From Eutreptiella sp. 'Long Island Sound 2002' (Eukaryota; Euglenozoa; Euglenophyceae; Eutreptiales; Eutreptiaceae), in NCBI GenBank assembly GCA_964036045.1, contig OZ038385.1:31834641-31898640 (forward strand): 64,000 nt of DNA. Reading direction: 5' to 3'. Positions 1 to 64,000 of this stretch are shown here, piece after piece. The notes below the pieces were generated by a model. That model searched no databases and had not been told where the DNA came from. It saw only the letters and a program-made list of their open reading frames with translations. Positions within the stretch are counted from its first letter, which is position 1. Each line of letters starts with the position of its first letter. A program made the position numbers and the translations under genes.

Positions 1-262
1 ATGCATTGTAATTTACATCACATTCCGCCATCTGTGGCAGATATATTCCACAAGGCGCTCACAGTGCCAAAACCTGACAAAGAAAGCGCTCCCAGCGCTC
101 GTAAACGAACAGTATCCAAGCGCTCACGTGGAGCACTACACTACCTCAAAGAGAGCGCTTTGAAAAACACTCACGGTTGCAAACATACTGCGCTTTTGTA
201 GCGCACAAGACTGCAAAGGCATCGCGCTTGTGACAGCGCGCCAACCGCGCAAGCAGCGCACT

Positions 263-1015
263 TTAAAGAGCACTGCTCAGTCCAAGAAGAGATGCCTTTG
301 GTCCTCCCTGGAGTTCACCACAGACTGGCCACACTACTCGCGTGTGGGACACACCTCCTTCCATGTTTGTCGCCACGGTGGAAAATTCACTGGGTCCGAG
401 AGGCTCATAATTTCTCCCAGGGCTCTGCGTTGCTGCACTACTTGGCCACCTCTCCTCTCTCCTTCGACCACCATCAGTACTTGCCCCTTCGGCAGTTGGT
501 GGTACCCTCGTCGTGTTCTCCCCACGGACTGGTTGTGGCAGATTCTCCTTCTTTTTTTGTTGTCGAACATGCTCTTGACCTCCCTCGGGCGCATTCCCTC
601 TTTCGATTCGTGGCGCTGTGGAAGGACCGAACAACAGGGCACCATCAGGTCCACGAGCCACGATGAAGGACTTTTGCAGCCAGCAGCAACTCTCGAGTTC
701 TCTCACTTGGTCCAATGATTTTTCTGTTGCGAGCATCTCAAAACCCTGTCGTTGCATACATTCATGGAGACCACATACCCTTCGCCTCGCTTGACTCAAT
801 AACTTCTGAAACTCTTTTGTGGACTTGAATACTTGACGTCGTGACTGATCGTTGCGTTGAATCTTGTTCTGTTGTTGCGTTCCTTCACTACTTCGTCCTC
901 CGCGAACCATGACCTCTTTCTCAGCGCTACTCAACTGCACCATGATGGAGGTGAAGAGACCTTGAAACTTGTATCTGAAATTTGCATAGAGTTTGGCGAA
1001 AGTGAACTCTTGACC
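263..1015 (-). CDS. Unrecognised coding-like reading frame (possible exon)
   Basis: A minus-strand frame stays open here for about 250 codons with a charged, Gln/Arg/Glu-rich, coiled-coil-like first third and a Pro/Gly-rich last third. I recognise no family. It is preceded on the minus strand by CTCAG/GTAAGG at about 1024-1014, which looks like a 5' splice donor, so this stretch might be intron or an exon read in another frame. The other strand is also open for over 120 codons, so chance openness is possible. There is no promoter or start I would defend. Confidence 0.2.
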   Translation of the reverse strand, partial: GQEFTFAKLYANFRYKFQGLFTSIMVQLSSAEKEVMVRGGRSSEGTQQQNKIQRNDQSRRQVFKSTKEFQKLLSQARRRVCGLHECMQRQGFEMLATEKSLDQVRELESCCWLQKSFIVARGPDGALLFGPSTAPRIERGNAPEGGQEHVRQQKKKENLPQPVRGENTTRVPPTAEGASTDGGRRREERWPSSAATQSPGRNYEPLGPSEFSTVATNMEGGVSHTRVVWPVCGELQGGPKASLLGLSSAL

Positions 1016-1081
1016 TTACCTGAGTTGTTCTCGAGCGCGGCGTTCCTCTTCGAGCACTCCTTCAGCGAGACACTGTATTTC

Positions 1082-1504
1082 TCATTGTTTCCCCTTGATC
1101 GCCTCATGTCCACTTGGACAATACTGAGAAAGCGACGGAGATGCACCATTTCCATACGACGGCGGTACTAGTGGTGGACAAAGGACCTCCAAACGCTGCG
1201 GCAACGTTGTTGTCCTTGGCGGGGCTGGCGCTCGTCTGGACGGCGCCTTGATGGTGTCTTGATTGACGGCTCGGCCGGGCCGTAGACTCCTGTGATTGCA
1301 CTTCTCACTGTTATTGATCTCATCTGCGGCTACAGGGAAAGGCAAAGAAACGTCGTGTATATCTGTTGAATATTTCAAGACCTCAGAGTCTTGTTTCGGC
1401 CAGTACCTTCCCTTGACTTCAGAAGTTTCAATCTCCTCATTTTGAATCTCCTGCAGTTCCATTTTGAAAACCTTGAAGCGACGTCTTTCTTGTAATTGCT
1501 GCAC
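1082..1504 (-). CDS. Unrecognised coding-like reading frame
   Basis: A minus-strand frame of about 140 codons. The N-terminal half is acidic/basic mixed and looks coding (short runs such as EEIETSEVKGRYW), and the C-terminal half is Pro/Ser-rich. It lies just upstream of the 263-1015 frame on the same strand but in another phase, so the two could be exons of one gene or a decayed gene with a frameshift. No domain is recognised. From 1505 to 1890 I see only AT-rich DNA with no gene. Confidence 0.2.
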   Translation of the reverse strand: MQQLQERRRFKVFKMELQEIQNEEIETSEVKGRYWPKQDSEVLKYSTDIHDVSLPFPVAADEINNSEKCNHRSLRPGRAVNQDTIKAPSRRAPAPPRTTTLPQRLEVLCPPLVPPSYGNGASPSLSQYCPSGHEAIKGKQ

Positions 1505-1892
1505 GCAATGAATAAAATGAGTTGATCAATCTTGACTTGGTGATACGGAGTGATTCAACAGATAAGCCGTTTCATGGCCTAAGCAATAATAGACGTTCAG
1601 CACAACACATACACTGTAAACATGCTAAACTCCTACAAAATCAGATCATTTTAACATAAAAACAAAGCTTTTCAAAAGCGGCTTCTATGCACAAATCTGT
1701 GCTCGCGCGTGTTCTGGAGTGCCCAAAAAGGCGGCATCTGCAACACACCACAGCACATAAATTATATTGGGCTATGTCATGCACAACAAGCAAAAATTAG
1801 ACATAATTGCTGTAATCCTGACCCTGCCAAATGCAGAGGTCCACGGAAGAAATCAACCTTGTCCTGTCCTGTCCTGAGCTCCCCTTTACAGT

Positions 1893-3180
1893 ATGCAGAC
1901 CATTGTGGATGCTTGTGGCTGTCATGCCAGCAAGCAGAGCGACAGTAGGGATAGGGGACTGATGTCCAGCTTACCCATACCCTATTGTACTAACTCTCTT
2001 CTCTATGTGGATTTCATCCAAGGCCTACCTCGCTTCGGCGGCTATGATAGTTGCCTAGTGGTCACCTGTGGCATGTCTCACTTCACCCGTGTGTTCCCTT
2101 GCAATAAGAAAATCACAGGTGAGCAGACTGTGAAACTGTTGGTCCAACAATGGTTTGAACCCTATGGAGCACCTAAGCAGGTGCACTCTGATGAGGATGT
2201 ACGCATCCGCAGTGACACTGGATGGTACAAACAAGTGCTGAATGCCCTCAACGTTGACGTAACCACAGGTGTGCCCTATACCCACACGTCAAACCCTCTT
2301 TGTGAGAGACAAAACCGTGTGGTGGAAAAGAATCTGAGAATCCTGATAAAACAGGAACGTACCACAGACACGGTACGCCTAGTGCCCTGGGCAGTGCTGA
2401 CCATGAACTCTCAGAGGAGCTCTTCTACGGGTTTCACCCCCCACGAGCTGTTTCATGGGCGACGACCTGCTTGGTTCTTCAAAACCCCCTTTCCTGAGGA
2501 CTTCAAGAGCCCTGTTGGGGATTGGCTGGAACACAAGCCGTCTTTTGCTAACCATTCTGGGACTAACCTGAGACATATCCGTGACCGTGAGCTGAGCAGA
2601 CGGAATCGCCTAGGGCGGCCTGCCAGTTTGTAGGTTGGTGACCTTGTTTTGGTGCACCATTCACGCCTACCCTTCTGGCCCCGTAACTGTCTACAGGACC
2701 CTTATTTTGGGCCCTATCGTATCATCAGGATAGATGGATCTGGGATCCATGTCAGGTGCAGTCCACATCTAGGTGGTGAACTGCTTTGTGCGCCTAAACA
2801 GTTGAGGCACTATCACTTCCCTGACGATTTCCTGGGATGAATGGCGCCTCAGCGACAGTGGGGTCGAGCGTATTGACCTAGCGAACGCTGCCAGCCCAGA
2901 GGAGGCAGACGAACTCGAGGAGATGACTGCTGATGAGATGGCAGTTGATGGCTACTACGTGGTTGCAGGTATTGGACGCCACGAGTATAAGCAGGGCTGG
3001 AAATTCCTAACCCTATTGGATGGCTATGGGCTATCTGAGGCAACCTGGGAACCCATGTCCGCCTTTATACAGCCAGATGGGAGTATCCACCCCATCTTTC
3101 GTTCTTACCTCGTTGAGAATAACGAGGGACAGCTACTAACCCGTGCTGAGACTCTGTCCCAGCAGAAAAAGAAAAACTAA
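1893..3180 (+). pseudogene. Ty3/gypsy chromovirus integrase core, GPY/F region and chromodomain (3' part of pol)
   Basis: This is the C-terminal part of a chromovirus Pol polyprotein. In order it shows the last Cys pair of the integrase zinc domain (DACGCHASK, about 1905), then a DDE-type catalytic core with YVDFIQGLP (first Asp), HSDEDV (second Asp) and CERQNRVVEKNL (Glu). A GPY/F element (LQDPYFGPYRIIRIDG, about 2690-2740) follows, then a chromodomain (YYVVAGIGRHEYKQGWKF to EATWEPMSAF, about 2950-3060). The frame is broken twice: an in-frame TAG at 2631-2633 between core and GPY region, and a one-base frameshift near 2830, after which the protein continues to the TAA at 3178-3180. The fragment begins abruptly at about 1893. 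Its missing N-terminal partner is on the opposite strand at 6.7-12.8 kb. Confidence 0.9.
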
Positions 3181-3879
3181 TCTCAGTCTGTCAGTCGATT
3201 GACTGTTTCCTAACCTCCGATGGGGCGGTGAGCACTCTTGTGCAGAACAACTAGACCTACTCAGTGTGTGCCAGGACAGGCTCAGAACTCCTGTAGAGCT
3301 CCAGTTACGGTGAATGTACTAACTCCCACCCTCAATCGGGTTCGGCGCTCCAAACACCTACACATCCGCTGCTTGCGGAGCCCTGTTCCTGCCCTGGCTG
3401 TGCCCTGCAGTCCCATGCCTATGGTTACCAGCATGAGCCAGATGGCTGCTTATCAGGTTTACAGCCACTCAGCGAGTGTCTGCCTTGTTGACCATGTATT
3501 GCATGGGAACTGCCCTGACGTAATGACCCTGGGGTGCCAGCGAAGAGCGGTGGCTTACTACTCCAGGGGCAAATGACAAGCAAGGTGTTATGAAGCAAGG
3601 TGTGTCCACCCTCCTTTGGCTAAAGCGTGCCCACAGTTAGGACCCCTGACTGGTCCAGACCCATGCGGTTCTACCCTTCCTTACAGGGTTTACCATACCC
3701 CAAAGTGTGCTACGTATGTCTGTATGTATCTCACTTCTCTCCCCGTCGTGGCTCCCGGAGACCGCGCTTCGCTGACGTCGGACCGAAGGTCCCAATCAGG
3801 TACTATTACCACTCCTATGGGGCCCAGTTTGTGTGCTGGCGCCTAACCTTGGGGGAAGACCGCAAAAGCCCTGCCTACT
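3181..3879. other. Non-coding stretch after the chromovirus pol
   Basis: About 700 bases between the pol stop and a polypurine run. No family-level coding match. By position this is the 3' untranslated interior of the chromovirus. Confidence 0.4.
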
Positions 3880-3894
3880 AGAGGGGAGGGGTGG
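3880..3894 (+). other. Candidate polypurine tract; possible 3' LTR start
   Basis: The run AGAGGGGAGGGGTGG lies 0.7 kb after the pol stop and is followed by TGGCCATGTGTGC. In LTR retrotransposons the plus-strand primer site is such a purine run directly before the TG that opens the 3' LTR. I could not find the matching 5' LTR in the window, so this rests on position and composition only. From 3895 to about 5400 no gene is seen, only scattered single CCCTAA motifs and the inverted repeat listed separately. Confidence 0.25.
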
Positions 3895-4435
3895 CCATGT
3901 GTGCTAAGGGCATACAAAATACCCATTTTTTCTAAGGGCCAAAAGCTAACGCACTCCCCTGTCTACGTTGAAAAGCACGCGGGACAGGAGACACCACTAC
4001 ACTACACTCACTAACGCCAGCACCAGCCTTCGAAGGCAAGGTGACCACTCAGCACTTGCACTCAGCACCTGCGAGGCTTGCTGACCCTAACACCTAGACA
4101 CCCTACTGGGCGTTTATGTCCAAAAGGTCTCGGGCCCTATTGACGCTCCTGTGAAAGAACAAGAGAACACAGCGCTACTAAGCAGCTGTCACCTAACAGG
4201 GATGCCACTACGCGTTTCCCTGTCAGGGCTTGGACGGAATGAGTGCTCATTTTGCGTGCAAAGCGTGTATGTGGAAGATGTCCGACTGTACTTGCCACTC
4301 CAGGCTGAGTTGCAGTTTGTTGATTGTGTGATCAGCGCCCGTTTTAGCTTGGGCAGAAAAATTCAAAGTCGCCGAAGGCAACTGCAGCTGCACCAATCAC
4401 CCTCACCTGCCCACCTGTAAAGCAAAGGCGGATGG

Positions 4436-4523
4436 ACCTGGTAAGTGGCGGAGGAACCAAGACAGCCTCCACGTATTATACGCTCCTCAGGCTGCCCTAT
4501 AATACACTGTCCACTTACCAGGT
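4436..4523. repeat. Perfect 13-bp inverted repeat
   Basis: ACCTGGTAAGTGG (4436-4448) and its exact reverse complement CCACTTACCAGGT (4511-4523) face each other across 62 bases that contain TATTATA and TATAATA stretches. It could fold as a cruciform or RNA hairpin. It lies within the possible LTR. Confidence 0.6.
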
Positions 4524-5413
4524 TACAAGCAAGCAAGCTTAAGGAACTCCACCTGTTCTCTTAAAGAACGTACGGTGGAGTCCCTGGGTAGCCTAAACAA
4601 GAGTTTTACCGTGCGCAACACGCGTGGCCTACCCTTTAATGCGCAATATGCATGCACAGGTATGCACAGGTTTACCATTTCTCCCAATCTTACCCACAGC
4701 AACAAACCATAGCTTGACTCAACCAAGAGGTGAGCTCCTCCTTGGCTTACCTACCTTACTCACCAGGCATCATGTGAATGCTGAAGGTAACACAAACGCA
4801 TAACGACCCTAAGCGTTTACACAAGCCTACGGCGATTTATAAACAACCCTAAGCGATTAATGCATTGTGTGTCATGCACGCTCTTCCTACTTTGTTCCCT
4901 GCAGAAAGAGGAGAGAGAATGGCGCGCTGCACAGCGCAAAACAAGCCTACGCGTTTTAAGCAACCCTATTTTAGTGCTACGGCAACACGAACACGAGGGA
5001 GCACTTTCATTTCTAACCTGTGAAGAGAAGACAAGGGTGGATTAGGGCACAGGGAAAGCGACACAACGTGTGAATGCCTGAATTAGGCACATGCATCGCG
5101 AGCACAGCGCATAGTCTAACCCTACGTGCGCGCTGCATGCTCCATTCGCTTCGCATACCTTTCATCTCTGTGACCTGTGCAGAGCAAAGGAGGTGAGCGC
5201 CCAAACCCCCAACGAACACAGCGGTAAAAACCCTAACGTTTTAGCGAAGCAACCAACACGAACGCAATGCATGCGTGTGAAATGACACTGACATACCTGA
5301 GAGATGGGTTGACCAGCTGCTCTGTGGTGTGGGTTTCTTTTCAATACTTTTTCCTACAGTTTATAAAAAATTGTTGCAACTGTGCAAAAATTTCTTATAC
5401 AACTTTAAAAACT

Positions 5414-5575
5414 ACGGCTCATACCTTCTTTTTCTAGAGCCGTTTACGCTTGCGCAACTCCTTTTCTGGAGTCGGCTTCTCTTGCGCTTGTCTGCGACTT
5501 AAGGTTTTAGTCTAAAAATGACGATTTCTAACGTCGTTTCGTCAATTTTTAGCGATTTGACTTCTTAAATCGCTA
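5414..5575. repeat. Cluster of consecutive short hairpins
   Basis: Five small inverted repeats follow each other in about 160 bases: ACGGCTC/GAGCCGT (5414-5420, 5437-5443); ACTCC/GGAGT (5457-5461, 5468-5472); TTTTAG/CTAAAA (5505-5517); ACGA/TCGT (5521-5537); and TAGCGATTT/AAATCGCTA (5550-5558, 5567-5575). The last is a perfect 9-bp stem with an 8-base loop. The first and last are convincing; the middle ones are short. Confidence 0.45.
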
Positions 5576-5699
5576 CACCTTTCGCTAAACCACAGGATTT
5601 ACTCCCTGTTGGTTCCATTTTCTATTTTTTTTCAGCTCCTGGAGATTTGTGTCCTCCATTGGGATTATCGCTCCGCCCTGGCCCTTGGTCAGGACATTT

Positions 5700-5816
5700 A
5701 CTAAAACGCTGTTTATGCAGCGATAGCCGTACGCATTAGAGCGTTCGACTGTACCCTGGTGGGCAAGCATGTGTGCTCTACGGAGGGAGTCCTGGGTTCA
5801 AACCCCACTACCCCCA
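5700..5816 (+). repeat. tRNA-like relic (tRNA-derived SINE head or pseudo-tRNA)
   Basis: An A-box/D-arm-like stretch (TAGCCGTACGCATTAGAGCG, about 5723-5742) is followed by GACTGTA and, after an insertion-like stretch, by a B box/T-arm (GTCCTGGGTTCAAACCCC, about 5789-5806). The GACTGTA plus insertion recalls an intron-bearing tRNA-Tyr, but acceptor-stem pairing is not convincing, so I treat it as a degenerate copy. From 5817 to 6704 no other feature is seen. Confidence 0.3.
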
Positions 5817-6704
5817 AATTTTTACCTAAAGGTTTCGTCGCACGCTGGCAACTTTTGAGGAATGCCCCATCGAAGGGACATCCTTCACGGTACATTACAC
5901 TATTTTGTAAGGGTACCTACAGTGTGATAGGCTTCTATGAACTGATGGGAATGTTTTTGTTTGGTCTAATGCATTTTCTGAGGTAATTTCGGGATATTTG
6001 AGCCTTTCTCCTTGGGCCTACTAGCTTGATCAACTAGTAGTCCAGGGAGGAGTAAGAAAAAGTCACTGCCATGTTTTTCTTGGAGGGCTTGATCCAGGCC
6101 AAGCCCCCCTTAAAACCCTGATGCTAAGACTTACTCAAGTATTTTTATCTCTCTTTTGAAGCTTACAGTACACTTTCTCAAAGTACCTAGGGTTATAACC
6201 CTAGCCCCCCATGAAGTACACCCCTGCCACTCAACTGAGCGGAGGTATCTTCCTTCATGGAGGTTATACCGAAATAAAATAGGCATTTCATGACTGAGGC
6301 CTTGGAGGTTAGGCCTAGTGGTCCCCCACCCCAAGACCCCTATACTCAACTGGTTCTACCACTTATTGTGGTTCTACCTTTTAACTGTTTCTGAATGCAG
6401 TTGCATGGCCAAGTCATATTCTGTGTCTGGCCTACCTCCTTTGCCCCATATTCCTAACCAGCTCCATGTCATCCAAAAGAGTGCAGATGAAGTGCTTGAT
6501 GCTAACGTGCAGGCTAGAGTAGGGCCAGTTTTCACTTAAAATCATTTGTTTTATCCGTTTGTGATTGAAACTTTGTATTTAAGCCTGCTTTGTCTATCTG
6601 CAGCCCTTCTGTGATACACTGGATTTCAAAACTATTCATTGATTCGATCCATATCCTTTTCTTGCTCTACTTACTGCTTTGGTTTGGGTTTTCAACATCA
6701 AAAC

Positions 6705-7250
6705 CTGCAGGATTTCATCAAAAGCATTAGGGCACGAATGAAGGACATCTTTCTGAAACGACTGCTTGAACAGCTTCAGGGTACGGTCAGCTCCAACATG
6801 ACCACAAGACTCATGTGTTCACCTGAGGCGTGCCGGGATACGGTCGCTAGGCAGGACTATCCGGTCCTCATGCCAGAGGTAGGTCCCGTCCCTCTTCCAT
6901 TGTTCCTGGTTGACCAGGACAGGTTCCAGATGCTTCTTCGGGCGTTTGCAGATGTCTCCAAATTCTTTCAGGTACTCGACTTGTTGGAGTCCATCTAGGG
7001 GTCTGATCATGGTCATGTTGAGGTCCAAGTGTACATCCATACGGCTGAACGCCTCCTTGGCTAGTTCTTCAGACCTAGCACCAATCATGTCGTCAAAGCT
7101 GTTGCGGCTGATGTAGTCCGTACACTCGTTCTTGACGCCCTGGATATGGTTAATTGAGAGCCGTAGCTGGCTCAGGTAGGTCCACCAGCGTCTGAGCTTG
7201 GCCTTCTCAGGTGGGGGTCCCTTCTGGAAGGTGCGGACCGGTTCTTGGTC
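6705..7250 (-). pseudogene. Chromovirus pol: RNase H tail and integrase zinc-binding domain, truncated
   Basis: The pol frame continues after an in-frame TGA at about 7246-7248. It carries the end of the RNase H/connection region (RRWWTYLSQLRLSINHIQG), then a stretch ending DRIPARLR, another in-frame TGA at about 6819-6821, and the His pair of an integrase HHCC finger (THESCGHVGADRTLK). The homology stops at CTGCAG (6705-6710) inside the spacer between the His pair and the Cys pair. The Cys pair and everything after it are on the other strand at 1.9 kb. Confidence 0.75.
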
Positions 7251-7959
7251 TCACAGCCAGACCACTGGGCTGCTCCCCAACAATCCGGACTGAGAAGATA
7301 GCACCAGCATACCAGCGAGCAGTTCTTGCTCATCGGCGGAGTACTTACCCCGGGCCTTGTTCCATTTCCAGTTCCAATGGCCCAGGGGAACCAGGACCCA
7401 TTTGTCGCCAGGGTAGCTGTGCTTGAGGGTACCGTCTCGGCTCAGTCCATCAGTCCCCCATTGGGAAATGGCCGAGTTGAACACCTCCTTCTCTAGTGCT
7501 TGCCACTGGAACAATGTTCCACCTCCACCCACATTGCTGGCGTCAGTCAAGAGTATGATTCCTCCTTGCGCTGTAGGCACGCCCAAGCACTTTGCGTTGG
7601 CCGCTTTGTCCTGGAGCTCGTCAAACGCTTGTTGCTCTTGAGGGCCCCAGCGACAGGTAGTGCTTCTCTTGATGAGGTCCGTCAAGATGGCACTGGTGTA
7701 GGTGAAATTCTTGAAGTGGCGGCGGTAGAAGTTGCACGCCCCAATGAAACTACGTACATCATGAAGTCCCTTCTTGGAGTCTTCATGTCGTACCTTAGCA
7801 TCCATCAGGGGTTTGGCCTTAGAGGCCGCAGGGGTCCACCACCCATAGCCAATGTCGAACCCCACGTACTGCATAATCTCCTGCATGAACTCAGACTTCT
7901 CCAGTTTGAGTCTGGTGTGGTTCTCCTGGAAGACCGCAAAGAAATCACCCAAGAGGATT
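7251..7959 (-). pseudogene. Chromovirus RNase H domain
   Basis: This frame follows the reverse transcriptase after a frameshift near 7960. It contains the tether HDVRSFIGACNFYRRHF, typical after Ty3/gypsy RT, then WGPQEQQAFDELQ and the RNase H strand IILLTDASNVGGGGTLFQW with the first catalytic Asp. YSADEQELLAGML follows, with the catalytic Glu. A tandem repetition of similar Gly-rich loops is absent, so it looks like one domain. It ends at an in-frame TGA near 7246 that interrupts rather than terminates the protein. Confidence 0.8.
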
Positions 7960-9108
7960 AGTGGTCCTCTTGGGTATTCGTTCCCAGGCATACATCGTCA
8001 ATGTGTGCTTCCATCTGGGCGCCTCGGGATATGAGTTCTTGCACCACAGGCATCCGACGTAGGATGGACAGGATCTTTTTCATCAGCTTTTGAAAAGCAG
8101 CGGGTGCATTGGCCACGCCAAAGGGCATGACCTTCCACTTGAACACCCTCCCCTGAGGGGTGACGAAGGCTAGGAGCTCCTGAGCATTGGGCGTCAGGTC
8201 AACTTGCCAGAATTCGCTGCGTTTGTCCATCTTTGTCTTGTAGCGGCAGGAGGCTATCTCTCGAGGGTTGATTCCATGTTAGGAATGGACCCTGAGTGGT
8301 TCAGCGTCTTCTTGTTCAGCTCTCCATGGTCCACCAACAGCCGTTTGGCTGTAGATCCAGGCTTAGCCACCAGGAAACAGGGGCTGCAATGTTGCGGGTA
8401 GTCCCCATCCTTGTACTCCAGAACCAGGCCAGCGTCGATACATTCTTGTATCTGTTGCTCAATTTCATCGACCTGCTCTTTAGGAGCCGGGTAGGGCCTC
8501 CTACGGATGTTGTGACCCACGAACTCGGGCTGCAGCTTGAGGTCCATCCGTACTAGCTTGTCACAGGAAGCTGGAGGGGGTAGTTCTCCGAACACCTCTA
8601 GGTAGGTCCTGATCAGCTTCTGTACTCTAGGGTCCAAGAGCTTGATCTTGCCCTCCAGGTCCTCGTCAGAGTGTAGATTGCTTACCCCTTGCTGTATAGA
8701 AGCCGGGAGGCGATCCTCAACCGGCTCAGCGTCCTTGGTAGTATCCTTCAAGCCTTGATAGGCATTTAGAAGGTCCCGTTCCATAATCTCAGGTGGCCGG
8801 TGGCAGCATAGGCACGCTGGAGGGAGTTCGCATACACATTCCTCTGAGAGTTCATCTTCCTCTGGGGTCCTCACAATGGCATCCCATTCGCTCCTCATGA
8901 GCTTGAGATCCACCCCCCTTTGCCAGGTACTGATCTTCTGTTCTAGGTCCTCCTTCACCTGGGAGATACCTCCCATAGACCCTTGCTTCAACGGCCATGA
9001 GCGGCGGGTAGGCCTAGCGTAGCATAGCTTTTTCGCCACCAATCCCCTCTTGGAGTCCACGTACTCTCTCAGCCTGGGTCGGGGGTCCAATTCCTCGTCC
9101 AAAGGCTC
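7960..9108 (-). pseudogene. Chromovirus reverse transcriptase domain
   Basis: RNA-directed DNA polymerase of a Ty3/gypsy element. Visible motifs are the entry segment RRRPYPAPKEQVDEIEQQI and the substrate-strand segment YPQHCSPCFLVAKPGSTAKRL. LLVDHGELNKKT corresponds to the usual VDYRxLNxxT. FWQVDLTPNAQELLAF carries the first catalytic Asp, WKVMPFGVANAPAAFQKLM is the typical PFGLxNAPxxFQ block, and AHIDDVCLG is the YxDD-equivalent box. A single-base loss near 8254 shifts frame between the fingers and palm, and a second shift lies near 7960. Without these the domain would be complete. Confidence 0.88.
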
Positions 9109-9729
9109 CTATCCCCTCATGGAGAGTAGGAGGTTCTGTGGGGCAGCGTCCTCGGCGTTCTCCACTTTCTCCACGCAAGTATGCACGAAGAAGGCGTCAT
9201 CCTCGGTTTCGTCATCAGAGTGTATTGAGCTGGGTAGCTCGGATAGCCCACACTCTGAGACTACATCAGTATTAGGTACATGGCAGGGGGAGCTGGGGGC
9301 GGTGGTGTCGGACACGACGTATTCGTCTCCTCCTGGAGTAGTCTCCACAGCATCTTGAGGCTGTAGTTGGTCTTTTAGGACACTCAGGGTGTAGCCATCG
9401 CTCTCACGTTGAATTTCCTGGACCATAGGAGGGTCCAGATCTTCTCAGGGCACAGGGGCCAGACCCCTGTCCACCACACTGAGCATACTCCCCCATCCAG
9501 CTTTCCCAATACGCGTCTTACGGTCCAGAGCCACGTAGATGGCGTCATCAGGCAACTGGACGGAGGAGAGCGTCAGCTTGTCCAACAGAGTACGCCAGTA
9601 CTCATTTCCCCCATGGGCTCCCCAGTCGGGGGAACACAGGACCATACGGGAACGTTCTAGGGCCACCTTGGTCAAGACCTTCCCCAGTTCACTGAACCTG
9701 GGGTTCCCGTAGGCCATTCCGAAAGAGGG
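9109..9729 (-). pseudogene. Chromovirus pol linker between protease and reverse transcriptase
   Basis: Same frame as the protease, separated from it by TAG (about 9727-9729) and itself interrupted by TGA (about 9442-9444) and TAG (about 9109-9111). It holds an unassigned conserved-looking block (WRTLLDKLTLSSVQLPDDAI) and a strongly acidic segment rich in Asp, Glu and Ser before the RT. I recognise no enzyme domain. Confidence 0.6.
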
Positions 9730-10359
9730 CTAGTAAAATTTGTAGCAGCAATTTTTCCCCTTGCTGCAGTAGGGGTCTAGGACATGTTGCTTGTCGCTGG
9801 CGAATAGTTCCACGTTCAGGTCTTCCCGGGAGTATCCAAACTCCTTCAGACCTTGGTCTAGGACATCCCCTAGAAGCTGATAGTCCTCCGTCTTGGAGGC
9901 CAGCATCATGGTAGAGGGCTTCTTCTTGCATACCCTCAGGTAACTTGACGTGTGCTCAGATTGCTTCAGAGGTACGGATTCCCGGCCGTCACCATGGTCC
10001 ACATGCAGGACGTAGGGCGCTCCTAGCGTGAGGGATACTATCTGGGCGTGCTGGACGAAGAAGTCAGTCCCTAGAACGAAGTCGAAAGCCTCGGTATCCA
10101 TCACGTAGAACCGATGGGCAATACTCCTGGAGCCCATAGGCACATCAATTTCACAATCCACACAGCTGTGCACCACATGGCCTTCCCCCATCCGTATGGC
10201 AGCGGTAGGCATGACGTTCTTCAGGTTCCCAAGAGGTAAAAGTTTCTTGGCCACAATAGATATAGTGGCCCCAGTATCCAGTACCCCCAGGTATTCTCGT
10301 CCCCCTAGGCGGATACATACCCAGAACACCGAATCGGTTGATACACCGGAGCGTCTCTT
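9730..10359 (-). pseudogene. Chromovirus aspartic protease
   Basis: Retropepsin-type aspartyl protease that would mature the Gag-Pol polyprotein. The active-site loop LGVLDTGATISIV is intact. The second half has FDFVLGTDFFVQH, a typical flap-distal strand of retroviral-like proteases. The frame is the same as gag, joined through a TGA at 10360-10362, so it is read only if that stop is suppressed, or was open before the stop arose. It ends at an in-frame TAG at about 9727. Confidence 0.85.
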
Positions 10360-12831
10360 TCAGAACTCGGCTGGACAGGTCACATCAAACCCCTTCTTGT
10401 GCAGTTTCCGCGCCATCCGCATAAAGCAGGAATATTTACGGGGGTCCGACTCGTCCCCATGTTCGTTAGCACGCTTCGCTCCTTGTTCTTGTTGAGCTTG
10501 CGTCTGGGAACGGGTCGTAGGCCCCGGATTCGGCCGCCCACCTGAGGGCTTGGAGTTCCCCCCTGGTGTAGGATTGGGGTTCCCTCCGGACTTGTCCGCG
10601 TTTTTGTCCTTGTCAGGCTTGCGGTCAGAGCCTCCTCGTCCACCTTTGCCCTTCTCTTGGCCTTTGCCACGGCCCTTGGACTTGCCCTTGCCACTGTCCT
10701 GGTCGGTGTTGCCCTTGCCACTGCCCTTGCCACTGCCGTTGTCGTTCTTGAGCTTCGCTGAGAGGCGTTGCTTGTGATAGCACTCGTCTTCGTAGTGCAT
10801 CCTCTTACCACAGAACGCACAGGTGATAGTGCACCTGTAGTGGTCCGGCACCGTGGCTTTGCCGCCGGTGTTGGTCTCCTTCTTCTTCCCTTGGAACACG
10901 AAACAATTCCACTGGTCGCAATCAGGGGCATGAAGCAGGCAATGCTGCTCATCTCTGGCATCACACCAGAAGAGCTCCTGGACATTGCTCATAATGCGAG
11001 CAATTTTGGGGGTACTCCCCTGTCCAGGTCGGGGTACTTGGTACCCCCGGCCATCGCTCCCAGAGCCGCCTCCTCCAGGGCGGTAGCTGTTCAGGTGCTT
11101 GTCACTTTCTTTCTCCAGCGCCAGCTCAGAAGGCAGCACAAACAAGTTTTCATAGGTGAGGGTTCTTGCCTTGCGCTCAGCCGTTGCCCGACATTCGTCC
11201 CACACGTCTCGTCGGATCTTGGCCACCAACCAAAATAGCAGCTCGTCGCTGCCATAAGAACCGGGCGTCAGTCGCCTTACCCAGTGGTCCAAGTCGGCCA
11301 GCAACTCAGAAATCCGGGCCGCCTTGGGGTTGTTGGGCAACAGAGCCAGGTTCTGGATCTCGGTCCGGATGGAGAGGTCGGTCTCATAGGAAGGGTACTG
11401 CCTCTCTAAGGCAACTAACACATCGGCAAAGGTAGCGGACTTCGTCACGATCCGCTTGACCTGCTTCTCCGGGTACTTGGTCTTGCAACACTGCAGGAGC
11501 AGATCGCACTTCAGACGACCACTCGCCTCGTTTTGGCCGGTCATCCTCAGGAACGGGCCAAAATTCTCAGCGAACTCGCTGAGGTCCTTCCCCGTGAACT
11601 GGGGCAAGTTCACCACAATCTTGGAGGTGGTGATGACCTTAGCCTCCTTGGACCTGCGTCTCTCTTGGCGCTTGGTCTTCCTCTTTTTCTTTTTCTTCTT
11701 GCCACTCGGGTTCCCGGGGTCCTCAGGGTCATCGTCCTGAGAGGGTGAAGCAGACGTCAGAGATGGCGGCTGATCATCAGAAGGATCACCGCCCAAGTCA
11801 CTGGAGCCATAGGACTCAACATCAACCATCGCCCTTAGGGCTGTCAGTCCCAATTGCTGGGCCTTGGCTCGGGTCGAGTTCTCCACATGGCTGTAGGGCG
11901 GCTGGACCGTTCTTGGTACAAAGGGACTCCTTGGTATTACAGCAAGGGTCGGCATAGGTCGGCTCCTCACGCCTCCCAGGGTGTGAGTCAGTCCTGCCAC
12001 CAGATGGTTGGCTTGTAGACGATGTGGTGAAGCTCCCATGGTGGTAGGTGACCCTTGGGGAGGAGTCAGGGGCTCCAGTTTGGCCGTCATTTCCTGAGTT
12101 AGATCACCCACTAGTTCTACAGTGGCTCCTGGAAGAGCTTCTCGTATCTTCAACCGCGTCAGGGACTTGTTTGAGGATCTTCCTGATCCCCTGCTTCTTC
12201 CCCCACAAGAGTCGGGGCCCCGTAGGCCACTCAGAGAGGTGAAGCCAGGTGCTAGCATGGTATAGCCAGTCTCGGGCGCTGCATAGCCATGCATACCTGT
12301 CATGTCCACACCCGTAGCGGGTCTGTGATAGTCCTCAGCGTAGCGATGCGGCATAGACTCACGGATACCGGTGTAGGTGGAGTTGGATGCCACTGGTTCG
12401 CTGATTGCAGTTGCCATTGGTGGCGCAGCCGCGAATGAGTCCACACCATAGGTGGGGTAAGGCACACCAGTAAAGCCTAGACCCTCAGCCATAGGTGGAG
12501 TGGTTGTGTGTGAAGATGTTGCTGGATGTGAGGCTGGGAGGTTGGTGGTAGTTGGAGAGGGTGTTGCACGGTGTTCAGAGGCGCTGGGTGCCCTCTCAGA
12601 AGGTTTCTCCTCGAAGGGTACCTCGTCAATTGGATCATGTCCAGGGTGTACTCCTTCGGCTCCAATCTCCACTGCTTTCTTCTCCTTCTCCTTCTCTTTG
12701 CCTTCAGATGGTCCGACGGATAGTCCGCTGAAGGCAGCTCCCAGTCCATCAAGGGAATCATCCATGCGTGCAATTAAGGACAATGAAGGTACAGGCTCCT
12801 CAGGTCCAGGTTCACCAGCAGGTTTGGGCAC
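10360..12831 (-). CDS. gag: Chromovirus Gag (intact 823-residue reading frame)
   Basis: The structural polyprotein of the Ty3/gypsy element. The first 370 residues are low-complexity (Pro/Ser/Thr-rich, with an early EKEKEKK run). At about 380-405 comes a Lys/Arg-rich block, then a capsid-like alpha-helical domain beginning KIVVNLPQFTGKDLSEFAEN. At about residues 667-683 there is a perfect CCHC zinc knuckle (CAFCGKRMHYEDEC, C-X2-C-X4-H-X4-C), followed by a Gly/Lys-rich basic tail. The frame has no stop although the downstream pol is broken many times. The Met start at 12831 is the first in frame and is also kept in the duplicate copy at 19189. It ends TGA, and protease sequence follows in the same frame. 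Confidence 0.85.
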   Translation of the reverse strand: MPKPAGEPGPEEPVPSLSLIARMDDSLDGLGAAFSGLSVGPSEGKEKEKEKKAVEIGAEGVHPGHDPIDEVPFEEKPSERAPSASEHRATPSPTTTNLPASHPATSSHTTTPPMAEGLGFTGVPYPTYGVDSFAAAPPMATAISEPVASNSTYTGIRESMPHRYAEDYHRPATGVDMTGMHGYAAPETGYTMLAPGFTSLSGLRGPDSCGGRSRGSGRSSNKSLTRLKIREALPGATVELVGDLTQEMTAKLEPLTPPQGSPTTMGASPHRLQANHLVAGLTHTLGGVRSRPMPTLAVIPRSPFVPRTVQPPYSHVENSTRAKAQQLGLTALRAMVDVESYGSSDLGGDPSDDQPPSLTSASPSQDDDPEDPGNPSGKKKKKKRKTKRQERRRSKEAKVITTSKIVVNLPQFTGKDLSEFAENFGPFLRMTGQNEASGRLKCDLLLQCCKTKYPEKQVKRIVTKSATFADVLVALERQYPSYETDLSIRTEIQNLALLPNNPKAARISELLADLDHWVRRLTPGSYGSDELLFWLVAKIRRDVWDECRATAERKARTLTYENLFVLPSELALEKESDKHLNSYRPGGGGSGSDGRGYQVPRPGQGSTPKIARIMSNVQELFWCDARDEQHCLLHAPDCDQWNCFVFQGKKKETNTGGKATVPDHYRCTITCAFCGKRMHYEDECYHKQRLSAKLKNDNGSGKGSGKGNTDQDSGKGKSKGRGKGQEKGKGGRGGSDRKPDKDKNADKSGGNPNPTPGGNSKPSGGRPNPGPTTRSQTQAQQEQGAKRANEHGDESDPRKYSCFMRMARKLHKKGFDVTCPAEF

Positions 12832-13394
12832 TAGCGCTGGCTTGGCTGGTGCCGTTCAGGGCGCTGTCTTCTCGGCAGTGTCCTTGGTGTCCATGTTGTA
12901 TTTCTTCGCCCTTCACGTACTGGTTGTACTACATGGGGCTGCAGGTACGCAAAGACTGAAAATCTCGGCTACCAGAAAATTAAAACAGGCTTCCACTGTT
13001 GATGTTTTTGATGATATTGTTTTTCTTTGTGCCTCCGCTTGCTCCTGCTGCTTCTTGATGCAGCTCAGGTCTTCCAAATATTAATGTTATGTTGAAATAA
13101 ACCAAAACTCCCAAGTATCCACAGTGCAAGAGAGAAAATACGGGATCAAATCCACAACATGAAGTTCTGCAGTCAAAGGGGATAGTGTATCAACAAACGA
13201 ACTCACAATAACTACAGAGTTAGGAAAAAATAGTTATGAAATATCCTACAATCATGGGAAAACTGCCCACAATTGCTTTCTCTCTTTTATAGTGCCGACT
13301 AGAGATGTGCACTCTTTGTTTTGGGTCCCTTAGGTGCTGAGGTGGCATGGTCTGTGGCGCTGAGGTCACTGCCATGTCCCATGGGATCTTCCTA

Positions 13395-13485
13395 CTTAGC
13401 TAGGCTGACTGGGAATTGAACCCAGGACCTCTCAAAAAGAGGTGCCCCAGCCCCCTAGGGTGCAGACCACTAGGATAGCTAAGCA
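13395..13485 (-). repeat. tRNA-like sequence (decayed tRNA or SINE)
   Basis: On the minus strand TAGCTATCCTAGTGGTCTG resembles a tRNA A box/D arm, and GGTCCTGGGTTCAATTCCC resembles a B box/T arm with a CTGGG/CCCAG stem. The acceptor stem does not close properly. A second copy lies at 19753-19843 because the whole region is duplicated. Confidence 0.35.
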
Positions 13486-13791
13486 TTCATGAGAAAACAT
13501 AGAAAAATGTATAGGCTCTGGATCAATGTAAGCGCCTCAGTCAGTCCAGAAAATGGTGCTTAAGTTCAATCAGTTGGGGGGGTCAGGGGTCCACACAACA
13601 TCCAAAGTTCAATGCTTGGCTTTATAGGTCCCAATGCTTTGTCACCCTCTTTGGGATAGGCAAGTACTAAGACAAAAATGTAGTATGCCTTTAGGCATCT
13701 CTGAAACAACTAACACGTACCTTTTGGCATGGAAATACACTTTTTCTTACTCATTGCATAGCTGGAAAAAGGCACTGTTGATCGGATTCTA

Positions 13792-13809
13792 TGCGCGAGG
13801 CCTCGCGCA
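13792..13809. repeat. 18-bp perfect palindrome, copy 1
   Basis: TGCGCGAGGCCTCGCGCA is its own reverse complement. Further exact copies lie at 13962-13979, 20150-20167, 20319-20336 and 20502-20519, and a degenerate one at 21314-21331. Confidence 0.9.
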
Positions 13810-13961
13810 ATCCAGACAGAAGAACATTGAAAAAGAAGCATGGCGGATTGAATTTCAGTGCAAAGCATATGCAATATGTGGTTCAAGGGACCCCTAGCAC
13901 CCCAGGTTGTTTTGCGGGGATGTACAGTGCAAAAAAAAACAGTGGTTCAAAGGGGGGCTCT

Positions 13962-13979
13962 TGCGCGAGGCCTCGCGCA
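13962..13979. repeat. 18-bp perfect palindrome, copy 2
   Basis: Same 18-mer as at 13792, 170 bp away and directly upstream of the element A insertion point. Confidence 0.9.
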
Positions 13980-13996
13980 TAACTGAATAAACCACA

Positions 13997-14012
13997 GGTA
14001 GGTAGGTAGGTA
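13997..14012 (-). repeat. Element A 3' tail, (TACC)4
   Basis: Four GGTA units on the plus strand, i.e. four TACC at the 3' end of the element. The next bases are TCTTCGGGAGCTC. Confidence 0.85.
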
Positions 14013-14097
14013 TCTTCGGGAGCTCGGGATGCCTCCTTTGACGGTGCAGGAAGAAGGTCTTACCAAGGGGACGTCCTGTCCCTCCCACTGCCCTATG

Positions 14098-14532
14098 TTA
14101 GGTGCCTCTTGAGCCGCTCCCGCATGTGCTTGGGAAGGCATTGTCGCGGCCACCCGGTCCATGTGTCCCAGGTGGGAGGGTGTCCCCACATGTGTCCTTG
14201 AGTAGGGCCACATGCCCCCTCCTTCGGGCGGCAGCTCTGGGGGCTGCCCAGCTGTGTGGAGTATCTCTCACCACAAGGGGTATTGCTCCCGCTTGTCTAC
14301 GGTACGACCGCCTCACCCTTGTGGCTTGAGTTGCGGGGCCGCTCCACTTGGCAGGCGACCCCCTCCTGGACTGTGTACCGGCTCGCCTGTCACCGGTTGC
14401 TTCCATGGCTCCGGGTGACGTTTGCCATGGTCCCCGATGCAGCCTGGCCGGGCTCGGACCAGCAGCCTTGGAGTACCGCTCCTGCCACTGGCCCGGTGGG
14501 TCGGCTGGGTCGCCCCAGTGTGTCCGACCCAT
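14098..14532 (-). CDS. 144-codon ORF in the conserved 3' region of element A
   Basis: A basic, Arg/Gly/Pro-rich frame in the sense direction of the element. The frame and length are the same in D (23607-24041) and B (58897-59331). No domain is recognised. The DNA is GC-rich and strongly conserved, so openness may reflect conserved DNA rather than protein selection; substitutions between copies often change residues. Confidence 0.3.
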   Translation of the reverse strand: MGRTHWGDPADPPGQWQERYSKAAGPSPARLHRGPWQTSPGAMEATGDRRAGTQSRRGSPAKWSGPATQATRVRRSYRRQAGAIPLVVRDTPHSWAAPRAAARRRGHVALLKDTCGDTLPPGTHGPGGRDNAFPSTCGSGSRGT

Positions 14533-14580
14533 GGGGTGTTGGTTCTTTCCTGTCCCCCGGCCGCCCTACGTGTGTGCGGT

Positions 14581-16400
14581 GTCCTGGGCCTCCCGGCTCC
14601 TGTTCACCGGTGTGCCCGCTCGCTGTGTTGTGTTGCGTGTGCGGTGTCCTGGGCCTCCTGGCTCCTGTTCTCCGGTGTGCCCGCTCGGTGTGTTGTGTTG
14701 CGTGTGCGGTGTCCTGGGCCTCCCGGCTCCTGTTCACCGGTGTGCCCGCTCGGTGTGTTGTGTTGCGCGTGCGGTGTCCTGGGCCTCCCGGCTCCTGTTC
14801 ACCGGTGTGCCCGCTCGGTGTGTTGTTTCGCGTGTGCGGTGTCCTGGGCCTCCCGGCTCCTGTTCACCGGTGTGCCTGTTCGGTGTGTTGCGTTGGGTGT
14901 GCGGTGTCCTGGGCCACCCGGCTCCTGTTCACCGGTGTGCCCGCTCGGTGTGTTGTGTTGGGTGTGCGGTGTCCTGGGCCTCCTGGCTCTTGTTCACCGG
15001 TGTGCCCGCTCGGTGTGTTGTGTTGCGTGTGCGGTGTCCTGGGCCCCCCGGCTCCTGTTCACCGGTGCGCCCGCTCGGTGTGTTGTGTTGCGTGTGCGGT
15101 GTCCTGGGCCTCCCGGCTCCTGTTCACCGGTGTGCCCGCTCGGTGTGTTGTGTTGCGTGTGCGGTGTCCTGGGCCTCCCGGCTCCTGTTCACCGGTGTGC
15201 CCGCTCGGTGTGTTGTGTTGCGCGTGCGGTGTCGTGGGCCTTCCGGCTCCTGTTCACCGTCGTGCCTGCTCGGTGTGTTGTTTCGCGTGTGCGGTGTCCT
15301 TGGCCTCCCAGCTCCTGTTCACCCGTGTGCCCGCTCGGTGTGTTGTGTTGCGTGTGCGGTGTCCTGGGCCTCCCGGCTCCTGTTCACTGGTGTGCCCGCT
15401 CGGTGTGTTGTGTTGCGTGTGCGGTGTCCTGGGCCTCCCGGCTCCTGTTCACCGGTGTGCCCGCTCGGTATGTTGTGTTGCGTGTGCGGTGTCCTGGGCC
15501 TCCTGGCTCCTGTTCACCGGTGTGCCCGCTCGGTGTGTTGTGTTGCGTGGGCGGTGTTCTGGGCCTCCCGGCTCCTGTTCACCCGTGTGCCCGCTCGGTG
15601 TGTTGTGTTGCGTGTGCGGTGTCCTGGGCCCCCCGGCTCCTGTTCACCGGTGCGCCCGCTCGGTGTGTTGTGTTGCGCGTGCGGTGTCCTGGGCCTCCCG
15701 GCTCCTGTTCACCGTCGTGCCCGCTCGGTGTGTTGTTTCGCGTGTGCGGTGTCCTGGGCCTCCCGGCTCCTGTTCACCGGTGTGCCTGCTCGGTGTGTTG
15801 CGTTGGGTGTGCGGTGTCCTGGGCCTCCCGGCTCCTGTTCACCGGTGCGCCCGCTCGGTGTGTTGTGTTGCGTGGGCGGTGTCCTGGGCCTCCCGGCTCC
15901 TGTTCACCGGTGTGCCCACTCGGTGTGTTGTGTTGCGTGTGCGGTGTCCTGGGCCTCCCGGCTCCTGTTCACCGGTGTGCCCGCTCGGTGTGTTGTGTTG
16001 CGTGTGCGGTGTCCTGGGCCCCCCGGCTCCTGTTCACCGGTGTGCCCGCTCGGTGTGTTGTGTGGCGTGTTCGGTGTCCTGGGCCTCCCGGCTCCTGTTC
16101 ACCGGTGTGCCCGCTCGGTGTGTTGTGTGGCGTGTGCGGTGTCCTGGGCCTCCCGGCTCCTGTTCACCGGTGTGCCCGCTCGGTGTGTTGTGTTGCGTGT
16201 GCGGTGTCCTGGGCCCCCCGGCTCCTGTTCAGCGGTGCGCCCGCTCGGTGTGTTGTGTGGCGTGTGCGGTGTCCTGGGCCTTCCGGCTCCTGTTCACCGG
16301 TGCGCCCGCTTGGTGTGTTGTGTTGTGTGTGCGGTGTCCTGGGCCTCCCGGCTCCTGTTCACCGGTGCGCCCGCTCGGTGTGTTGTGTTGCTGTGCGGGG
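14581..16400 (+). repeat. 65-bp tandem array of element A, 28 units
   Basis: Unit starts GTCCTGGGCCTCCCGGCTCC and recurs at 14581, 14646, 14711 and so on to 16336. That is 28 units with no net length change. Differences between units are substitutions only. Because 65 is not a multiple of 3 and the plus strand of the unit lacks stops, all three plus frames stay open for about 720 codons. These are not genes. Confidence 0.95.
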
Positions 16401-16632
16401 CGTCGCTGCGGGGCGCTCACTCGTCCATCCGGACGGCGGCTATCGTAGCCGGCAGGGGCTGGGTACCCTCCGGGCGCACACACGTCCATCCGGACGGCGG
16501 CTGTTCGTAGCCGGCAGGGGCTGGGTACCCTCCGGGCGCGCACTCGTCCATCCGGACGGCGGCTGTTCGTAGCCGGTAGGGGCTGGGTACCCTCGGGGCG
16601 CGCACTCGTCCATCCGGACGGCGGCTGGCGTG
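16401..16632 (+). repeat. 62-bp tandem repeat of element A, four copies
   Basis: The core GTCCATCCGGACGGCGGCT occurs at 16423, 16484, 16546 and 16608 (spacing 61, 62, 62), followed in each unit by GTAGCCGGCAGGGGCTGGGT. The same module is present in B, and as a 64-bp version in D. Confidence 0.9.
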
Positions 16633-18350
16633 CGTGTGCTTGCTCTTTGTGGCCGGGCGCGTTGTGGTGCGTCTCACCTTTTCCTTTGGCCCCCTTGTCT
16701 TTCTGCTTTGCTTGGCCCCCCCCGGGCTGGGGTTACCCCCCTCTCTCTTGCTGCCCTTGCCGTTCCTCGTTGCCTTGGCGCTGTGCTTTGGTTGTTTTTC
16801 TAGGCCTCCCGCTGCCTGGCTCTTCGTGCGCTCGGGCCTCGTTTGTGTCTCCCTCTTGGCCGTTGGTTGCTCTTTGGTGGTTTCTCCCCCCCCCCCTTCC
16901 CTTTTTGTGTCTCGCAGTTTTCGTCGCTCCTGCTTGGTGCCTTGGTGTTTTTTTTTTTTTTTTCCTTTTCTTCCCCTTCTTCCCCCTTTGCGCCCCCGTT
17001 GTCTCTGGCTTTCTCTGGTTTCCGGCCCCGATGCCCTTGGCCTCGGCGCTTTGCGTTGTTTGCTTTGTTGGCCTTCCGCCTCTCGGCTCTCCGTGCGCTT
17101 GTCCCTCTTTCGTGCTTTCCGCCTGGCTGGTGGTTGCTCCCCGGTGGTTGCTGCCCCCCCCCCCCTTTTTGTCTCGCGGTTTTCGTGGCTGCCGCTCGGT
17201 GCTGTGTGCCGTGTGCTGTGTTGTGCTGTGCCTCCCTGGGTGCGGTGCTGCGCCGCGCTGTGTCCTCCGATGTTGTGCTGTCCTGTGCTGTGTTGTGCTC
17301 GTCGGGTGCCGCTGCTTGTTGCGCCGTGCCCTCTGGTGCTGCCCGTTGCCCTGGGGCCCTGTGCTCTGCGGCGCTGTGTTTTGCGGTGTTCCCCCGTGCT
17401 GCGTGTGTTTTGTCGTGGCGCGGTGGTGCGTGCTGTTGTTCGCTGCTCTGCTTTGTGCTGTGTGTGTCCCGGGGTGCTGTGCTGTGCGTTCCCTGTCCTC
17501 TCCGGTCTGTGCGGTGCTGTGCTTCGCTGTGCTGGTGGCTCGCGTTGTGCTGTTCGTGTGGTGCGTGCTGTTGCTGGCGCCTGGTGCTGTGGTGTGCCGT
17601 GGTGCGGTGCTGGATCTGGTGGCCCGTGGTTTTCTGCTGGTGGCGTGTTTCGGTGTCGGTGTCCCTGTCCGGCCGCGTGGTCTGTTTCCCTTGTGGTTGG
17701 TGTGGTTTGCTGTGGTGCCCTGCTTTCCTGTGTCGTGTTCTGTGGTGCTGTGCTGTTGCGTGGTGCTGTGCTGTTGTGCTCTGCTGTCGTGTTGCGCTGC
17801 TGTTGGGGCTTCCTTTGCGCTCCTGTGGGCTGTCGTGCTGTGCTGTGTTGTGCTGTTGGTTGGCTGTGCTGTTTTTTGCCCGGTGGTGGTGTCTGCGTGC
17901 TGTGGTGCTCTTTTCCTCGTGCTGTGCGTTCCCTGTCTTCTCCGTTCTGTGCGCTGCGGTGCCTTGTTGTGCTGGCTGTGGTGCCCTGCTTCCCTGTGTC
18001 GTGTGCTGTGGCGCTGTGCTGTCGTGTGGTGCTGTGCTGTCGTGCTCTGCTGTCCTTTTGCGGTGCTGTTTGTGTGGGCTGTGGGCTGTGGGCTGTCGTG
18101 CTGCGCTGTGTTGTGCTGTTGGTTGGCTGTGCTGTTTTTTGCCCGGTGGTGGTGTCTGACTGCTGTGGTGCTCTTTTCCTCGTGCTGTGCGTTCCCTGTC
18201 TTCTCCGCTCTGTGCGCTGCGGTGCCCTGCTTCCCTGTGCTGTGCCCCGTGGTGCTGTGCTGCCGCCTGGTGCCGTGGTGTCCTGTCCTGCCGCCTTGCT
18301 GGGTGTGTTTCTTGCGTGGGTGTGGTTGTACCTACTTGAAAAACCGCTGC
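16633..18350. repeat. Low-complexity CTG/GTG-like region of element A
   Basis: GC-rich, purine-poor on plus, full of TGCTGTG/GCGGTGC-like words and T or C homopolymers. Long open frames (over 400 codons) on plus come from this composition. Its counterpart in element B is 54.65-56.4 kb. Confidence 0.7.
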
Positions 18351-18472
18351 AAAATTTCGTAAAATATTTTTTTCCTCTTTTTTTTTTTGGATTTTGAAAA
18401 TAAAATAAAATTATACACGACCCAACACACTCGCGTGCAGCAAGACCATCTTTCGCTGCTGTGCCTTACGTG

Positions 18473-18541
18473 CTACCCGTCGTTCTTGATGTTCTCGGCC
18501 TTGTTCTTGTGCGTGGCGTCGTGGAGCGTGTTGGTGTCCAT
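18473..18541 (-). CDS. 22-codon ORF in the 5' module of element A
   Basis: Starts MDTNTLHDATHKNKAEN and ends in TAG. The 69 bases are identical to 54438-54506 in element B. It is followed by an AT-rich stretch like a polyadenylation region. It could be the captured 3' end of a host exon. No family recognised. Confidence 0.3.
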   Translation of the reverse strand: MDTNTLHDATHKNKAENIKNDG

Positions 18542-18591
18542 TGCTAAGGGTTAAGCGCGTTCCCCCAGGGCCGCCGCCTGAGCTGAGAGCT

Positions 18592-19189
18592 GAGAGGTGA
18601 AGCCAGGTGCTAGCATGGTATAGCCAGTCTTGGGCGCTGCATAGCCATGCATACCTGTCATGTCCACACCCGTAGCGGGTCTGTGATAGTCCTCAGCGTA
18701 GCGATGCGGCATAGACTCACGGATACCGGTGTAGGTGGAGTTGGATGCCACTGGTTCGCTGATTGCAGTTGCCATTGGTGGCGCAGCCGCGAATGAGTCC
18801 ACACCATAGGTGGGGTAAGGCACACCAGTAAAGCCTAGACCCTCAGCCATAGGTGGAGTGGTTGTGTGTGAATATGTTGCTGGATGTGAGGCTGGGAGGT
18901 TGGTGGTAGTTGGAGAGGGTGTTGCACGGTGTTCAGAGGCGCTGGGTGCCCTCTCAGAAGGTTTCTCCTCCAAGGGTACCTCGTCAATTGGATCATGTCC
19001 AGGGTGTACTCCTTCGGCTCCAATCTCCACTGCTTTCTTCTCCTTCTCCTTCTCTTTGCCTTCAGATGGTCCGACGGATAGTCCGCTGAAGGCAGCTCCC
19101 AGTCCATCAAGGGAATCATCCATGCGTGCAATTAAGGACAATGAAGGTACAGGCTCCTCAGGTCCAGGTTCACCAGCAGGTTTGGGCAC
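18592..19189 (-). pseudogene. Duplicated N-terminal part of chromovirus gag
   Basis: About 199 codons of gag identical in frame and start to 12831-12234 apart from a few substitutions. It then runs into element A sequence, giving a chimeric frame that ends near 18551. It has no capsid or zinc knuckle. Confidence 0.85.
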
Positions 19190-19752
19190 TAGCGCTGGCT
19201 TGGCTGGTGCCGTTCAGGGCGCTGTCTTCTCGGCAGTGTCCTTGGTGTCCATGTTGTATTTCTTCGCCCTTCACGTACTGGTTGTACTACATGGGGCTGC
19301 AGGTACGCAAAGACTGAAAATCTCGGCTACCAGAAAATTAAAACAGGCTTCCACTGTTGATGGTTTTGATGATATTGTTTTTCTTTGTGCCTCCGCTTGC
19401 TCCTGCTGCTTCTTGATGCAGCTCAGGTCTTCCAAATATTAATGTTATGTTGAAATAAACCAAAACTCCCAAGTATCCACAGTGCAAGGGGGAAAATACG
19501 GGATCAAATCCACAACATGAAGGGCTGCAGTCAAAGGAGATAGTGTATCAACAAACGAACTCACAATACCTACAGAGTTAGGAAAAGATAGTTATGAAAT
19601 ATCCTACAATCATGGGAAAACTGCCCACAATTGCTTTCTCTCTTTTATAGTGCCGACTAGAGATGTGCACTCTTTGTTTTGGGTCCCTTAGGTGCTGAGG
19701 TTGCATGGTCTGTGGCGCTGAGGTCACTGCCATGTCCCATGGGATCTTCCTA

Positions 19753-19843
19753 CTTAGCTAGGCTGACTGGGAATTGAACCCAGGACCTCTCAAAAAGAGG
19801 TGCCCCAGCCCCCTAGGGTGCAGACCACTAGGATAGCTAAGCA
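19753..19843 (-). repeat. Second copy of the tRNA-like sequence
   Basis: Duplicate of 13395-13485, with the same A-box-like and B-box-like stretches. Confidence 0.35.
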
Positions 19844-20149
19844 TTCATGAGAAAACATAGAAAAATGTATAGGCTCTGGATCAATGTAAGCGCCTCAGTC
19901 AGTCCAGAAAATGGTGCTTAAGTTCAATCAGTTGGGGGGGTCAGGGGTCCACACAACATCCAAAGTTCAATGCTTGGCTTTATAGGTCCCAATGCTTTGT
20001 CACCCTCTTTGGGATAGGCAAGTACTAAGACAAAAATGTAGTATCCCTTTAAGCATCTCTGAGACAACTAACGCTTACCTTTTGGCATGGAAATACACTT
20101 TTTCTTACTCATTGCATAGCTGGAAAAAGGCACTGTTGATCGGATTCTA

Positions 20150-20167
20150 TGCGCGAGGCCTCGCGCA
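20150..20167. repeat. 18-bp perfect palindrome, copy 3
   Basis: Exact TGCGCGAGGCCTCGCGCA, in the duplicated leader. Confidence 0.9.
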
Positions 20168-20318
20168 ATCCAGACAGAAGAACATTGAAAAAGAAGCATG
20201 GCGGATTGAATTTCAGTGCAAAGCATATGCAATATGTGGTTCAAGGGACCCCTAGCACCCCAGGGGTAATGCGGGGATGTACAGTGCAAAAAAAAACAGT
20301 GGTTCAGAGGGGGGCCCC

Positions 20319-20336
20319 TGCGCGAGGCCTCGCGCA
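20319..20336. repeat. 18-bp perfect palindrome, copy 4
   Basis: Exact copy, 169 bp from copy 3. Confidence 0.9.
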
Positions 20337-20501
20337 TAACTTAATAAACCACAAACCTCACCCAATTCATTTTCCTTTTGAAAGACGGCTTCAGGGTTGA
20401 GTGGTCTTGCCACCCACCCCGGTTGGATTTTGATTTGCACTGCCCGAAAACAGAGTTATAGGTTGTGACTTTCAAGTTCTGGGACTGCATTGCAGTCCTC
20501 A

Positions 20502-20519
20502 TGCGCGAGGCCTCGCGCA
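20502..20519. repeat. 18-bp perfect palindrome, copy 5
   Basis: Exact copy outside the duplicated block, so it was part of the ancestral locus. A degenerate copy (TGCGCGAAGCCTCGCACG) is at 21314-21331. Confidence 0.9.
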
Positions 20520-21345
20520 AAAAAAAACCCAGAAAATATATTTTTGTACCATTCTGATGGGTTCTCATGTGATAGCGCTTGTGCACAAACTTCACTGAAG
20601 CACCCAGTACCTAAAGTATCATTGAGTCATTGAAATGTCCCAGAAGACGGCACCCCCGGAGGCAGAAAAACTCTTCTCAAGCTCGGTCAGCCCCTGCGCT
20701 TGACACACTGCTTCCCCCAGGGCACCTTCGGTCCCCAGGTATCGAACGTCATCTTGATTACTGGTGTGGTTTGCAATACATTGCATTTTACTTTCCACAA
20801 AATCAATTTTTTTGGCCCAAAAACACGCTCAAAAAAGTACCACGCATGGCGAATTTGTATTTTCTTTGCACAATTTACTTTGATTCATAGTCAACAACAG
20901 GAGGATCAATTTTTCTTCAGCCAAAGCTACAAGGGTGGTCCCTGTCCAACTCGGCGTTATCTGTTGAGTGGACATGCTTCTTGTGCCACCAGTGATATTC
21001 TTGTTTTCGCTTGACACTCTCCATAGCTTTCGGCAAGTGCCCATCATCAGCAATGCTAAAGGATGCACTCTGTGCCACATCTCCAACGTATGTGCTCCTT
21101 TTGTTGAGAATGCAACAACATTAGAAATGATTTCTTGAATCATCAATTAGATTTGCAAGGCTTGTTTAGAGTGCTGAATGCCGGCCCGCATAAACATATG
21201 GCACGATGTGATCAAGTCAAGGGTGCCTGTAATGTCACTCCAGTGTAGTTGCCTGCTTGATTCATAAATTCTACCATCAGTACCTGGCTTTGCAGGGGCA
21301 ATGGACTGCTCCATGCGCGAAGCCTCGCACGAGGAACAGGCCATT

Positions 21346-21377
21346 GTGTAAAACTTCACCTACGGCTCAAATCGTTT
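21346..21377 (+). repeat. 32-bp dispersed repeat, copy 1
   Basis: Begins GTGTAAAACTTCACCTACGG. The same 32 bases occur at 61147-61178. Both are followed by a C-rich stretch with CCCTCTCC or CACTCTCC. Confidence 0.85.
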
Positions 21378-22560
21378 ATCGGGTCGACCCTCTCCAAGCC
21401 CATGCGGCCTCCTCCCTTGCACGTACGCGTAGCACAAGAGGAAGACCACTCACATTCCTTCAACCTCAGTGAGCATCCATCGGGATTGCGAAATCGAAGC
21501 AATCCCTTTGAGGTCTAAACAACAAAGGAAAGAAAGCATGTACAAATGGTCATAGGAACATGTAAAACCTCCAAAACATGTCCCGTTTAGGGTAAGGTGC
21601 AGAAATCAACATAAGTCACAAAGGAAGAGGCATCAAGGCAGGAGAGGGGGGGACAAAGGGAGCCCACTCCCCCACTCAGCACATCCTGGGTAGCCTGATT
21701 CAGGATCCCAAAGGAGGAAGAACAAAACATGCAAAAACAACAAGACATGGGTAAGACCCATTGGCTGTCAGAGCCTACCCTAGTGGGGGGGTTGTCACTC
21801 TCCACTCCCGGCACTACAAGACCCTAGAAGCAGGGGTCTAGTGCCTACACACTGACTCTCCATCCTCTCCGAATATCGCAACTCAAGTTCCCTTGGGGCA
21901 GGAGATAGCCCCACCACACCACCGTAGGGGGGGTGGTGGTCCTGGGTGCCTATAAGACTTAGGCCCCAGAAATTCTGTGGAAAAGATGGTAAAGTGGTAA
22001 ATCGCCCATACCACCTCACGATCCCACATCTCAAAAGGAAACAAGTGTAATTGGGCGTAGTCAAGACCTTCACCCTGACACACGTAGAGGGGCAGGACCA
22101 CACAGGCTGAGAGACCTAGCATGGGAAGCAGGGCACAAAAACAGGCAAAACAAAAAATCAGAGGTTACCCACTTCAACAGACTCTCCCGCCGAGGCAACG
22201 GGAATTCTAAGAGTTTCATGTGGGCACATCCAAAGCGCATCAGTCAAACATTATGCCCACCAGATATCCGAGTCTGTCTCCCTGATAACGTCTCACTGTC
22301 ACAAGTCTGGTAGGCTGCGCACTTTGGTGAAATTCCCCTTAAGTGAAAAACAAGGGAGAAAAGAATGCAAATAATTGCCGCATAGGGTCAGCCCAAGGTC
22401 CAAGGAGTGCATGCACAAAGGATACGGTGAGGAGTTGATTGTCCTAAAGGGGTTGGCCCTGCCTCTCTCTCAGGTTGGAGCAAGGCAACAAACTCCAACA
22501 CCCACTTTTTGAGGTCATTTTTGGGGACCTCAAAAAGGGCTTATGCATACATTCCTGAGT

Positions 22561-23505
22561 CAGATTTGAAGTCCCAATTGAGGTGAAATATGGGTTTGGT
22601 CCGATCCCATAATGGTAGGCCATAACCGAAACTCCTCAAATATTGGGAATTGACACTGATAAGAGGCTATGGGTAAAGTATTGGTCCAAAGCGAGAAGAT
22701 GGCCTAACGTTCCCATGGCCCAGAAGTGACCTCATGAAATTTGGAATTTTCAACAAAATTCCAGGAAAAATTCAAAACAGTGGACTTGCGTACCAGTAAC
22801 CTTCCAGCAAATGCTCGATACAAAGTAGAGAGCACCATTGAAACATAGGAAAAGACCCCAAGGGACCATGTAAAACCACTATCCTATACACTTGGCAGAC
22901 TTGGTTCCACTGGATTGCGTAAGTAATAGAACATACCAAAACAAGTTCAAATGCCCAAGGTAGAAACAATGGGGAGGTCTAGGGTCAAAGAACAAGGAGA
23001 TTTGGCCCAAAGATCCAAAAGAACCAAGTGAATGAAGTGAACAAACAAAATTTGAAATCTCCAAAAGGTTTTAGAGATTGCAATGGTGTGGTAAGCCCCA
23101 AGTGAGCTATAACCAAGTAAAGGCATGCACGTAGGGTGAAAAGTATGCTCGTTCATTAGAATGATCACTCGAGTTAGAACTCAACATGTACATGAAGATA
23201 TGAGTTCGAAGAGTCAACACATGGACTGAGTAAATTTGGGCAATGTGCTAATGATCAAATTTACTATAAGCAGAAATAGGCCAAAATGGCACATCGAAAA
23301 TTAGTCGTAGCGTAAAGACAAAAATGGGCGACGACCTATGGGTACCATATATGGATAGTAGGGAACATGGAGACCAGAAATGATCGAAAGTGTGACCAAA
23401 AACTCAAAAGCCGTGGATCTCCATGCTCACCACAAGTGAACACATGAAAAATATAAAGTTCAAGATGCAATCACTAAAATTCATGTGTGGCCCTATGTAC
23501 AATGA
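22561..23505. repeat. Left copy of the long duplication flanking element D (AT-rich repeat)
   Basis: 945 bp beginning GTCAGATTTGAAG and ending TACAATGA at the (GGTA)4 of element D. The matching copy is 52694-53637 (944 bp), also seen as 47307-47706 before element E interrupts it. Divergence is about 6-7% by eye over the first 260 bases. No gene is seen in it. Confidence 0.65.
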
Positions 23506-23521
23506 GGTAGGTAGGTAGGTA
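23506..23521 (-). repeat. Element D 3' tail, (TACC)4
   Basis: Four GGTA units on plus, directly after TACAATGA of the AT-rich repeat. Confidence 0.85.
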
Positions 23522-23606
23522 TCGTCGGGAGCTCGGGATGCCTCCTTTGACAATGCAGGAAGAAGATCGTACCAAGGGGACGTCATGTCCCTCCCACTGC
23601 CCTATG

Positions 23607-24041
23607 TCAGGTGCCTCTTGAGCCGCTCCCGCATGGGCTTGGGAAGGCATTGTTGCGGCCACCCGGTCCATGTGTCCCAGGTGGGAGGGTGTCCCCACAT
23701 GTGTCCATGGGTAGGGCCACATGCCCCCTCCTTTGGGCGGCAGCTCTGGGGGCTGCCCAGCTGTGTGAAGTATCTCTCACCACAAGGGGTATTGCTCCCG
23801 CTTGTCTACGGTACGACCGCCTCACCCTTGTAGCTTGAGTTGCGGGGCCACTCTGCCTGGCAGGCGACCCCCACCTGGACTGTGTACCGGCTCGCCTGTC
23901 ACCGGTTGCTTCCATGGCTCCGGGTGACGTTTGCCATGGTCCCCGATGCAGCCTGGCCGGGCTCGGACCAGTGGCCTTGGAGTACCGCTCCTGCCCCTGG
24001 CCCGGTGAGTCGGACGGCTCGCCCCAGTGTGTCCAACCCAT
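23607..24041 (-). CDS. 144-codon ORF in the 3' region of element D
   Basis: Counterpart of 14098-14532 and 58897-59331, same length and frame, differing by scattered residues. Function unknown; possibly only conserved non-coding DNA. Confidence 0.3.
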   Translation of the reverse strand: MGWTHWGEPSDSPGQGQERYSKATGPSPARLHRGPWQTSPGAMEATGDRRAGTQSRWGSPARQSGPATQATRVRRSYRRQAGAIPLVVRDTSHSWAAPRAAAQRRGHVALPMDTCGDTLPPGTHGPGGRNNAFPSPCGSGSRGT

Positions 24042-24089
24042 GGGGTGTTGGTTCTTTCCTGTCCCTCGGCCGCCCTACGTGTACGCAGT

Positions 24090-24690
24090 GTCCCGGGCCT
24101 CTTGGTTCCTGTTCACCGGTGTGCTCGCGTGGTTTGTTGTGTTGTGTCTGCGGTGTCCTGGGCCACTTGGCTCCTGTTCACCAGTGCGCCCGCTCGGTGT
24201 GGCGTGTTTCGTGTGCGGCGTCCCGGGCCCCTTGGCTCCCGTTCACCGGTGTGCCCGCTGGGTGTGTTGTGTTGTGTGTGCGGTGTTCTGGGCCACTTGG
24301 ATCCTGTTCACCGGTGCTCCCGCTCGGTGTGTTGCTTTGGTTGCGCGATGTCCTGGCCCACTTGGCCCCTGTTCACCGTTGTGCCCGCGCCCTTTGTTGT
24401 GTTGTGTCTGCGGTTTCCTGGGCCACTTGGCTCCTGTTCACCGGTGCGCCCGCTCGGTGTGTTGCTTTGCGTGCGCGGTGTCCTGGGCCACTTGGCTCCT
24501 GTTCACCAGTGTGCCTGCTCTATCTTTTGTTTTGTTTGTGCGGTGTCGTGGGCCCCTTGGCTCCTGTTCAGCGGTGTGACTGGCGGTGGTGTCCCGTCCC
24601 TTTGTTGCCCTCGGTGCACGTGCGTGTGGGGTGTCCTGGCCCTCGTGGCGCCTGTTCACCGGTGTGCGTGCTGTGTGCGGTGCGCGTGTG
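24090..24690 (+). repeat. Degenerate 65-bp array near the 3' end of element D
   Basis: Unit starts at 24090, 24155, 24220, 24285, 24350, 24415, 24480 and 24545, exactly 65 apart, then one irregular unit. Units are more diverged than in A and B (CACTTGG in place of TCCCGG). From 24691 to 25282 no gene is seen; there is a T run at about 24738-24751. Confidence 0.85.
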
Positions 24691-25282
24691 CCGTTGGTGG
24701 TTGTGTCCCTCTTCCTCCCCCCCTAATTTTTGTTGTTGTTTTTTTTTTTTCTTTGAAATGGAAAAAAAGAAGGGCGCACGTACACTGCAGGCAGAGGCAC
24801 GGGCAGCTGGTGCAGCGGTGCAATAGTGTTGTGTCCTATGGCGTGTGTCGTCGGTACCTTGGCGGCGGTCGCGCCCCAGGGGTGCAGCTCGCGCGTCCTG
24901 ATGTACACGGGTATGGGTCAGGGTGGGTTTGGTTAGGTGCCTTGTTGCTTCTGGTGCTGGTTGGTTAGGCGGCTGTGTGGGCTGTGGGTGTGGGCTGTGG
25001 CAACGTTGCTCCCTCGGCGCGCCTGGTTAGGAGTCAAAGGTTAGCGGTTTTGGGGTGTGGCTTGGGTTTGATTTGTGTTGGGGCTTTGGCTGGCTTAGGC
25101 GGTTGTGACGGTAGCGGGCTTGGGTTCGGTGCCTTTGGGGGTAGCGGTGCCCGTTGGCGTGTGCGTTGGCGTCCTTTGGCTTCCGGTTCGCTTGGTGTCT
25201 TCTGGGCGGGGCATGGCGTGGCGCCCCGCGGCGGTGGTTTGCTGGGTAACGGGGTTAGGTGGCGGCGCCGCTGGCTGGGGGG

Positions 25283-28200
25283 TCAGGCGCGTCGTGCTGT
25301 GTGGCGCGCAGGGCTCCTGGAGTGCTGTGGGTGCCGCCGGTGTCGGTGCGCCGACGCTAGTGGGGTTGGAGGGGGTGTGTGTGTGCGGGGCTGGGCTTTG
25401 GGTGATGTCTCGAAGGCGATGCCGTCTGGCTGTGTCTCCTGGAGGGTCTCCCGCAGGCGCCAGAAGACATACGGATGGTCCTGGGGCGCGGGGAGGTTGC
25501 GGGGGTGGACTCCCAGGGGGTGGAGCGCATGGGCCAGCATGGCTTTCCATGCGGCCTGCGGCATCCACCTCCCCGCTGGCTGGAGGCGGCAGTTCTCCAC
25601 CGACTCCTTGCGGGGCCGGTGGACCAGGCCCTCGAGGGAGGGCTCTGCCCGGGCCCACTTTCGCAGCTCCCAGAGCTGCGTGTGGGTCCAGCGCCGCCAC
25701 CACTGTCCCTGGGCGGGGCCGCGGTCTTGGGCGGAGGAGTGGGCGTGGGTGGCTGTGACGGGGTCGTTGGGACTGGTGGCTGTGGCGGGCCTGGGGGAGT
25801 CCTCGTAGTCCTGTGCCATGGGGGTGTGCGGGGAGTGGGGGCGCGAGCGGATGTGGACTCGCGGGTATGCGCGCACGGTCTCCGTCTCGGGGTTGGGTTG
25901 GGACTCGCGGCGGCGGCGGTAGCGGGGCATGCGCTGTATGTGGGCTGACATCGAGGGTTGGTAGGGGGGCGGAGACGCTGCTGGTGGACCCTGGCGTCGT
26001 TCGTGTCCGGTCATGGGCGGTCTGTGGGCCTGGGGTGCGGGCTTTGAGAGGTGGCGGGACGAGGTGCGTCACGCTTGGGCCGCAGCGCGCTCCGCCATGA
26101 AGGTGGTGGCGGTGGCGTCCGTGACGGTGGGGGGGCGCTGTGCTGGGCGCTGCTGCCTCCGGGCCTGGGATGGCTGGGGCTGAATGTCATAGAGGACGTC
26201 CTCGGGGGGTCGGGCTCGCGCTGCCATCGTGGCGCCGGGCTTGGGCTTGGGCTTGGGCTTGGCTGCGGGTTGCGGCCGCAGCGCGCCGACGGGTTTGGGC
26301 GGCTGCTTGGCGGCGGTCTTGGGTTTCGGCCGGGCTGCGGGCGCGGGCCTCGTCAGGGCGTGGGCCTTGGCGGCGGCGGGGTTGCTCGCGGTGGGGACGG
26401 GTTTGAGGGCCCGTTTGGGAGGTTTCCCCCGCGGTTTGGGGGGTGGAGTGCTGGATGAGGACGTGGTGGTGGTGATGCACGAGGTAGTTGTGGTGGTGGA
26501 GGTTGTGGAGTCGGAGGCGGAGGGCCCTGGGCTGCGGGGGCGGGCGTAGGATGCTTGGTCCTGCGATTAGTGAGAACCAGGGTGCGGGTTCGGGCACGGG
26601 ACGTGTGCGCGCACTTTTCCTGGTGACCTGTGGGTGCTGGTGCTGGTGTAGGTGCATGTGGCGGTGTGGTGGCGTTGTCTCGGCTGTGCGGGCACGTGGG
26701 TTACCCGGGGGGTGTCCAAATCTGCTCCAGGAAGGTGCAGGTGTGTTTGCTGGAGGTAGTCGAGGATGCGGAAGAAGCATCGCTGGATGCCGGGCATGTC
26801 CTCCTCTGTGAGGTGGGGGTAGTTTTGGGTGGGGGTGGGGAACCCGGCCACAGCAGCGCCATGAGGCGGGCTGCCACCATGTATGGGCAGAGTTGTAGGG
26901 AGGTGGGGCGTGGGGCGGTGGGTCCCCTGCGGTTCGGGGGGGCCTCCCTCTGTTGGGGGCGCAGTGTGACCTTCCACAGCCACCGGTCCGCGGGGATCCC
27001 CCAGGTCTCTTGGGTCCACTTGGCAAGGCAATACATCGCCCTACCAAGGCCCTGGTTGCCGCTGCGGATGGAGAGCAACGTGTCAAGGGACTTGCGTTCC
27101 CCCATTCCCCAGAGGTGGGGATCGTCCGGCTCGTCCCCCCTGGTGTACGTGTCGAGGCCTGGGTTGTGTGGGGGGGGGGCGTAGTCGGCGGGGAGGAGGG
27201 AATCGCTGCCGTGCACCACCCAGTGGTCAGTTGGTGCGTGGTAGTGGGTGATGGAGAGGGTGTAGTGCAGATTGTACATGAGGGTCATGTACGTGGAGGA
27301 GGCTGGCTGCTGGTCTTCGGGGGTGGGGACGTCCCCCGGGACGTGGTGCCGCAAATTGCTCAGGGAGGCCATCCGAGCTACCCATGTTTCCCGCTCTCAC
27401 TCTTTGGTGTCGCTGGGGCTGGCGCTGGGTGGAGGGTGGGCCATGTTGGGCTTGCGGTAGCGGGTGCAGCCCGGGGTGTCCACCCGCTCCGGCACGGGGT
27501 GTCCCACTAGGTGTCGCCCCCAGTCGATGGGGGGCACCCAAATTCGGTCCCCCGTGGGGGGCGGGGTCTCGCCGTCTGGGGTGGCGAGTGGGGGGCGGTT
27601 GTGTCGGGCGACGTTGGGGAAGGCGTCGAAGAGGAGCTCGAACGCCTTCCCCCAGGGTGGCCCCCTGGACCAGGGTGACCGCCCGGATGCGCTGGGTGGT
27701 GCTGGAGGTGTGGAGGCGCAGCACCTCCTGGTCCCTGAGTCCTCGGAGGTGCTGCCGTACCGCTGCGGGGTTGTGCAGGGCGTAGGGTTGGGCCGGTGCG
27801 GCGGCTGGTGGTGCGGGTTGTGATGGGGGGGGTGGTGTGAGTTGGGGGGGGTGGTCGTCGTTGTCGCGTGTGGGGTCCGGTGATGGGGATTCTTGCGGCG
27901 GCCGCGGGAGGGGGGACTCGCGGTGGTGTGTGTCGGCGGGGGCATCGCCATCAATCGGCTGGTGGGGGCTGCTGCGTGTTGCGTCTGTGGCCTGGTCTTG
28001 GGGGGGGGGGGGCGGGGGGGGGTGGTGTGGGGGTGGCACTGCTGGTGTAGGGGGGGGCGGGGCTGGGTGCTGCGCCGGCTGGGGGTCTGGGTGTCCCTGT
28101 GGGTCGCGTGGGTGTTGCGTGTGCGCCCCGTGCCGTCCTTGTGGTTCCCCGCTGGTTGCGGTGTCGAGGTGTTGGTGGGAGGCGGCCGCATGGGCGTCCG

Positions 28201-29880
28201 GGTTGGGCTGCGGTCCGGGGGTAATGGGTGGCTGCCGGTGGATGGTGCTCGCTGGTATGGGGTGCGGGTGGGGGGGCTGCTGGTGGTGGTGGGGTGCTCC
28301 TTTTAGGCCCTGGTGTTGCCGGTGTGCGTGCGCGGCTCCCCGCGGGTCCATGGGGGTGTACGGTTGTCCGTATGTCGTGAGCCCGTGTAGTGGGGGTGGT
28401 AGGTGGTGCTGGATCGCGTGGTGGTGGTGTTGAGGGTGTGTTGGTTGTGGGTGGTACCCCGGCGTTGGCGGGTGCGGTGGTAGGGGCTGGTGATGGTGCT
28501 ATACGTGATGGCATGGTGCAGTGAGGTGTGCCGTGTGGGGTGGTTGGTCCGTGGGGCCCGGTTGTGGTGGGGCGTGGTGGGGATGTAGCTGGCGGGGGTC
28601 GCCGTAGTATTGGGGCATCGGGGCGTAGGGGCTGGGAGTGACGGGGGTGTGGTTGTGGTGTTGGTGGTGCCGTGTCCCCTGGCTCTGCGTGTATGGTGAT
28701 CCTGGCATGGCGTCGACGTGTGTGGGCGGTGGCTGCTGGCTGGGCTGCTGGGTTAGGGTGCTGTGGTACGGTGGTGGCGGTGGGCGTTGCTGGGGGCGGT
28801 GCTGTTGGTGTGCTCCGGGGGTCTGGGCGTGGGGTGGCGCGGCGTGGCTGGACCCGGGCCCTGGTCGGGGCGCCGCGCCCTGCTGGCGGGTGCGCTGGCG
28901 GGCCCGCTGACCTGTCTTGGTCTTCTTGGCCTGGTGGGTGTCGGAGGCGGGTGAACCCCCCTGTCCCCGTGGGGGCGACGGGGAGCAAGCGTGCCAGCGA
29001 TGCGCCTCTCTGAGGCGTGCCTCGAGGCCTCTGACGTAGGCGCGCTGGCCCGCGGGGTGCATCCGCGTGGCGGTGCCTTCGTCGGGGGCGGCCAGGTGGG
29101 CGTCTTGAAAGGACGCCCAGCCCTCCGGTGGCCTCAGCTGTGCGGGATGGGGGGGATGCGCCGGGTAGATGAGTGCGCTGAGTGGGTAAGGCGTTCCTTT
29201 CCGCCGGCCGAGGGCGGTGTTGAACCGGCGGCAAGTGATTCGGAGGTAGGCTGCTATCTCCTCTGGTGCCGTGTCCGCCCACGCTTCTGGCGTCGGGGTT
29301 GCTGCTGTGCAGGGCCGGGAGCTGTGGGTCTGGGAGGTGCAGGTCATGGTGGTGGAGGTATGGGGCGAGGAGGACGTGGCGGGCCGCCACGTTCAAGCCG
29401 CCCCCGCTGTGGCCTAGGGATGGGCTGTGGGGGGGCAGGGGTGTGCTGCCCGTGGCCATGGCTATGGTCCATGCGTGGTCCGCCGCGTCCGCCACGTAGT
29501 ATCCTCCCAGGTGGTCCGGGAGGGCGTCGGTGAGTGGCCCGAAGAGGCTGGGGTGGCTGGCGGGGGGGGGGGGCGCGGCTGGAGCCGCGGGCCCTGCGCG
29601 GTGGTGGGGGTTGAGGTCCCCGCAGTGGGGACAGTGGGTGAGGCGGTGTGCGGCTCCCAGGCAGACCCAGTGGTCTGGGTTGCAGGGTAGAGCCGCTTGC
29701 GGTAGCCGCTGGCGTACGCAGAGGGGGCATGCGGTGGAGGGCGGCTGGCGGTACCAGTGGAGGGACGGTGGCGTGGGTGATTGGGGGCTGGCGGCGCGCG
29801 CATGCTGGTGGGCGTGTGTGCAGTGCTTGTGGTGCCCGTGTGTGCCGTGCCGGTGTTGTGCCCGGTGGATGGTGGTTAGG
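25283..29880 (-). pseudogene. Element D ORF3: RING-like, proline-rich protein, frameshifted
   Basis: A long coding trail follows ORF2 on the same strand and switches frame several times. At about 29.7 kb there is a Cys/His cluster CPLC-X11-C-X3-H-X2-C-X5-H-X3-CPHC, reminiscent of a RING or B-box finger. Then come blocks such as HLGGYYVADAADHAWTIAMA (about 29.5 kb), EEIAAYLRITCRRFNTALG (about 29.25 kb), AVRQHLRGLRDQEVLRLH (about 27.75 kb) and STYMTLMYNLHYTLSITHYH (about 27.27 kb). A C-terminal domain with WWRRWTHTQLWELRKWAR and MPQAAWKAMLAHALHPLG lies at about 25.7-25.5 kb. The last domain recurs in the ORF of element E. Long Pro/His/Gln-rich linkers separate the blocks. Function unknown. Only the coding trail, not exact ends, is reliable. 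Confidence 0.55.
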
Positions 29881-29925
29881 CGTGGTGGGGGTCCCGTTTT
29901 GGGTGGTGTGTCGTGGGGTAGGTTC

Positions 29926-32900
29926 TCACGGTTGGTAGAACAGGAGTTTGAGGAGGTGGGCTTGGTCCGTGTGGGGTAGGGTGGCTGCATGCTGCAGGTA
30001 TTTGTGGGTGCGGCATGTGAGCTGCTCCGCTGTCTTGGCAACGCCCGTCCGTTGCATGTGCGCCGCCGTGGCCTGGGGGTCCTCCGCGTGGGTGCGTAGC
30101 AAGGTGCAGACGGCAGTGGGGACGAGTCCCCTGCGGACCGCCTCGAGTACCTCCGTCTGCTTGAGGACGGTGGTGAGTTGCTGGGTTGCCGGGGACCGCG
30201 TCAGCCATCCGGCGTGCTGTGCGATGGTGTGGGTCCGGTTCCAGTCTGTGAGCGTGTCCAGTCCTCTGTACAGGGGGCACACCTTGAAGTGGTTCCAGGT
30301 TTCTTCTTCCGCGTGGCCACAGATGCCTTTGGTGTATCCTGCGGGGACGTGGATCGAGCGGCGTGCGTACCATCGGTGTTATCGGGTGAGGAGGGGAAGC
30401 TGTTCGAGGGCGAGTTGGAGTCGGAGTTTTTGTGGGTGTGCTGGGAGGCTATCCGGGCGCAGGGCGGAGTAGTAGAGGGGGGGGTGGAAGGAGTCTTTGA
30501 GGCGTCGGAGGAGTTTGGTGTTCGCTGGGTGGCCCAGTGTGGTTGCCAGCTCCTGGATGGGTGTGGGGTAGTGGTACTGCTTGTCTCGATCTGTGTACGG
30601 CGTGTCCTCGGGTATCCGTTGGGGGGGCTGTGTGGCCGAGGGGATCGGGGGTAGGTGCTGCAGGTGGCTGTGGTGTGAGGTGTCCAGTCGTACGTGTTCG
30701 AGCCCTGGGTTGTGGCTGGTGCTCTGGTGTTTGGCCTGCGTGTCTGCGCGTCCATTGCCGTATGCGTAGCGGTTTGACTCTTGTTTGACGATCCGTAGGG
30801 CGTCCTGGGGGTGCATGCCCCTGAAGGCCATCCATAGCCCCAAGGCTTGTGTGGTGAGGCGGGATTCGAGTGCCTTGTGGAGGGGCAGGTCCGCGAGGCG
30901 CCTGGTGAGGTGGATGTCGACCATGGCGTCCACGACTACCCAGATGTTGCGGGGCCGGATCGTTGCGGGTGGTGGTGTGGCGGTGACGGCGTCTGCCAGG
31001 GTGCGCATTTCGCCGTGGGAGGACGCCTGAAAGATGGTGGCCCCGGTGTGGTGTTCCACGTGGAGGCCGTCCGCGTGCCGGGTGATGCGCACGGAGGCAC
31101 AACCGACCGTGGGGGTGCGTTGCTGGGTGCCGGATGTGCCAGTGAAGTAGATGATGTCAGTGTCGCTGGGTATGGGTAGGCAGGCAATTGCTGTGGCGTG
31201 ATAGACGTAGACGCGGTTCCCTTGGGCGGTTCTGGTGGTGATTGGCATGGGTTGCAGTAGCGGCGCTGCATAGACGCCTATCCCCTGGGTGATGATGGCC
31301 TGGGCTCGTGGGGTGAGGCGGAGGAGGCCTCTGTCTGGGTGCCCCTGGGTGATATACGCGTACATCAGGTGGAAGAGGTACCCCGTATTGGGGTGGAACC
31401 TCTGGCACGTGATGGTCTGTCGCCGCTCCTTGTCGTCTTTGTAGCCGCGGAGGGTGGGGCATTTGTGCTGTAGGGGGCGCATGGGTGCCTCCTGAGGTCC
31501 TGCGCGGTGTGGGTCGCAGCGGTCGTACTCTATGGCCACGCTTTCTGGGTCTGCCCGCTCGTTGGTGAACGTCCACATCACCGTGGGTGTTCGGGTCCAG
31601 GCTACGTGCGCCGGGTGGTCTGGGGGTACCGTGTGAAACCAGGGGGAGAGCCATGCCTGCTGGTCGGCGGTGGCAGCGGCGGCCGGGTCGTGGTAGTGGG
31701 TGGAGATGAGGTGCAGCAGGGGCCATGGAGTGTCGAGGGCTGCCGGGCCGCAGTGCCAGCACGTGCGTGATATGACCTGGTTACTGTGTCTGACTGGTGG
31801 TACATCGGTCTCCGGTGCGTTGTGTTTGGGGATGGACCAGGGAGTATGGTGTCGCTGGACAGTGCGGGTAGCGTGTTTGTGGCCGTTTGGTGCTAGTAGC
31901 AGGATGGTGGGTGGTTTCCAGCCTTTGGCTGACGGGGTGGGCTCTTTCCGTGTCGTGCTGCTGTCGTTGGGGATCTCGTGCTCGCTCGGGCGGGGCCGAG
32001 GGAGCTGGTGCTGGAAAGCCTTGTACGCCGTGTCGATCTCCTTTGGCCCCGGCATGTCGCGCCCTGCCTTCGTAGCGCATGCGCGGAGGTACGCTTGGAA
32101 GACGCGGCGTGCTGGCCATTGTCGGTCAGAAAGGAACAGGGCGTGTTGGGCGTCGCACTGGGCCATGTCCTTCATCTGCGTTCGGGTAATATACACTATG
32201 GTGATGGTGGCCCCCACGAGGTGCAGGGTGTCCACCTCGCCTGCCGGGTGTCGGTGGATGTCGGTGTGCGTGGCCACGAGTAGCCCCTGTTGATCGCAGT
32301 GGTGGTTCGTCAGGATGGTGTGCATGTGGTACGCTAGGAGGAGTTGTAGCTGGGCCCAGATGCCAGTGCCCACGGAGGTGGAGACGCCGTGTTGCGCCAG
32401 TATCCACCGGGGGCAGGTGTTGCGGGCCATTTGCGCTTCTTTTATGCGTATGGCTGCCGCTTTGGGAACCTCGGGCTGGTGGTTGTGTGTCACCCTGTGT
32501 AGGGGGTGCGCTGCGTGTTTGGCATAGGCCATGTCGACCAGGGCGATTGTATTGTCAACGTAGTAGCGCCAGTGGGCCATCATGGCCTCCTTGGGGAAAG
32601 ACGAGGGCCAGCCTCCGTGTTGCGCCCATGCCTTCGTCACTTGCTGTCAAGCGTTGTGTAGGGCGTCTTGGGGGTGCGGGAGGTGCAGGGCTTGGTACCC
32701 GATGGCCGCGTTGAGCACTGCTTCCATGAAGTAGGCCAGGCCCTGCTTAGACAGGAGGTCCCCCCTGGCAATTTAGGGTAGCCGGGCGAGGCGCCCTTCC
32801 AGCTTGCTTGGGAGTGTGATGTGGTGGTGCCGCGTGGCCTGTGTGACTCCCAGGTGGACTGTGGTGTCCTCCAGGTGTAGGGGTTCGCCTTTCCGGATGT

Positions 32901-35200
32901 GGGGGGTGGGGGTCCTGGTGTCGGCTAGCTCGACCGATTTGCGGGGCTGCACTAGGAGTTGGTGGGCGTCCAGGTAGGTTGTGGTGAGTTGGACAATGGA
33001 GGACGCTTGCTCGGTGGTCGTTGGTAGCCCTGCGTTCTCAGGGTCGCGGTGGCGGGTGGCCGTAGGTAGGAGGTTGTCGTGCGCGAAGTTGATGAGGGGG
33101 GACCGTAGCGGGTATGGGGCGTACCCCGGGTATAGCCGTGCTAGCTCGAATGCCAGCGGTAGGGTGACTAGGAGGTAGTGGAAGGGGCCCTCGGCGCCAC
33201 CCTGGGGGACCCCGCTGTCTGTGCCGGTCCAGGGGGTGAGGCCTGCGGCTGTGATGACGGCGTAGAGCCGGGTCTGGATGTACCTGGTCATGAAGGATAG
33301 GAATGGGAGGCCCATGGCATCCCATACCTCCGTGAGGAGCCGGTGTGGGGCGTGGGGGAACGTGCCTTGGACATCCAGGCAGGCGACAATCATCTCGTAG
33401 GGGTTCATGTCCAGTGCGGTGTCCTGGAGGAAGATGGCTTCCTGGGGGGACCTGCCGGCCATGGCTCTCCACATGCTGGCGGGCACGTGGGCGAAGGGCG
33501 CTGGCGAGATGCGGCCTAGGATGAGGGTCCACACCAGCTTGACTTCGGTGGTGGCGCAGACTATGGGCCACCAGTTCCCCGGCTGCGCCCAGTCCCCCTT
33601 CTTGTAGAGGGAATGGACCAGGTTGGCCCACTCAGGGGGACTTGGCGTGGCGCCCGTGACGACGTCCCACAGGCGGGCTGTCAGGCGGCGTTTGACGGGC
33701 AGGGTGAGGCGTTGGTACGCTTCGGCCGGTAAACCGTCGATGCCGGGCACGACCCGCTTTTTCAGGCGGTCTAGGGCGCGTTGCAGTTCTGAGATGCTGA
33801 AGGGGTCGTGTTGGATGGCGCGCCGCTGTTCCCGGTTGAAGACCCTGGGCACATGCTCGCGGATGGTGCTTCTGGTGTGGGGGTCCAGCTCGGGGAGGCC
33901 GTCCCGGTGTTGTGCCTGGAAGCTGTCCAGGACTGCCTGGAGGACGGGCGTCGGGGTCGTTGGTGAGGCCCCCCTCGGGGGTGCGCACCGCGTGGATGGT
34001 ACGGCGCCCCGTGTCCTCCAGGATGCGGCTGACCTACGGCAGGGACTTGTACGGCGCGTCGCTTCTGCCGTATCTTTCGCGTTCCTGGGCTGCGGCCGCT
34101 ATGCGGTGGGCGTGCCATTCCTGGAGTTGGTGGCGGCGGGTGGTGAGGAGCGCACAGAGGTGAGCGTCCCGGTCTCGTGCCTCCGGTGTGCTGGGGCGCA
34201 GCAGGGTGGTGATTTCCTCTTTCATGGTCCACATGTCATGGACAAGCTGTTGGAGGGTGAGGTCCGGTGTTGCCCCCGTGTGGCTGGTGTCGCGCTCCAT
34301 GCCGCATGCTTGCGCCGCCCGGCGCATGGCGGTGGTGAGTGTTGTCGCATCCGGGCGGCGCAGGATGGCGTGTAGGGCCCTGTTATACCTGTGCCAGGCG
34401 CCGTGGTCGTCCTCGGCCGGGAACCGCAGTGTGGGTGGGAGGGTGTTGTCTGGCAGGGTGGCCGCGGGTGGGGGTAGGTTGGGGATGATGAGGTCGATGT
34501 AGAGGGGTCGGTGGCCCGTGCCCGTGGGCGGGAGGTCCTCGTAGGTCGCCTCGTGGACCCGCACCGTGGTTGGGTCCCCGTAGCACGTGTCGATGCGGGA
34601 GGGGTGGGTGCCGGCTTGGTGGGGGTAATGGGAGGGTGTGCCGGTGAGTCCTGCGGTGAGGTCAGTGAGGCCCAGTTGGTGCATGGCATCCCAGACAGCT
34701 ATGTCGGTGGCTTTGGGTGGGCCGGTGCGGTCGTCGTCGGTGGGGGCGGCGTTTAAGTCGCCTATGATGATGGTGGGTGCCAGGAGGGGGAGGCGGCGGT
34801 ACGCCAGGCTCAGGGTGTCCAGGAGGTCCTTGGTCTCCTCCCCGATGGGACGTGCGTGAGTAGTACATTTAGCTGCCATCCGGGCCCCACGCACTGGTAC
34901 GCTCCGAGGCGACCATCCACTCCGAGGTCGGGGTGGGCATGCACCGTGACCGACGTCTTGTGGTAGAGGGGCACCCCCCGTTGCCGTGGGCGTGATATTT
35001 GTTCCCCTCCGGGCCCATCGGTGCCGGTTCGGGCTGGTCCGCTCTGCGGAGGGCTTGCTCCAGGAACCTCAGGAGGTCTGCGCCTTGGGGGTGTGGCCCG
35101 GGCATGACTTGCAGTGTGGCGGCCTTGGAGGGTTCGTAGGTGACCGCGGGCTCGTTGAGGATGTTGATGCGGGTGTGGGCTTCCGCAGGCGCCGGTTTCT
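29926..35200 (-). pseudogene. Element D ORF2: AP endonuclease, reverse transcriptase, RNase H, zinc knuckle
   Basis: The replicative polyprotein of the LINE. The endonuclease (about 35.2-34.0 kb) shows INILNEPAVTYEPSK, TIIIGDLNAAPTDDD, SRIDTCYGD and GHRPLYIDL. RT (about 33.85-32.7 kb) shows GIDGLPAEAYQRL, LYKKGDWAQPGNW, ACLDVQGTFPHA, TDSGVPQGGAEGP and FAHDN. RNase H (about 31.15-30.7 kb) shows SSHGEMRTL, VVVDAMVD and GNGRADTQAK. A CGHAEEETWNHFKVC finger (about 30.3 kb) precedes the final stop at 29926. It is broken by TAG 34034, TAA 32773, TGA 32647 and TAA 30379, an extra base near 33945 and a frameshift in the endonuclease near 34990. The RT box reads AHD instead of ADD, and the first RNase H Asp position reads Gly or Thr (YFTGTSG). 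It is not functional as it stands. Confidence 0.88.
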
Positions 35201-35246
35201 GGGGACCGGTAGTTGTGGCGGCGGGCCGTGTCCGGCCCGGGCGCCG

Positions 35247-38200
35247 TCAGGCGTCGAGGAGGTCGATGACGCCCTGAGCTGTGGGTGCCTTGCGGTTCCG
35301 CTTCTGGGGCTGGGGTAGGGGCCATGCACTATGGACTTCGCCCGTGTACTCGGTGCTGGTGAGGTGCTCCGTGTCGGGGGTGCATAGCTGCATGGGGACC
35401 ATCTCACAACCATTTCGGTCTCACCAGAGATCGATCGTGCGCCCCACTTTCTTGTCGTTGGGGGTGGCTGGGTCCCACTTGACGTGGATCTTGAACCCCT
35501 GGTGGTCCCCGGTGACGCGGTACCGGTGCTTGACCTCACCCGCGGCCCATATTCACTTGGAGGGGCCCGCGGCCGTGGCGTACTCGAGTGGCAGCTGCAC
35601 CCGGGTACCGATGGCGTACTCGGGGTACAGGGCAGTGGCTTCCTCTTCGGTCCAGCTCTTCGACTTGGCTCTTGGCTTGGGAGCGGGTTTGGCCTGTGTG
35701 GGGGCCTTGCGCTTCTTCGCACCTTGGCGGCGCCGGGCATTGGGTTGTCCCCGTTGGGGAGGTGCGCCCTGGGGCTGCTGTACTGGTGCGTGGCCCGCTG
35801 CAAACACGGGGTGTTCACGGGCGGCTGGGCTGTCGGGCTTGGACGTGGGGACGGTCTCCTTCAGCTGGAACACTTGCTTGGTCATGAGGCCAAGCACTTC
35901 CTCGGCCTCCTGCAGGGCGTCGGGCGGGTCCGTGGGCCAGGTGAGGAGCCGGTGCCCGGTGCCTGCTCCGTGGCGGCGCATGTGGGCCGTGTAGCGGGTG
36001 GCGTGGCGTGTCCACGCTGGGATGCGTTCCGAGGGGAGGGGGCCCTCTGGCGCCCCCTGCGCCCAGTAGAGGGCGTAGTGCAGTGTTTCCCAGGCTGCCT
36101 CTGGGGTGTGGGGGACACGTGCGGCGAGTCGCAAGCGGTCCCCTCCGCGTGGTGGGGGCGGGACTTCGTCGTCGGGGGCGTGTGCCGTTGCCCGTCTGAC
36201 CTTGCCGTGGTCGTCCCATTCCACTGTCCACCAGGTGTCCCGGTGTTTGAGGATGTGGACCTCCGTGGTCGCCTGGGGGGCGTCCATGGCGTCCCAGCTG
36301 ACGAGCTGGATGGGGCGGACCTGGGGGTGGGTCTTCGGGGCCCTCGCATGTTGAGGATTTGGTGGATGTCCTCGGCGGTACGGCCCGTGTCAGGGGCGTC
36401 CTGCGCTGCCTGGGCCAGAGGTCGGGAGGGGCGGTCCTCCCAGAGGCGGGAGGCGGACGCCGTGGCGTACATGGCTGCGATCAGGACGTGCTCCATCAGC
36501 CCTTCCACCATGAGGTGGTTTTCCCCCTCCAGGTCTCGGGGGATGGTGGCTTCCGCCTTTAGGGTGAGGAGTGCGATGGCGCGTTTGGGTCCAGGCGTGG
36601 CGTGCGTCGGCTCATCTGGCAGGCGTCCGTCGGATTGGGTGATGGGGGGGCGCCTCTGGAAGGGGGATGGTCCCACCGCCAGGTGCTCGACAAGGTGTAG
36701 CGGTATGGCGTGGTGGCGTTCAGCCGCGGGCAGGAGGTAGGGGTGTGGGTCCCCGGATAGAGTGCCGAGGTATATGCCCCCCCTGTAGGTAGGGGTGGGC
36801 AGGGGTTGCTGCAGAGCGCCCACACATGGTAGCGCGCACCCGGGGTTGCAGTGGGTGCATTGGGCTGTTATGGAGTGCGGTACAGTGTACACGGTGAAGG
36901 GCCCTACCGCGCTGGATGTGGCGGGGGATGATGGTGCGGAGGTCCGCCACCCGTGCCGTGCGGCTTTCGCCATAGTATATCCAGAGTGTGTCCTCCAGTG
37001 CCATTTTGGGGTGTAGCTTGCGGGCCAGTAGGTTCAAGGTGCTTTTGTGGGTGGCCTCGGTGACGGTGCCGGGTCCAGCGCTAATGCGTGGGAGCAGGTG
37101 GTTTTGGTGGTGTGCCCCGGCCCGTCTGCGGGCTGCGTGGAGGGCCGTGTTGCCGGCGGGAGGGGGCGCGTGGTGGGCGGGCCTTTTGCGCGGGGTCGGG
37201 GCGACATGTAGTGGATGCTTCGGGGCCGGAAGCGGGTGGTGTTGTGGTGGTTGGAGGCCAGGGCAGGTGGTGAAGGTGTATATGGTGATGGGGGAGCGCT
37301 CATGCGTGGCCTGGAGGTAGTAGTGGTGGCGAACCGTGTTGTGGGTGACGATGACGTTTGGCGTTGGTATGTCGTAGTGGAGTGCGGTATTGGGGAGTTG
37401 TTTGGTGACGCGTGCCGTCACGTCCCCCGCTTTGGGCGCGGGGTCGTGGGGCACGAGGATGTGGACGGCCCACGCATCGTGGGCAGGGAGGTCGAGGTCC
37501 GGTAGGGTGGGATGAATGGTGCGTCCCCAGAAGTGTGTGAAACCTTGGTTGTGGCGTGCCGCCGTTTCTTTGATAATGGACGGTGCCCATTGGGGTGGCG
37601 CCCCAACTTGCTGGGCCATGGCGGCGACGGCGTGGGCAACCGCTGTGAGGTCTGGGCTGATGCCAGGCTGGTCTGCCGGTGGTTGTAGGCCCCCTTCTGG
37701 TGCGGGGTGGTGCCACCATAGGGTGTAGCCCTTTTGCGTGTTATCGTGGGGGGTGTGCACGAGGCCCTGGTGGTCGGAGATGGCGGTCTTGAGGGCTTCC
37801 GCTGCCTCGCGGTGGAGGGTGCGCGTGTAGGCCCAGACCCCAGTGGGGGGGGCCGCCCCGGTGTGGGATTCGGCCGTGGTGGGGGCCGGCTCGAGGGTGT
37901 GACTGGTGAGGGAGGGCCTGTGCAGCCCATTGTGCAGGGAGACGCACACGTGTGCCCACCTGTCCGCCCATCCCTGTTGGGTGCCTCCTGTGCCTGCCCC
38001 TGTGGGCAGTCATACGATGACCACGTGCCAGGGGTGTGACCCCGGTACTACGGTGGGGGCTGTGGTGTGCTCGTGCGCGTGCAGCCATACCGCGGTGTCT
38101 GCGTTCGCCGTCACGTAGTCCTCTCCCTCCGCTGTGTGGACGTTCTCGATGGCGGCCTCTCCTTCTAGGGTGAGGAGGAGGTGTGTGCCAGGGGGCTGCG

Positions 38201-39500
38201 TGTGTGTCTCCGCGTCGCGGAGCCACAGGTACGTGAGCGCCACGGCGCCGGGGAGGATTTCCCCCCACGTGAAGGTGCCTTCGGGTGATGCCCACTGCAG
38301 GGGCAGTGTGCGGCGTCCCCGGGAGTCACTGGTGGCATGGTAGTCGTGGGGGAGGTGACGCTTGGTGAGCCGGTGCGGCATGTGTTCGGTGGTGGCTGTA
38401 GGGGGGTCCCAATTACATTCCTCCGGAGGTCGTGCGTCTGCGTCGTCCTCCTAGGGCTGGGCTAGCGGCAGCGCCTGCGCAGTGGGTGTGGTGTCTGGTA
38501 GTCCGCTGTGTGTGAGGATGTAGAAGCCCTGGGGGGTGAGTTGGAGGACGATGTCCCACTTCGCCGTCTGCTCCGGGGACCACTGGTGGGGTCCGTCCTG
38601 CGGCCGGTGGAGGGTGACTTGGTGGCCCCATCTGCAGCTGTGGTAGGCGAGGAGGCCGAAGATGGTGTCTTGCTCCGGGTCCTCCACGCTCTCCACGTAC
38701 GCCGTCATGTCTGTGACGTCGACGGCGTACTCTTCCTCCCATTCTTGTGTGGGGGCGCCTGGAGAGGGGGGGGTGGTGGTGTACCCATGGAACCCCGGCC
38801 CCGTGACGTCGGGCAGGTCGTGCTCGAGGGACGCCCGGTACTTGGCGGGGCCCTTGCTGGCTTTGTGGGTGGGGTGGTGGCGCCGCAGGGCGTTGGACAG
38901 GTGTGTCCAGGGCCCCCGCTCGCGGGGCGGGGGCTGCGGGGGGGCATTATGCGGGCGGGGGTCCGCGGGGTCGCTTGCTGTTGGCTCGAGCTCCGGCGGG
39001 GTGAGGTCCATATGCTACTCTGCGTCCTCCTTTTGTTGGAGGTCCAGCTCTAGCAGGCTGTCGATGTCTAGTGCCATGGGGTCATCATGGGTGCTCATGT
39101 GTTTGGGTGCTGCTTCATGGCACGGTGGGTGTGTGATGTTGGTGCTCGGGGCACGTGCGGCGGCCGGTGCGGGGTCGTGCGCCGGTGCCCGGGGAAGCAC
39201 GCGGTTTGGCGTGGTTGTGGTGTGTGGCTGCTCGCTGGTGGCTGTCCCGGCCGGTGGTGCTGCCCCTGTGCGCGGTTTGGGTTGTGGCCAGTGGTGGGCG
39301 CTGAGCTGGCGTGTGGTGTGCGGGGTTTCCAGGGGTGGTGCCGGTGGGGGGGGGAGGGGTGTGGAGTCGGCGTGGCGCGGCTTTGTTCCTGTGTTGGTGG
39401 GCTGTGGTGTCTCATGTCCTCGGGTCGGGGACGGGGGTGCGGTGTGGTATGGTTGTGCTGGGTTGCGTTGTGGCCTTTCCGCTGGGGGGGGGGGGGGCAC
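35247..39500 (-). pseudogene. Element D ORF1 (Gag-like), interrupted
   Basis: Immediately upstream of ORF2 on the same strand, ending at TGA 35247-35249. The coding trail stays largely in one frame through in-frame stops TAG 39015, TAG 38451, TGA 38010, TGA 35553 and TGA 35421, with frame changes near 36.95 and 36.3 kb. Visible pieces are an acidic N-terminus (MALDIDSLLELDLQQKEDAE, about 39.08 kb), a Cys cluster CTHCNPGCALPC (about 36.87 kb), a segment WWTVEWDDHGKVRRATAH (about 36.2 kb), a Lys/Arg-rich linker (about 35.7 kb), and a Tudor-like block around FKIHVKWDPATPN (about 35.48 kb). LINE ORF1 proteins bind element RNA, which would fit the basic stretches. The true start is uncertain (39.1 to 39.5 kb). 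Confidence 0.55.
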
Positions 39501-40860
39501 CGTGTCCAGGTGTGGTGGGTTGGGTGGTCGCTCGTGGCTGGTCCTCTGGCGGTGTGGGGCAGCCCCGTGCGGTCTCTCGGTCGTCCTTCTGGCGTGTTTC
39601 AGTACCTGGGCCGTGCGGGGTCGTTGTCGCCTGGGGCCTGGGGTCCCCTGGGGCGGCTGTGTGGGACTGGAGTGTCGCAGCCAGGGGGGTGTGGTCGCGT
39701 GGTGCTTGGGGGTGTCGGCCCACCGTTGAGTGGGCCCAGTGGTGCGGGGAGCGCCGTGTATGGGCCACGCGCGGGCTACTGCGTTTGCGGGGTCCGTGGG
39801 TCGGTGGGTCGCGGCATCTTGGGCGTGTTGTGGCCCCGGTGCGGCGCCCGCGGGTAGTGAGTGGCGGTGTGTGGCTGGGGTGCATCGTTTTCACCGTTGG
39901 GGGGGGGCTATGTGCTCGGGTTTGGGGTGGGTCCATGGTAGGCTACCGGCTGGTAGCGGGTGCCGGGGCCTCACTGTGGGTGGGTCTTTTGCGGTGTCCC
40001 CTTGGTGCGTCCCGTGGTGGTCCCTGGTCGGCTGGCTGAAGGGGGTTCTTGGGGTGTACCGCATCCATGGGGGCACCACTGTGTGTTGGCGTGCCGCAGC
40101 GGGGGCTGCGGTGGGTTGTGGGGGTGGGGCTTGCGTCGGTGTCGTCCGTGTGGTTGGCGGCGGTGCGTCGTGTGTCGTCCTCGGAGGCTCCTCATGGCGG
40201 TCTGTTGTGGTGGTGCTTTTGGGGGTGGTCTTCGGCTTGGCGGTTCTTGGGAGGGTGCGGGACATGCGGGGTCGGGTTTGCTGGGGGGGGGGGGGGGGCA
40301 CGTGTGTTTGGGCCTGCGTGTTTGCCTTCTGCTCCCTCCACGGTTTCTTCCTCTGCCTTTCCCTTGCCCCTCTCTTTGTGCTTGTTCGTTCTGCTTTTTT
40401 TTTCTTAGGGGGGGGGAGATGGCTGGAGTGCAGCGTTTTTGGTGCTGGGCGTGGGTGTGGGTGCTTGCCGGTGCCAGTGTTGCTGTGGGCATGGGTGTCG
40501 TGGGGGATGCAGGTCGGGTGGCTGTTGCGCTCTGGGTTCCCTGTGTGTGTGTCGGCCCCCCGGCACCTGGTGGCTTCCGGTTTCCGGGGTGCCGGTCCGG
40601 GGGGCGCTGACGGCGAGTGGTTGGCGGCAGTGGTGGCGTGGCGCTTGCGCGGGTGGTCGCGGCTCCCGGGTAGTGCCTGGGTGGCGTGGCCGGGCGCGGG
40701 CGTGCGTGTGGGTGTGTTCATGGCGTGGGCCGATTGGGTGGTGGGCAGTGTGGGCGTGGCTGGTTTGTGTGGGTCATGGGAAGGGGCGGGGTGGGTGTCG
40801 GGTATGTGTGCCCCGAAGGCGTGGTTGGTTGGGCTGGGGCACTGTGGGCGATGCAATGGG
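39501..40860. other. GC-rich stretch of element D without recognisable gene
   Basis: Open frames exist on both strands because of composition. I see no motif or family. It probably belongs to the 5' untranslated part of D. Confidence 0.4.
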
Positions 40861-42880
40861 TGGAGGAGATGCGGGTGATGCCTACGGAGGGGCTGCTGTA
40901 GGCGCCGAAACGGGTTGGTGTTGCTGACGTGGGTGCTTCAGGCGATGCGCCGGGCGCCGACGAGGTTTTATGATGCCGATGGTGTCGTAGGTGACGGGGC
41001 GGGTGCTGGGGGGGCCTGCGGCTCCGGTGCCCGCTGTAGGCGGTGCAATGGGTGGTGGCGTAACTGGTGATGTCGGCGGTGAGGGTGCTGCAGTTGACAT
41101 CGATGGTGAGGGCGCTGCGGCTGATTGCATGGGTGATGGCGATGTTGATGTGGGGTGTTGCAGGTGGTGCGCCGGCTGGTGGCGCCGCTGGTACTGCCCG
41201 TGCGTAGGGTGTTGCTGGGGGTGCTGTGGGCGGTGGTGTCGTCGGTGGTGCCGATGTTGAGGGTGACGCACGCGATGCACCGGGTGACGGTGAGGCTGGT
41301 GTGTGCCGTAGGTGACGCGCTGGGAACAGGTGGTGGGGGGCCGGAGAGGGGGCTGCTGTTGGTGCAACGGGCGATGGTGGCGTTGGCTATGTCAATGGTG
41401 AGGGTGCCGCAGGTGGTGGATGGGGTGATGGTGTTGTTGGTGATGCCGACGGCATGGGAGGGTGTTGCGAATGACGGGCGTTGGCGAGTCTGGTGGTGCC
41501 GGTGGCGAGGGTGTTGCATGTGGTGCAACGGGCGATGGGGACGCCAGTGGCGCCGACGGTGAGGAGTGCACTGGGTGGTGGTGTCGCTGGTGATGCCCAT
41601 GGCGAGGGTGCTGTGGGTGTTTCTGATGGTGAGGGTGTTGCCGGTGATGCGATGGATGATGGTGTCATTGACGATGTTGGTTCTGAGGGTGCTGTAGGCG
41701 TTGTCACGCGGAATGGCGTGTAAGCGGTGTCCATGGCGGGGGTGTTGTGGGTGATGCTACGGGTAGTGGCGCCGCTGGCGACTCTTATGACGGCGAGGGT
41801 GCGGGGATGCATTGGGGGCGCCGCTGGCGGTGTTGTTGGGGAGGGTGTCGTAGGTGACGGAGGATGTGGGCGCGGGTGAGGCGACCGTGAGACCGGTAAT
41901 GCCGACGGTGGAATGCGCGGTGCGGATGATGGGAGGGCTGCAGAGGGAGAGCGCTGCAGGTGACGTCGCTGGTGAGGGCGCCGCGGGTATTGGGGTGGGC
42001 GGAGGCGCTGGGGGCGGTGGCAGTGGTGCCGCTAGTGGTGGAATGGGCATCGTGATGCTGGTGTTGTTGACGGTGAGGGTGATGTACCGCTGGCGTTGCC
42101 GGGAGGGTGCTGCGGGTGGTGCCATGGGTGGCGGAGTCACCGGTGGTGCCGATGGTGACGGTGCTGCCGGTCGTGTCAATTGTGAGGGTTGTTGTTCCAG
42201 CGGCGGTGGGGCTGGTGTGCGCTGCTGGTGGTGTGACGGTCCAGGTGGTGGTGAGGCTAGGGGCGCCGTCGTGAGGGTTGCCGGCAATGCGGTGGGTGAT
42301 GGGGGAGCTGCAGGTGGTGTAAGTGGCGGTGGTGCCCTTGGTGGTGTCGATGGCGAGGGTGCCGCATGTGATGGACCGGGTGACGTTGGTGATGGCGATG
42401 GTGAGCGGGCGATGGCGATGCTAGCGATGCCGATGGACGGGGTGTTGTATGGGATGCAACGGGTAGCGGCCGTGGGCTATGCACCGGGTGGTGGTGGTGC
42501 TGGTGGTGTTGTCGGCGAGGGTGCTGTAGGGAGGTGATTCAACAGGTAAGGGCACTGCGGGTGCCATATGCTGTAATTGTTGATGACGTCGCTGGTGGTG
42601 CCAGTGGTGGTTGTAGGCGCCGCAACGGGCGTTGGGGGTGCCTCAGGTGACGTGGTGGGTGGTGGTGTCGCTGGCGATGTCGATGGTGACTTTGCTGCAG
42701 GCGATAAGGGTGGGACGGCGCTGTTGGTAATTAGTGGTGTGGGTGGTGCAGAGGTATTGCAGGTGAGGCGCCGGGTGAATGGTGGTGCGCCTGGCGACGG
42801 TGTCGTGAGTGCTGTCGATGGGGAGGGTGTTGTTGGTGATGCCTTGGGTGGCGGAGCCGCCGGTGAGAGGCTGGTGGAGA
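40861..42880. repeat. Decayed GGTGAT/GCCG-type minisatellite
   Basis: Runs of GGTGATG, GGTGAGGGTGCTG and GCGCCGCTGGCG alternate with an irregular period of about 30 bases on plus. No gene. From 42881 to 43730 GC-rich DNA continues without clear repeats. Confidence 0.55.
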
Positions 42881-43734
42881 GGAGAGGGCGATAGTGCGGT
42901 TGGGCGTGATGGTGGGTTCTCCCCTGTGTGTGTGGTGATGGTGTGGTGCTTGGTGTCTGTGGCCAGTGCCGGGTATCTTTGGTGCGCTTGTTGGCGCGGG
43001 TGTGTTTACGGCGGTGGTTTGTCTGCCTTTCCGCCTGTGGAGTCGGTGCCGGCGTTGGGCGGCTGCCTGTGCGCGTGGGTGGGTGCCTTTGTGCGTGGCG
43101 GTGGCGGTGGGGGTCGGTGCGCTGGGCGCTTGGTGAGTGTGGTGCGGTGCGGGTGCGCGTGTTGACGTGCACATGGTGCGGGTTGCGGGGGGTCTGTGGG
43201 CGGCGGGTGTGCTGTTGCCGTGCCTGTGGCGGTTTGTGTTGTCTGGTGGAGCGTGGCTGGTGTGTGCTCTGCGTGGATGGTGTGGGGCCTCGTCGGCGTG
43301 GGTGATGTCGGTGTGGGTGTTTGGGGTTGGGTGCTGGTTGTGGGCGCGTCGTCCGCGCGGTGTGGTCGGGCGTGATGGTGGGCTCTCCGACGTGCGCGGC
43401 CGGTTGGTTGTGGGTGTGGTCGGTGGTGCGGTGTCCGGCGCGGGCGGTTGGGGTCGGGTCGGCATGGGCTGCGTGGTGGTGATGGTTTTGGCTGGACTGC
43501 TTGGTGGTTGCGGCGTCGCTGGGCGGCCCTGATGGTGGGCCTAGGGTGTGTGGTGGCGGGTGGGCGTTTATGGTTGTGGTGGCGGGACGGTGTGTCCTTG
43601 CGGGTGTTGCTGGGTGTGGTACCGTGGGGCGTGTGGTTTGCGGTAGCTGAGCACTCGCCCCTCCGGGCGGCGCGGGCCCGGTGGTCCGGTAGCCCGTCCG
43701 GCAGGCAGTGCGCGCCCGCCGGCTGCTCACGCGT

Positions 43735-44075
43735 CCCTCCGGACGGCGGCTGTTCCGTAGTCCGCAGGGGTTGGGTTCACTGCCGGGCGCACACATGTCC
43801 ATCCGGACGGCGGCTTTTTCGTAGCCGGCAGGGGCTGGGTTCACTGCCGGGTGCCCACACGTCCATCCGGACGGCGGCTGTTTCGTAGCCGGCAGGGGCT
43901 GGGTTCACTGCCGGGTGCACACACGTCCATCTGGACGGCGGTTGTTTCGTAGCCGGCAGGGGCTGGGTTCACTGCCGGGCGCACACACGTCCGTCCGGAC
44001 GGCGGCTGTTTCGTAGCCAGCAGGGGATGGGCACACTGCCGGGCGCACACACGTCCATCCGGACGGCGGCTGTTG
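43735..44075 (+). repeat. 64-bp tandem repeat of element D
   Basis: GTCCATCCGGACGGCGGCT-type cores start at 43797, 43861, 43925, 43989 and 44053, exactly 64 apart, with a diverged unit before them. Each continues GTAGCCGGCAGGGGCTGGGT. Homologous to the 62-bp repeats of A and B. Confidence 0.92.
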
Positions 44076-44590
44076 CGCTGTGGGGACTGCAGGGCTTGGA
44101 CTTGTTCTTGGCGGCTTGCTCGTCGTCGGGCGTGGGTGTTTGCCGTGGTGGTGTCGTGCTTTGTGCCATGGTGCGTGCTGGCGTGCGGTGCTGCGTGTGT
44201 GCCCTGCCTGGCCTGCGTGTGGCGCGCGCTCCTTGCCCGGGCGTGCTGTTGCGCAGGCGCGGGGACACACCCTCTCTCTGGCGGGCCCATATGGCTCCAT
44301 GGCGGGCCCTGTAGGCGCCCGGCTGTGGCCCAGTGCGCGGCACTGGGGTGTGTGTACGTGGGGGGGGGGGGTCTGGGCTCCTCTCCCCTCGCCTTCCCCC
44401 CCTTGCCCCTCTGTCCCTTTTCGTCGGCCCTCCCTGCCTGCCTACCCTCTTCCTACCCGCTGGGTTGGCCTTGGCTAGATGGCTGGTCTTGGCGGTCTGA
44501 CATGGTGTTTCTTTCCTGCAGGGCGGCGTGGGTTGGGTTCGTTGTGGGGGGGTGGGTTGCTCGTGTGGTGCGCCGCGCCGCATGTACGGT

Positions 44591-46200
44591 GTCCTGGGCA
44601 AGTTGGCTCCTGTTCACCGGTGCGCACGCTCTGTGTGTGGTGTTGTGTGTGCGGCTTCCTGGGCCACTTGGCTCCTGTTCACCGGTGTGCATGCCTTGGT
44701 GTGCTGCGCCGTGTGCATGGTGTCCTGGGGCTCTTGGCTCCTGTTCACCGGTGTGCACGCTCTGCGCGCGGTGTTGTGTGTGTAGCGTCCTGGGCCACCT
44801 GGCTCTTTTTCACCGGTGTGGACGCTCTGCGTGTGGTGTTCCGTGTGCCGTGTCCTGGGCCGCTTGGCTCCTGTTCACCGGTGTGCCTGCCTTGGTGTGC
44901 TGTGTCGTGTGCACGGTGCCCTGGGCCTCTTGGCTCCGGTTCACCGGTGTGCACGCTGTGTGTGCCGTGTTGTGGGTGCGGCGCTCTGGGCCTCTTGGTT
45001 CCTGTTCTCCGGTGTGTGTGCTCGTTGTGTTGTGTTGTTTGTGCCGTGTTGTGGGCCACGTGGCTCCTGTTCTCCAGCGTGCACGCTTTGTGTGCGGTGT
45101 CGTGTGCGTGGTCTCCTGGGCTTTTTGGCTCCTGCTTTCTGGTGTGCTCGTGTGGTGTGTGTTGTGTGGCGTGTGTGGTGTCCTCGGACACTTGGTTCGT
45201 GCCCTCCGGTGTGTTCGGTCTGTGTGATGCGGTGTGTTGCGGTGTGTGTGGTGTTCAGTTTGCGGTGTTGCATGTGTGGTGTTCTGGGCCTCCCGCCCCC
45301 GGTTCAACAGTGCGCACGCCCGGTGTGTGATGTTGTGTGTGCTTGGTGTCCTGGGTCTCTTGGCTCCTGTTCACCGGTGTGTTTGTGTGGTGTGTTGTGT
45401 GGTGTGTGCGGCGTCCTGGGCCACCTGGCTCCTGTTCACCGGGGTGCGTCTGTGGTGCGTTGTGTGGTGTGCACGGTGTCCTGGGCCTCGTGGCTCCTGT
45501 TCACCGGTGTGCATGCTCGGTGTGCGGTGTTTTGTGCGTGGTGTCCTGTGCCTCTTGGCTCCTGTGCACCGGTGTGCTTTTGTGGTTTGTTGTGCGGTGT
45601 GTGCGGTGTCCTGGGCCTCTTGGCTCCTGTTCACCGGTGTGCGCGCTCGGTGTGCGGTGTTTTGTATTTGGTGTCCTGGGCCTCTTGGCTCCTGTTCACC
45701 GGTGTGCTTGTGTGGTGTGTTGTGTGGTGTGCACGGTGTCCTGGGCCTCGTGGCTCCTGTTCACCGGTGTGCACGCTCTGTGTGGGGTGTTTAGGGCGTG
45801 GTGTCTTGGGCCTCTTAGCTCCTGTTCACCGGTGTGCTTTTGCGGTGTGTTGTGCGGTGTGTGCGGTGTCCTAGGCCACTTGGCTCCTGTTCACCGGTGT
45901 GCGTGCTCGGTGCTCGGTGTTTTGTGTTTGGTGTCCTGGGCCTCTTGGCTCCTGTTCCCCGGTGTGCCTGTGTTGTGTGGTGTGTGCGGTGTCCTCGGCC
46001 ACTTGGCTCCCGTTCACCGGTGTGCCCGCGTGGCGTGTGTTGTGTTGCGTGTGCGGTGTCCTGGGCCTCGTGGCTCCTGTTCACCGGTATGATGTGTGCT
46101 TGTTCTGTGTGTTGTGCGTTGTGTGCGGTGTCCTGGGCCACGTGGCTCCTGTTCACTGGCGTGCATGCTCGGTGTGGTGTGTGATGTGAGTGGTGTGGGT
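44591..46200 (+). repeat. Second, 5' 65-bp array of element D
   Basis: About 24-25 units of 65-66 bp with GTCCTGGGCC-type starts at 44591, 44656, 44722, 44787 and onward. It is a variant family (CACTTGGCTCC or CTCTTGGCTCC). Same orientation relative to the tail as the 3' array. The hundreds of Cys/Trp-rich codons open on plus are artefacts of this repeat. Confidence 0.88.
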
Positions 46201-46326
46201 CTGGGTGTGTGCTCACGTGTGCCATACCGTCCTCGTCGCATGTTTCGTCGCGCCCAAGAGTAGGCGCTGTCGGTGTACTCCTCTTGGGCTCATGTGTGCA
46301 TCCATGACATTTGGTCCCTGCGTTGT

Positions 46327-47035
46327 GGACTCTTTGTATTTTGCGACGCCCAAGAGTAGGCGTGTTTGCTTAACGTATTCATGACACATGCTACTTATTC
46401 TTTCTGTCATGGACTCTTTGGTTTTGGCGACGCCCAAGAGTAAGCGTGTCTTAATGCATGCATGGCGGCATATACTATTTACTCGTTGGTTGGTGGACTC
46501 TTTGTTTTTTGCGACGCCCAAGAGTAGGCGTGTTTGCTTAATGCATTCATGACATGCTACTTATTCGTTATGTCATGGACTCTTTGTTTTTAGCGACGCC
46601 CAAGAGGAAGCGTGTCTGAATGCATGCCTGGCCGCATATGCTATTTACTCGTTGGTTTGTGGACTCTTTGTATTTTGCGACGCCCAAGAGTAGGCGTGTT
46701 TGCTTAATGCATTCGTGACACATGCTACTTATTTTTTCTGTCATGGACTCTTTGTTTTTGGCGACGCCCAGGAGTAAGCCTGTCTTAATGCATGCATGGC
46801 GGCATATACTATTTACTCGTTGGTTGGTGGACTCTTTGTATTTTGCAACGCCCAAGAGTAGGCGTGTTTGCTTAATGCATTCATGACATGCTACTTATTC
46901 TTTATGTCACGGACTCTTTGTTCTTAGCGACGCCCAAGAGTAAGCTTGTCTTAATGCATTCATGACACATGCCATTCATTCTTTGTGTCGTGGACTCGTT
47001 GTTTTTGGCGACGCCCAAGAGGAAGCGTGTGGTGC
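46327..47035 (+). repeat. 84-bp tandem array with conserved hairpin, near the 5' end of element D
   Basis: GGACTC-type starts at 46327, 46411, 46495, 46577, 46661, 46745, 46829, 46911 and 46992 (spacing 81-84). Two monomer types alternate, making a dimer of about 168 bp. Each monomer carries GCGACGCCCAAGAGTAGGCG or a close variant, in which ACGCC and GGCGT can pair. A lone degenerate unit lies at about 46240. Confidence 0.9.
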
Positions 47036-47706
47036 CTTCCCTTCCCCTTGTGCGCACTTTTTGTGTTGTTGGGGCGTGCACTCAAGCCCTAGTTCCCTAA
47101 TTGCGGGCACTTTGCTATTGTGTTGGAGCGAGCACACAAGCTGGCTCACTCATTTTCTCCTTTGTTCCTGTCGTGTTGCTGTGTGCGGTGCACTTTTTGC
47201 CAACCTCGCCAAACAGTGGCGCAAAAATCGTGGGGGGGTTTCTGAGGTCGGAAAAACCCTTTTTTCTATTCTTTTTGTTGTTTTCTGCGTCGTTTTCCTT
47301 TTTTTTGTCAGATTTGAAGTTCAAATTGAGGTGACATATGGGTTTGGTAAGATCCCATAATGGTAGGCCATAACCCAAACTCCTCAAATATGAGGAATCG
47401 ACACTGATGAGAGACTATGGGTAAAGTATTGGCCCAAAGCGAGAAGATGGCCTAACCTTCCCATGGCCCAGAAGTGAACTCATGAAATTTGGAATTTTCA
47501 ACAAAATTCCAGGAAAAATTAAAAACAGTGGACTTGCGTACCAGTAACCTTCCAACAAATGCTCGATACAAAGTAGAGAGCACCATTGAAACATAGGGAA
47601 AGACCCCAAGGGACCATGTAAAACCACTATCCTATACACTTGGCAGACTTGGTTCCAATGGATAGTGTAAGTAATAGAACATACCAAAACAAGTTCAAAT
47701 GCCCAA
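46642..47706. repeat. Left copy of the long duplication flanking element E
   Basis: 1065 bp from TATTTACTCG in the 84-bp array to GCCCAA at the tail of E. It matches 52027-53092 (1066 bp) with about 14 differences by eye (1.3%). Confidence 0.75.
47036..47306 (-). other. 5' terminal region of element D
   Basis: Unique DNA between the 84-bp array and the flanking duplication. Its duplicate is 52422-52693, created together with element E. No ORF of note. Confidence 0.4.
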
Positions 47707-47722
47707 GGTAGGTAGGTAGGTA
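47707..47722 (-). repeat. Element E 3' tail, (TACC)4
   Basis: Four GGTA units on plus followed by GGTGCACTCGG. One unit could belong to the target. Confidence 0.8.
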
Positions 47723-49394
47723 GGTGCACTCGGTCGTGGAGAGGCGCCCCATGGTTCCCCCTGGCGTTCCCCCTCTGACGAACAGGAAGAGGCTTCGCGC
47801 GTGAAGAGGGGAGGCGGCTTACTTCCCGCTAGACCTGACTGTTGGCCCCCAACAAAGCGGCCCCGGGCTACGCCGGGAGGGCTGATCGCCGCCAGCGTGA
47901 CATGCTTGTCGCGCCGGGAGGGTGTGCCCCCGTGCTTGCGCACGTCCCCTCCTTTGGGCGGAACCCTAGGGGTTCACCGGACTTCCTGGCGTATCCCGTT
48001 CCCAAGGCGTGCATGCACGTTCTTGGTACTAGGGTTCCGAGGCGCTTGGGTGTCGCACGCTCCGCCTCGAGTCCCAAAGCAGCGCAGGCCTTAGGATGCA
48101 GCCTTACCCCCGGGCTCCGGATCTCGTTTGGCCGGGTCACCTGCATGGCACGGGCTGCCTCAGTGCCCGGGCTGTGGGCACTGGGTTTCCTACTGTTGTG
48201 TGGCGTTTGTGTTTGGGTCCGGTTGGCGGTTGGGTGCGGGTTTTGTTAACCCCGCCAGTCCTGGCTGGGGTCTTGGGTGGGTGTGTTTGGGCACGGTTTG
48301 TGGTGTTGTCCCTCTAGTGTCGGCTGTTTGTGGTGTTCGTGGTTGGGCTTCGTATTCGGCCTGCTTTTGGGACGTGTGTGGTTTCGTGGGCGCCCCGCTT
48401 GCCCCCCGCCGTTTCCGGTTCCGGCGCGCGGTGTGGGCGTGTGTGCTGGGCCCCGGTGTCGTCTGTGCCCAGCCCTTCTTGGCTGGGTTGTCGGGGTGTG
48501 TTTTTTTTTTTTTTTGCGCTTTGGTTTTTTCTTTTCTTTTTTTTTTTTTTTTTCCGGCTTTGTGGTCCCTGTCCCTCCATCCCCTTTCTTTCGGGCTGGG
48601 CTGGTGGCTCTCTCTTTTTTTTTTTTTCGTGTCCCTTTTCCCCGTGGTCCGCTGTTACTGGCTTGGTGTTGCCGGTTTTGGGTGGGTGGTCCCCCTGTGC
48701 CTCTGTGGGGGTCCCTTTTTTTTTTTTTTTTCGTTGCCTTCTGGGGGGGGGGCTTGGCCGCCTGTGGTGGTGTTGGCGGGCGGTTTGGCGGCTGTGGGCT
48801 GTTTTCGTGCCTTTTCCCCTTCCCCCCTCCCTTTTATTTTTTTTTCTTTTGGGGGGGGGGGCTGGCCTGTTCCTCCCTCTGCCTTCCCTGGGCTGGCGCA
48901 CGCACTGGCCTGCATTCAGTGTTGTCTTCCGGGCTGCTGTCTTCAGTTGCGTTCTGTGTGGCCACGTTCCGGCCCCATGGGTCGGGTGGGCTTTGTACAT
49001 GGTGGGCTCGGCGCCTCTTCTTGCTGGGTTAGGTCCTGGCTCTGCCGGCTGGGCGGCTGCGCCAGGCGGCTGCTTGTGGTTTTGGGTTAGGGGGCTGGGG
49101 TTGTTCGTGTCCTTACCCCTCTGCGGTGCCGGCTGTAATCTTCTGGGTGGTCCGTCACCGTTGTCGCCTCGCGCGCTGTGGCCCCGTGTGTGGCCTGCGG
49201 TGCTGGTGTGTGGCGTGGTGGCGCGGCGCCTTCCAGGGTGTGCGGTGGCTGGCTTCGGTTAGTCCCTCAGGTTAGGGTCAGTTGTGTCGTGCTGTGCCGC
49301 TCTGTGCCGCGTCGCGTCGCGTCGTGCTGTGGTGCGTTGCTCTGTGGCGCGCTGTGGTGCGGTGTGCCGTGGTCTCGCGTGGTGCCGCGGTGGG
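47723..49394 (-). other. 3' region of element E
   Basis: Non-coding. Holds long homopolymers on plus (T runs near 48500, 48540, 48615, 48720 and 48840). Two blocks near the tail resemble the A/B/D 3' region: CCTCTGACG..ACAGGAAGAGG (about 47770-47793) and CCCCTCCTTTGGGCGG (about 47947-47962). Confidence 0.5.
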
Positions 49395-50082
49395 TCAGTG
49401 GAGGTCAGCCTGGCCTGTGTGGGTCGGGTAGGTCTTCGGGAAATTCTGCTGAATGATCACGGTGTCCTTGGGGTGTGCACGCTGACTCTCACCCATGGAC
49501 TCAATCTTCACCGGGCCTCGCAGACAGGCAGGCGTACTCGGGGTGTAGGAAAGGCGTTCCTTCTCCAAGGCAGACAAACAGAAATCAGGAGTCGGACGGT
49601 GGAGGTGGCTTCCGAACGCTATTTGAGTGGCGAAAGTCTTGCACTGCAGCTTGGCTGCGCTGGCAGGGACATGAGGGTCCGGGTCGGTGCCGCTGGCAGG
49701 GATGAGCTCATACTTCAGGGTCAGGGGGATGTCCATATCTCCGGTGCTGAACTGCAGGGGTCCGGGGCACCGGTAGTAATCTTGGCACTTCCAGTCTTCA
49801 CGGCGCTCGGAGATGGCCTTGATGGGGGCACCGTCCAGCAGCACCAAGGCCTTCGCGATCGATCACAGCCTTTCACTTCCCCTTGCGGCGCTCGAAATTC
49901 ATCATGGACGGGATCGGCGTGCCGCCGCAGTGCCATTCCTCGACTGGACGCAACAGGTTGGTGACGGACGCCCTCACGGACGTGAGACCAGCCGAGATCA
50001 AGCCCCCGGCCGTCAATCCAAGTGCATAGCAATACTCTGCGTCAAGCCGCGACGGTAACGCAGCCCGGCCCTTATAGCCCAT
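49395..50082 (-). pseudogene. C-terminal fragment of pyrophosphate-dependent phosphofructokinase (PFP)
   Basis: PFP interconverts fructose-6-phosphate and fructose-1,6-bisphosphate using PPi in cytosolic glycolysis. The fragment begins GYKGRAALPSRLDAEYCYAL (50.08 kb), continues through TNLLRPVEEWHCGGTPIP and SMMNFERRKGK, meets TGA at 49873-49875 and a frameshift near 49858, then resumes KALVLLDGAPIKAISERR, CQDYYRCPGPLQF and LTLKYEL (about 49.7 kb). These are the family's C-terminal blocks (GYEGR, FDxxYCYxLG, EEWxCGG, MERRHGK, GPIQF). The last 100 codons to 49395 have no match I know. Catalytic N-terminal parts are missing. Homology starts abruptly at 50082, as expected for a captured exon or cDNA piece. 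Subunit type cannot be told. Confidence 0.78.
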
Positions 50083-50621
50083 GGTGTGGTCGCGTGATGG
50101 TCCGTGGGGTTGCCCTCCCTGGGGGCCTGTGCCTTGGTCCCGTGTCCTCTGGGGGTTTCGGTCCGTAGTCGTGGGTGCCGCGGCCGTGCTTTCGTCCTCT
50201 TCCGGTGCCTGTGAGGTGGCCTTTGTGGTGGTCGGGGTCGTCGCCTGGCAGTGAGGGCGTGGTGGTGCGCCCTGCGGCGGCGTTCCCTGCGGCTTCCTCT
50301 GTGGGTGTGGCCTGTTCTCCCCGTGTAGGTGTGCCCTCCGTTCTCCGTGTGGTTTCCGGTGGCCGGTGGGCGTGCGCTGGTGTGATCCGTATGGCGTCTG
50401 ATGTTTGCTTCGGTGGTGTGTGTTGGGGTGTTTGGTGGGGCTGGGGCGGCGCTGGTCTCCCCGTCGTGGTGTGCCCTTCCTGGGTGTGGGTCGTGGTGCC
50501 TGCTGTGGTGCCCTTTTCCTCCGTGTCTTGGTCCCCGTTCCCGCTCCTTCCTGGTTCTTGGGTGGCTTCCTGCCCCCATGTGGTGTCGCTTCCGGCGCCC
50601 TGTCCCTGCGTGTGCCTGCCC

Positions 50622-52026
50622 TCACTTGGGGCCCTTCCGTGCCCTCTTGCCTGTGTGCTCCTTGGTGCCCCTTGCCCTTCCCTTGCCCTTGTCCTGCCCC
50701 TTCCTGGTGTGGTGGTGGCGGGAGGGGCGGGGTGGGGAGGGGGCGCCGGTGGCCCAGGCTTGGGGGTGGGTGGCCTGGAGCCACTGGCGGAGGGCTTGGG
50801 GGGTGTAGGGGGGGCGGAGGCCCTGGACCGCATCGCGGAGGAGGGCCTCCCATGCCGCTTGCGGCATGATGGCCTCCGGGGCGGCCTCGTTGGGGTTTGC
50901 GGGGGTGCGGGTGCGCACCTCCTCGAAGGTATGCACCATGTGCACCCCTTCGTGCCTTCCCGCTCCCCCGGCCCATTTCACCCAGCGGCGGAGCTCCTGC
51001 AGAGCGGGGGGAGACCACCAGGCGAGGTAGGCGGGGGCCCGGGGGGGGGGAGGGGTCCGTGCCCGGGGTCCTGGAGCGGCGGGGGGAAGACGTGGACCTG
51101 CGGTGGTGGCGGGGGTGGCGGTGCCTGGGGGAGCGGGAGCGGCGGCGGCGGGGGGTGGGGGTGGAGGACGGGTACGGGCGGAGGGGGGAGCAAGAGGGGG
51201 AGGTGGACATGGGGCGGTGGTGGCGCGCTCGGTGGCGTCCGGGGGAGCGGGAGTGGTGGTGGCGGGGGCTGGGGGTGGTGGATGGGTACGGGTGGCGGGG
51301 GGAACGGGGAGCCCGGCGGGGCGTGTGGGGGGAGAGGGAGGTGGACGTGGGGCGGCAGTGGCGTGCCTGGCTGCGTCGGGGGGAGCGGGAGTGGTGGTGG
51401 CGGGGGCTGGGTGGCCGGTGGGGGGAGGGGGAGGGGGACATGGGGCGGCGGTGGCGCTCGTGGTGGTGCCCGGGGGAGCGGGAGCGACGGGAGCGGGGTC
51501 CCTGGGGGTCGTGGTGGTACCTCGGGGAGCGGGAGCGGCGCGAGTGGGTGGTTGAGGCGCGGTGGGAGTGTGGGCGCCGTGGGCGAGTGTGCCGTGCGGG
51601 GGGGGGGAGCGGGAGCGCCGCCGTTTGCGGGACCGGCCCCCGTCGCTCGAGTCGGGCCAGTCCGGAAGCGTCGGCGGCCCCTGGGGGGCCTCGCGCGGTG
51701 CCGCTGGGGGGGGGAGGTCCCCCGTCGTCCATGGGGCCCCTTCGGCCATCGGATGGTGGCCGGGGGGGTACGGGGCCTCGCGCGGTGCCGCCAGGGGGGG
51801 GAGGTCCCCCGTCGTCCATGGGGCCCCTTCGGCCATCGGATGGTGGCCGCGGGGGTACGGGTGGTACGGGGGTGGTGGCTGGTACGGGGGGGGTGGCTCC
51901 TGGCGGTAGGTGGGGTATGCGGGTGGGGCGCTCGGTGGCTGCCATCCCGTCCGCTGGTGCTGTTCGTGTACGGGGGGTTGTGGCCCGGTGGGGTAGGGCG
52001 GTGGGCAGTGGTAGTGGTGGGGGTGG
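50622..52026 (-). CDS. Proline-rich ORF of element E, related to ORF3 of element D
   Basis: An open frame of about 468 codons inside the element; it also continues 26 codons into the flanking repeat. The first in-frame Met inside E is at about 51836. Near the N-terminus a 29-residue unit (with HHPMAEGAPWTTGDLPP) is repeated, encoded by an 87-bp DNA duplication at about 51690-51850. The middle is Pro/Ala/Thr-rich and comes from irregular GGGGGAGCGGGAG repeats. The C-terminus has AWWSPPALQELRRWVKWAGG and MPQAAWEALLRDAVQGL, the same domain as the end of D's ORF3, then a Lys/Arg-rich tail. An alternative frame here is RSRSP-rich, so the frame choice rests on the C-terminal similarity. Role unknown. 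Confidence 0.5.
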
Positions 52027-53092
52027 TATTTACTCGTTGGTTTGTGGGCTCTTTGTATTTTGCGACGCCCAAGAGTAGGCGTGTTTGCGTAATGCATTCG
52101 TGACACATGCTACTTTTTTTTTCTGTCATGGACTCTTTGTTTTTGGCGACGCCCAAGAGTAAGCGTGTCTTAATGCATGCATGGCGGCATATACTATTTA
52201 CTCGTTGGTTTGTGGACTCTTTGTATTTTGCAACGCCCAAGAGTAGGCGTGTTTGCTTAATGCATTCATGACATGCTACTTATTCTTTATGTCACGGACT
52301 CTTTGTTCTTAGCGACGCCCAAGAGTAAGCTTGTCTTAATGCATTCATGACACATGCCATTCATTCTTTGTGTCGTGGACTCGTTGTTTTTGGGCGACGC
52401 CCAAGAGGAAGCGTGTGGTGCCTTCCCTTCCCCTTGTGCGCACTTTTTGTGTTGTTGGGGCGTGCACTCAAGCCCTAGTTCCCTAATTGCGGGCACTTTG
52501 CTATTGTGTTGCAGCGAGCACACAAGCTGGCTCACTCATTTTCTCCCTTTGTTCCTGTCGTGTTGCTGTGTGCAGTGCACTTTTTGCCAACCTCGCCAAA
52601 CAGTGGCGCAAAAATCGTGGGGGGGTTTCTGAGGTCGGAAAAACCGTTTTTTCTATTCTTTTTGTTGTTTTCTGCGTCGTTTTCCTTTTTTTTGTCAGAT
52701 TTGAAGTTCAAATTGAGGTGACATATGGGTTTGGTAAGATCCCATAATGGTAGGCCATAACCCAAACTCCTCAAATATGAGGAATCGACACTGATGAGAG
52801 ACTATGGGTAAAGTATTGGCCCAAAGCGAAAGATGGCCTAACCTTCCCATGGCCCAGAAGTGAACTCATGAAATTTGGAATTTTCAACAAAATTCCAGGA
52901 AAAATTAAAAACAGTGGACTTGCGTACCAGTAACCTTCCAACAAATGCTCGATACAAAGTAGAGAGCACCATTGAAACATAGGGAAAGACCCCAAGGGAC
53001 CATGTAAAACCACTATCCTATACACTTGGCAGACTTGGTTCCAATGGATAGTGTAAGTAATAGAACATACCAAAACAAGTTCAAATGCCCAA
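52027..53092. repeat. Right copy of the long duplication flanking element E
   Basis: 1066 bp. It starts at the 5' end of E inside an 84-bp-type repeat and ends at GCCCAA, where the uninterrupted AT-rich repeat continues (GGTAGAACCATTGGGG). It includes about 4.5 monomers of the 84-bp array. Confidence 0.75.
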
Positions 53093-53966
53093 GGTAGAAC
53101 CATTGGGGAGGTCTAGGGTCAAAGAACATGGAGATTTGGCCCAAAGAACCAAATGAACCAAGTGAATGAAGTGAACAAACAAAATTTGACATCTCCAAAA
53201 GGTTTTAGAGATTGCAATGCTGTGGTAAGCCCAAAGTGAGTTACAACCAAGTAAAAGCATGCACGTAGAGTGGAAAGTATGCTCTTTCATTGGAATCATC
53301 ACCTGGCTTCGAACTCAACATGTACATGAAGATATGAATTCAAAAGTCAACACATGGACTGAGTAAATTTGGGCAATGTGCTCATGATCAAATTTACTAT
53401 AAGCAGAAATAGGCCAAAATGGCACATAGAAAATTAGTCGTAGCGTAAAGACAAAAATGGGCCACAACCTATGGTGACCATATATGGATAGTAGGGAACA
53501 TGGACACCAGGAATGATCAAACAATTGACAAAAACTCAATGATAGTGGATCTCCATTGTCACCACAAGTGAACACATGAAAAATATATAATTCAAGACAC
53601 AATCACTAAAATTCATGCGTGGCCCTATGTACAATGAATCAGGGCCATAGAAAGTGCATTAACAAATGTAGACACATGCCACACCACGCACAAACAAACA
53701 TTAGACTGGAATCCGACGCGAGTTTGGAGATCCAAGCTCGAAAAGTAGGCCCATGACAGGCCAAAAATGAGTGATTTTTGGCATAAAATGACTATGCCAA
53801 AACGAGCTCAAAAAAGTTGAAAACTACGAGCTAAAAGATGTTGAAAGCGTCGAAACGCAACCAAAACTCGAACATATATTGTTTGTACTCACCAAGTACG
53901 AACAAAATGAGCTCTTACTTATTTTCCGTCGCACCATATCTTGGAGATATAGTGGCGAACTTTGAG
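53093..53966. repeat. AT-rich repeat, remainder, including the left copy of the duplication flanking element B
   Basis: Continuation of the AT-rich target repeat. Bases 53577-53966 (390 bp, TGAAAAATA to CTTTGAG) are repeated at 59433-59822, also 390 bp, with 11 substitutions counted by eye. Position 53637 is where D inserted in the other copy. No gene. Confidence 0.75.
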
Positions 53967-54390
53967 GGCATGTGGTGCGGAATGAGTGTCGCGCGCGCTG
54001 GGGCCCTGTCCCAGAACGAAATAAAAAGATAGGTAAAATACGACGAAAAAATTTTCTGAATAGCTGAAAATAAAGCTAATTAGCATAAAAAACGCTTAGG
54101 CCAAAAAGCGCGCTGCGAAACGCGTAAAAACGCGACGAAAACTTTTTCGACGTCAAATAGGTGAATAGTTAACGCCGTAAGCACCGTAACGCTCGTAGGA
54201 CCCCAACGCCGTCCTTGCCGTCGTCTAACTCGCTATAGGTGCAAAGAAAAACGCGTCGCGAGCAGCGCGTAAAACTCGAAAAAAAAATTTCATAACTCGC
54301 CACGACCCCTCATGTCGCGCCCTGCCGCCTTTTTCTTCTTCTTCTCCATGCACCTCCCTCCCCACCCTCGTGCCCATCACTCCCCTTGCC
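53967..54390 (+). other. AT-rich 5' stretch of element B ending in a splice-acceptor-like sequence
   Basis: AT-rich with ACGCG-type words, then a pyrimidine-rich tract (CTTTTTCTTCTTCTTCTCC and C-rich continuation) ending TGCAG at about 54391-54395. Element A's homology begins within a few bases of this point. No ORF. Confidence 0.4.
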
Positions 54391-54437
54391 CTGCAGCTCA
54401 GGCGGCGGCCCTGGGGGAATGCGGTTAACCCTTAGCA

Positions 54438-54506
54438 ATGGACACCAACACGCTCCACGACGCCACGCACAAGAACAAGGCCGAGAACATCAAGAACGAC
54501 GGGTAG
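54438..54506 (+). CDS. 22-codon ORF in the 5' module of element B
   Basis: Base-for-base identical to 18473-18541 of element A. Followed by AT-rich DNA (TATAATTTTATTTT) and A runs. Confidence 0.3.
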   Translation: MDTNTLHDATHKNKAENIKNDG

Positions 54507-54649
54507 CACGTAAGGCACAGCAGCGAACATGGTCTTGCTGCACGCGAGTGTGTTGGGTCGTGTATAATTTTATTTTTTTTATCAAAAGCCAAAAAAAAGA
54601 GGGAAAAAAAAATAAAGTTTTCAAAGGCACGGAAAAACGGCAGGGATTT

Positions 54650-56400
54650 TTAGCAAAGGAAAAGAGGACAAAAGGAAAAACAAACACCAGCAGCGCAGAC
54701 ATCCGCACAGCACAGCCAACCAGCACAGCACCGCAGGGCAGCACGGCACCGCAGGACACGGCACAGGGCGCAGGACACCACAGGACAACGCACAGCACAG
54801 CAAGACACCACGACACACCAGAGCAGCACCACCACACCGCAGAACGCCCAGGGAGACACCACAACGCACAGGGACACGCCACAGCACGAGGCACCAACAA
54901 CAGCGCAGACGACACTGGCGCCGCACGACAGGCCGCAGGAGGGCAAAGCAAACACAAACAGCACCGCAAAACGACAGCAGAGCACGACAGCACAGCACCA
55001 CACGACCGCACAGTGCCACAGCACACGACACAGGGAAGCAGTGCACCACAGCCAGCACAACAAGGCACCGCAGCGCACAGAGCGGAGAAGACAGGGAACG
55101 CACAGCACGAGGAAAAGAGCACCACAGCACGCGGACACCACCACCGGGCAAAAAACAGCACAGGCAACCAACAGCACAACACAGCACAGCACGACAGCCC
55201 ACAGGAGGGCAGAGCAAGCCCCAACAGCACCGCAACACGGCAGCAGAGCACAACAGCACAACACCACGCGACAGCACAGCACCACAGAACACGACACAGG
55301 AAAGCAGGGCACCACAACAAACCACACCAACCACAGGGAAACAGACCACGCGGCCAGACAGGGACGCCGACACCGAAACACGCCACCAGCAGACAACCAC
55401 AGGCCACCAGACCCAGCACCGCACCACGGCACACCACAGCACCAGGCGCCAGCAACAGCACGCACGGCACGAACACCACAACGCGAGCGCACCAGCACAG
55501 CGAAGCACAGCACCGCACAGAGCGGAGAGGACAGGGAACGCACAGCACAGCACCCCGGGACACACACAGCACAAAGCAAAGCGGCGAACAACAGCACGCA
55601 CCACCGCGCCACACAGCACGGGGGAACACCACAAAACACAGCGCCGCAGAGCACAGGGCCCCAGGGCAACGGGCAGCGCAAGAGGGCACGGCGCAACGAG
55701 CAGCGGCACCCAACGAGCACAACACAGCACAGGACAGCACAACACCGGAGGACACAACGCGCAGCAGCGCGGCGCAGCACCGCAGCCAGGGACGCACAGC
55801 ACAACACAGCACACGGCACACAGCACCGAGCGGCAGCGACGAAAACCGCGAGACGTAAAGGGGGGGGGGGGCAGCAACCACCGGGGAGCAACCACCAACC
55901 AGGCGGAAAGCACGAAAGAGGGACAAGCGCACGGGGAGCCGAGAGGCGGAAGGCCAACAAAGCAAACAACGCACAGCGCCGAGGCCAAGGGCACCCGGGG
56001 CCGGAAACCAGAGAAAGCCGGAGACAACGGGGGCGCAGATGGGGACAAGGGGGAGAAAAAAAAAAAAAAAAACACCAAGGAACCAAGCAGGATCGACGAA
56101 AAGCGCGAGACACAAAAAGGGAGGGGGGAGGGGGAGAAACCACCAAAGGAAAGCCAACGGCCAAGCGGGAGACACAAACGAGGCGCGAGCGCACAGGGAG
56201 CCAGGCAGCCGGAGGCCGAGAAAAACAACCAAAGCACAGCGCCAAGGCAACGAGGAACGGCAAGGGCAGCGAGAGAGAGGGGGGCAACCCCAGCCCGGAG
56301 GGGGCCAAGCAAAGCAGAAAGACAAGGCGGCCAAAGGAAAAGGTGAGGCGCACCACAACGCGCCCGCGAGGCCGGCCCGCCCGACCCGGCCACAAAGAGC
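54650..56400. repeat. Low-complexity CAGCAC-like region of element B
   Basis: Plus strand is rich in CAGCACAGCAC, ACGACAG and purine runs. It mirrors 16.63-18.35 kb of A. Open frames of over 400 codons on both strands are compositional. Confidence 0.7.
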
Positions 56401-56404
56401 AAGC

Positions 56405-56640
56405 ACACGCACGCCAGCCGCCGTCCGGATGGACGAGTGCGCGCCCGGAGGGTACCCAGCCCCTGCCGGCTACGAACAGCCGCCGTCCGGATGGACGAGT
56501 GCGCGCCCGGAGGGTACCCAGCCCCTGCCGGCTACGAACAGCCGCCGTCCGGATGGACGTGTGTGCGCCGGAGGGTACCCAGCCCCTGCCGGCTACGATA
56601 GCCGCCGTCCGGATGGACGAGTGAGCGCCCCGCAGCGACG
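56405..56640 (-). repeat. 62-bp tandem repeat of element B
   Basis: Four units with GCCGCCGTCCGGATGGAC cores on plus, the reverse complement of the element A repeat. Confidence 0.88.
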
Positions 56641-58848
56641 CCCCGCACAGCAACACAACACACCGAGCGGGCACACCGGTGAACAGGAGCCGGGAGGCCC
56701 AGGACACCGCACACGCAAGACAACACACCGAGCGGGCACACCGGTGAACAGGAGCCAGGAGGCCCAGGACACCACACGCAACACAACACACCGAGCGGGC
56801 GCTCCGGTGAACAAGAGCCGGGAGGCCTAGGACACTGCACACGCAACACAACACACCGAGCGGGCACACCGGTGAACAGGAGCCGGGAGGCCCAGGACAC
56901 CGCACACGCAACACAACACACCGAGCGGGCACACCGGTGAACAGGAGCCGGGAGGCCCAGGACACCACACACGCAACACAACACACCGAGCAGGCACACC
57001 GGAGAACAGGAGCCGGGAGGCCCAGGACACCGCACACGCAACACAACACAGCGAGCGGGCGCACTGGTGAACAGGAGCCGGGAGGCCCAGGACACGGCAC
57101 ACGCAACACAACACACCGAGCGGGCACACCGGTGAACAGGAGCCGGGATGCCCAGGACACCGTACACACAACACAACACACCGAGAGGGCGCACCGGTGA
57201 ACAGGAGCCGGGAGGCCCAGGACACCGCACACGCAACACAACACACCGAGCAGGCACACCGGTGAACAGGAGCCGGGAGGCCCAGGACACCGCACACGCG
57301 AAACAACACACCGAGCGGGCACACCGGTGAACAGGAGCCGGGAGGCCCAGGACACCGCACACGCAACACAACACATCGAGCGGGCACACCGGTGAACAGG
57401 AGCCGGGAGGACCAGGACACCGCACACGCAACACAACACACCGAGCGGGCACACCGGTGAACAGGAGCCGGGAGGCCCTGGACACCGCACACGCAACACA
57501 ACACACCGAGCGGATGCACCGGTGAACAGGAGCCGGGAGGCCCAGGACACCGCACACGCAACACAACACACCGAGCGGGCACACCGGTGAACAGGAGCCA
57601 GGTGGCCCAAGACACCGCACACGCAACACAACACACCGAGCGGGCACACAGGTGAACAGGAGCCGGAAGGCCCAAGACACCGCACGCGCAACACAACACA
57701 CCGAGCGGGCACACCGGTGAACAGGAGCGCGGAGGCCTACGACACCGCACACGCAACACAACACACCGAGCGGGCACACCGGAGAACAGGAGCCGGGAAG
57801 CCATGGACACCGCACACCCAACACAACACACCGAGCGGGCACACCGGTGAACAGGAGCCAGTTGGTCCAGGACACCGCCCACACAAAACAACACACCGAG
57901 CGGGCACACCGGTGAACAGGCGCCAGAAGGCCCAGGACACCGCACACGCAACACAACACACCGAGCAGGCACACCGGTGAACAGGAGCCGGGAGGCCCAG
58001 GACACCGCACACGCAACACAACACACCGAGCAGGCACACCGGAGAACAGGAGGCAGGTGGCCCAGGACGCCGCACACGCGAAACAACACACCGAGCGGGC
58101 ACACCGGGGAACAGGAGCCACGAGGCCCAGGACACCGCACACCCAACACAACACACCGAGCGGGCACACCGGAGAACAGGAGCAAGGAGGCCCAGGACAT
58201 CGCGCACACAACACAACACAGCGAGCGGGCACACCGGTGAACAGGAGCCGGGAGGCCCAGGACATCGCACACACAACGCAACACACCGAGCAGGCACAGC
58301 GGTGAACAGGAGCCGGGAGGCCCAGGACACCGCACACGCAACACAACACACCGAGCTGGCACACCGGTGAACAGGAGCCGGGAGGCCCAGGACACCGCAC
58401 ACGCAACACAACACACCGAGCGGGCACACCGGTGAACAGGAGCCGGGAGGCCCAGGACGCCGCACACCCAACACAACACGCCGAGCGGGCACACCGGTGA
58501 ACAGGAGCCGGGAGGCCCAGGACACCGCACACGCAACACAACACACCGAGGGGGCACACCGGTGAACAGGAGCCGGGAGGCCCAGGACACCGCACACGCA
58601 AGACAACACACCGAGCGAGCGCACCGGTGAACAGGAGCCGGCAGGCCCAGGACACCGCACGCGCAACACAACACACCGAGCGGGCACGACGGTGAACAGG
58701 AACCGGGAGGCCCAGGACACCGCACACGCAACACAACACACCGAGCGGGCACACCGGTGAACAGGAGCCGGGAGGCCCAGGACAGCGCACACCCAACACA
58801 ACACACCGAGCGCGCACACCGGTGAACAGGAGCCGGGAGGCCCAGGAC
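56641..58848 (-). repeat. 65-bp tandem array of element B, 34 units
   Basis: Units start (minus strand) at 58848, 58783 and onward to 56705. 33 units of 65 bp plus one of 63 bp (two bases lost near 56773) give exactly 2208 bp. All three minus frames stay open for up to 830 codons; these are not genes. Confidence 0.95.
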
Positions 58849-58896
58849 ACCGCACACACGTAGGGCGGCCGGGGGACAGGAAAGAACCAACACCCC

Positions 58897-59331
58897 ATGG
58901 GTCGGACACACTGGGGCGACCCAGACGACCCACCGGGCCAGTGGCAGGAGCGGTACTCCAAGGCTGCTGGTCCGAGCCCGGCCAGGCTGCATCGAGGACC
59001 ATGGCAAACGTCACCCGGAGCCATGGATGCGACCGGTGACAGGCGAGCCGGTACACAGTCCAGGAGGGGGTCGCCTGCCAGGCAGAGTGGCCCCGCAACT
59101 CAAGCCACAAGGGTGAGGCGGTCGTACCGTAGACAAGCGGGAGCAATACCCCTTGTGGTGAGAGATACTCCACACGGCTGGGTAGCCCCCAGAGCTGCCG
59201 CCCGAAGGAGGGGGCATGTGGCCCTACTCATGGACACATGTGGGGACACCCTCCCACCTGGGACACATGGACCGGGTGGCCGCGACAATGCCTTCCCAAG
59301 CACATGCGGGAGCGGCTCAAGAGGCACCTAA
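58897..59331 (+). CDS. 144-codon ORF in the 3' region of element B
   Basis: Third copy of the ORF at 14098-14532 and 23607-24041, sense to the element. Basic, Arg/Gly/Ser-rich, no known domain. Confidence 0.3.
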   Translation: MGRTHWGDPDDPPGQWQERYSKAAGPSPARLHRGPWQTSPGAMDATGDRRAGTQSRRGSPARQSGPATQATRVRRSYRRQAGAIPLVVRDTPHGWVAPRAAARRRGHVALLMDTCGDTLPPGTHGPGGRDNAFPSTCGSGSRGT

Positions 59332-59416
59332 CATAGGGCAGTGGGAGGGACAGGACGTCCCCATGGTAAGACCTTCTTCCTGCACCGTCAAAGCAGGCAT
59401 CCCGAGCTCCCGAAGA

Positions 59417-59432
59417 TACCTACCTACCTACC
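59417..59432 (+). repeat. Element B 3' tail, (TACC)4
   Basis: Four TACC units preceded by CCGAAGA as in element A, and directly followed by the flanking duplication (TGAAAAATA). Confidence 0.88.
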
Positions 59433-59822
59433 TGAAAAATATAAAATTCAAGACACAATCACTAAAATTCATGTGTGGCCCTATGTACAATGAATCAGGG
59501 CCAAAGAAAGTACATTAACAAAAGTAGACACATGCCACACCACGCACAAACAAACATTAGACTGGAATCTGACGCGAGTTTGGAGATCCGAGCTCGAAAA
59601 ATAGGCCCATGACAGGCCAAAAATGAGTGATTTTTGGCATAAAATGACTATGCCAAAACGAGCTCAAAAAAGTTTAAAACTTCGAGCTAAAAGATGTTGA
59701 AAGCGTCGAAACGCAACCAAAACTCGAACATATATTGTTTGTACTCACCAAGTACAAACAAAATGAGCTCTTACTTATTTTCCGTCGCACCATATCTTGG
59801 AGATATAGTGGCGAACTTTGAG
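59433..59822. repeat. Right copy of the 390-bp duplication flanking element B
   Basis: Same length as 53577-53966. After 59822 the target continues CACATGAAAACAAAG, whereas the left copy runs into the element. Confidence 0.78.
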
Positions 59823-60471
59823 CACATGAAAACAAAGTGCTCAAAATCTCGAAACAAAAATGCACGCCAAAAATCCCCATTGGCTCAAACGAGCTCGAAT
59901 TAAGGTGATTATAAAACTAGACAGTCGTCGTTAGGACGTCAAAAAAGAAATAATCAAGAAACTTGACAATGACGCAAAACACTGACTACAAAAATTGGCA
60001 ACATGAACACAACGGAAATGCACTATTTATGCATGAAAGTGGGTCCCACCATGGAGTGTGGTGACCCACCACAACAATAACTTGTGATTGCAAAGGGAAG
60101 GGAAGGCAAACCAAAATGTTTCCCAATGTTGGCTTCACCCTGGAGTCAATGAAATCCACTTGACCTTGGAACTCACCATGGTCTCCAAACCACAACCAAA
60201 ACTCAGTACAATCCTAATAATTTAGCCATATCTCGGAACTGACTTGCAACTCACAGAAACAAATAACATACCATTGTAGAGGAGAGTCATGCCATTCCAT
60301 TGCATCTCACCTCAAGAGAAATGGATGGAAAATCTCAGTTTACGATTAGGCAGAAGTGAGCACATGAAATGCATAAGATGTGCATGCCATGCCTAATCTA
60401 ACAATCGGGGGTAAAACAAAAAGGCACCGTAAGCTGCCGGCAACGATGCCTGAGCTATCCCTATACTTTAC
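59823..60471. other. AT-rich DNA, no gene seen
   Basis: Continuation of the AT-rich target, then low-copy-looking sequence without coding signal. Confidence 0.5.
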
Positions 60472-60878
60472 ATGGCTGGGCACCATGACGTTAAGGGGTT
60501 TTTGAAAATAGTGGCACCGGAACCTGAACTTTTGATTCCCTATCATAAACTAAGGATTGACTATTACAACCCTGCAGTCAGAATTAATTCAGGTCAACAG
60601 GATGAAGTTGCCGTAAAGGTCAGTTCATGGTCTCGCAATTTGGGTCGCCAGACCCCAACTGGCAGTTCGCCCGCGAATTGGCGCGACGCCGGTTCTCCAC
60701 CAGGCCGCTGCCAATATTTAACTTCTGTACCTATGCCAATTTAAGGCAAATTCGCATAGCTATCAACAGGGCAACGGATTCCCTAATGACTGATACAAAA
60801 GCGGCAGAAAAACACGCCGAGTTCCCTGATATCCCTACTGCAGGCTCAAGTCAAAAGTACCATGAAAGGAAAGGTTAA
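60472..60878 (+). CDS. Unrecognised coding-like frames
   Basis: Two overlapping plus frames (60472-60744 and 60627-60878) have balanced amino-acid use, for example LLIPYHKLRIDYYNPAVRI and PNWQFARELARRRFSTRP. They could be one decayed gene with a frameshift near 60.65 kb. No family recognised. Confidence 0.2.
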
Positions 60879-61146
60879 GGGGGGATGAAGGCTAATGATA
60901 TCCTCTATCAACTCCTATAGTGTGGGCCTATTATAGCCTACACAAAGGGATGACGGGGGTCAGCACAAGGAGGACTATGTGTCCCCATAACCGGGGATCA
61001 GGCCCCACAGGGGGGGCCGGGGGGCGCAGGGCATGACGGAAACCAAACACTCCCCTCCCTAGCTGGACGACACCGTTGAAGAGGAAAAAACAAAGGTGGT
61101 GACATGGTGACCTAGAACCTGGAAAACACAGGGATGGGATGGGTGG

Positions 61147-61178
61147 GTGTAAAACTTCACCTACGGCTCAAATCGTTT
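61147..61178 (+). repeat. 32-bp dispersed repeat, copy 2
   Basis: Identical to 21346-21377. Confidence 0.85.
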
Positions 61179-62851
61179 TACACTCTCCTCCCCAGCCCAG
61201 CAATCGTGCTGGCAAAAACTGACGGGGAAAAACGATTTTAGCCGTGTGGCCTCCCTCTGCCCATCAGTGCTTCTGTTGGGCTGAACCATCAGGTTAGCAC
61301 AACAACCTAATGCGGTCTCTACACATTCAAATGAAAAACAAGCAACACAGAAAGTCAATCAGTTAAAACTCAAGTTATGCTGTGACAGGAGGAAATGGTT
61401 CAGGCATGCCATCATTATCCTCCGTCCAGCACCTATCCAGATTGAAGACTGAATGTCCCATCAAGACAATGGCTGCCCACTTCCATGAAGGAAGGGCCCA
61501 CGTGCCAACAGTGGGTGAAAAAATAGAAACAGATCACAGTCCATTCAGTGGGCTGGGACCCATACCTTCAGTGGGCGTTAGATCCCATCAACCCCAGCAA
61601 TGCAGAGAAAAGCAATGTACAGATTGCTACTGATCATCCAGAATCAGTCAGGATTCAGGATAGAGGTACTGCAGAGGCTATACCAGCGCCCGCAGTGCCT
61701 GGATTCAGTCGGACTACTTGCAGCATACGTGTTTCAGTCAGAATACTCAGCATACCTTACTTCAGTTTCACTCAGGGACACCAAAAGTTCTTGTACTCAT
61801 ACCACAAGCAGTGCTGTTTACAGCCACAGCCTCCACAAGAGCTTACATTAGGGGGAAGCTTTAAGGTGCCCCCTTAGCCATGGCGGCTCTGTGGACTATC
61901 TCAGGAAGTTGCTGCGACTTTTTATGCACCTCAGACTGGTCCAGTGTCAACCCCCTGCAGCTGCCAGGTTTCTGGCCAATACCTGGGTTCACATGGCCGT
62001 TTCCCCTCGTGACCCTGTCCCTGGTTACCCAGCCATGGGATTGTACAAGAACTGACCCAACTTGGTCATCAGTGGATCTTCTGGACCCGTCTGACTCCAA
62101 GACATTACACTGCTGCAGTGCAAAACAGACTCTTCGGGGCCTCTGGGTGTTGGTGCTGCACCAGAAGGCCAGAAACGTCCTCTTAACGGCCCATGTGTTG
62201 GGGGTGTCCACAGCCCCAGTGGCTGCAACCTGCGCACTGTACTGGGGTCTGGACTCCACTCCGACACTAAATGTGCTGCCTAAGTACACGTATATGGTGC
62301 GTGCTCTGCATATGGGGGCCTGCACTTGACTGCGCTACCCAGCGGGTCCCGCTGTTTGCAGTCCAGCAACCTGTTTCTTGTTTGATTGGCCCTTTTATTT
62401 GTGTTTGGGTGTTGGCAACCCCGAACAAGGGGACTGCTGCAGTTTGGGAGCCAATTTCAGACACACATAGGCTGGACACTACCCTGTGATGCTGCCAGTC
62501 TCGGGCCTATCCGCCCAATCTGGTGGCCTGGGCGTGTTAGCTCCATACGGACAGCAGTTATGACTGTAGATGTATCAGTGGGAGATGGGTTGAGTGCCCA
62601 TCTCCTGTGGTAGAGGAAGAGAGATTAGTGTCGGCGTATGGACCCAGGATGTGGAGGTCGTACCGCCTCAAGTCCAACCCTGATGGTCTGAACGACTACT
62701 TTGGCTTCACGGCTCCGCTTGGATCCTGAAATACATCCTGATGAATGTATTTACTCTGGGTTTACCAGCCTTTGCCTGCAGGACAGGGGGGTACAAAAGA
62801 TTGTGACATACATATGCACATATAAGGGAAAAGAGAAGATCTACACGTTGC

Positions 62852-62921
62852 CCAGAGCCCCAGAGACTTGCAACTGGGCGGTTTGGTTCCCAGATCCCCA
62901 GAGACTTGCAACTGGGCGGTC
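62852..62921 (+). repeat. 38-bp tandem duplication
   Basis: CCAGAGACTTGCAACTGGGC recurs 38 bp later, and a third copy of the core lies at about 63564-63587. Confidence 0.8.
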
Positions 62922-64000
62922 TGGTCTGGTACTGTGGGTAGGCAGCGCCCACAGTGAGATGGCAGGACACTTCAGATCACAGTCAACACATCACTACTAC
63001 ACCCGAAATCAGGACACACTTGGCTCAGGCAGGCAGGTAGGCATCAGCCGACCACATACGCCCTACACTTGGGGGCTGTAAGAAGACTACCCCAGACCGG
63101 GGATTCCCCTCAGGTTGACTTGGGGTTCCCACTGGGTGCAGGTCCTCCAGACCCTCGCAGGGTAACCACAAGGCTGTGGTGGCACTCTTTGACAATGAGT
63201 GAGTGCATCCATAAGGTAGATTGTCTGTCTACCCGGAAAGAATAGACCTTGCTGGATCTGGTGGGCCCCCACTGGAGGACATTGTTCACCCCCTGCTGCC
63301 GAGCACACTCCTCACACGCACTCCACGCACCAACTCACACATTCCGCGGTGATCCAGCGGACTGATGGGGCGTTTCGCTGTAGTCTCCTAAGAGGCCCCG
63401 GTTGGGGCTAAGCTGGACCGCAGGACATCGTCCTGAGGGTCCCTAAGGTCCATGACACTGATGTTCATGGCACCACGCTCATGCCCTCATCACCCGAGCA
63501 AGACTCGAAATCGTGCTCAGGGACAGCTAATCCTGGCACAGGCCGCGATCATCTTGGTCAAGTCCCCAGAGACTTGCAACTGGGCGGCAGGACCTTGATC
63601 GGACGGCTCTGGCTGGATAGGAAAGGGAAAAGGAAAAAGGAAGGAGTGGATGTCGTCGACCATCGCCTCCTTGGTCCGGTCAGAGTCCAACACAGCCGCC
63701 AGGACCCGTACGCTGCAGTGACAGGGCTCAGCGGTCGTTGGCACTTCAGGCTTTTTTGGCTGTGCAGACTGGGGTGCCTTCACCTGACAGCACAATCCAG
63801 CCAAGAGGGACGTCATAATGCATAGGGCGTCCACGAGCTGTGGGTCGCCCTTTGCTGGCATCGAAGCAGAGGGAGTATCTTATTCAATCCACCCTGTGGA
63901 ACTCTGTCAAATCCCAGCCTGGGTGGCTATACTCCCGGACGGGGCGAGCAGGACTGATATGCTGTTAGCATAGCCCCATTCATCGGATGGGGACTGTGGG

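Follow-up and report, generated by a model that had tools for sequence, protein, structure and literature searches.

Long copies of a LINE family that ends in a (TACC)n tail are often, but not always, flanked by kilobase duplications of their target. Four such insertions lie in the window, the 64,000-nucleotide stretch of Eutreptiella sp. 'Long Island Sound 2002' DNA that was analysed here, and they have been confirmed as real: each of the elements A, D, E, and B has a 5' junction at one end and an exact (TACC)4 tail at the other, and lies between two copies of its target. The completion of the second half of LINE insertion is a long-standing gap (PMC6895275 and PMC2881922, in the parts available), and the pattern described below suggests that this half of the reaction works differently in the family.

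A sequence-only reading of the window had placed the four (TACC)4 tails, had given the lengths of the duplications, and had one target copy adjoin the tail and the other the 5' end of each element. All four tails are found at the positions it claimed (8 overlapping matches to a (TACC)3 pattern at 4 places in the window, 0 in 100 shuffles), alignment agrees with the arrangement for A, D, E, and B, and its lengths are within 0-3 bp of the alignment-based values (1763/1762 bp for A, 947/944 bp for D, 1068/1069 bp for E, 390/389 bp for B). Element A (minus strand, 13997-18591, 4595 bp) has its tail at 13997-14012; the duplication on the tail side, at 12234-13996, is 98.6% identical to the copy on the 5'-end side, at 18592-20353. 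Element D (minus strand, 23506-47306, tail at 23506-23521) adjoins its tail-side copy, D-left, at 22559-23505; its right copy begins at 47307, is interrupted by E, and ends at 53637, so that a first part before E (47307-47706) has 95.1% identity to D-left and the 944 bp after E (52694-53637) have 93.1%. Element E, which represents a second sub-family (minus strand, 47707-52023, 4317 bp, tail at 47707-47722), lies between a tail-side copy at 46639-47706, which includes the 5' end of D, and a 5'-end copy at 52024-53092 with 99.1% identity. (The E copies are possibly 3 bp shorter, given a mismatch close to their edge, and the 5 bases beyond the duplication, GGTAG, are shared with the E tail.) Element B (plus strand, 53967-59432/3, about 5.47 kb, tail at 59417-59432) has its 5'-end copy at 53577-53966 and its tail-side copy at 59433/4-59822, with 97.2% identity between them. 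When the window was compared with itself, and matches internal to tandem arrays as well as matches of less than 300 bp touching arrays were dropped, 26 rows were left: 6 correspond to the duplications, whole or in part, 19 lie among or inside the elements, and 1 is a 32-bp match.

The length of D, 23.8 kb, reflects the fact that it is a coding LINE. D encodes both an APE-type endonuclease (minus strand, 34037-35068; PF03372, E 1.2e-6) and a reverse transcriptase, RVT_1 (minus strand, 32773-33852; PF00078, E 9.6e-9), and the family is therefore assigned to the LINEs. The D copy is decayed: its APE frame differs from its RT frame, and alignment shows that the box of the catalytic Asp pair is altered. 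Among the best 50 hits of the D RT, relatives have 66-91% identity over the matched part, and a reverse transcriptase domain (PF00078) is present in D and in relatives alike. In the relative P0197, PF03372 precedes RVT_1 in one protein, although RVT_1 falls below the curated cut-off there; the APE domain is thus N-terminal to RT in a single protein, an order that is frame-disrupted in D. When a profile of the RT alignment was compared with the PDB, the LINE-1 ORF2 protein was among the nearest solved RTs. The 3' end is fixed as (TACC)n, mostly n=4, in each copy, while the copies start at varied D or A/B positions. T is the first base after the tail in 27 of 27 cases (20 sampled loci, L005, L008, L079, and the four window elements), and this constant T together with 5' truncation are the only signatures of target-primed reverse transcription. 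The duplication of about 5-20 bp associated with APE LINEs is seen in some short copies and not overall; it is not treated here as defining for APE LINEs.

We infer that the A/B and E types may use the machinery of D-like elements via the (TACC)n 3' end that they have in common. A 3'-end motif common to A/B/D and E is weak at best (p 0.05 for A, 0.21 for B, and 0.03 for D, each versus E, using mononucleotide shuffles), and a local search with a gapped 3'-end pattern gave no match. Viral contigs searched with the RT, the RT alignment, and the 3'-end pattern yielded no family relative, nor did a set of genome contigs that possibly lacks the source genome. A Pfam scan found no family in two long antisense ORFs of element A, and neither RT nor APE in three sense and two antisense ORFs of element B. 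Element A is T-poor (4.1% T on the sense strand), carries 65-bp and 62-bp tandem repeats, and lacks about 428 bp of the 5' part of B; most of that part (from position 43) is found again in another copy. Element E contains a fragment of a PPi-phosphofructokinase gene. Among selected ORFs, the Pfam scan also detected Gypsy-type pieces in the left flank of the window and, below the curated cut-off, matches to KdpC, TrAA12, YhfH, Deltameth_res, and DUF6114. Searches for spliced-leader and telomere motifs gave no more than weak hits resembling the Euglena leader.

Several observations support the conclusion that the duplications arose at insertion. D-left is related to the sites into which E and B inserted but is itself uninterrupted, and within a triplicated stretch of 405 bp, 20 of 20 variable positions place the duplication of E after the divergence of D's copies. 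That tandem or assembly duplications already existed and were entered by the elements by chance is scarcely credible. Long, similar copies are what a false duplication would also show, and direct support beyond this was not found; against it, the repeat edges coincide with both element ends in 4 of 4 window cases, the window copies differ by 0.9-6.9%, the three-way sites (20/20) put D before E, and the pattern is seen again at unrelated genome loci. The tie between duplication and insertion proposed in the sequence-only reading extends beyond the window, the long form (at least 300 bp) being found again at 6 of 19 placed genome loci. An LTR retrotransposon, with the duplications as its LTRs, was considered and rejected, since the flanking repeats are target sequence and are not homologous among elements: the repeats of A share nothing with those of D, E, and B, and the latter overlap only because these insertions hit one neighbourhood.

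Within the genome of 2.28 Gb, (TACC)4 has 5121 + 5339 overlapping matches, versus 1438 + 1578 for the reversed pattern. Further loci, 23 in number and all on contig C1, were drawn from plain (TACC)4 places. From about 100 matches listed, all on this contig, 10 '+' and 10 '-' loci were picked from the beginning; places with at least three overlapping matches were skipped, and a two-match '+' place, 6768213, was left out. To these 20 were added L005 and L008, which are 3-kb loci at skipped multi-match places, and L079, a '+' place further along, ahead of which the two-match place 17247991 was left out. The 5' end could not be placed at four of the 23 loci (L008, L012, L016, which is in satellite, and L018, which is apparently interrupted); 13 gave a measured duplication and at six none was found. 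The 5' end of L010 was placed by base composition only, and at L013, L015, L022, and L023 the upstream copy was read only where it touches the element (to the edge of the piece), its start being assumed. At L017 the 300-bp stretch that follows the tail is found again 18.86 kb upstream at 100% identity, the other 38 among the matches listed being at 99%.

At the measured loci, the duplication tends to lengthen with the insert. Inserts of 30, 176, 197, 732, and 1473 bp have duplications of 13, 15, 13, 18, and 31 bp, respectively; an insert of 2619 bp has 132 bp; and inserts of 7913, 8096, 8555, 9504, and 17317 bp have 762, 1054, 1166, 1342, and 1543 bp. The exceptions are L025 (11275 bp, with a duplication of 42 bp), the E-type insert at L005 (327 bp, with 512 bp), L014 (4.4 kb), where no duplication was found, and L079 (about 6.0 kb), where none was found in a search to 2664 bp past the tail. 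No duplication was found at L010, L024, L027, and L028 either, and these six of the 19 placed loci could be deletions, or could have very short or decayed duplications. Duplications of at least 300 bp (six of 19 placed loci, 512-1543 bp) occur in five of eight copies of at least 4 kb versus one of 11 shorter copies (Fisher p 0.04, for few loci on one contig and with the 4-kb divide set after inspection of the data). With the window's four, which were picked by the reader rather than sampled, the counts are nine of 12, with duplications of 390-1763 bp, versus one of 11 (p 0.003). In the other 10 copies below 4 kb, the duplication is 13-31 bp in five and 132 bp in one, and in four none was found. 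The Spearman correlation between insert and duplication length is 0.88 for 12 loci without L005 and 0.83 for all 13; over the 19 placed loci together, those where none was found being counted as 0, it is 0.58 (p 0.009), or 0.61 with the window's four. Throughout the length-trend statistics E was given the value 1073 bp, with its tail overlap counted in. Kilobase duplications thus recur, but they track insert length and are not universal. The earlier claim that the family makes them as a rule is not supported, as 13 of 19 placed copies have less than 300 bp or none found. That most copies would be of this kind had been named beforehand as counting against the pattern itself; 10 of these 13 are shorter than 4 kb, and the long form is present in five of eight at 4 kb or above.

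These results can be accommodated, with moderate probability, by a single LINE machinery in which the site of the second-strand step would not be fixed near the nick but would drift as the cDNA grows. The endonuclease would nick the antisense strand and leave a primer with a terminal A, and the (TACC)n tail would be copied first, by target-primed reverse transcription. Unlike in L1, the second-strand step would not be fixed some 15 bp away; as the cDNA grows, the site at which its tip is joined to the target would move away from the nick. This could happen in two ways: unwinding of the target might continue up to the point at which the other strand is cut, or a longer cDNA tether might let the tip reach, and jump onto, more distant target DNA. 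Short cDNAs that ended early would then tend to give duplications of 13-31 bp, as against 0.4-1.8 kb from multi-kilobase cDNAs. The narrower proposal that cDNA length itself sets the duplication, a free tip tethered at the nick being captured by target DNA at a distance that rises with length, is put forward only tentatively. As for the distant nicks or repair-coupled copying suggested in the sequence-only reading, the duplications do fit a second-strand break or a template jump distant from the first nick, though not as a family rule.

Two other accounts of the duplications were considered. It is possible, though rather unlikely, that an ordinary APE LINE operates in a host whose repair (the XPF/NER flap pathway, for example) misplaces the second nick, so that a chance distant nick is used. 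Such a nick has already been proposed for NER-deficient human cells in the parts available of PMC5223499, where duplications of at least 200 bp are given for 23 of 29 insertions in XPD-, 21 of 26 in XPC-, and 3 of 8 listed in XPA-deficient cells; for complemented cells the figure is 2 of 17. The four window lengths fall inside the spread of those long ones (KS p 0.79, at the low power of n=4 vs 47). Both sub-families, with A/B/D and E ends, show long duplications, as a host cause would give. A host defect alone, however, does not predict the rise with insert length, and the five short copies with 13-31 bp in the same genome indicate that nearby second cleavage does work there. Alternatively, all inserts might gain long duplications, and recombination between the two copies might then delete the elements again, more often when they are short, so that the length trend is what is left. 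The copies at L013, L015, L017, L022, and L023 are direct repeats of 98-99.5% identity that could recombine, and L005 demonstrates that long duplications are possible at short inserts. Yet long duplications are absent from 10 of 10 short copies besides L005, so that near-complete loss would be needed, even though L019, L021, L026, and L028 are still 96-98% identical to the A/B 3' end; this account is considered improbable.

If cDNA length does set the duplication, each long insertion, by duplicating host DNA, would be a segmental duplication event, and host recombination between the kilobase direct repeats could excise the LINE precisely, much as happens with LTR elements. Were the tip captured on the opposite side of the nick, the target would suffer a deletion, perhaps seen as the copies without a duplication. 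A natural family whose duplications run from 13 bp to 1.8 kb and tend to follow insert length may offer a genomic record of second-strand timing, with potentially thousands of copies available.

Among known systems, R9 of bdelloid rotifers is presumably of the RLE type with a fixed duplication length. An R9-like LINE, with one rDNA site and a fixed-length duplication, was rejected for the present family, whose targets and lengths vary; a scan of the window against Rfam gave no match at gathering scores. R9 resembles this family in having an exceptionally long duplication as a family trait, and its 126 bp is the longest family-specific value found (PMC6895275, parts available), but it is rDNA-specific and its duplication is about ten-fold shorter. 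Human LINE-1 in normal cells likewise has an APE and an RT, undergoes 5' truncation, and bears the insertion marks of target-primed reverse transcription; its tail, however, is poly(A) rather than (TACC)n, and its duplications are 10-20 bp, in full-length copies too (all but two of 66 in a set cited in PMC4245944, parts available), with a median of 13 bp in the portion available of PMC12016303, whose count was limited to 5-25 bp. In human L1, as here, the length of the duplication varies with insert structure, very short duplications being enriched in truncated copies, but the shift is between less than 10 bp and about 15 bp, not to kilobases (PMC2912911 and PMC4245944, parts available). The earlier view that nothing known behaves in this way stands insofar as no natural LINE family with routine kilobase duplications was found in the open-access literature, among the matches listed, but it needs to be limited in view of human L1 in XPD-, XPC-, and XPA-deficient cells, in which many inserts have duplications of 0.2-6.8 kb and for which the authors discuss strand displacement as far as a distant second nick (PMC5223499, parts available). 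Both are APE LINEs with long duplications; in the human case this is a mutant-cell phenotype, insert size is no different by NER status, and the available parts of that paper claim no trend in duplication length. The family described here connects that mutant-cell phenotype to a natural setting.

Four LINE-type elements in the window end in an exact (TACC)4 tail: A (13997-18591), D (23506-47306) and E (47707-52023) on the minus strand, and B (53967-59432) on the plus strand. Alignment shows that the same target stretch flanks both outer ends of each element, over 1763/1762 bp for A (98.6% identity), 947/944 bp for D (93.1%), 1068/1069 bp for E (99.1%) and 390/389 bp for B (97.2%). The four related insertions with long duplications proposed by the sequence-only reading are real, and their geometry is seen at A, D, E and B alike. 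Self-comparison of the whole window, with matches inside tandem arrays and matches of <300 bp touching arrays dropped, yields 26 rows, of which 6 come from these duplications and 19 are matches among elements or inside them; the remaining row is a 32-bp match, an identical stretch at 21346-21377 and 61147-61178, 40 kb apart in non-element DNA. The palindromic GCGAGGCCTCGC occurs five times in or beside A's target copies (13795, 13965, 20153, 20322 and 20505). The window also holds Gypsy-like LTR retrotransposon fragments (1878-2630, plus strand; 7254-7997 and 9733-10359, minus strand; RNase H, aspartyl protease, integrase just under cut-off), and the targets of two (TACC)n loci elsewhere in the genome, L014 and L025, seem by eye to be similar to Gypsy-like integrase sequence.

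The duplicated flanks might instead be assembly duplications, or tandem copies older than the insertions, but such a reading is hard to reconcile with the nested history of D and E and with their divergences. E is inserted close to the 5' end of D, in the right-hand copy of D's duplication, and its own duplication consequently comprises the terminal 668 bp at D's 5' end and 400 bp of D's target. Because E duplicated part of this target copy, a 405-bp stretch of it (including a 5-bp tail overlap) now has three copies, one on the left of D and one on each side of E. Both E-flanking copies agree against the copy left of D at 20 of 20 variable sites, with zero conflicting sites, and the copy left of D is uninterrupted across the E and B insertion points, so that the undisturbed form of both target sites is visible. 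The order of events is therefore D first, E later; the divergence between duplication copies, 6.9% for D and 0.9% for E, agrees with this order. The E insertion partly re-duplicated an 84-bp tandem repeat that lies close to the 5' end of D (46325-47030 and 52045-52416).

The sense strand of D (23.8 kb) has an APE-type endonuclease (PF03372; 34037-35068, minus strand) and a reverse transcriptase (RT; PF00078) in different frames; this copy is altered in the RT box where the catalytic Asp pair lies. Two protein searches gave 268 and 177 matches, and all those listed (120 each) come from ENA contigs. In one relative, P0197, the APE domain is followed by the RT domain within one protein, with an RT match under the curated cut-off. 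Against PDB, the RT alignment profile has five matches (E 1.3e-13 to 8.3e-13), of which LINE-1 ORF2 protein accounts for four; the APE profile reaches an L1-endonuclease-like entry at E 0.1 only. APE/L1 endonucleases have SDH at a motif where the D-related family (P0121-P0235) differs: among the 61 proteins with a readable pattern (235 scanned, RT-only proteins included), 49 have TGH, and Asp occupies the middle position in one. A (4.6 kb) and B (5.5 kb) match each other at 90-94% over 4 kb, and have in common with D the 3' 1.2 kb (86-87%) and tandem repeats; since RT and APE were not found in seven of their longer ORFs, A and B look non-autonomous. The 5' part of B (428 bp, 53967-54394) is absent from A and is T-richer; from its position 43 on it recurs at 85% in the 5' part of another copy (L079/L086), and so belongs to the family. 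All four elements are very T-poor on the sense strand (A 4.1%, B 5.3%, E 8.2%, D 9.7%), and tandem arrays of 65 bp and of 62 to 64 bp are present in A, B and D. A separate sub-family is represented by E (4.3 kb), which holds a broken PPi-dependent phosphofructokinase gene fragment, two frame-shifted pieces at 49398-50079 (minus strand, in sense with E) that match PDB 1kzh at E 6e-13 and 7e-4; this fragment is presumably of host origin, carried by a LINE-type element.

The window occupies 31834641-31898640 of contig C8 in a 2.28-Gb assembly whose content is eukaryotic. Across this assembly, (TACC)4 has 5121 + 5339 matches versus 1438 + 1578 for a reversed-pattern control, overlapping matches being scored separately. 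The sample (n = 23) consists of 20 places from the start of the (TACC)4 listing, on contig C1 (201 Mb), plus L005, L008 and L079. By sequence, 22 of the 23 loci match a window element; the remaining one, L011, is a stub of 30 bp in which the 9 bases directly ahead of the tail agree with the family. T follows the tail in 23/23 sampled loci and 4/4 window elements, and this T is also present in the upstream copy at the nine loci where that copy was read from the beginning (L005, L009, L011, L017, L019, L020, L021, L025 and L026). Four tail units are found in all four window elements and in 17 of the 20 sampled loci, a sample that skipped places with >=6 units, and five units in three; among E-type copies, L005 has 6 units and L008 has 10.

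Long duplications are not peculiar to the window, nor are they the rule for every copy. Duplications of 13 bp (L011, 30-bp insert; L021, 197), 15 bp (L019, 176), 18 bp (L026, 732), 31 bp (L020, 1473) and 132 bp (L009, 2619) were measured, as were 512 bp at L005 (327; 98.2% identity), 762 bp at L022 (7913; 98.6%), 1054 bp at L023 (8096; 99.1%), 1166 bp at L015 (8555; 98.0%), 1342 bp at L013 (9504; 99.5%), 42 bp at L025 (11275) and 1543 bp at L017 (17317; 99.2%). At L013, L015, L022 and L023 the upstream copy was read only where it touches the element, and overlap between target and element makes edges uncertain by up to ~10 bp. At L017, the first 300 bp are found again by genome search, at 100% identity, 18.86 kb upstream, which is precisely the distance that the measured length demands; this target is a repeat, with 38 other matches at 99% among the matches listed. 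A duplication was not found at L010 (~1.1 kb), L014 (4.4 kb), L024 (2.7 kb), L027 (0.2 kb, an old copy), L028 (0.2 kb) or L079 (~6.0 kb; search to 2664 bp). Placement failed for L008, L012, L016 and L018, which were left out of the 19-locus statistics; the long copy at L016/L031 lies inside a satellite array, where ~3-kb alignments at 85-87% in several registers make the duplication length unmeasurable.

Long duplications go with long inserts. Divided at 4 kb, 5/8 longer copies have a long duplication versus 1/11 shorter ones (p 0.04), or 9/12 versus 1/11 with the window's four (p 0.003); the divide was picked after the data were seen and the window's four were picked by the sequence-only reading, so these p values are descriptive. 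The rank correlation between insert and duplication length, with 'none found' entered as zero, is 0.58 (n = 19), or 0.61 with the window's four (n = 23). The 11 shorter copies comprise five with 13-31 bp, one with 132, one with 512 and four with none found. Exceptions run both ways: L025, L014 and L079 are long without a long duplication, and L005 is short with one. Long duplications, which the sequence-only reading called routine, are better described as common in long copies; they recur outside the window, with short ones or none found at other loci.

Beyond what is seen directly (the duplication geometry, its recurrence and the length trend), a first nick would leave a primer ending in A, copying would start from the (UACC)n tail, and the second-strand step would occur at a distance that grows during cDNA synthesis. 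Either target unwinding might proceed until a distant cut, or the cDNA tip might jump onto target DNA as far off as its tether allows. The main rival is that host repair causes the long duplications. According to PMC5223499, many L1 inserts in human cells without XPD, XPC or XPA have 0.2-6.8 kb duplications, and its authors consider strand displacement as far as a distant nick. The window's lengths lie within that range; by itself, however, host repair does not explain why short copies in this genome have short duplications.

APE LINEs tend to have 10-20 bp duplications, as stated in PMC6895275, where the 126 bp of R9 is termed quite distant. A natural LINE family with routine kilobase duplications was not found among the open-access literature matches listed. 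In a set of 66 full-length human L1 copies described in PMC4245944, only two fall outside 10-20 bp, and truncated copies lean to still shorter duplications according to PMC2912911, so that human L1 offers a faint parallel to the direction of the length effect, though not to its size. The duplications described here are a real, recurrent and new variant of the outcome of LINE insertion.
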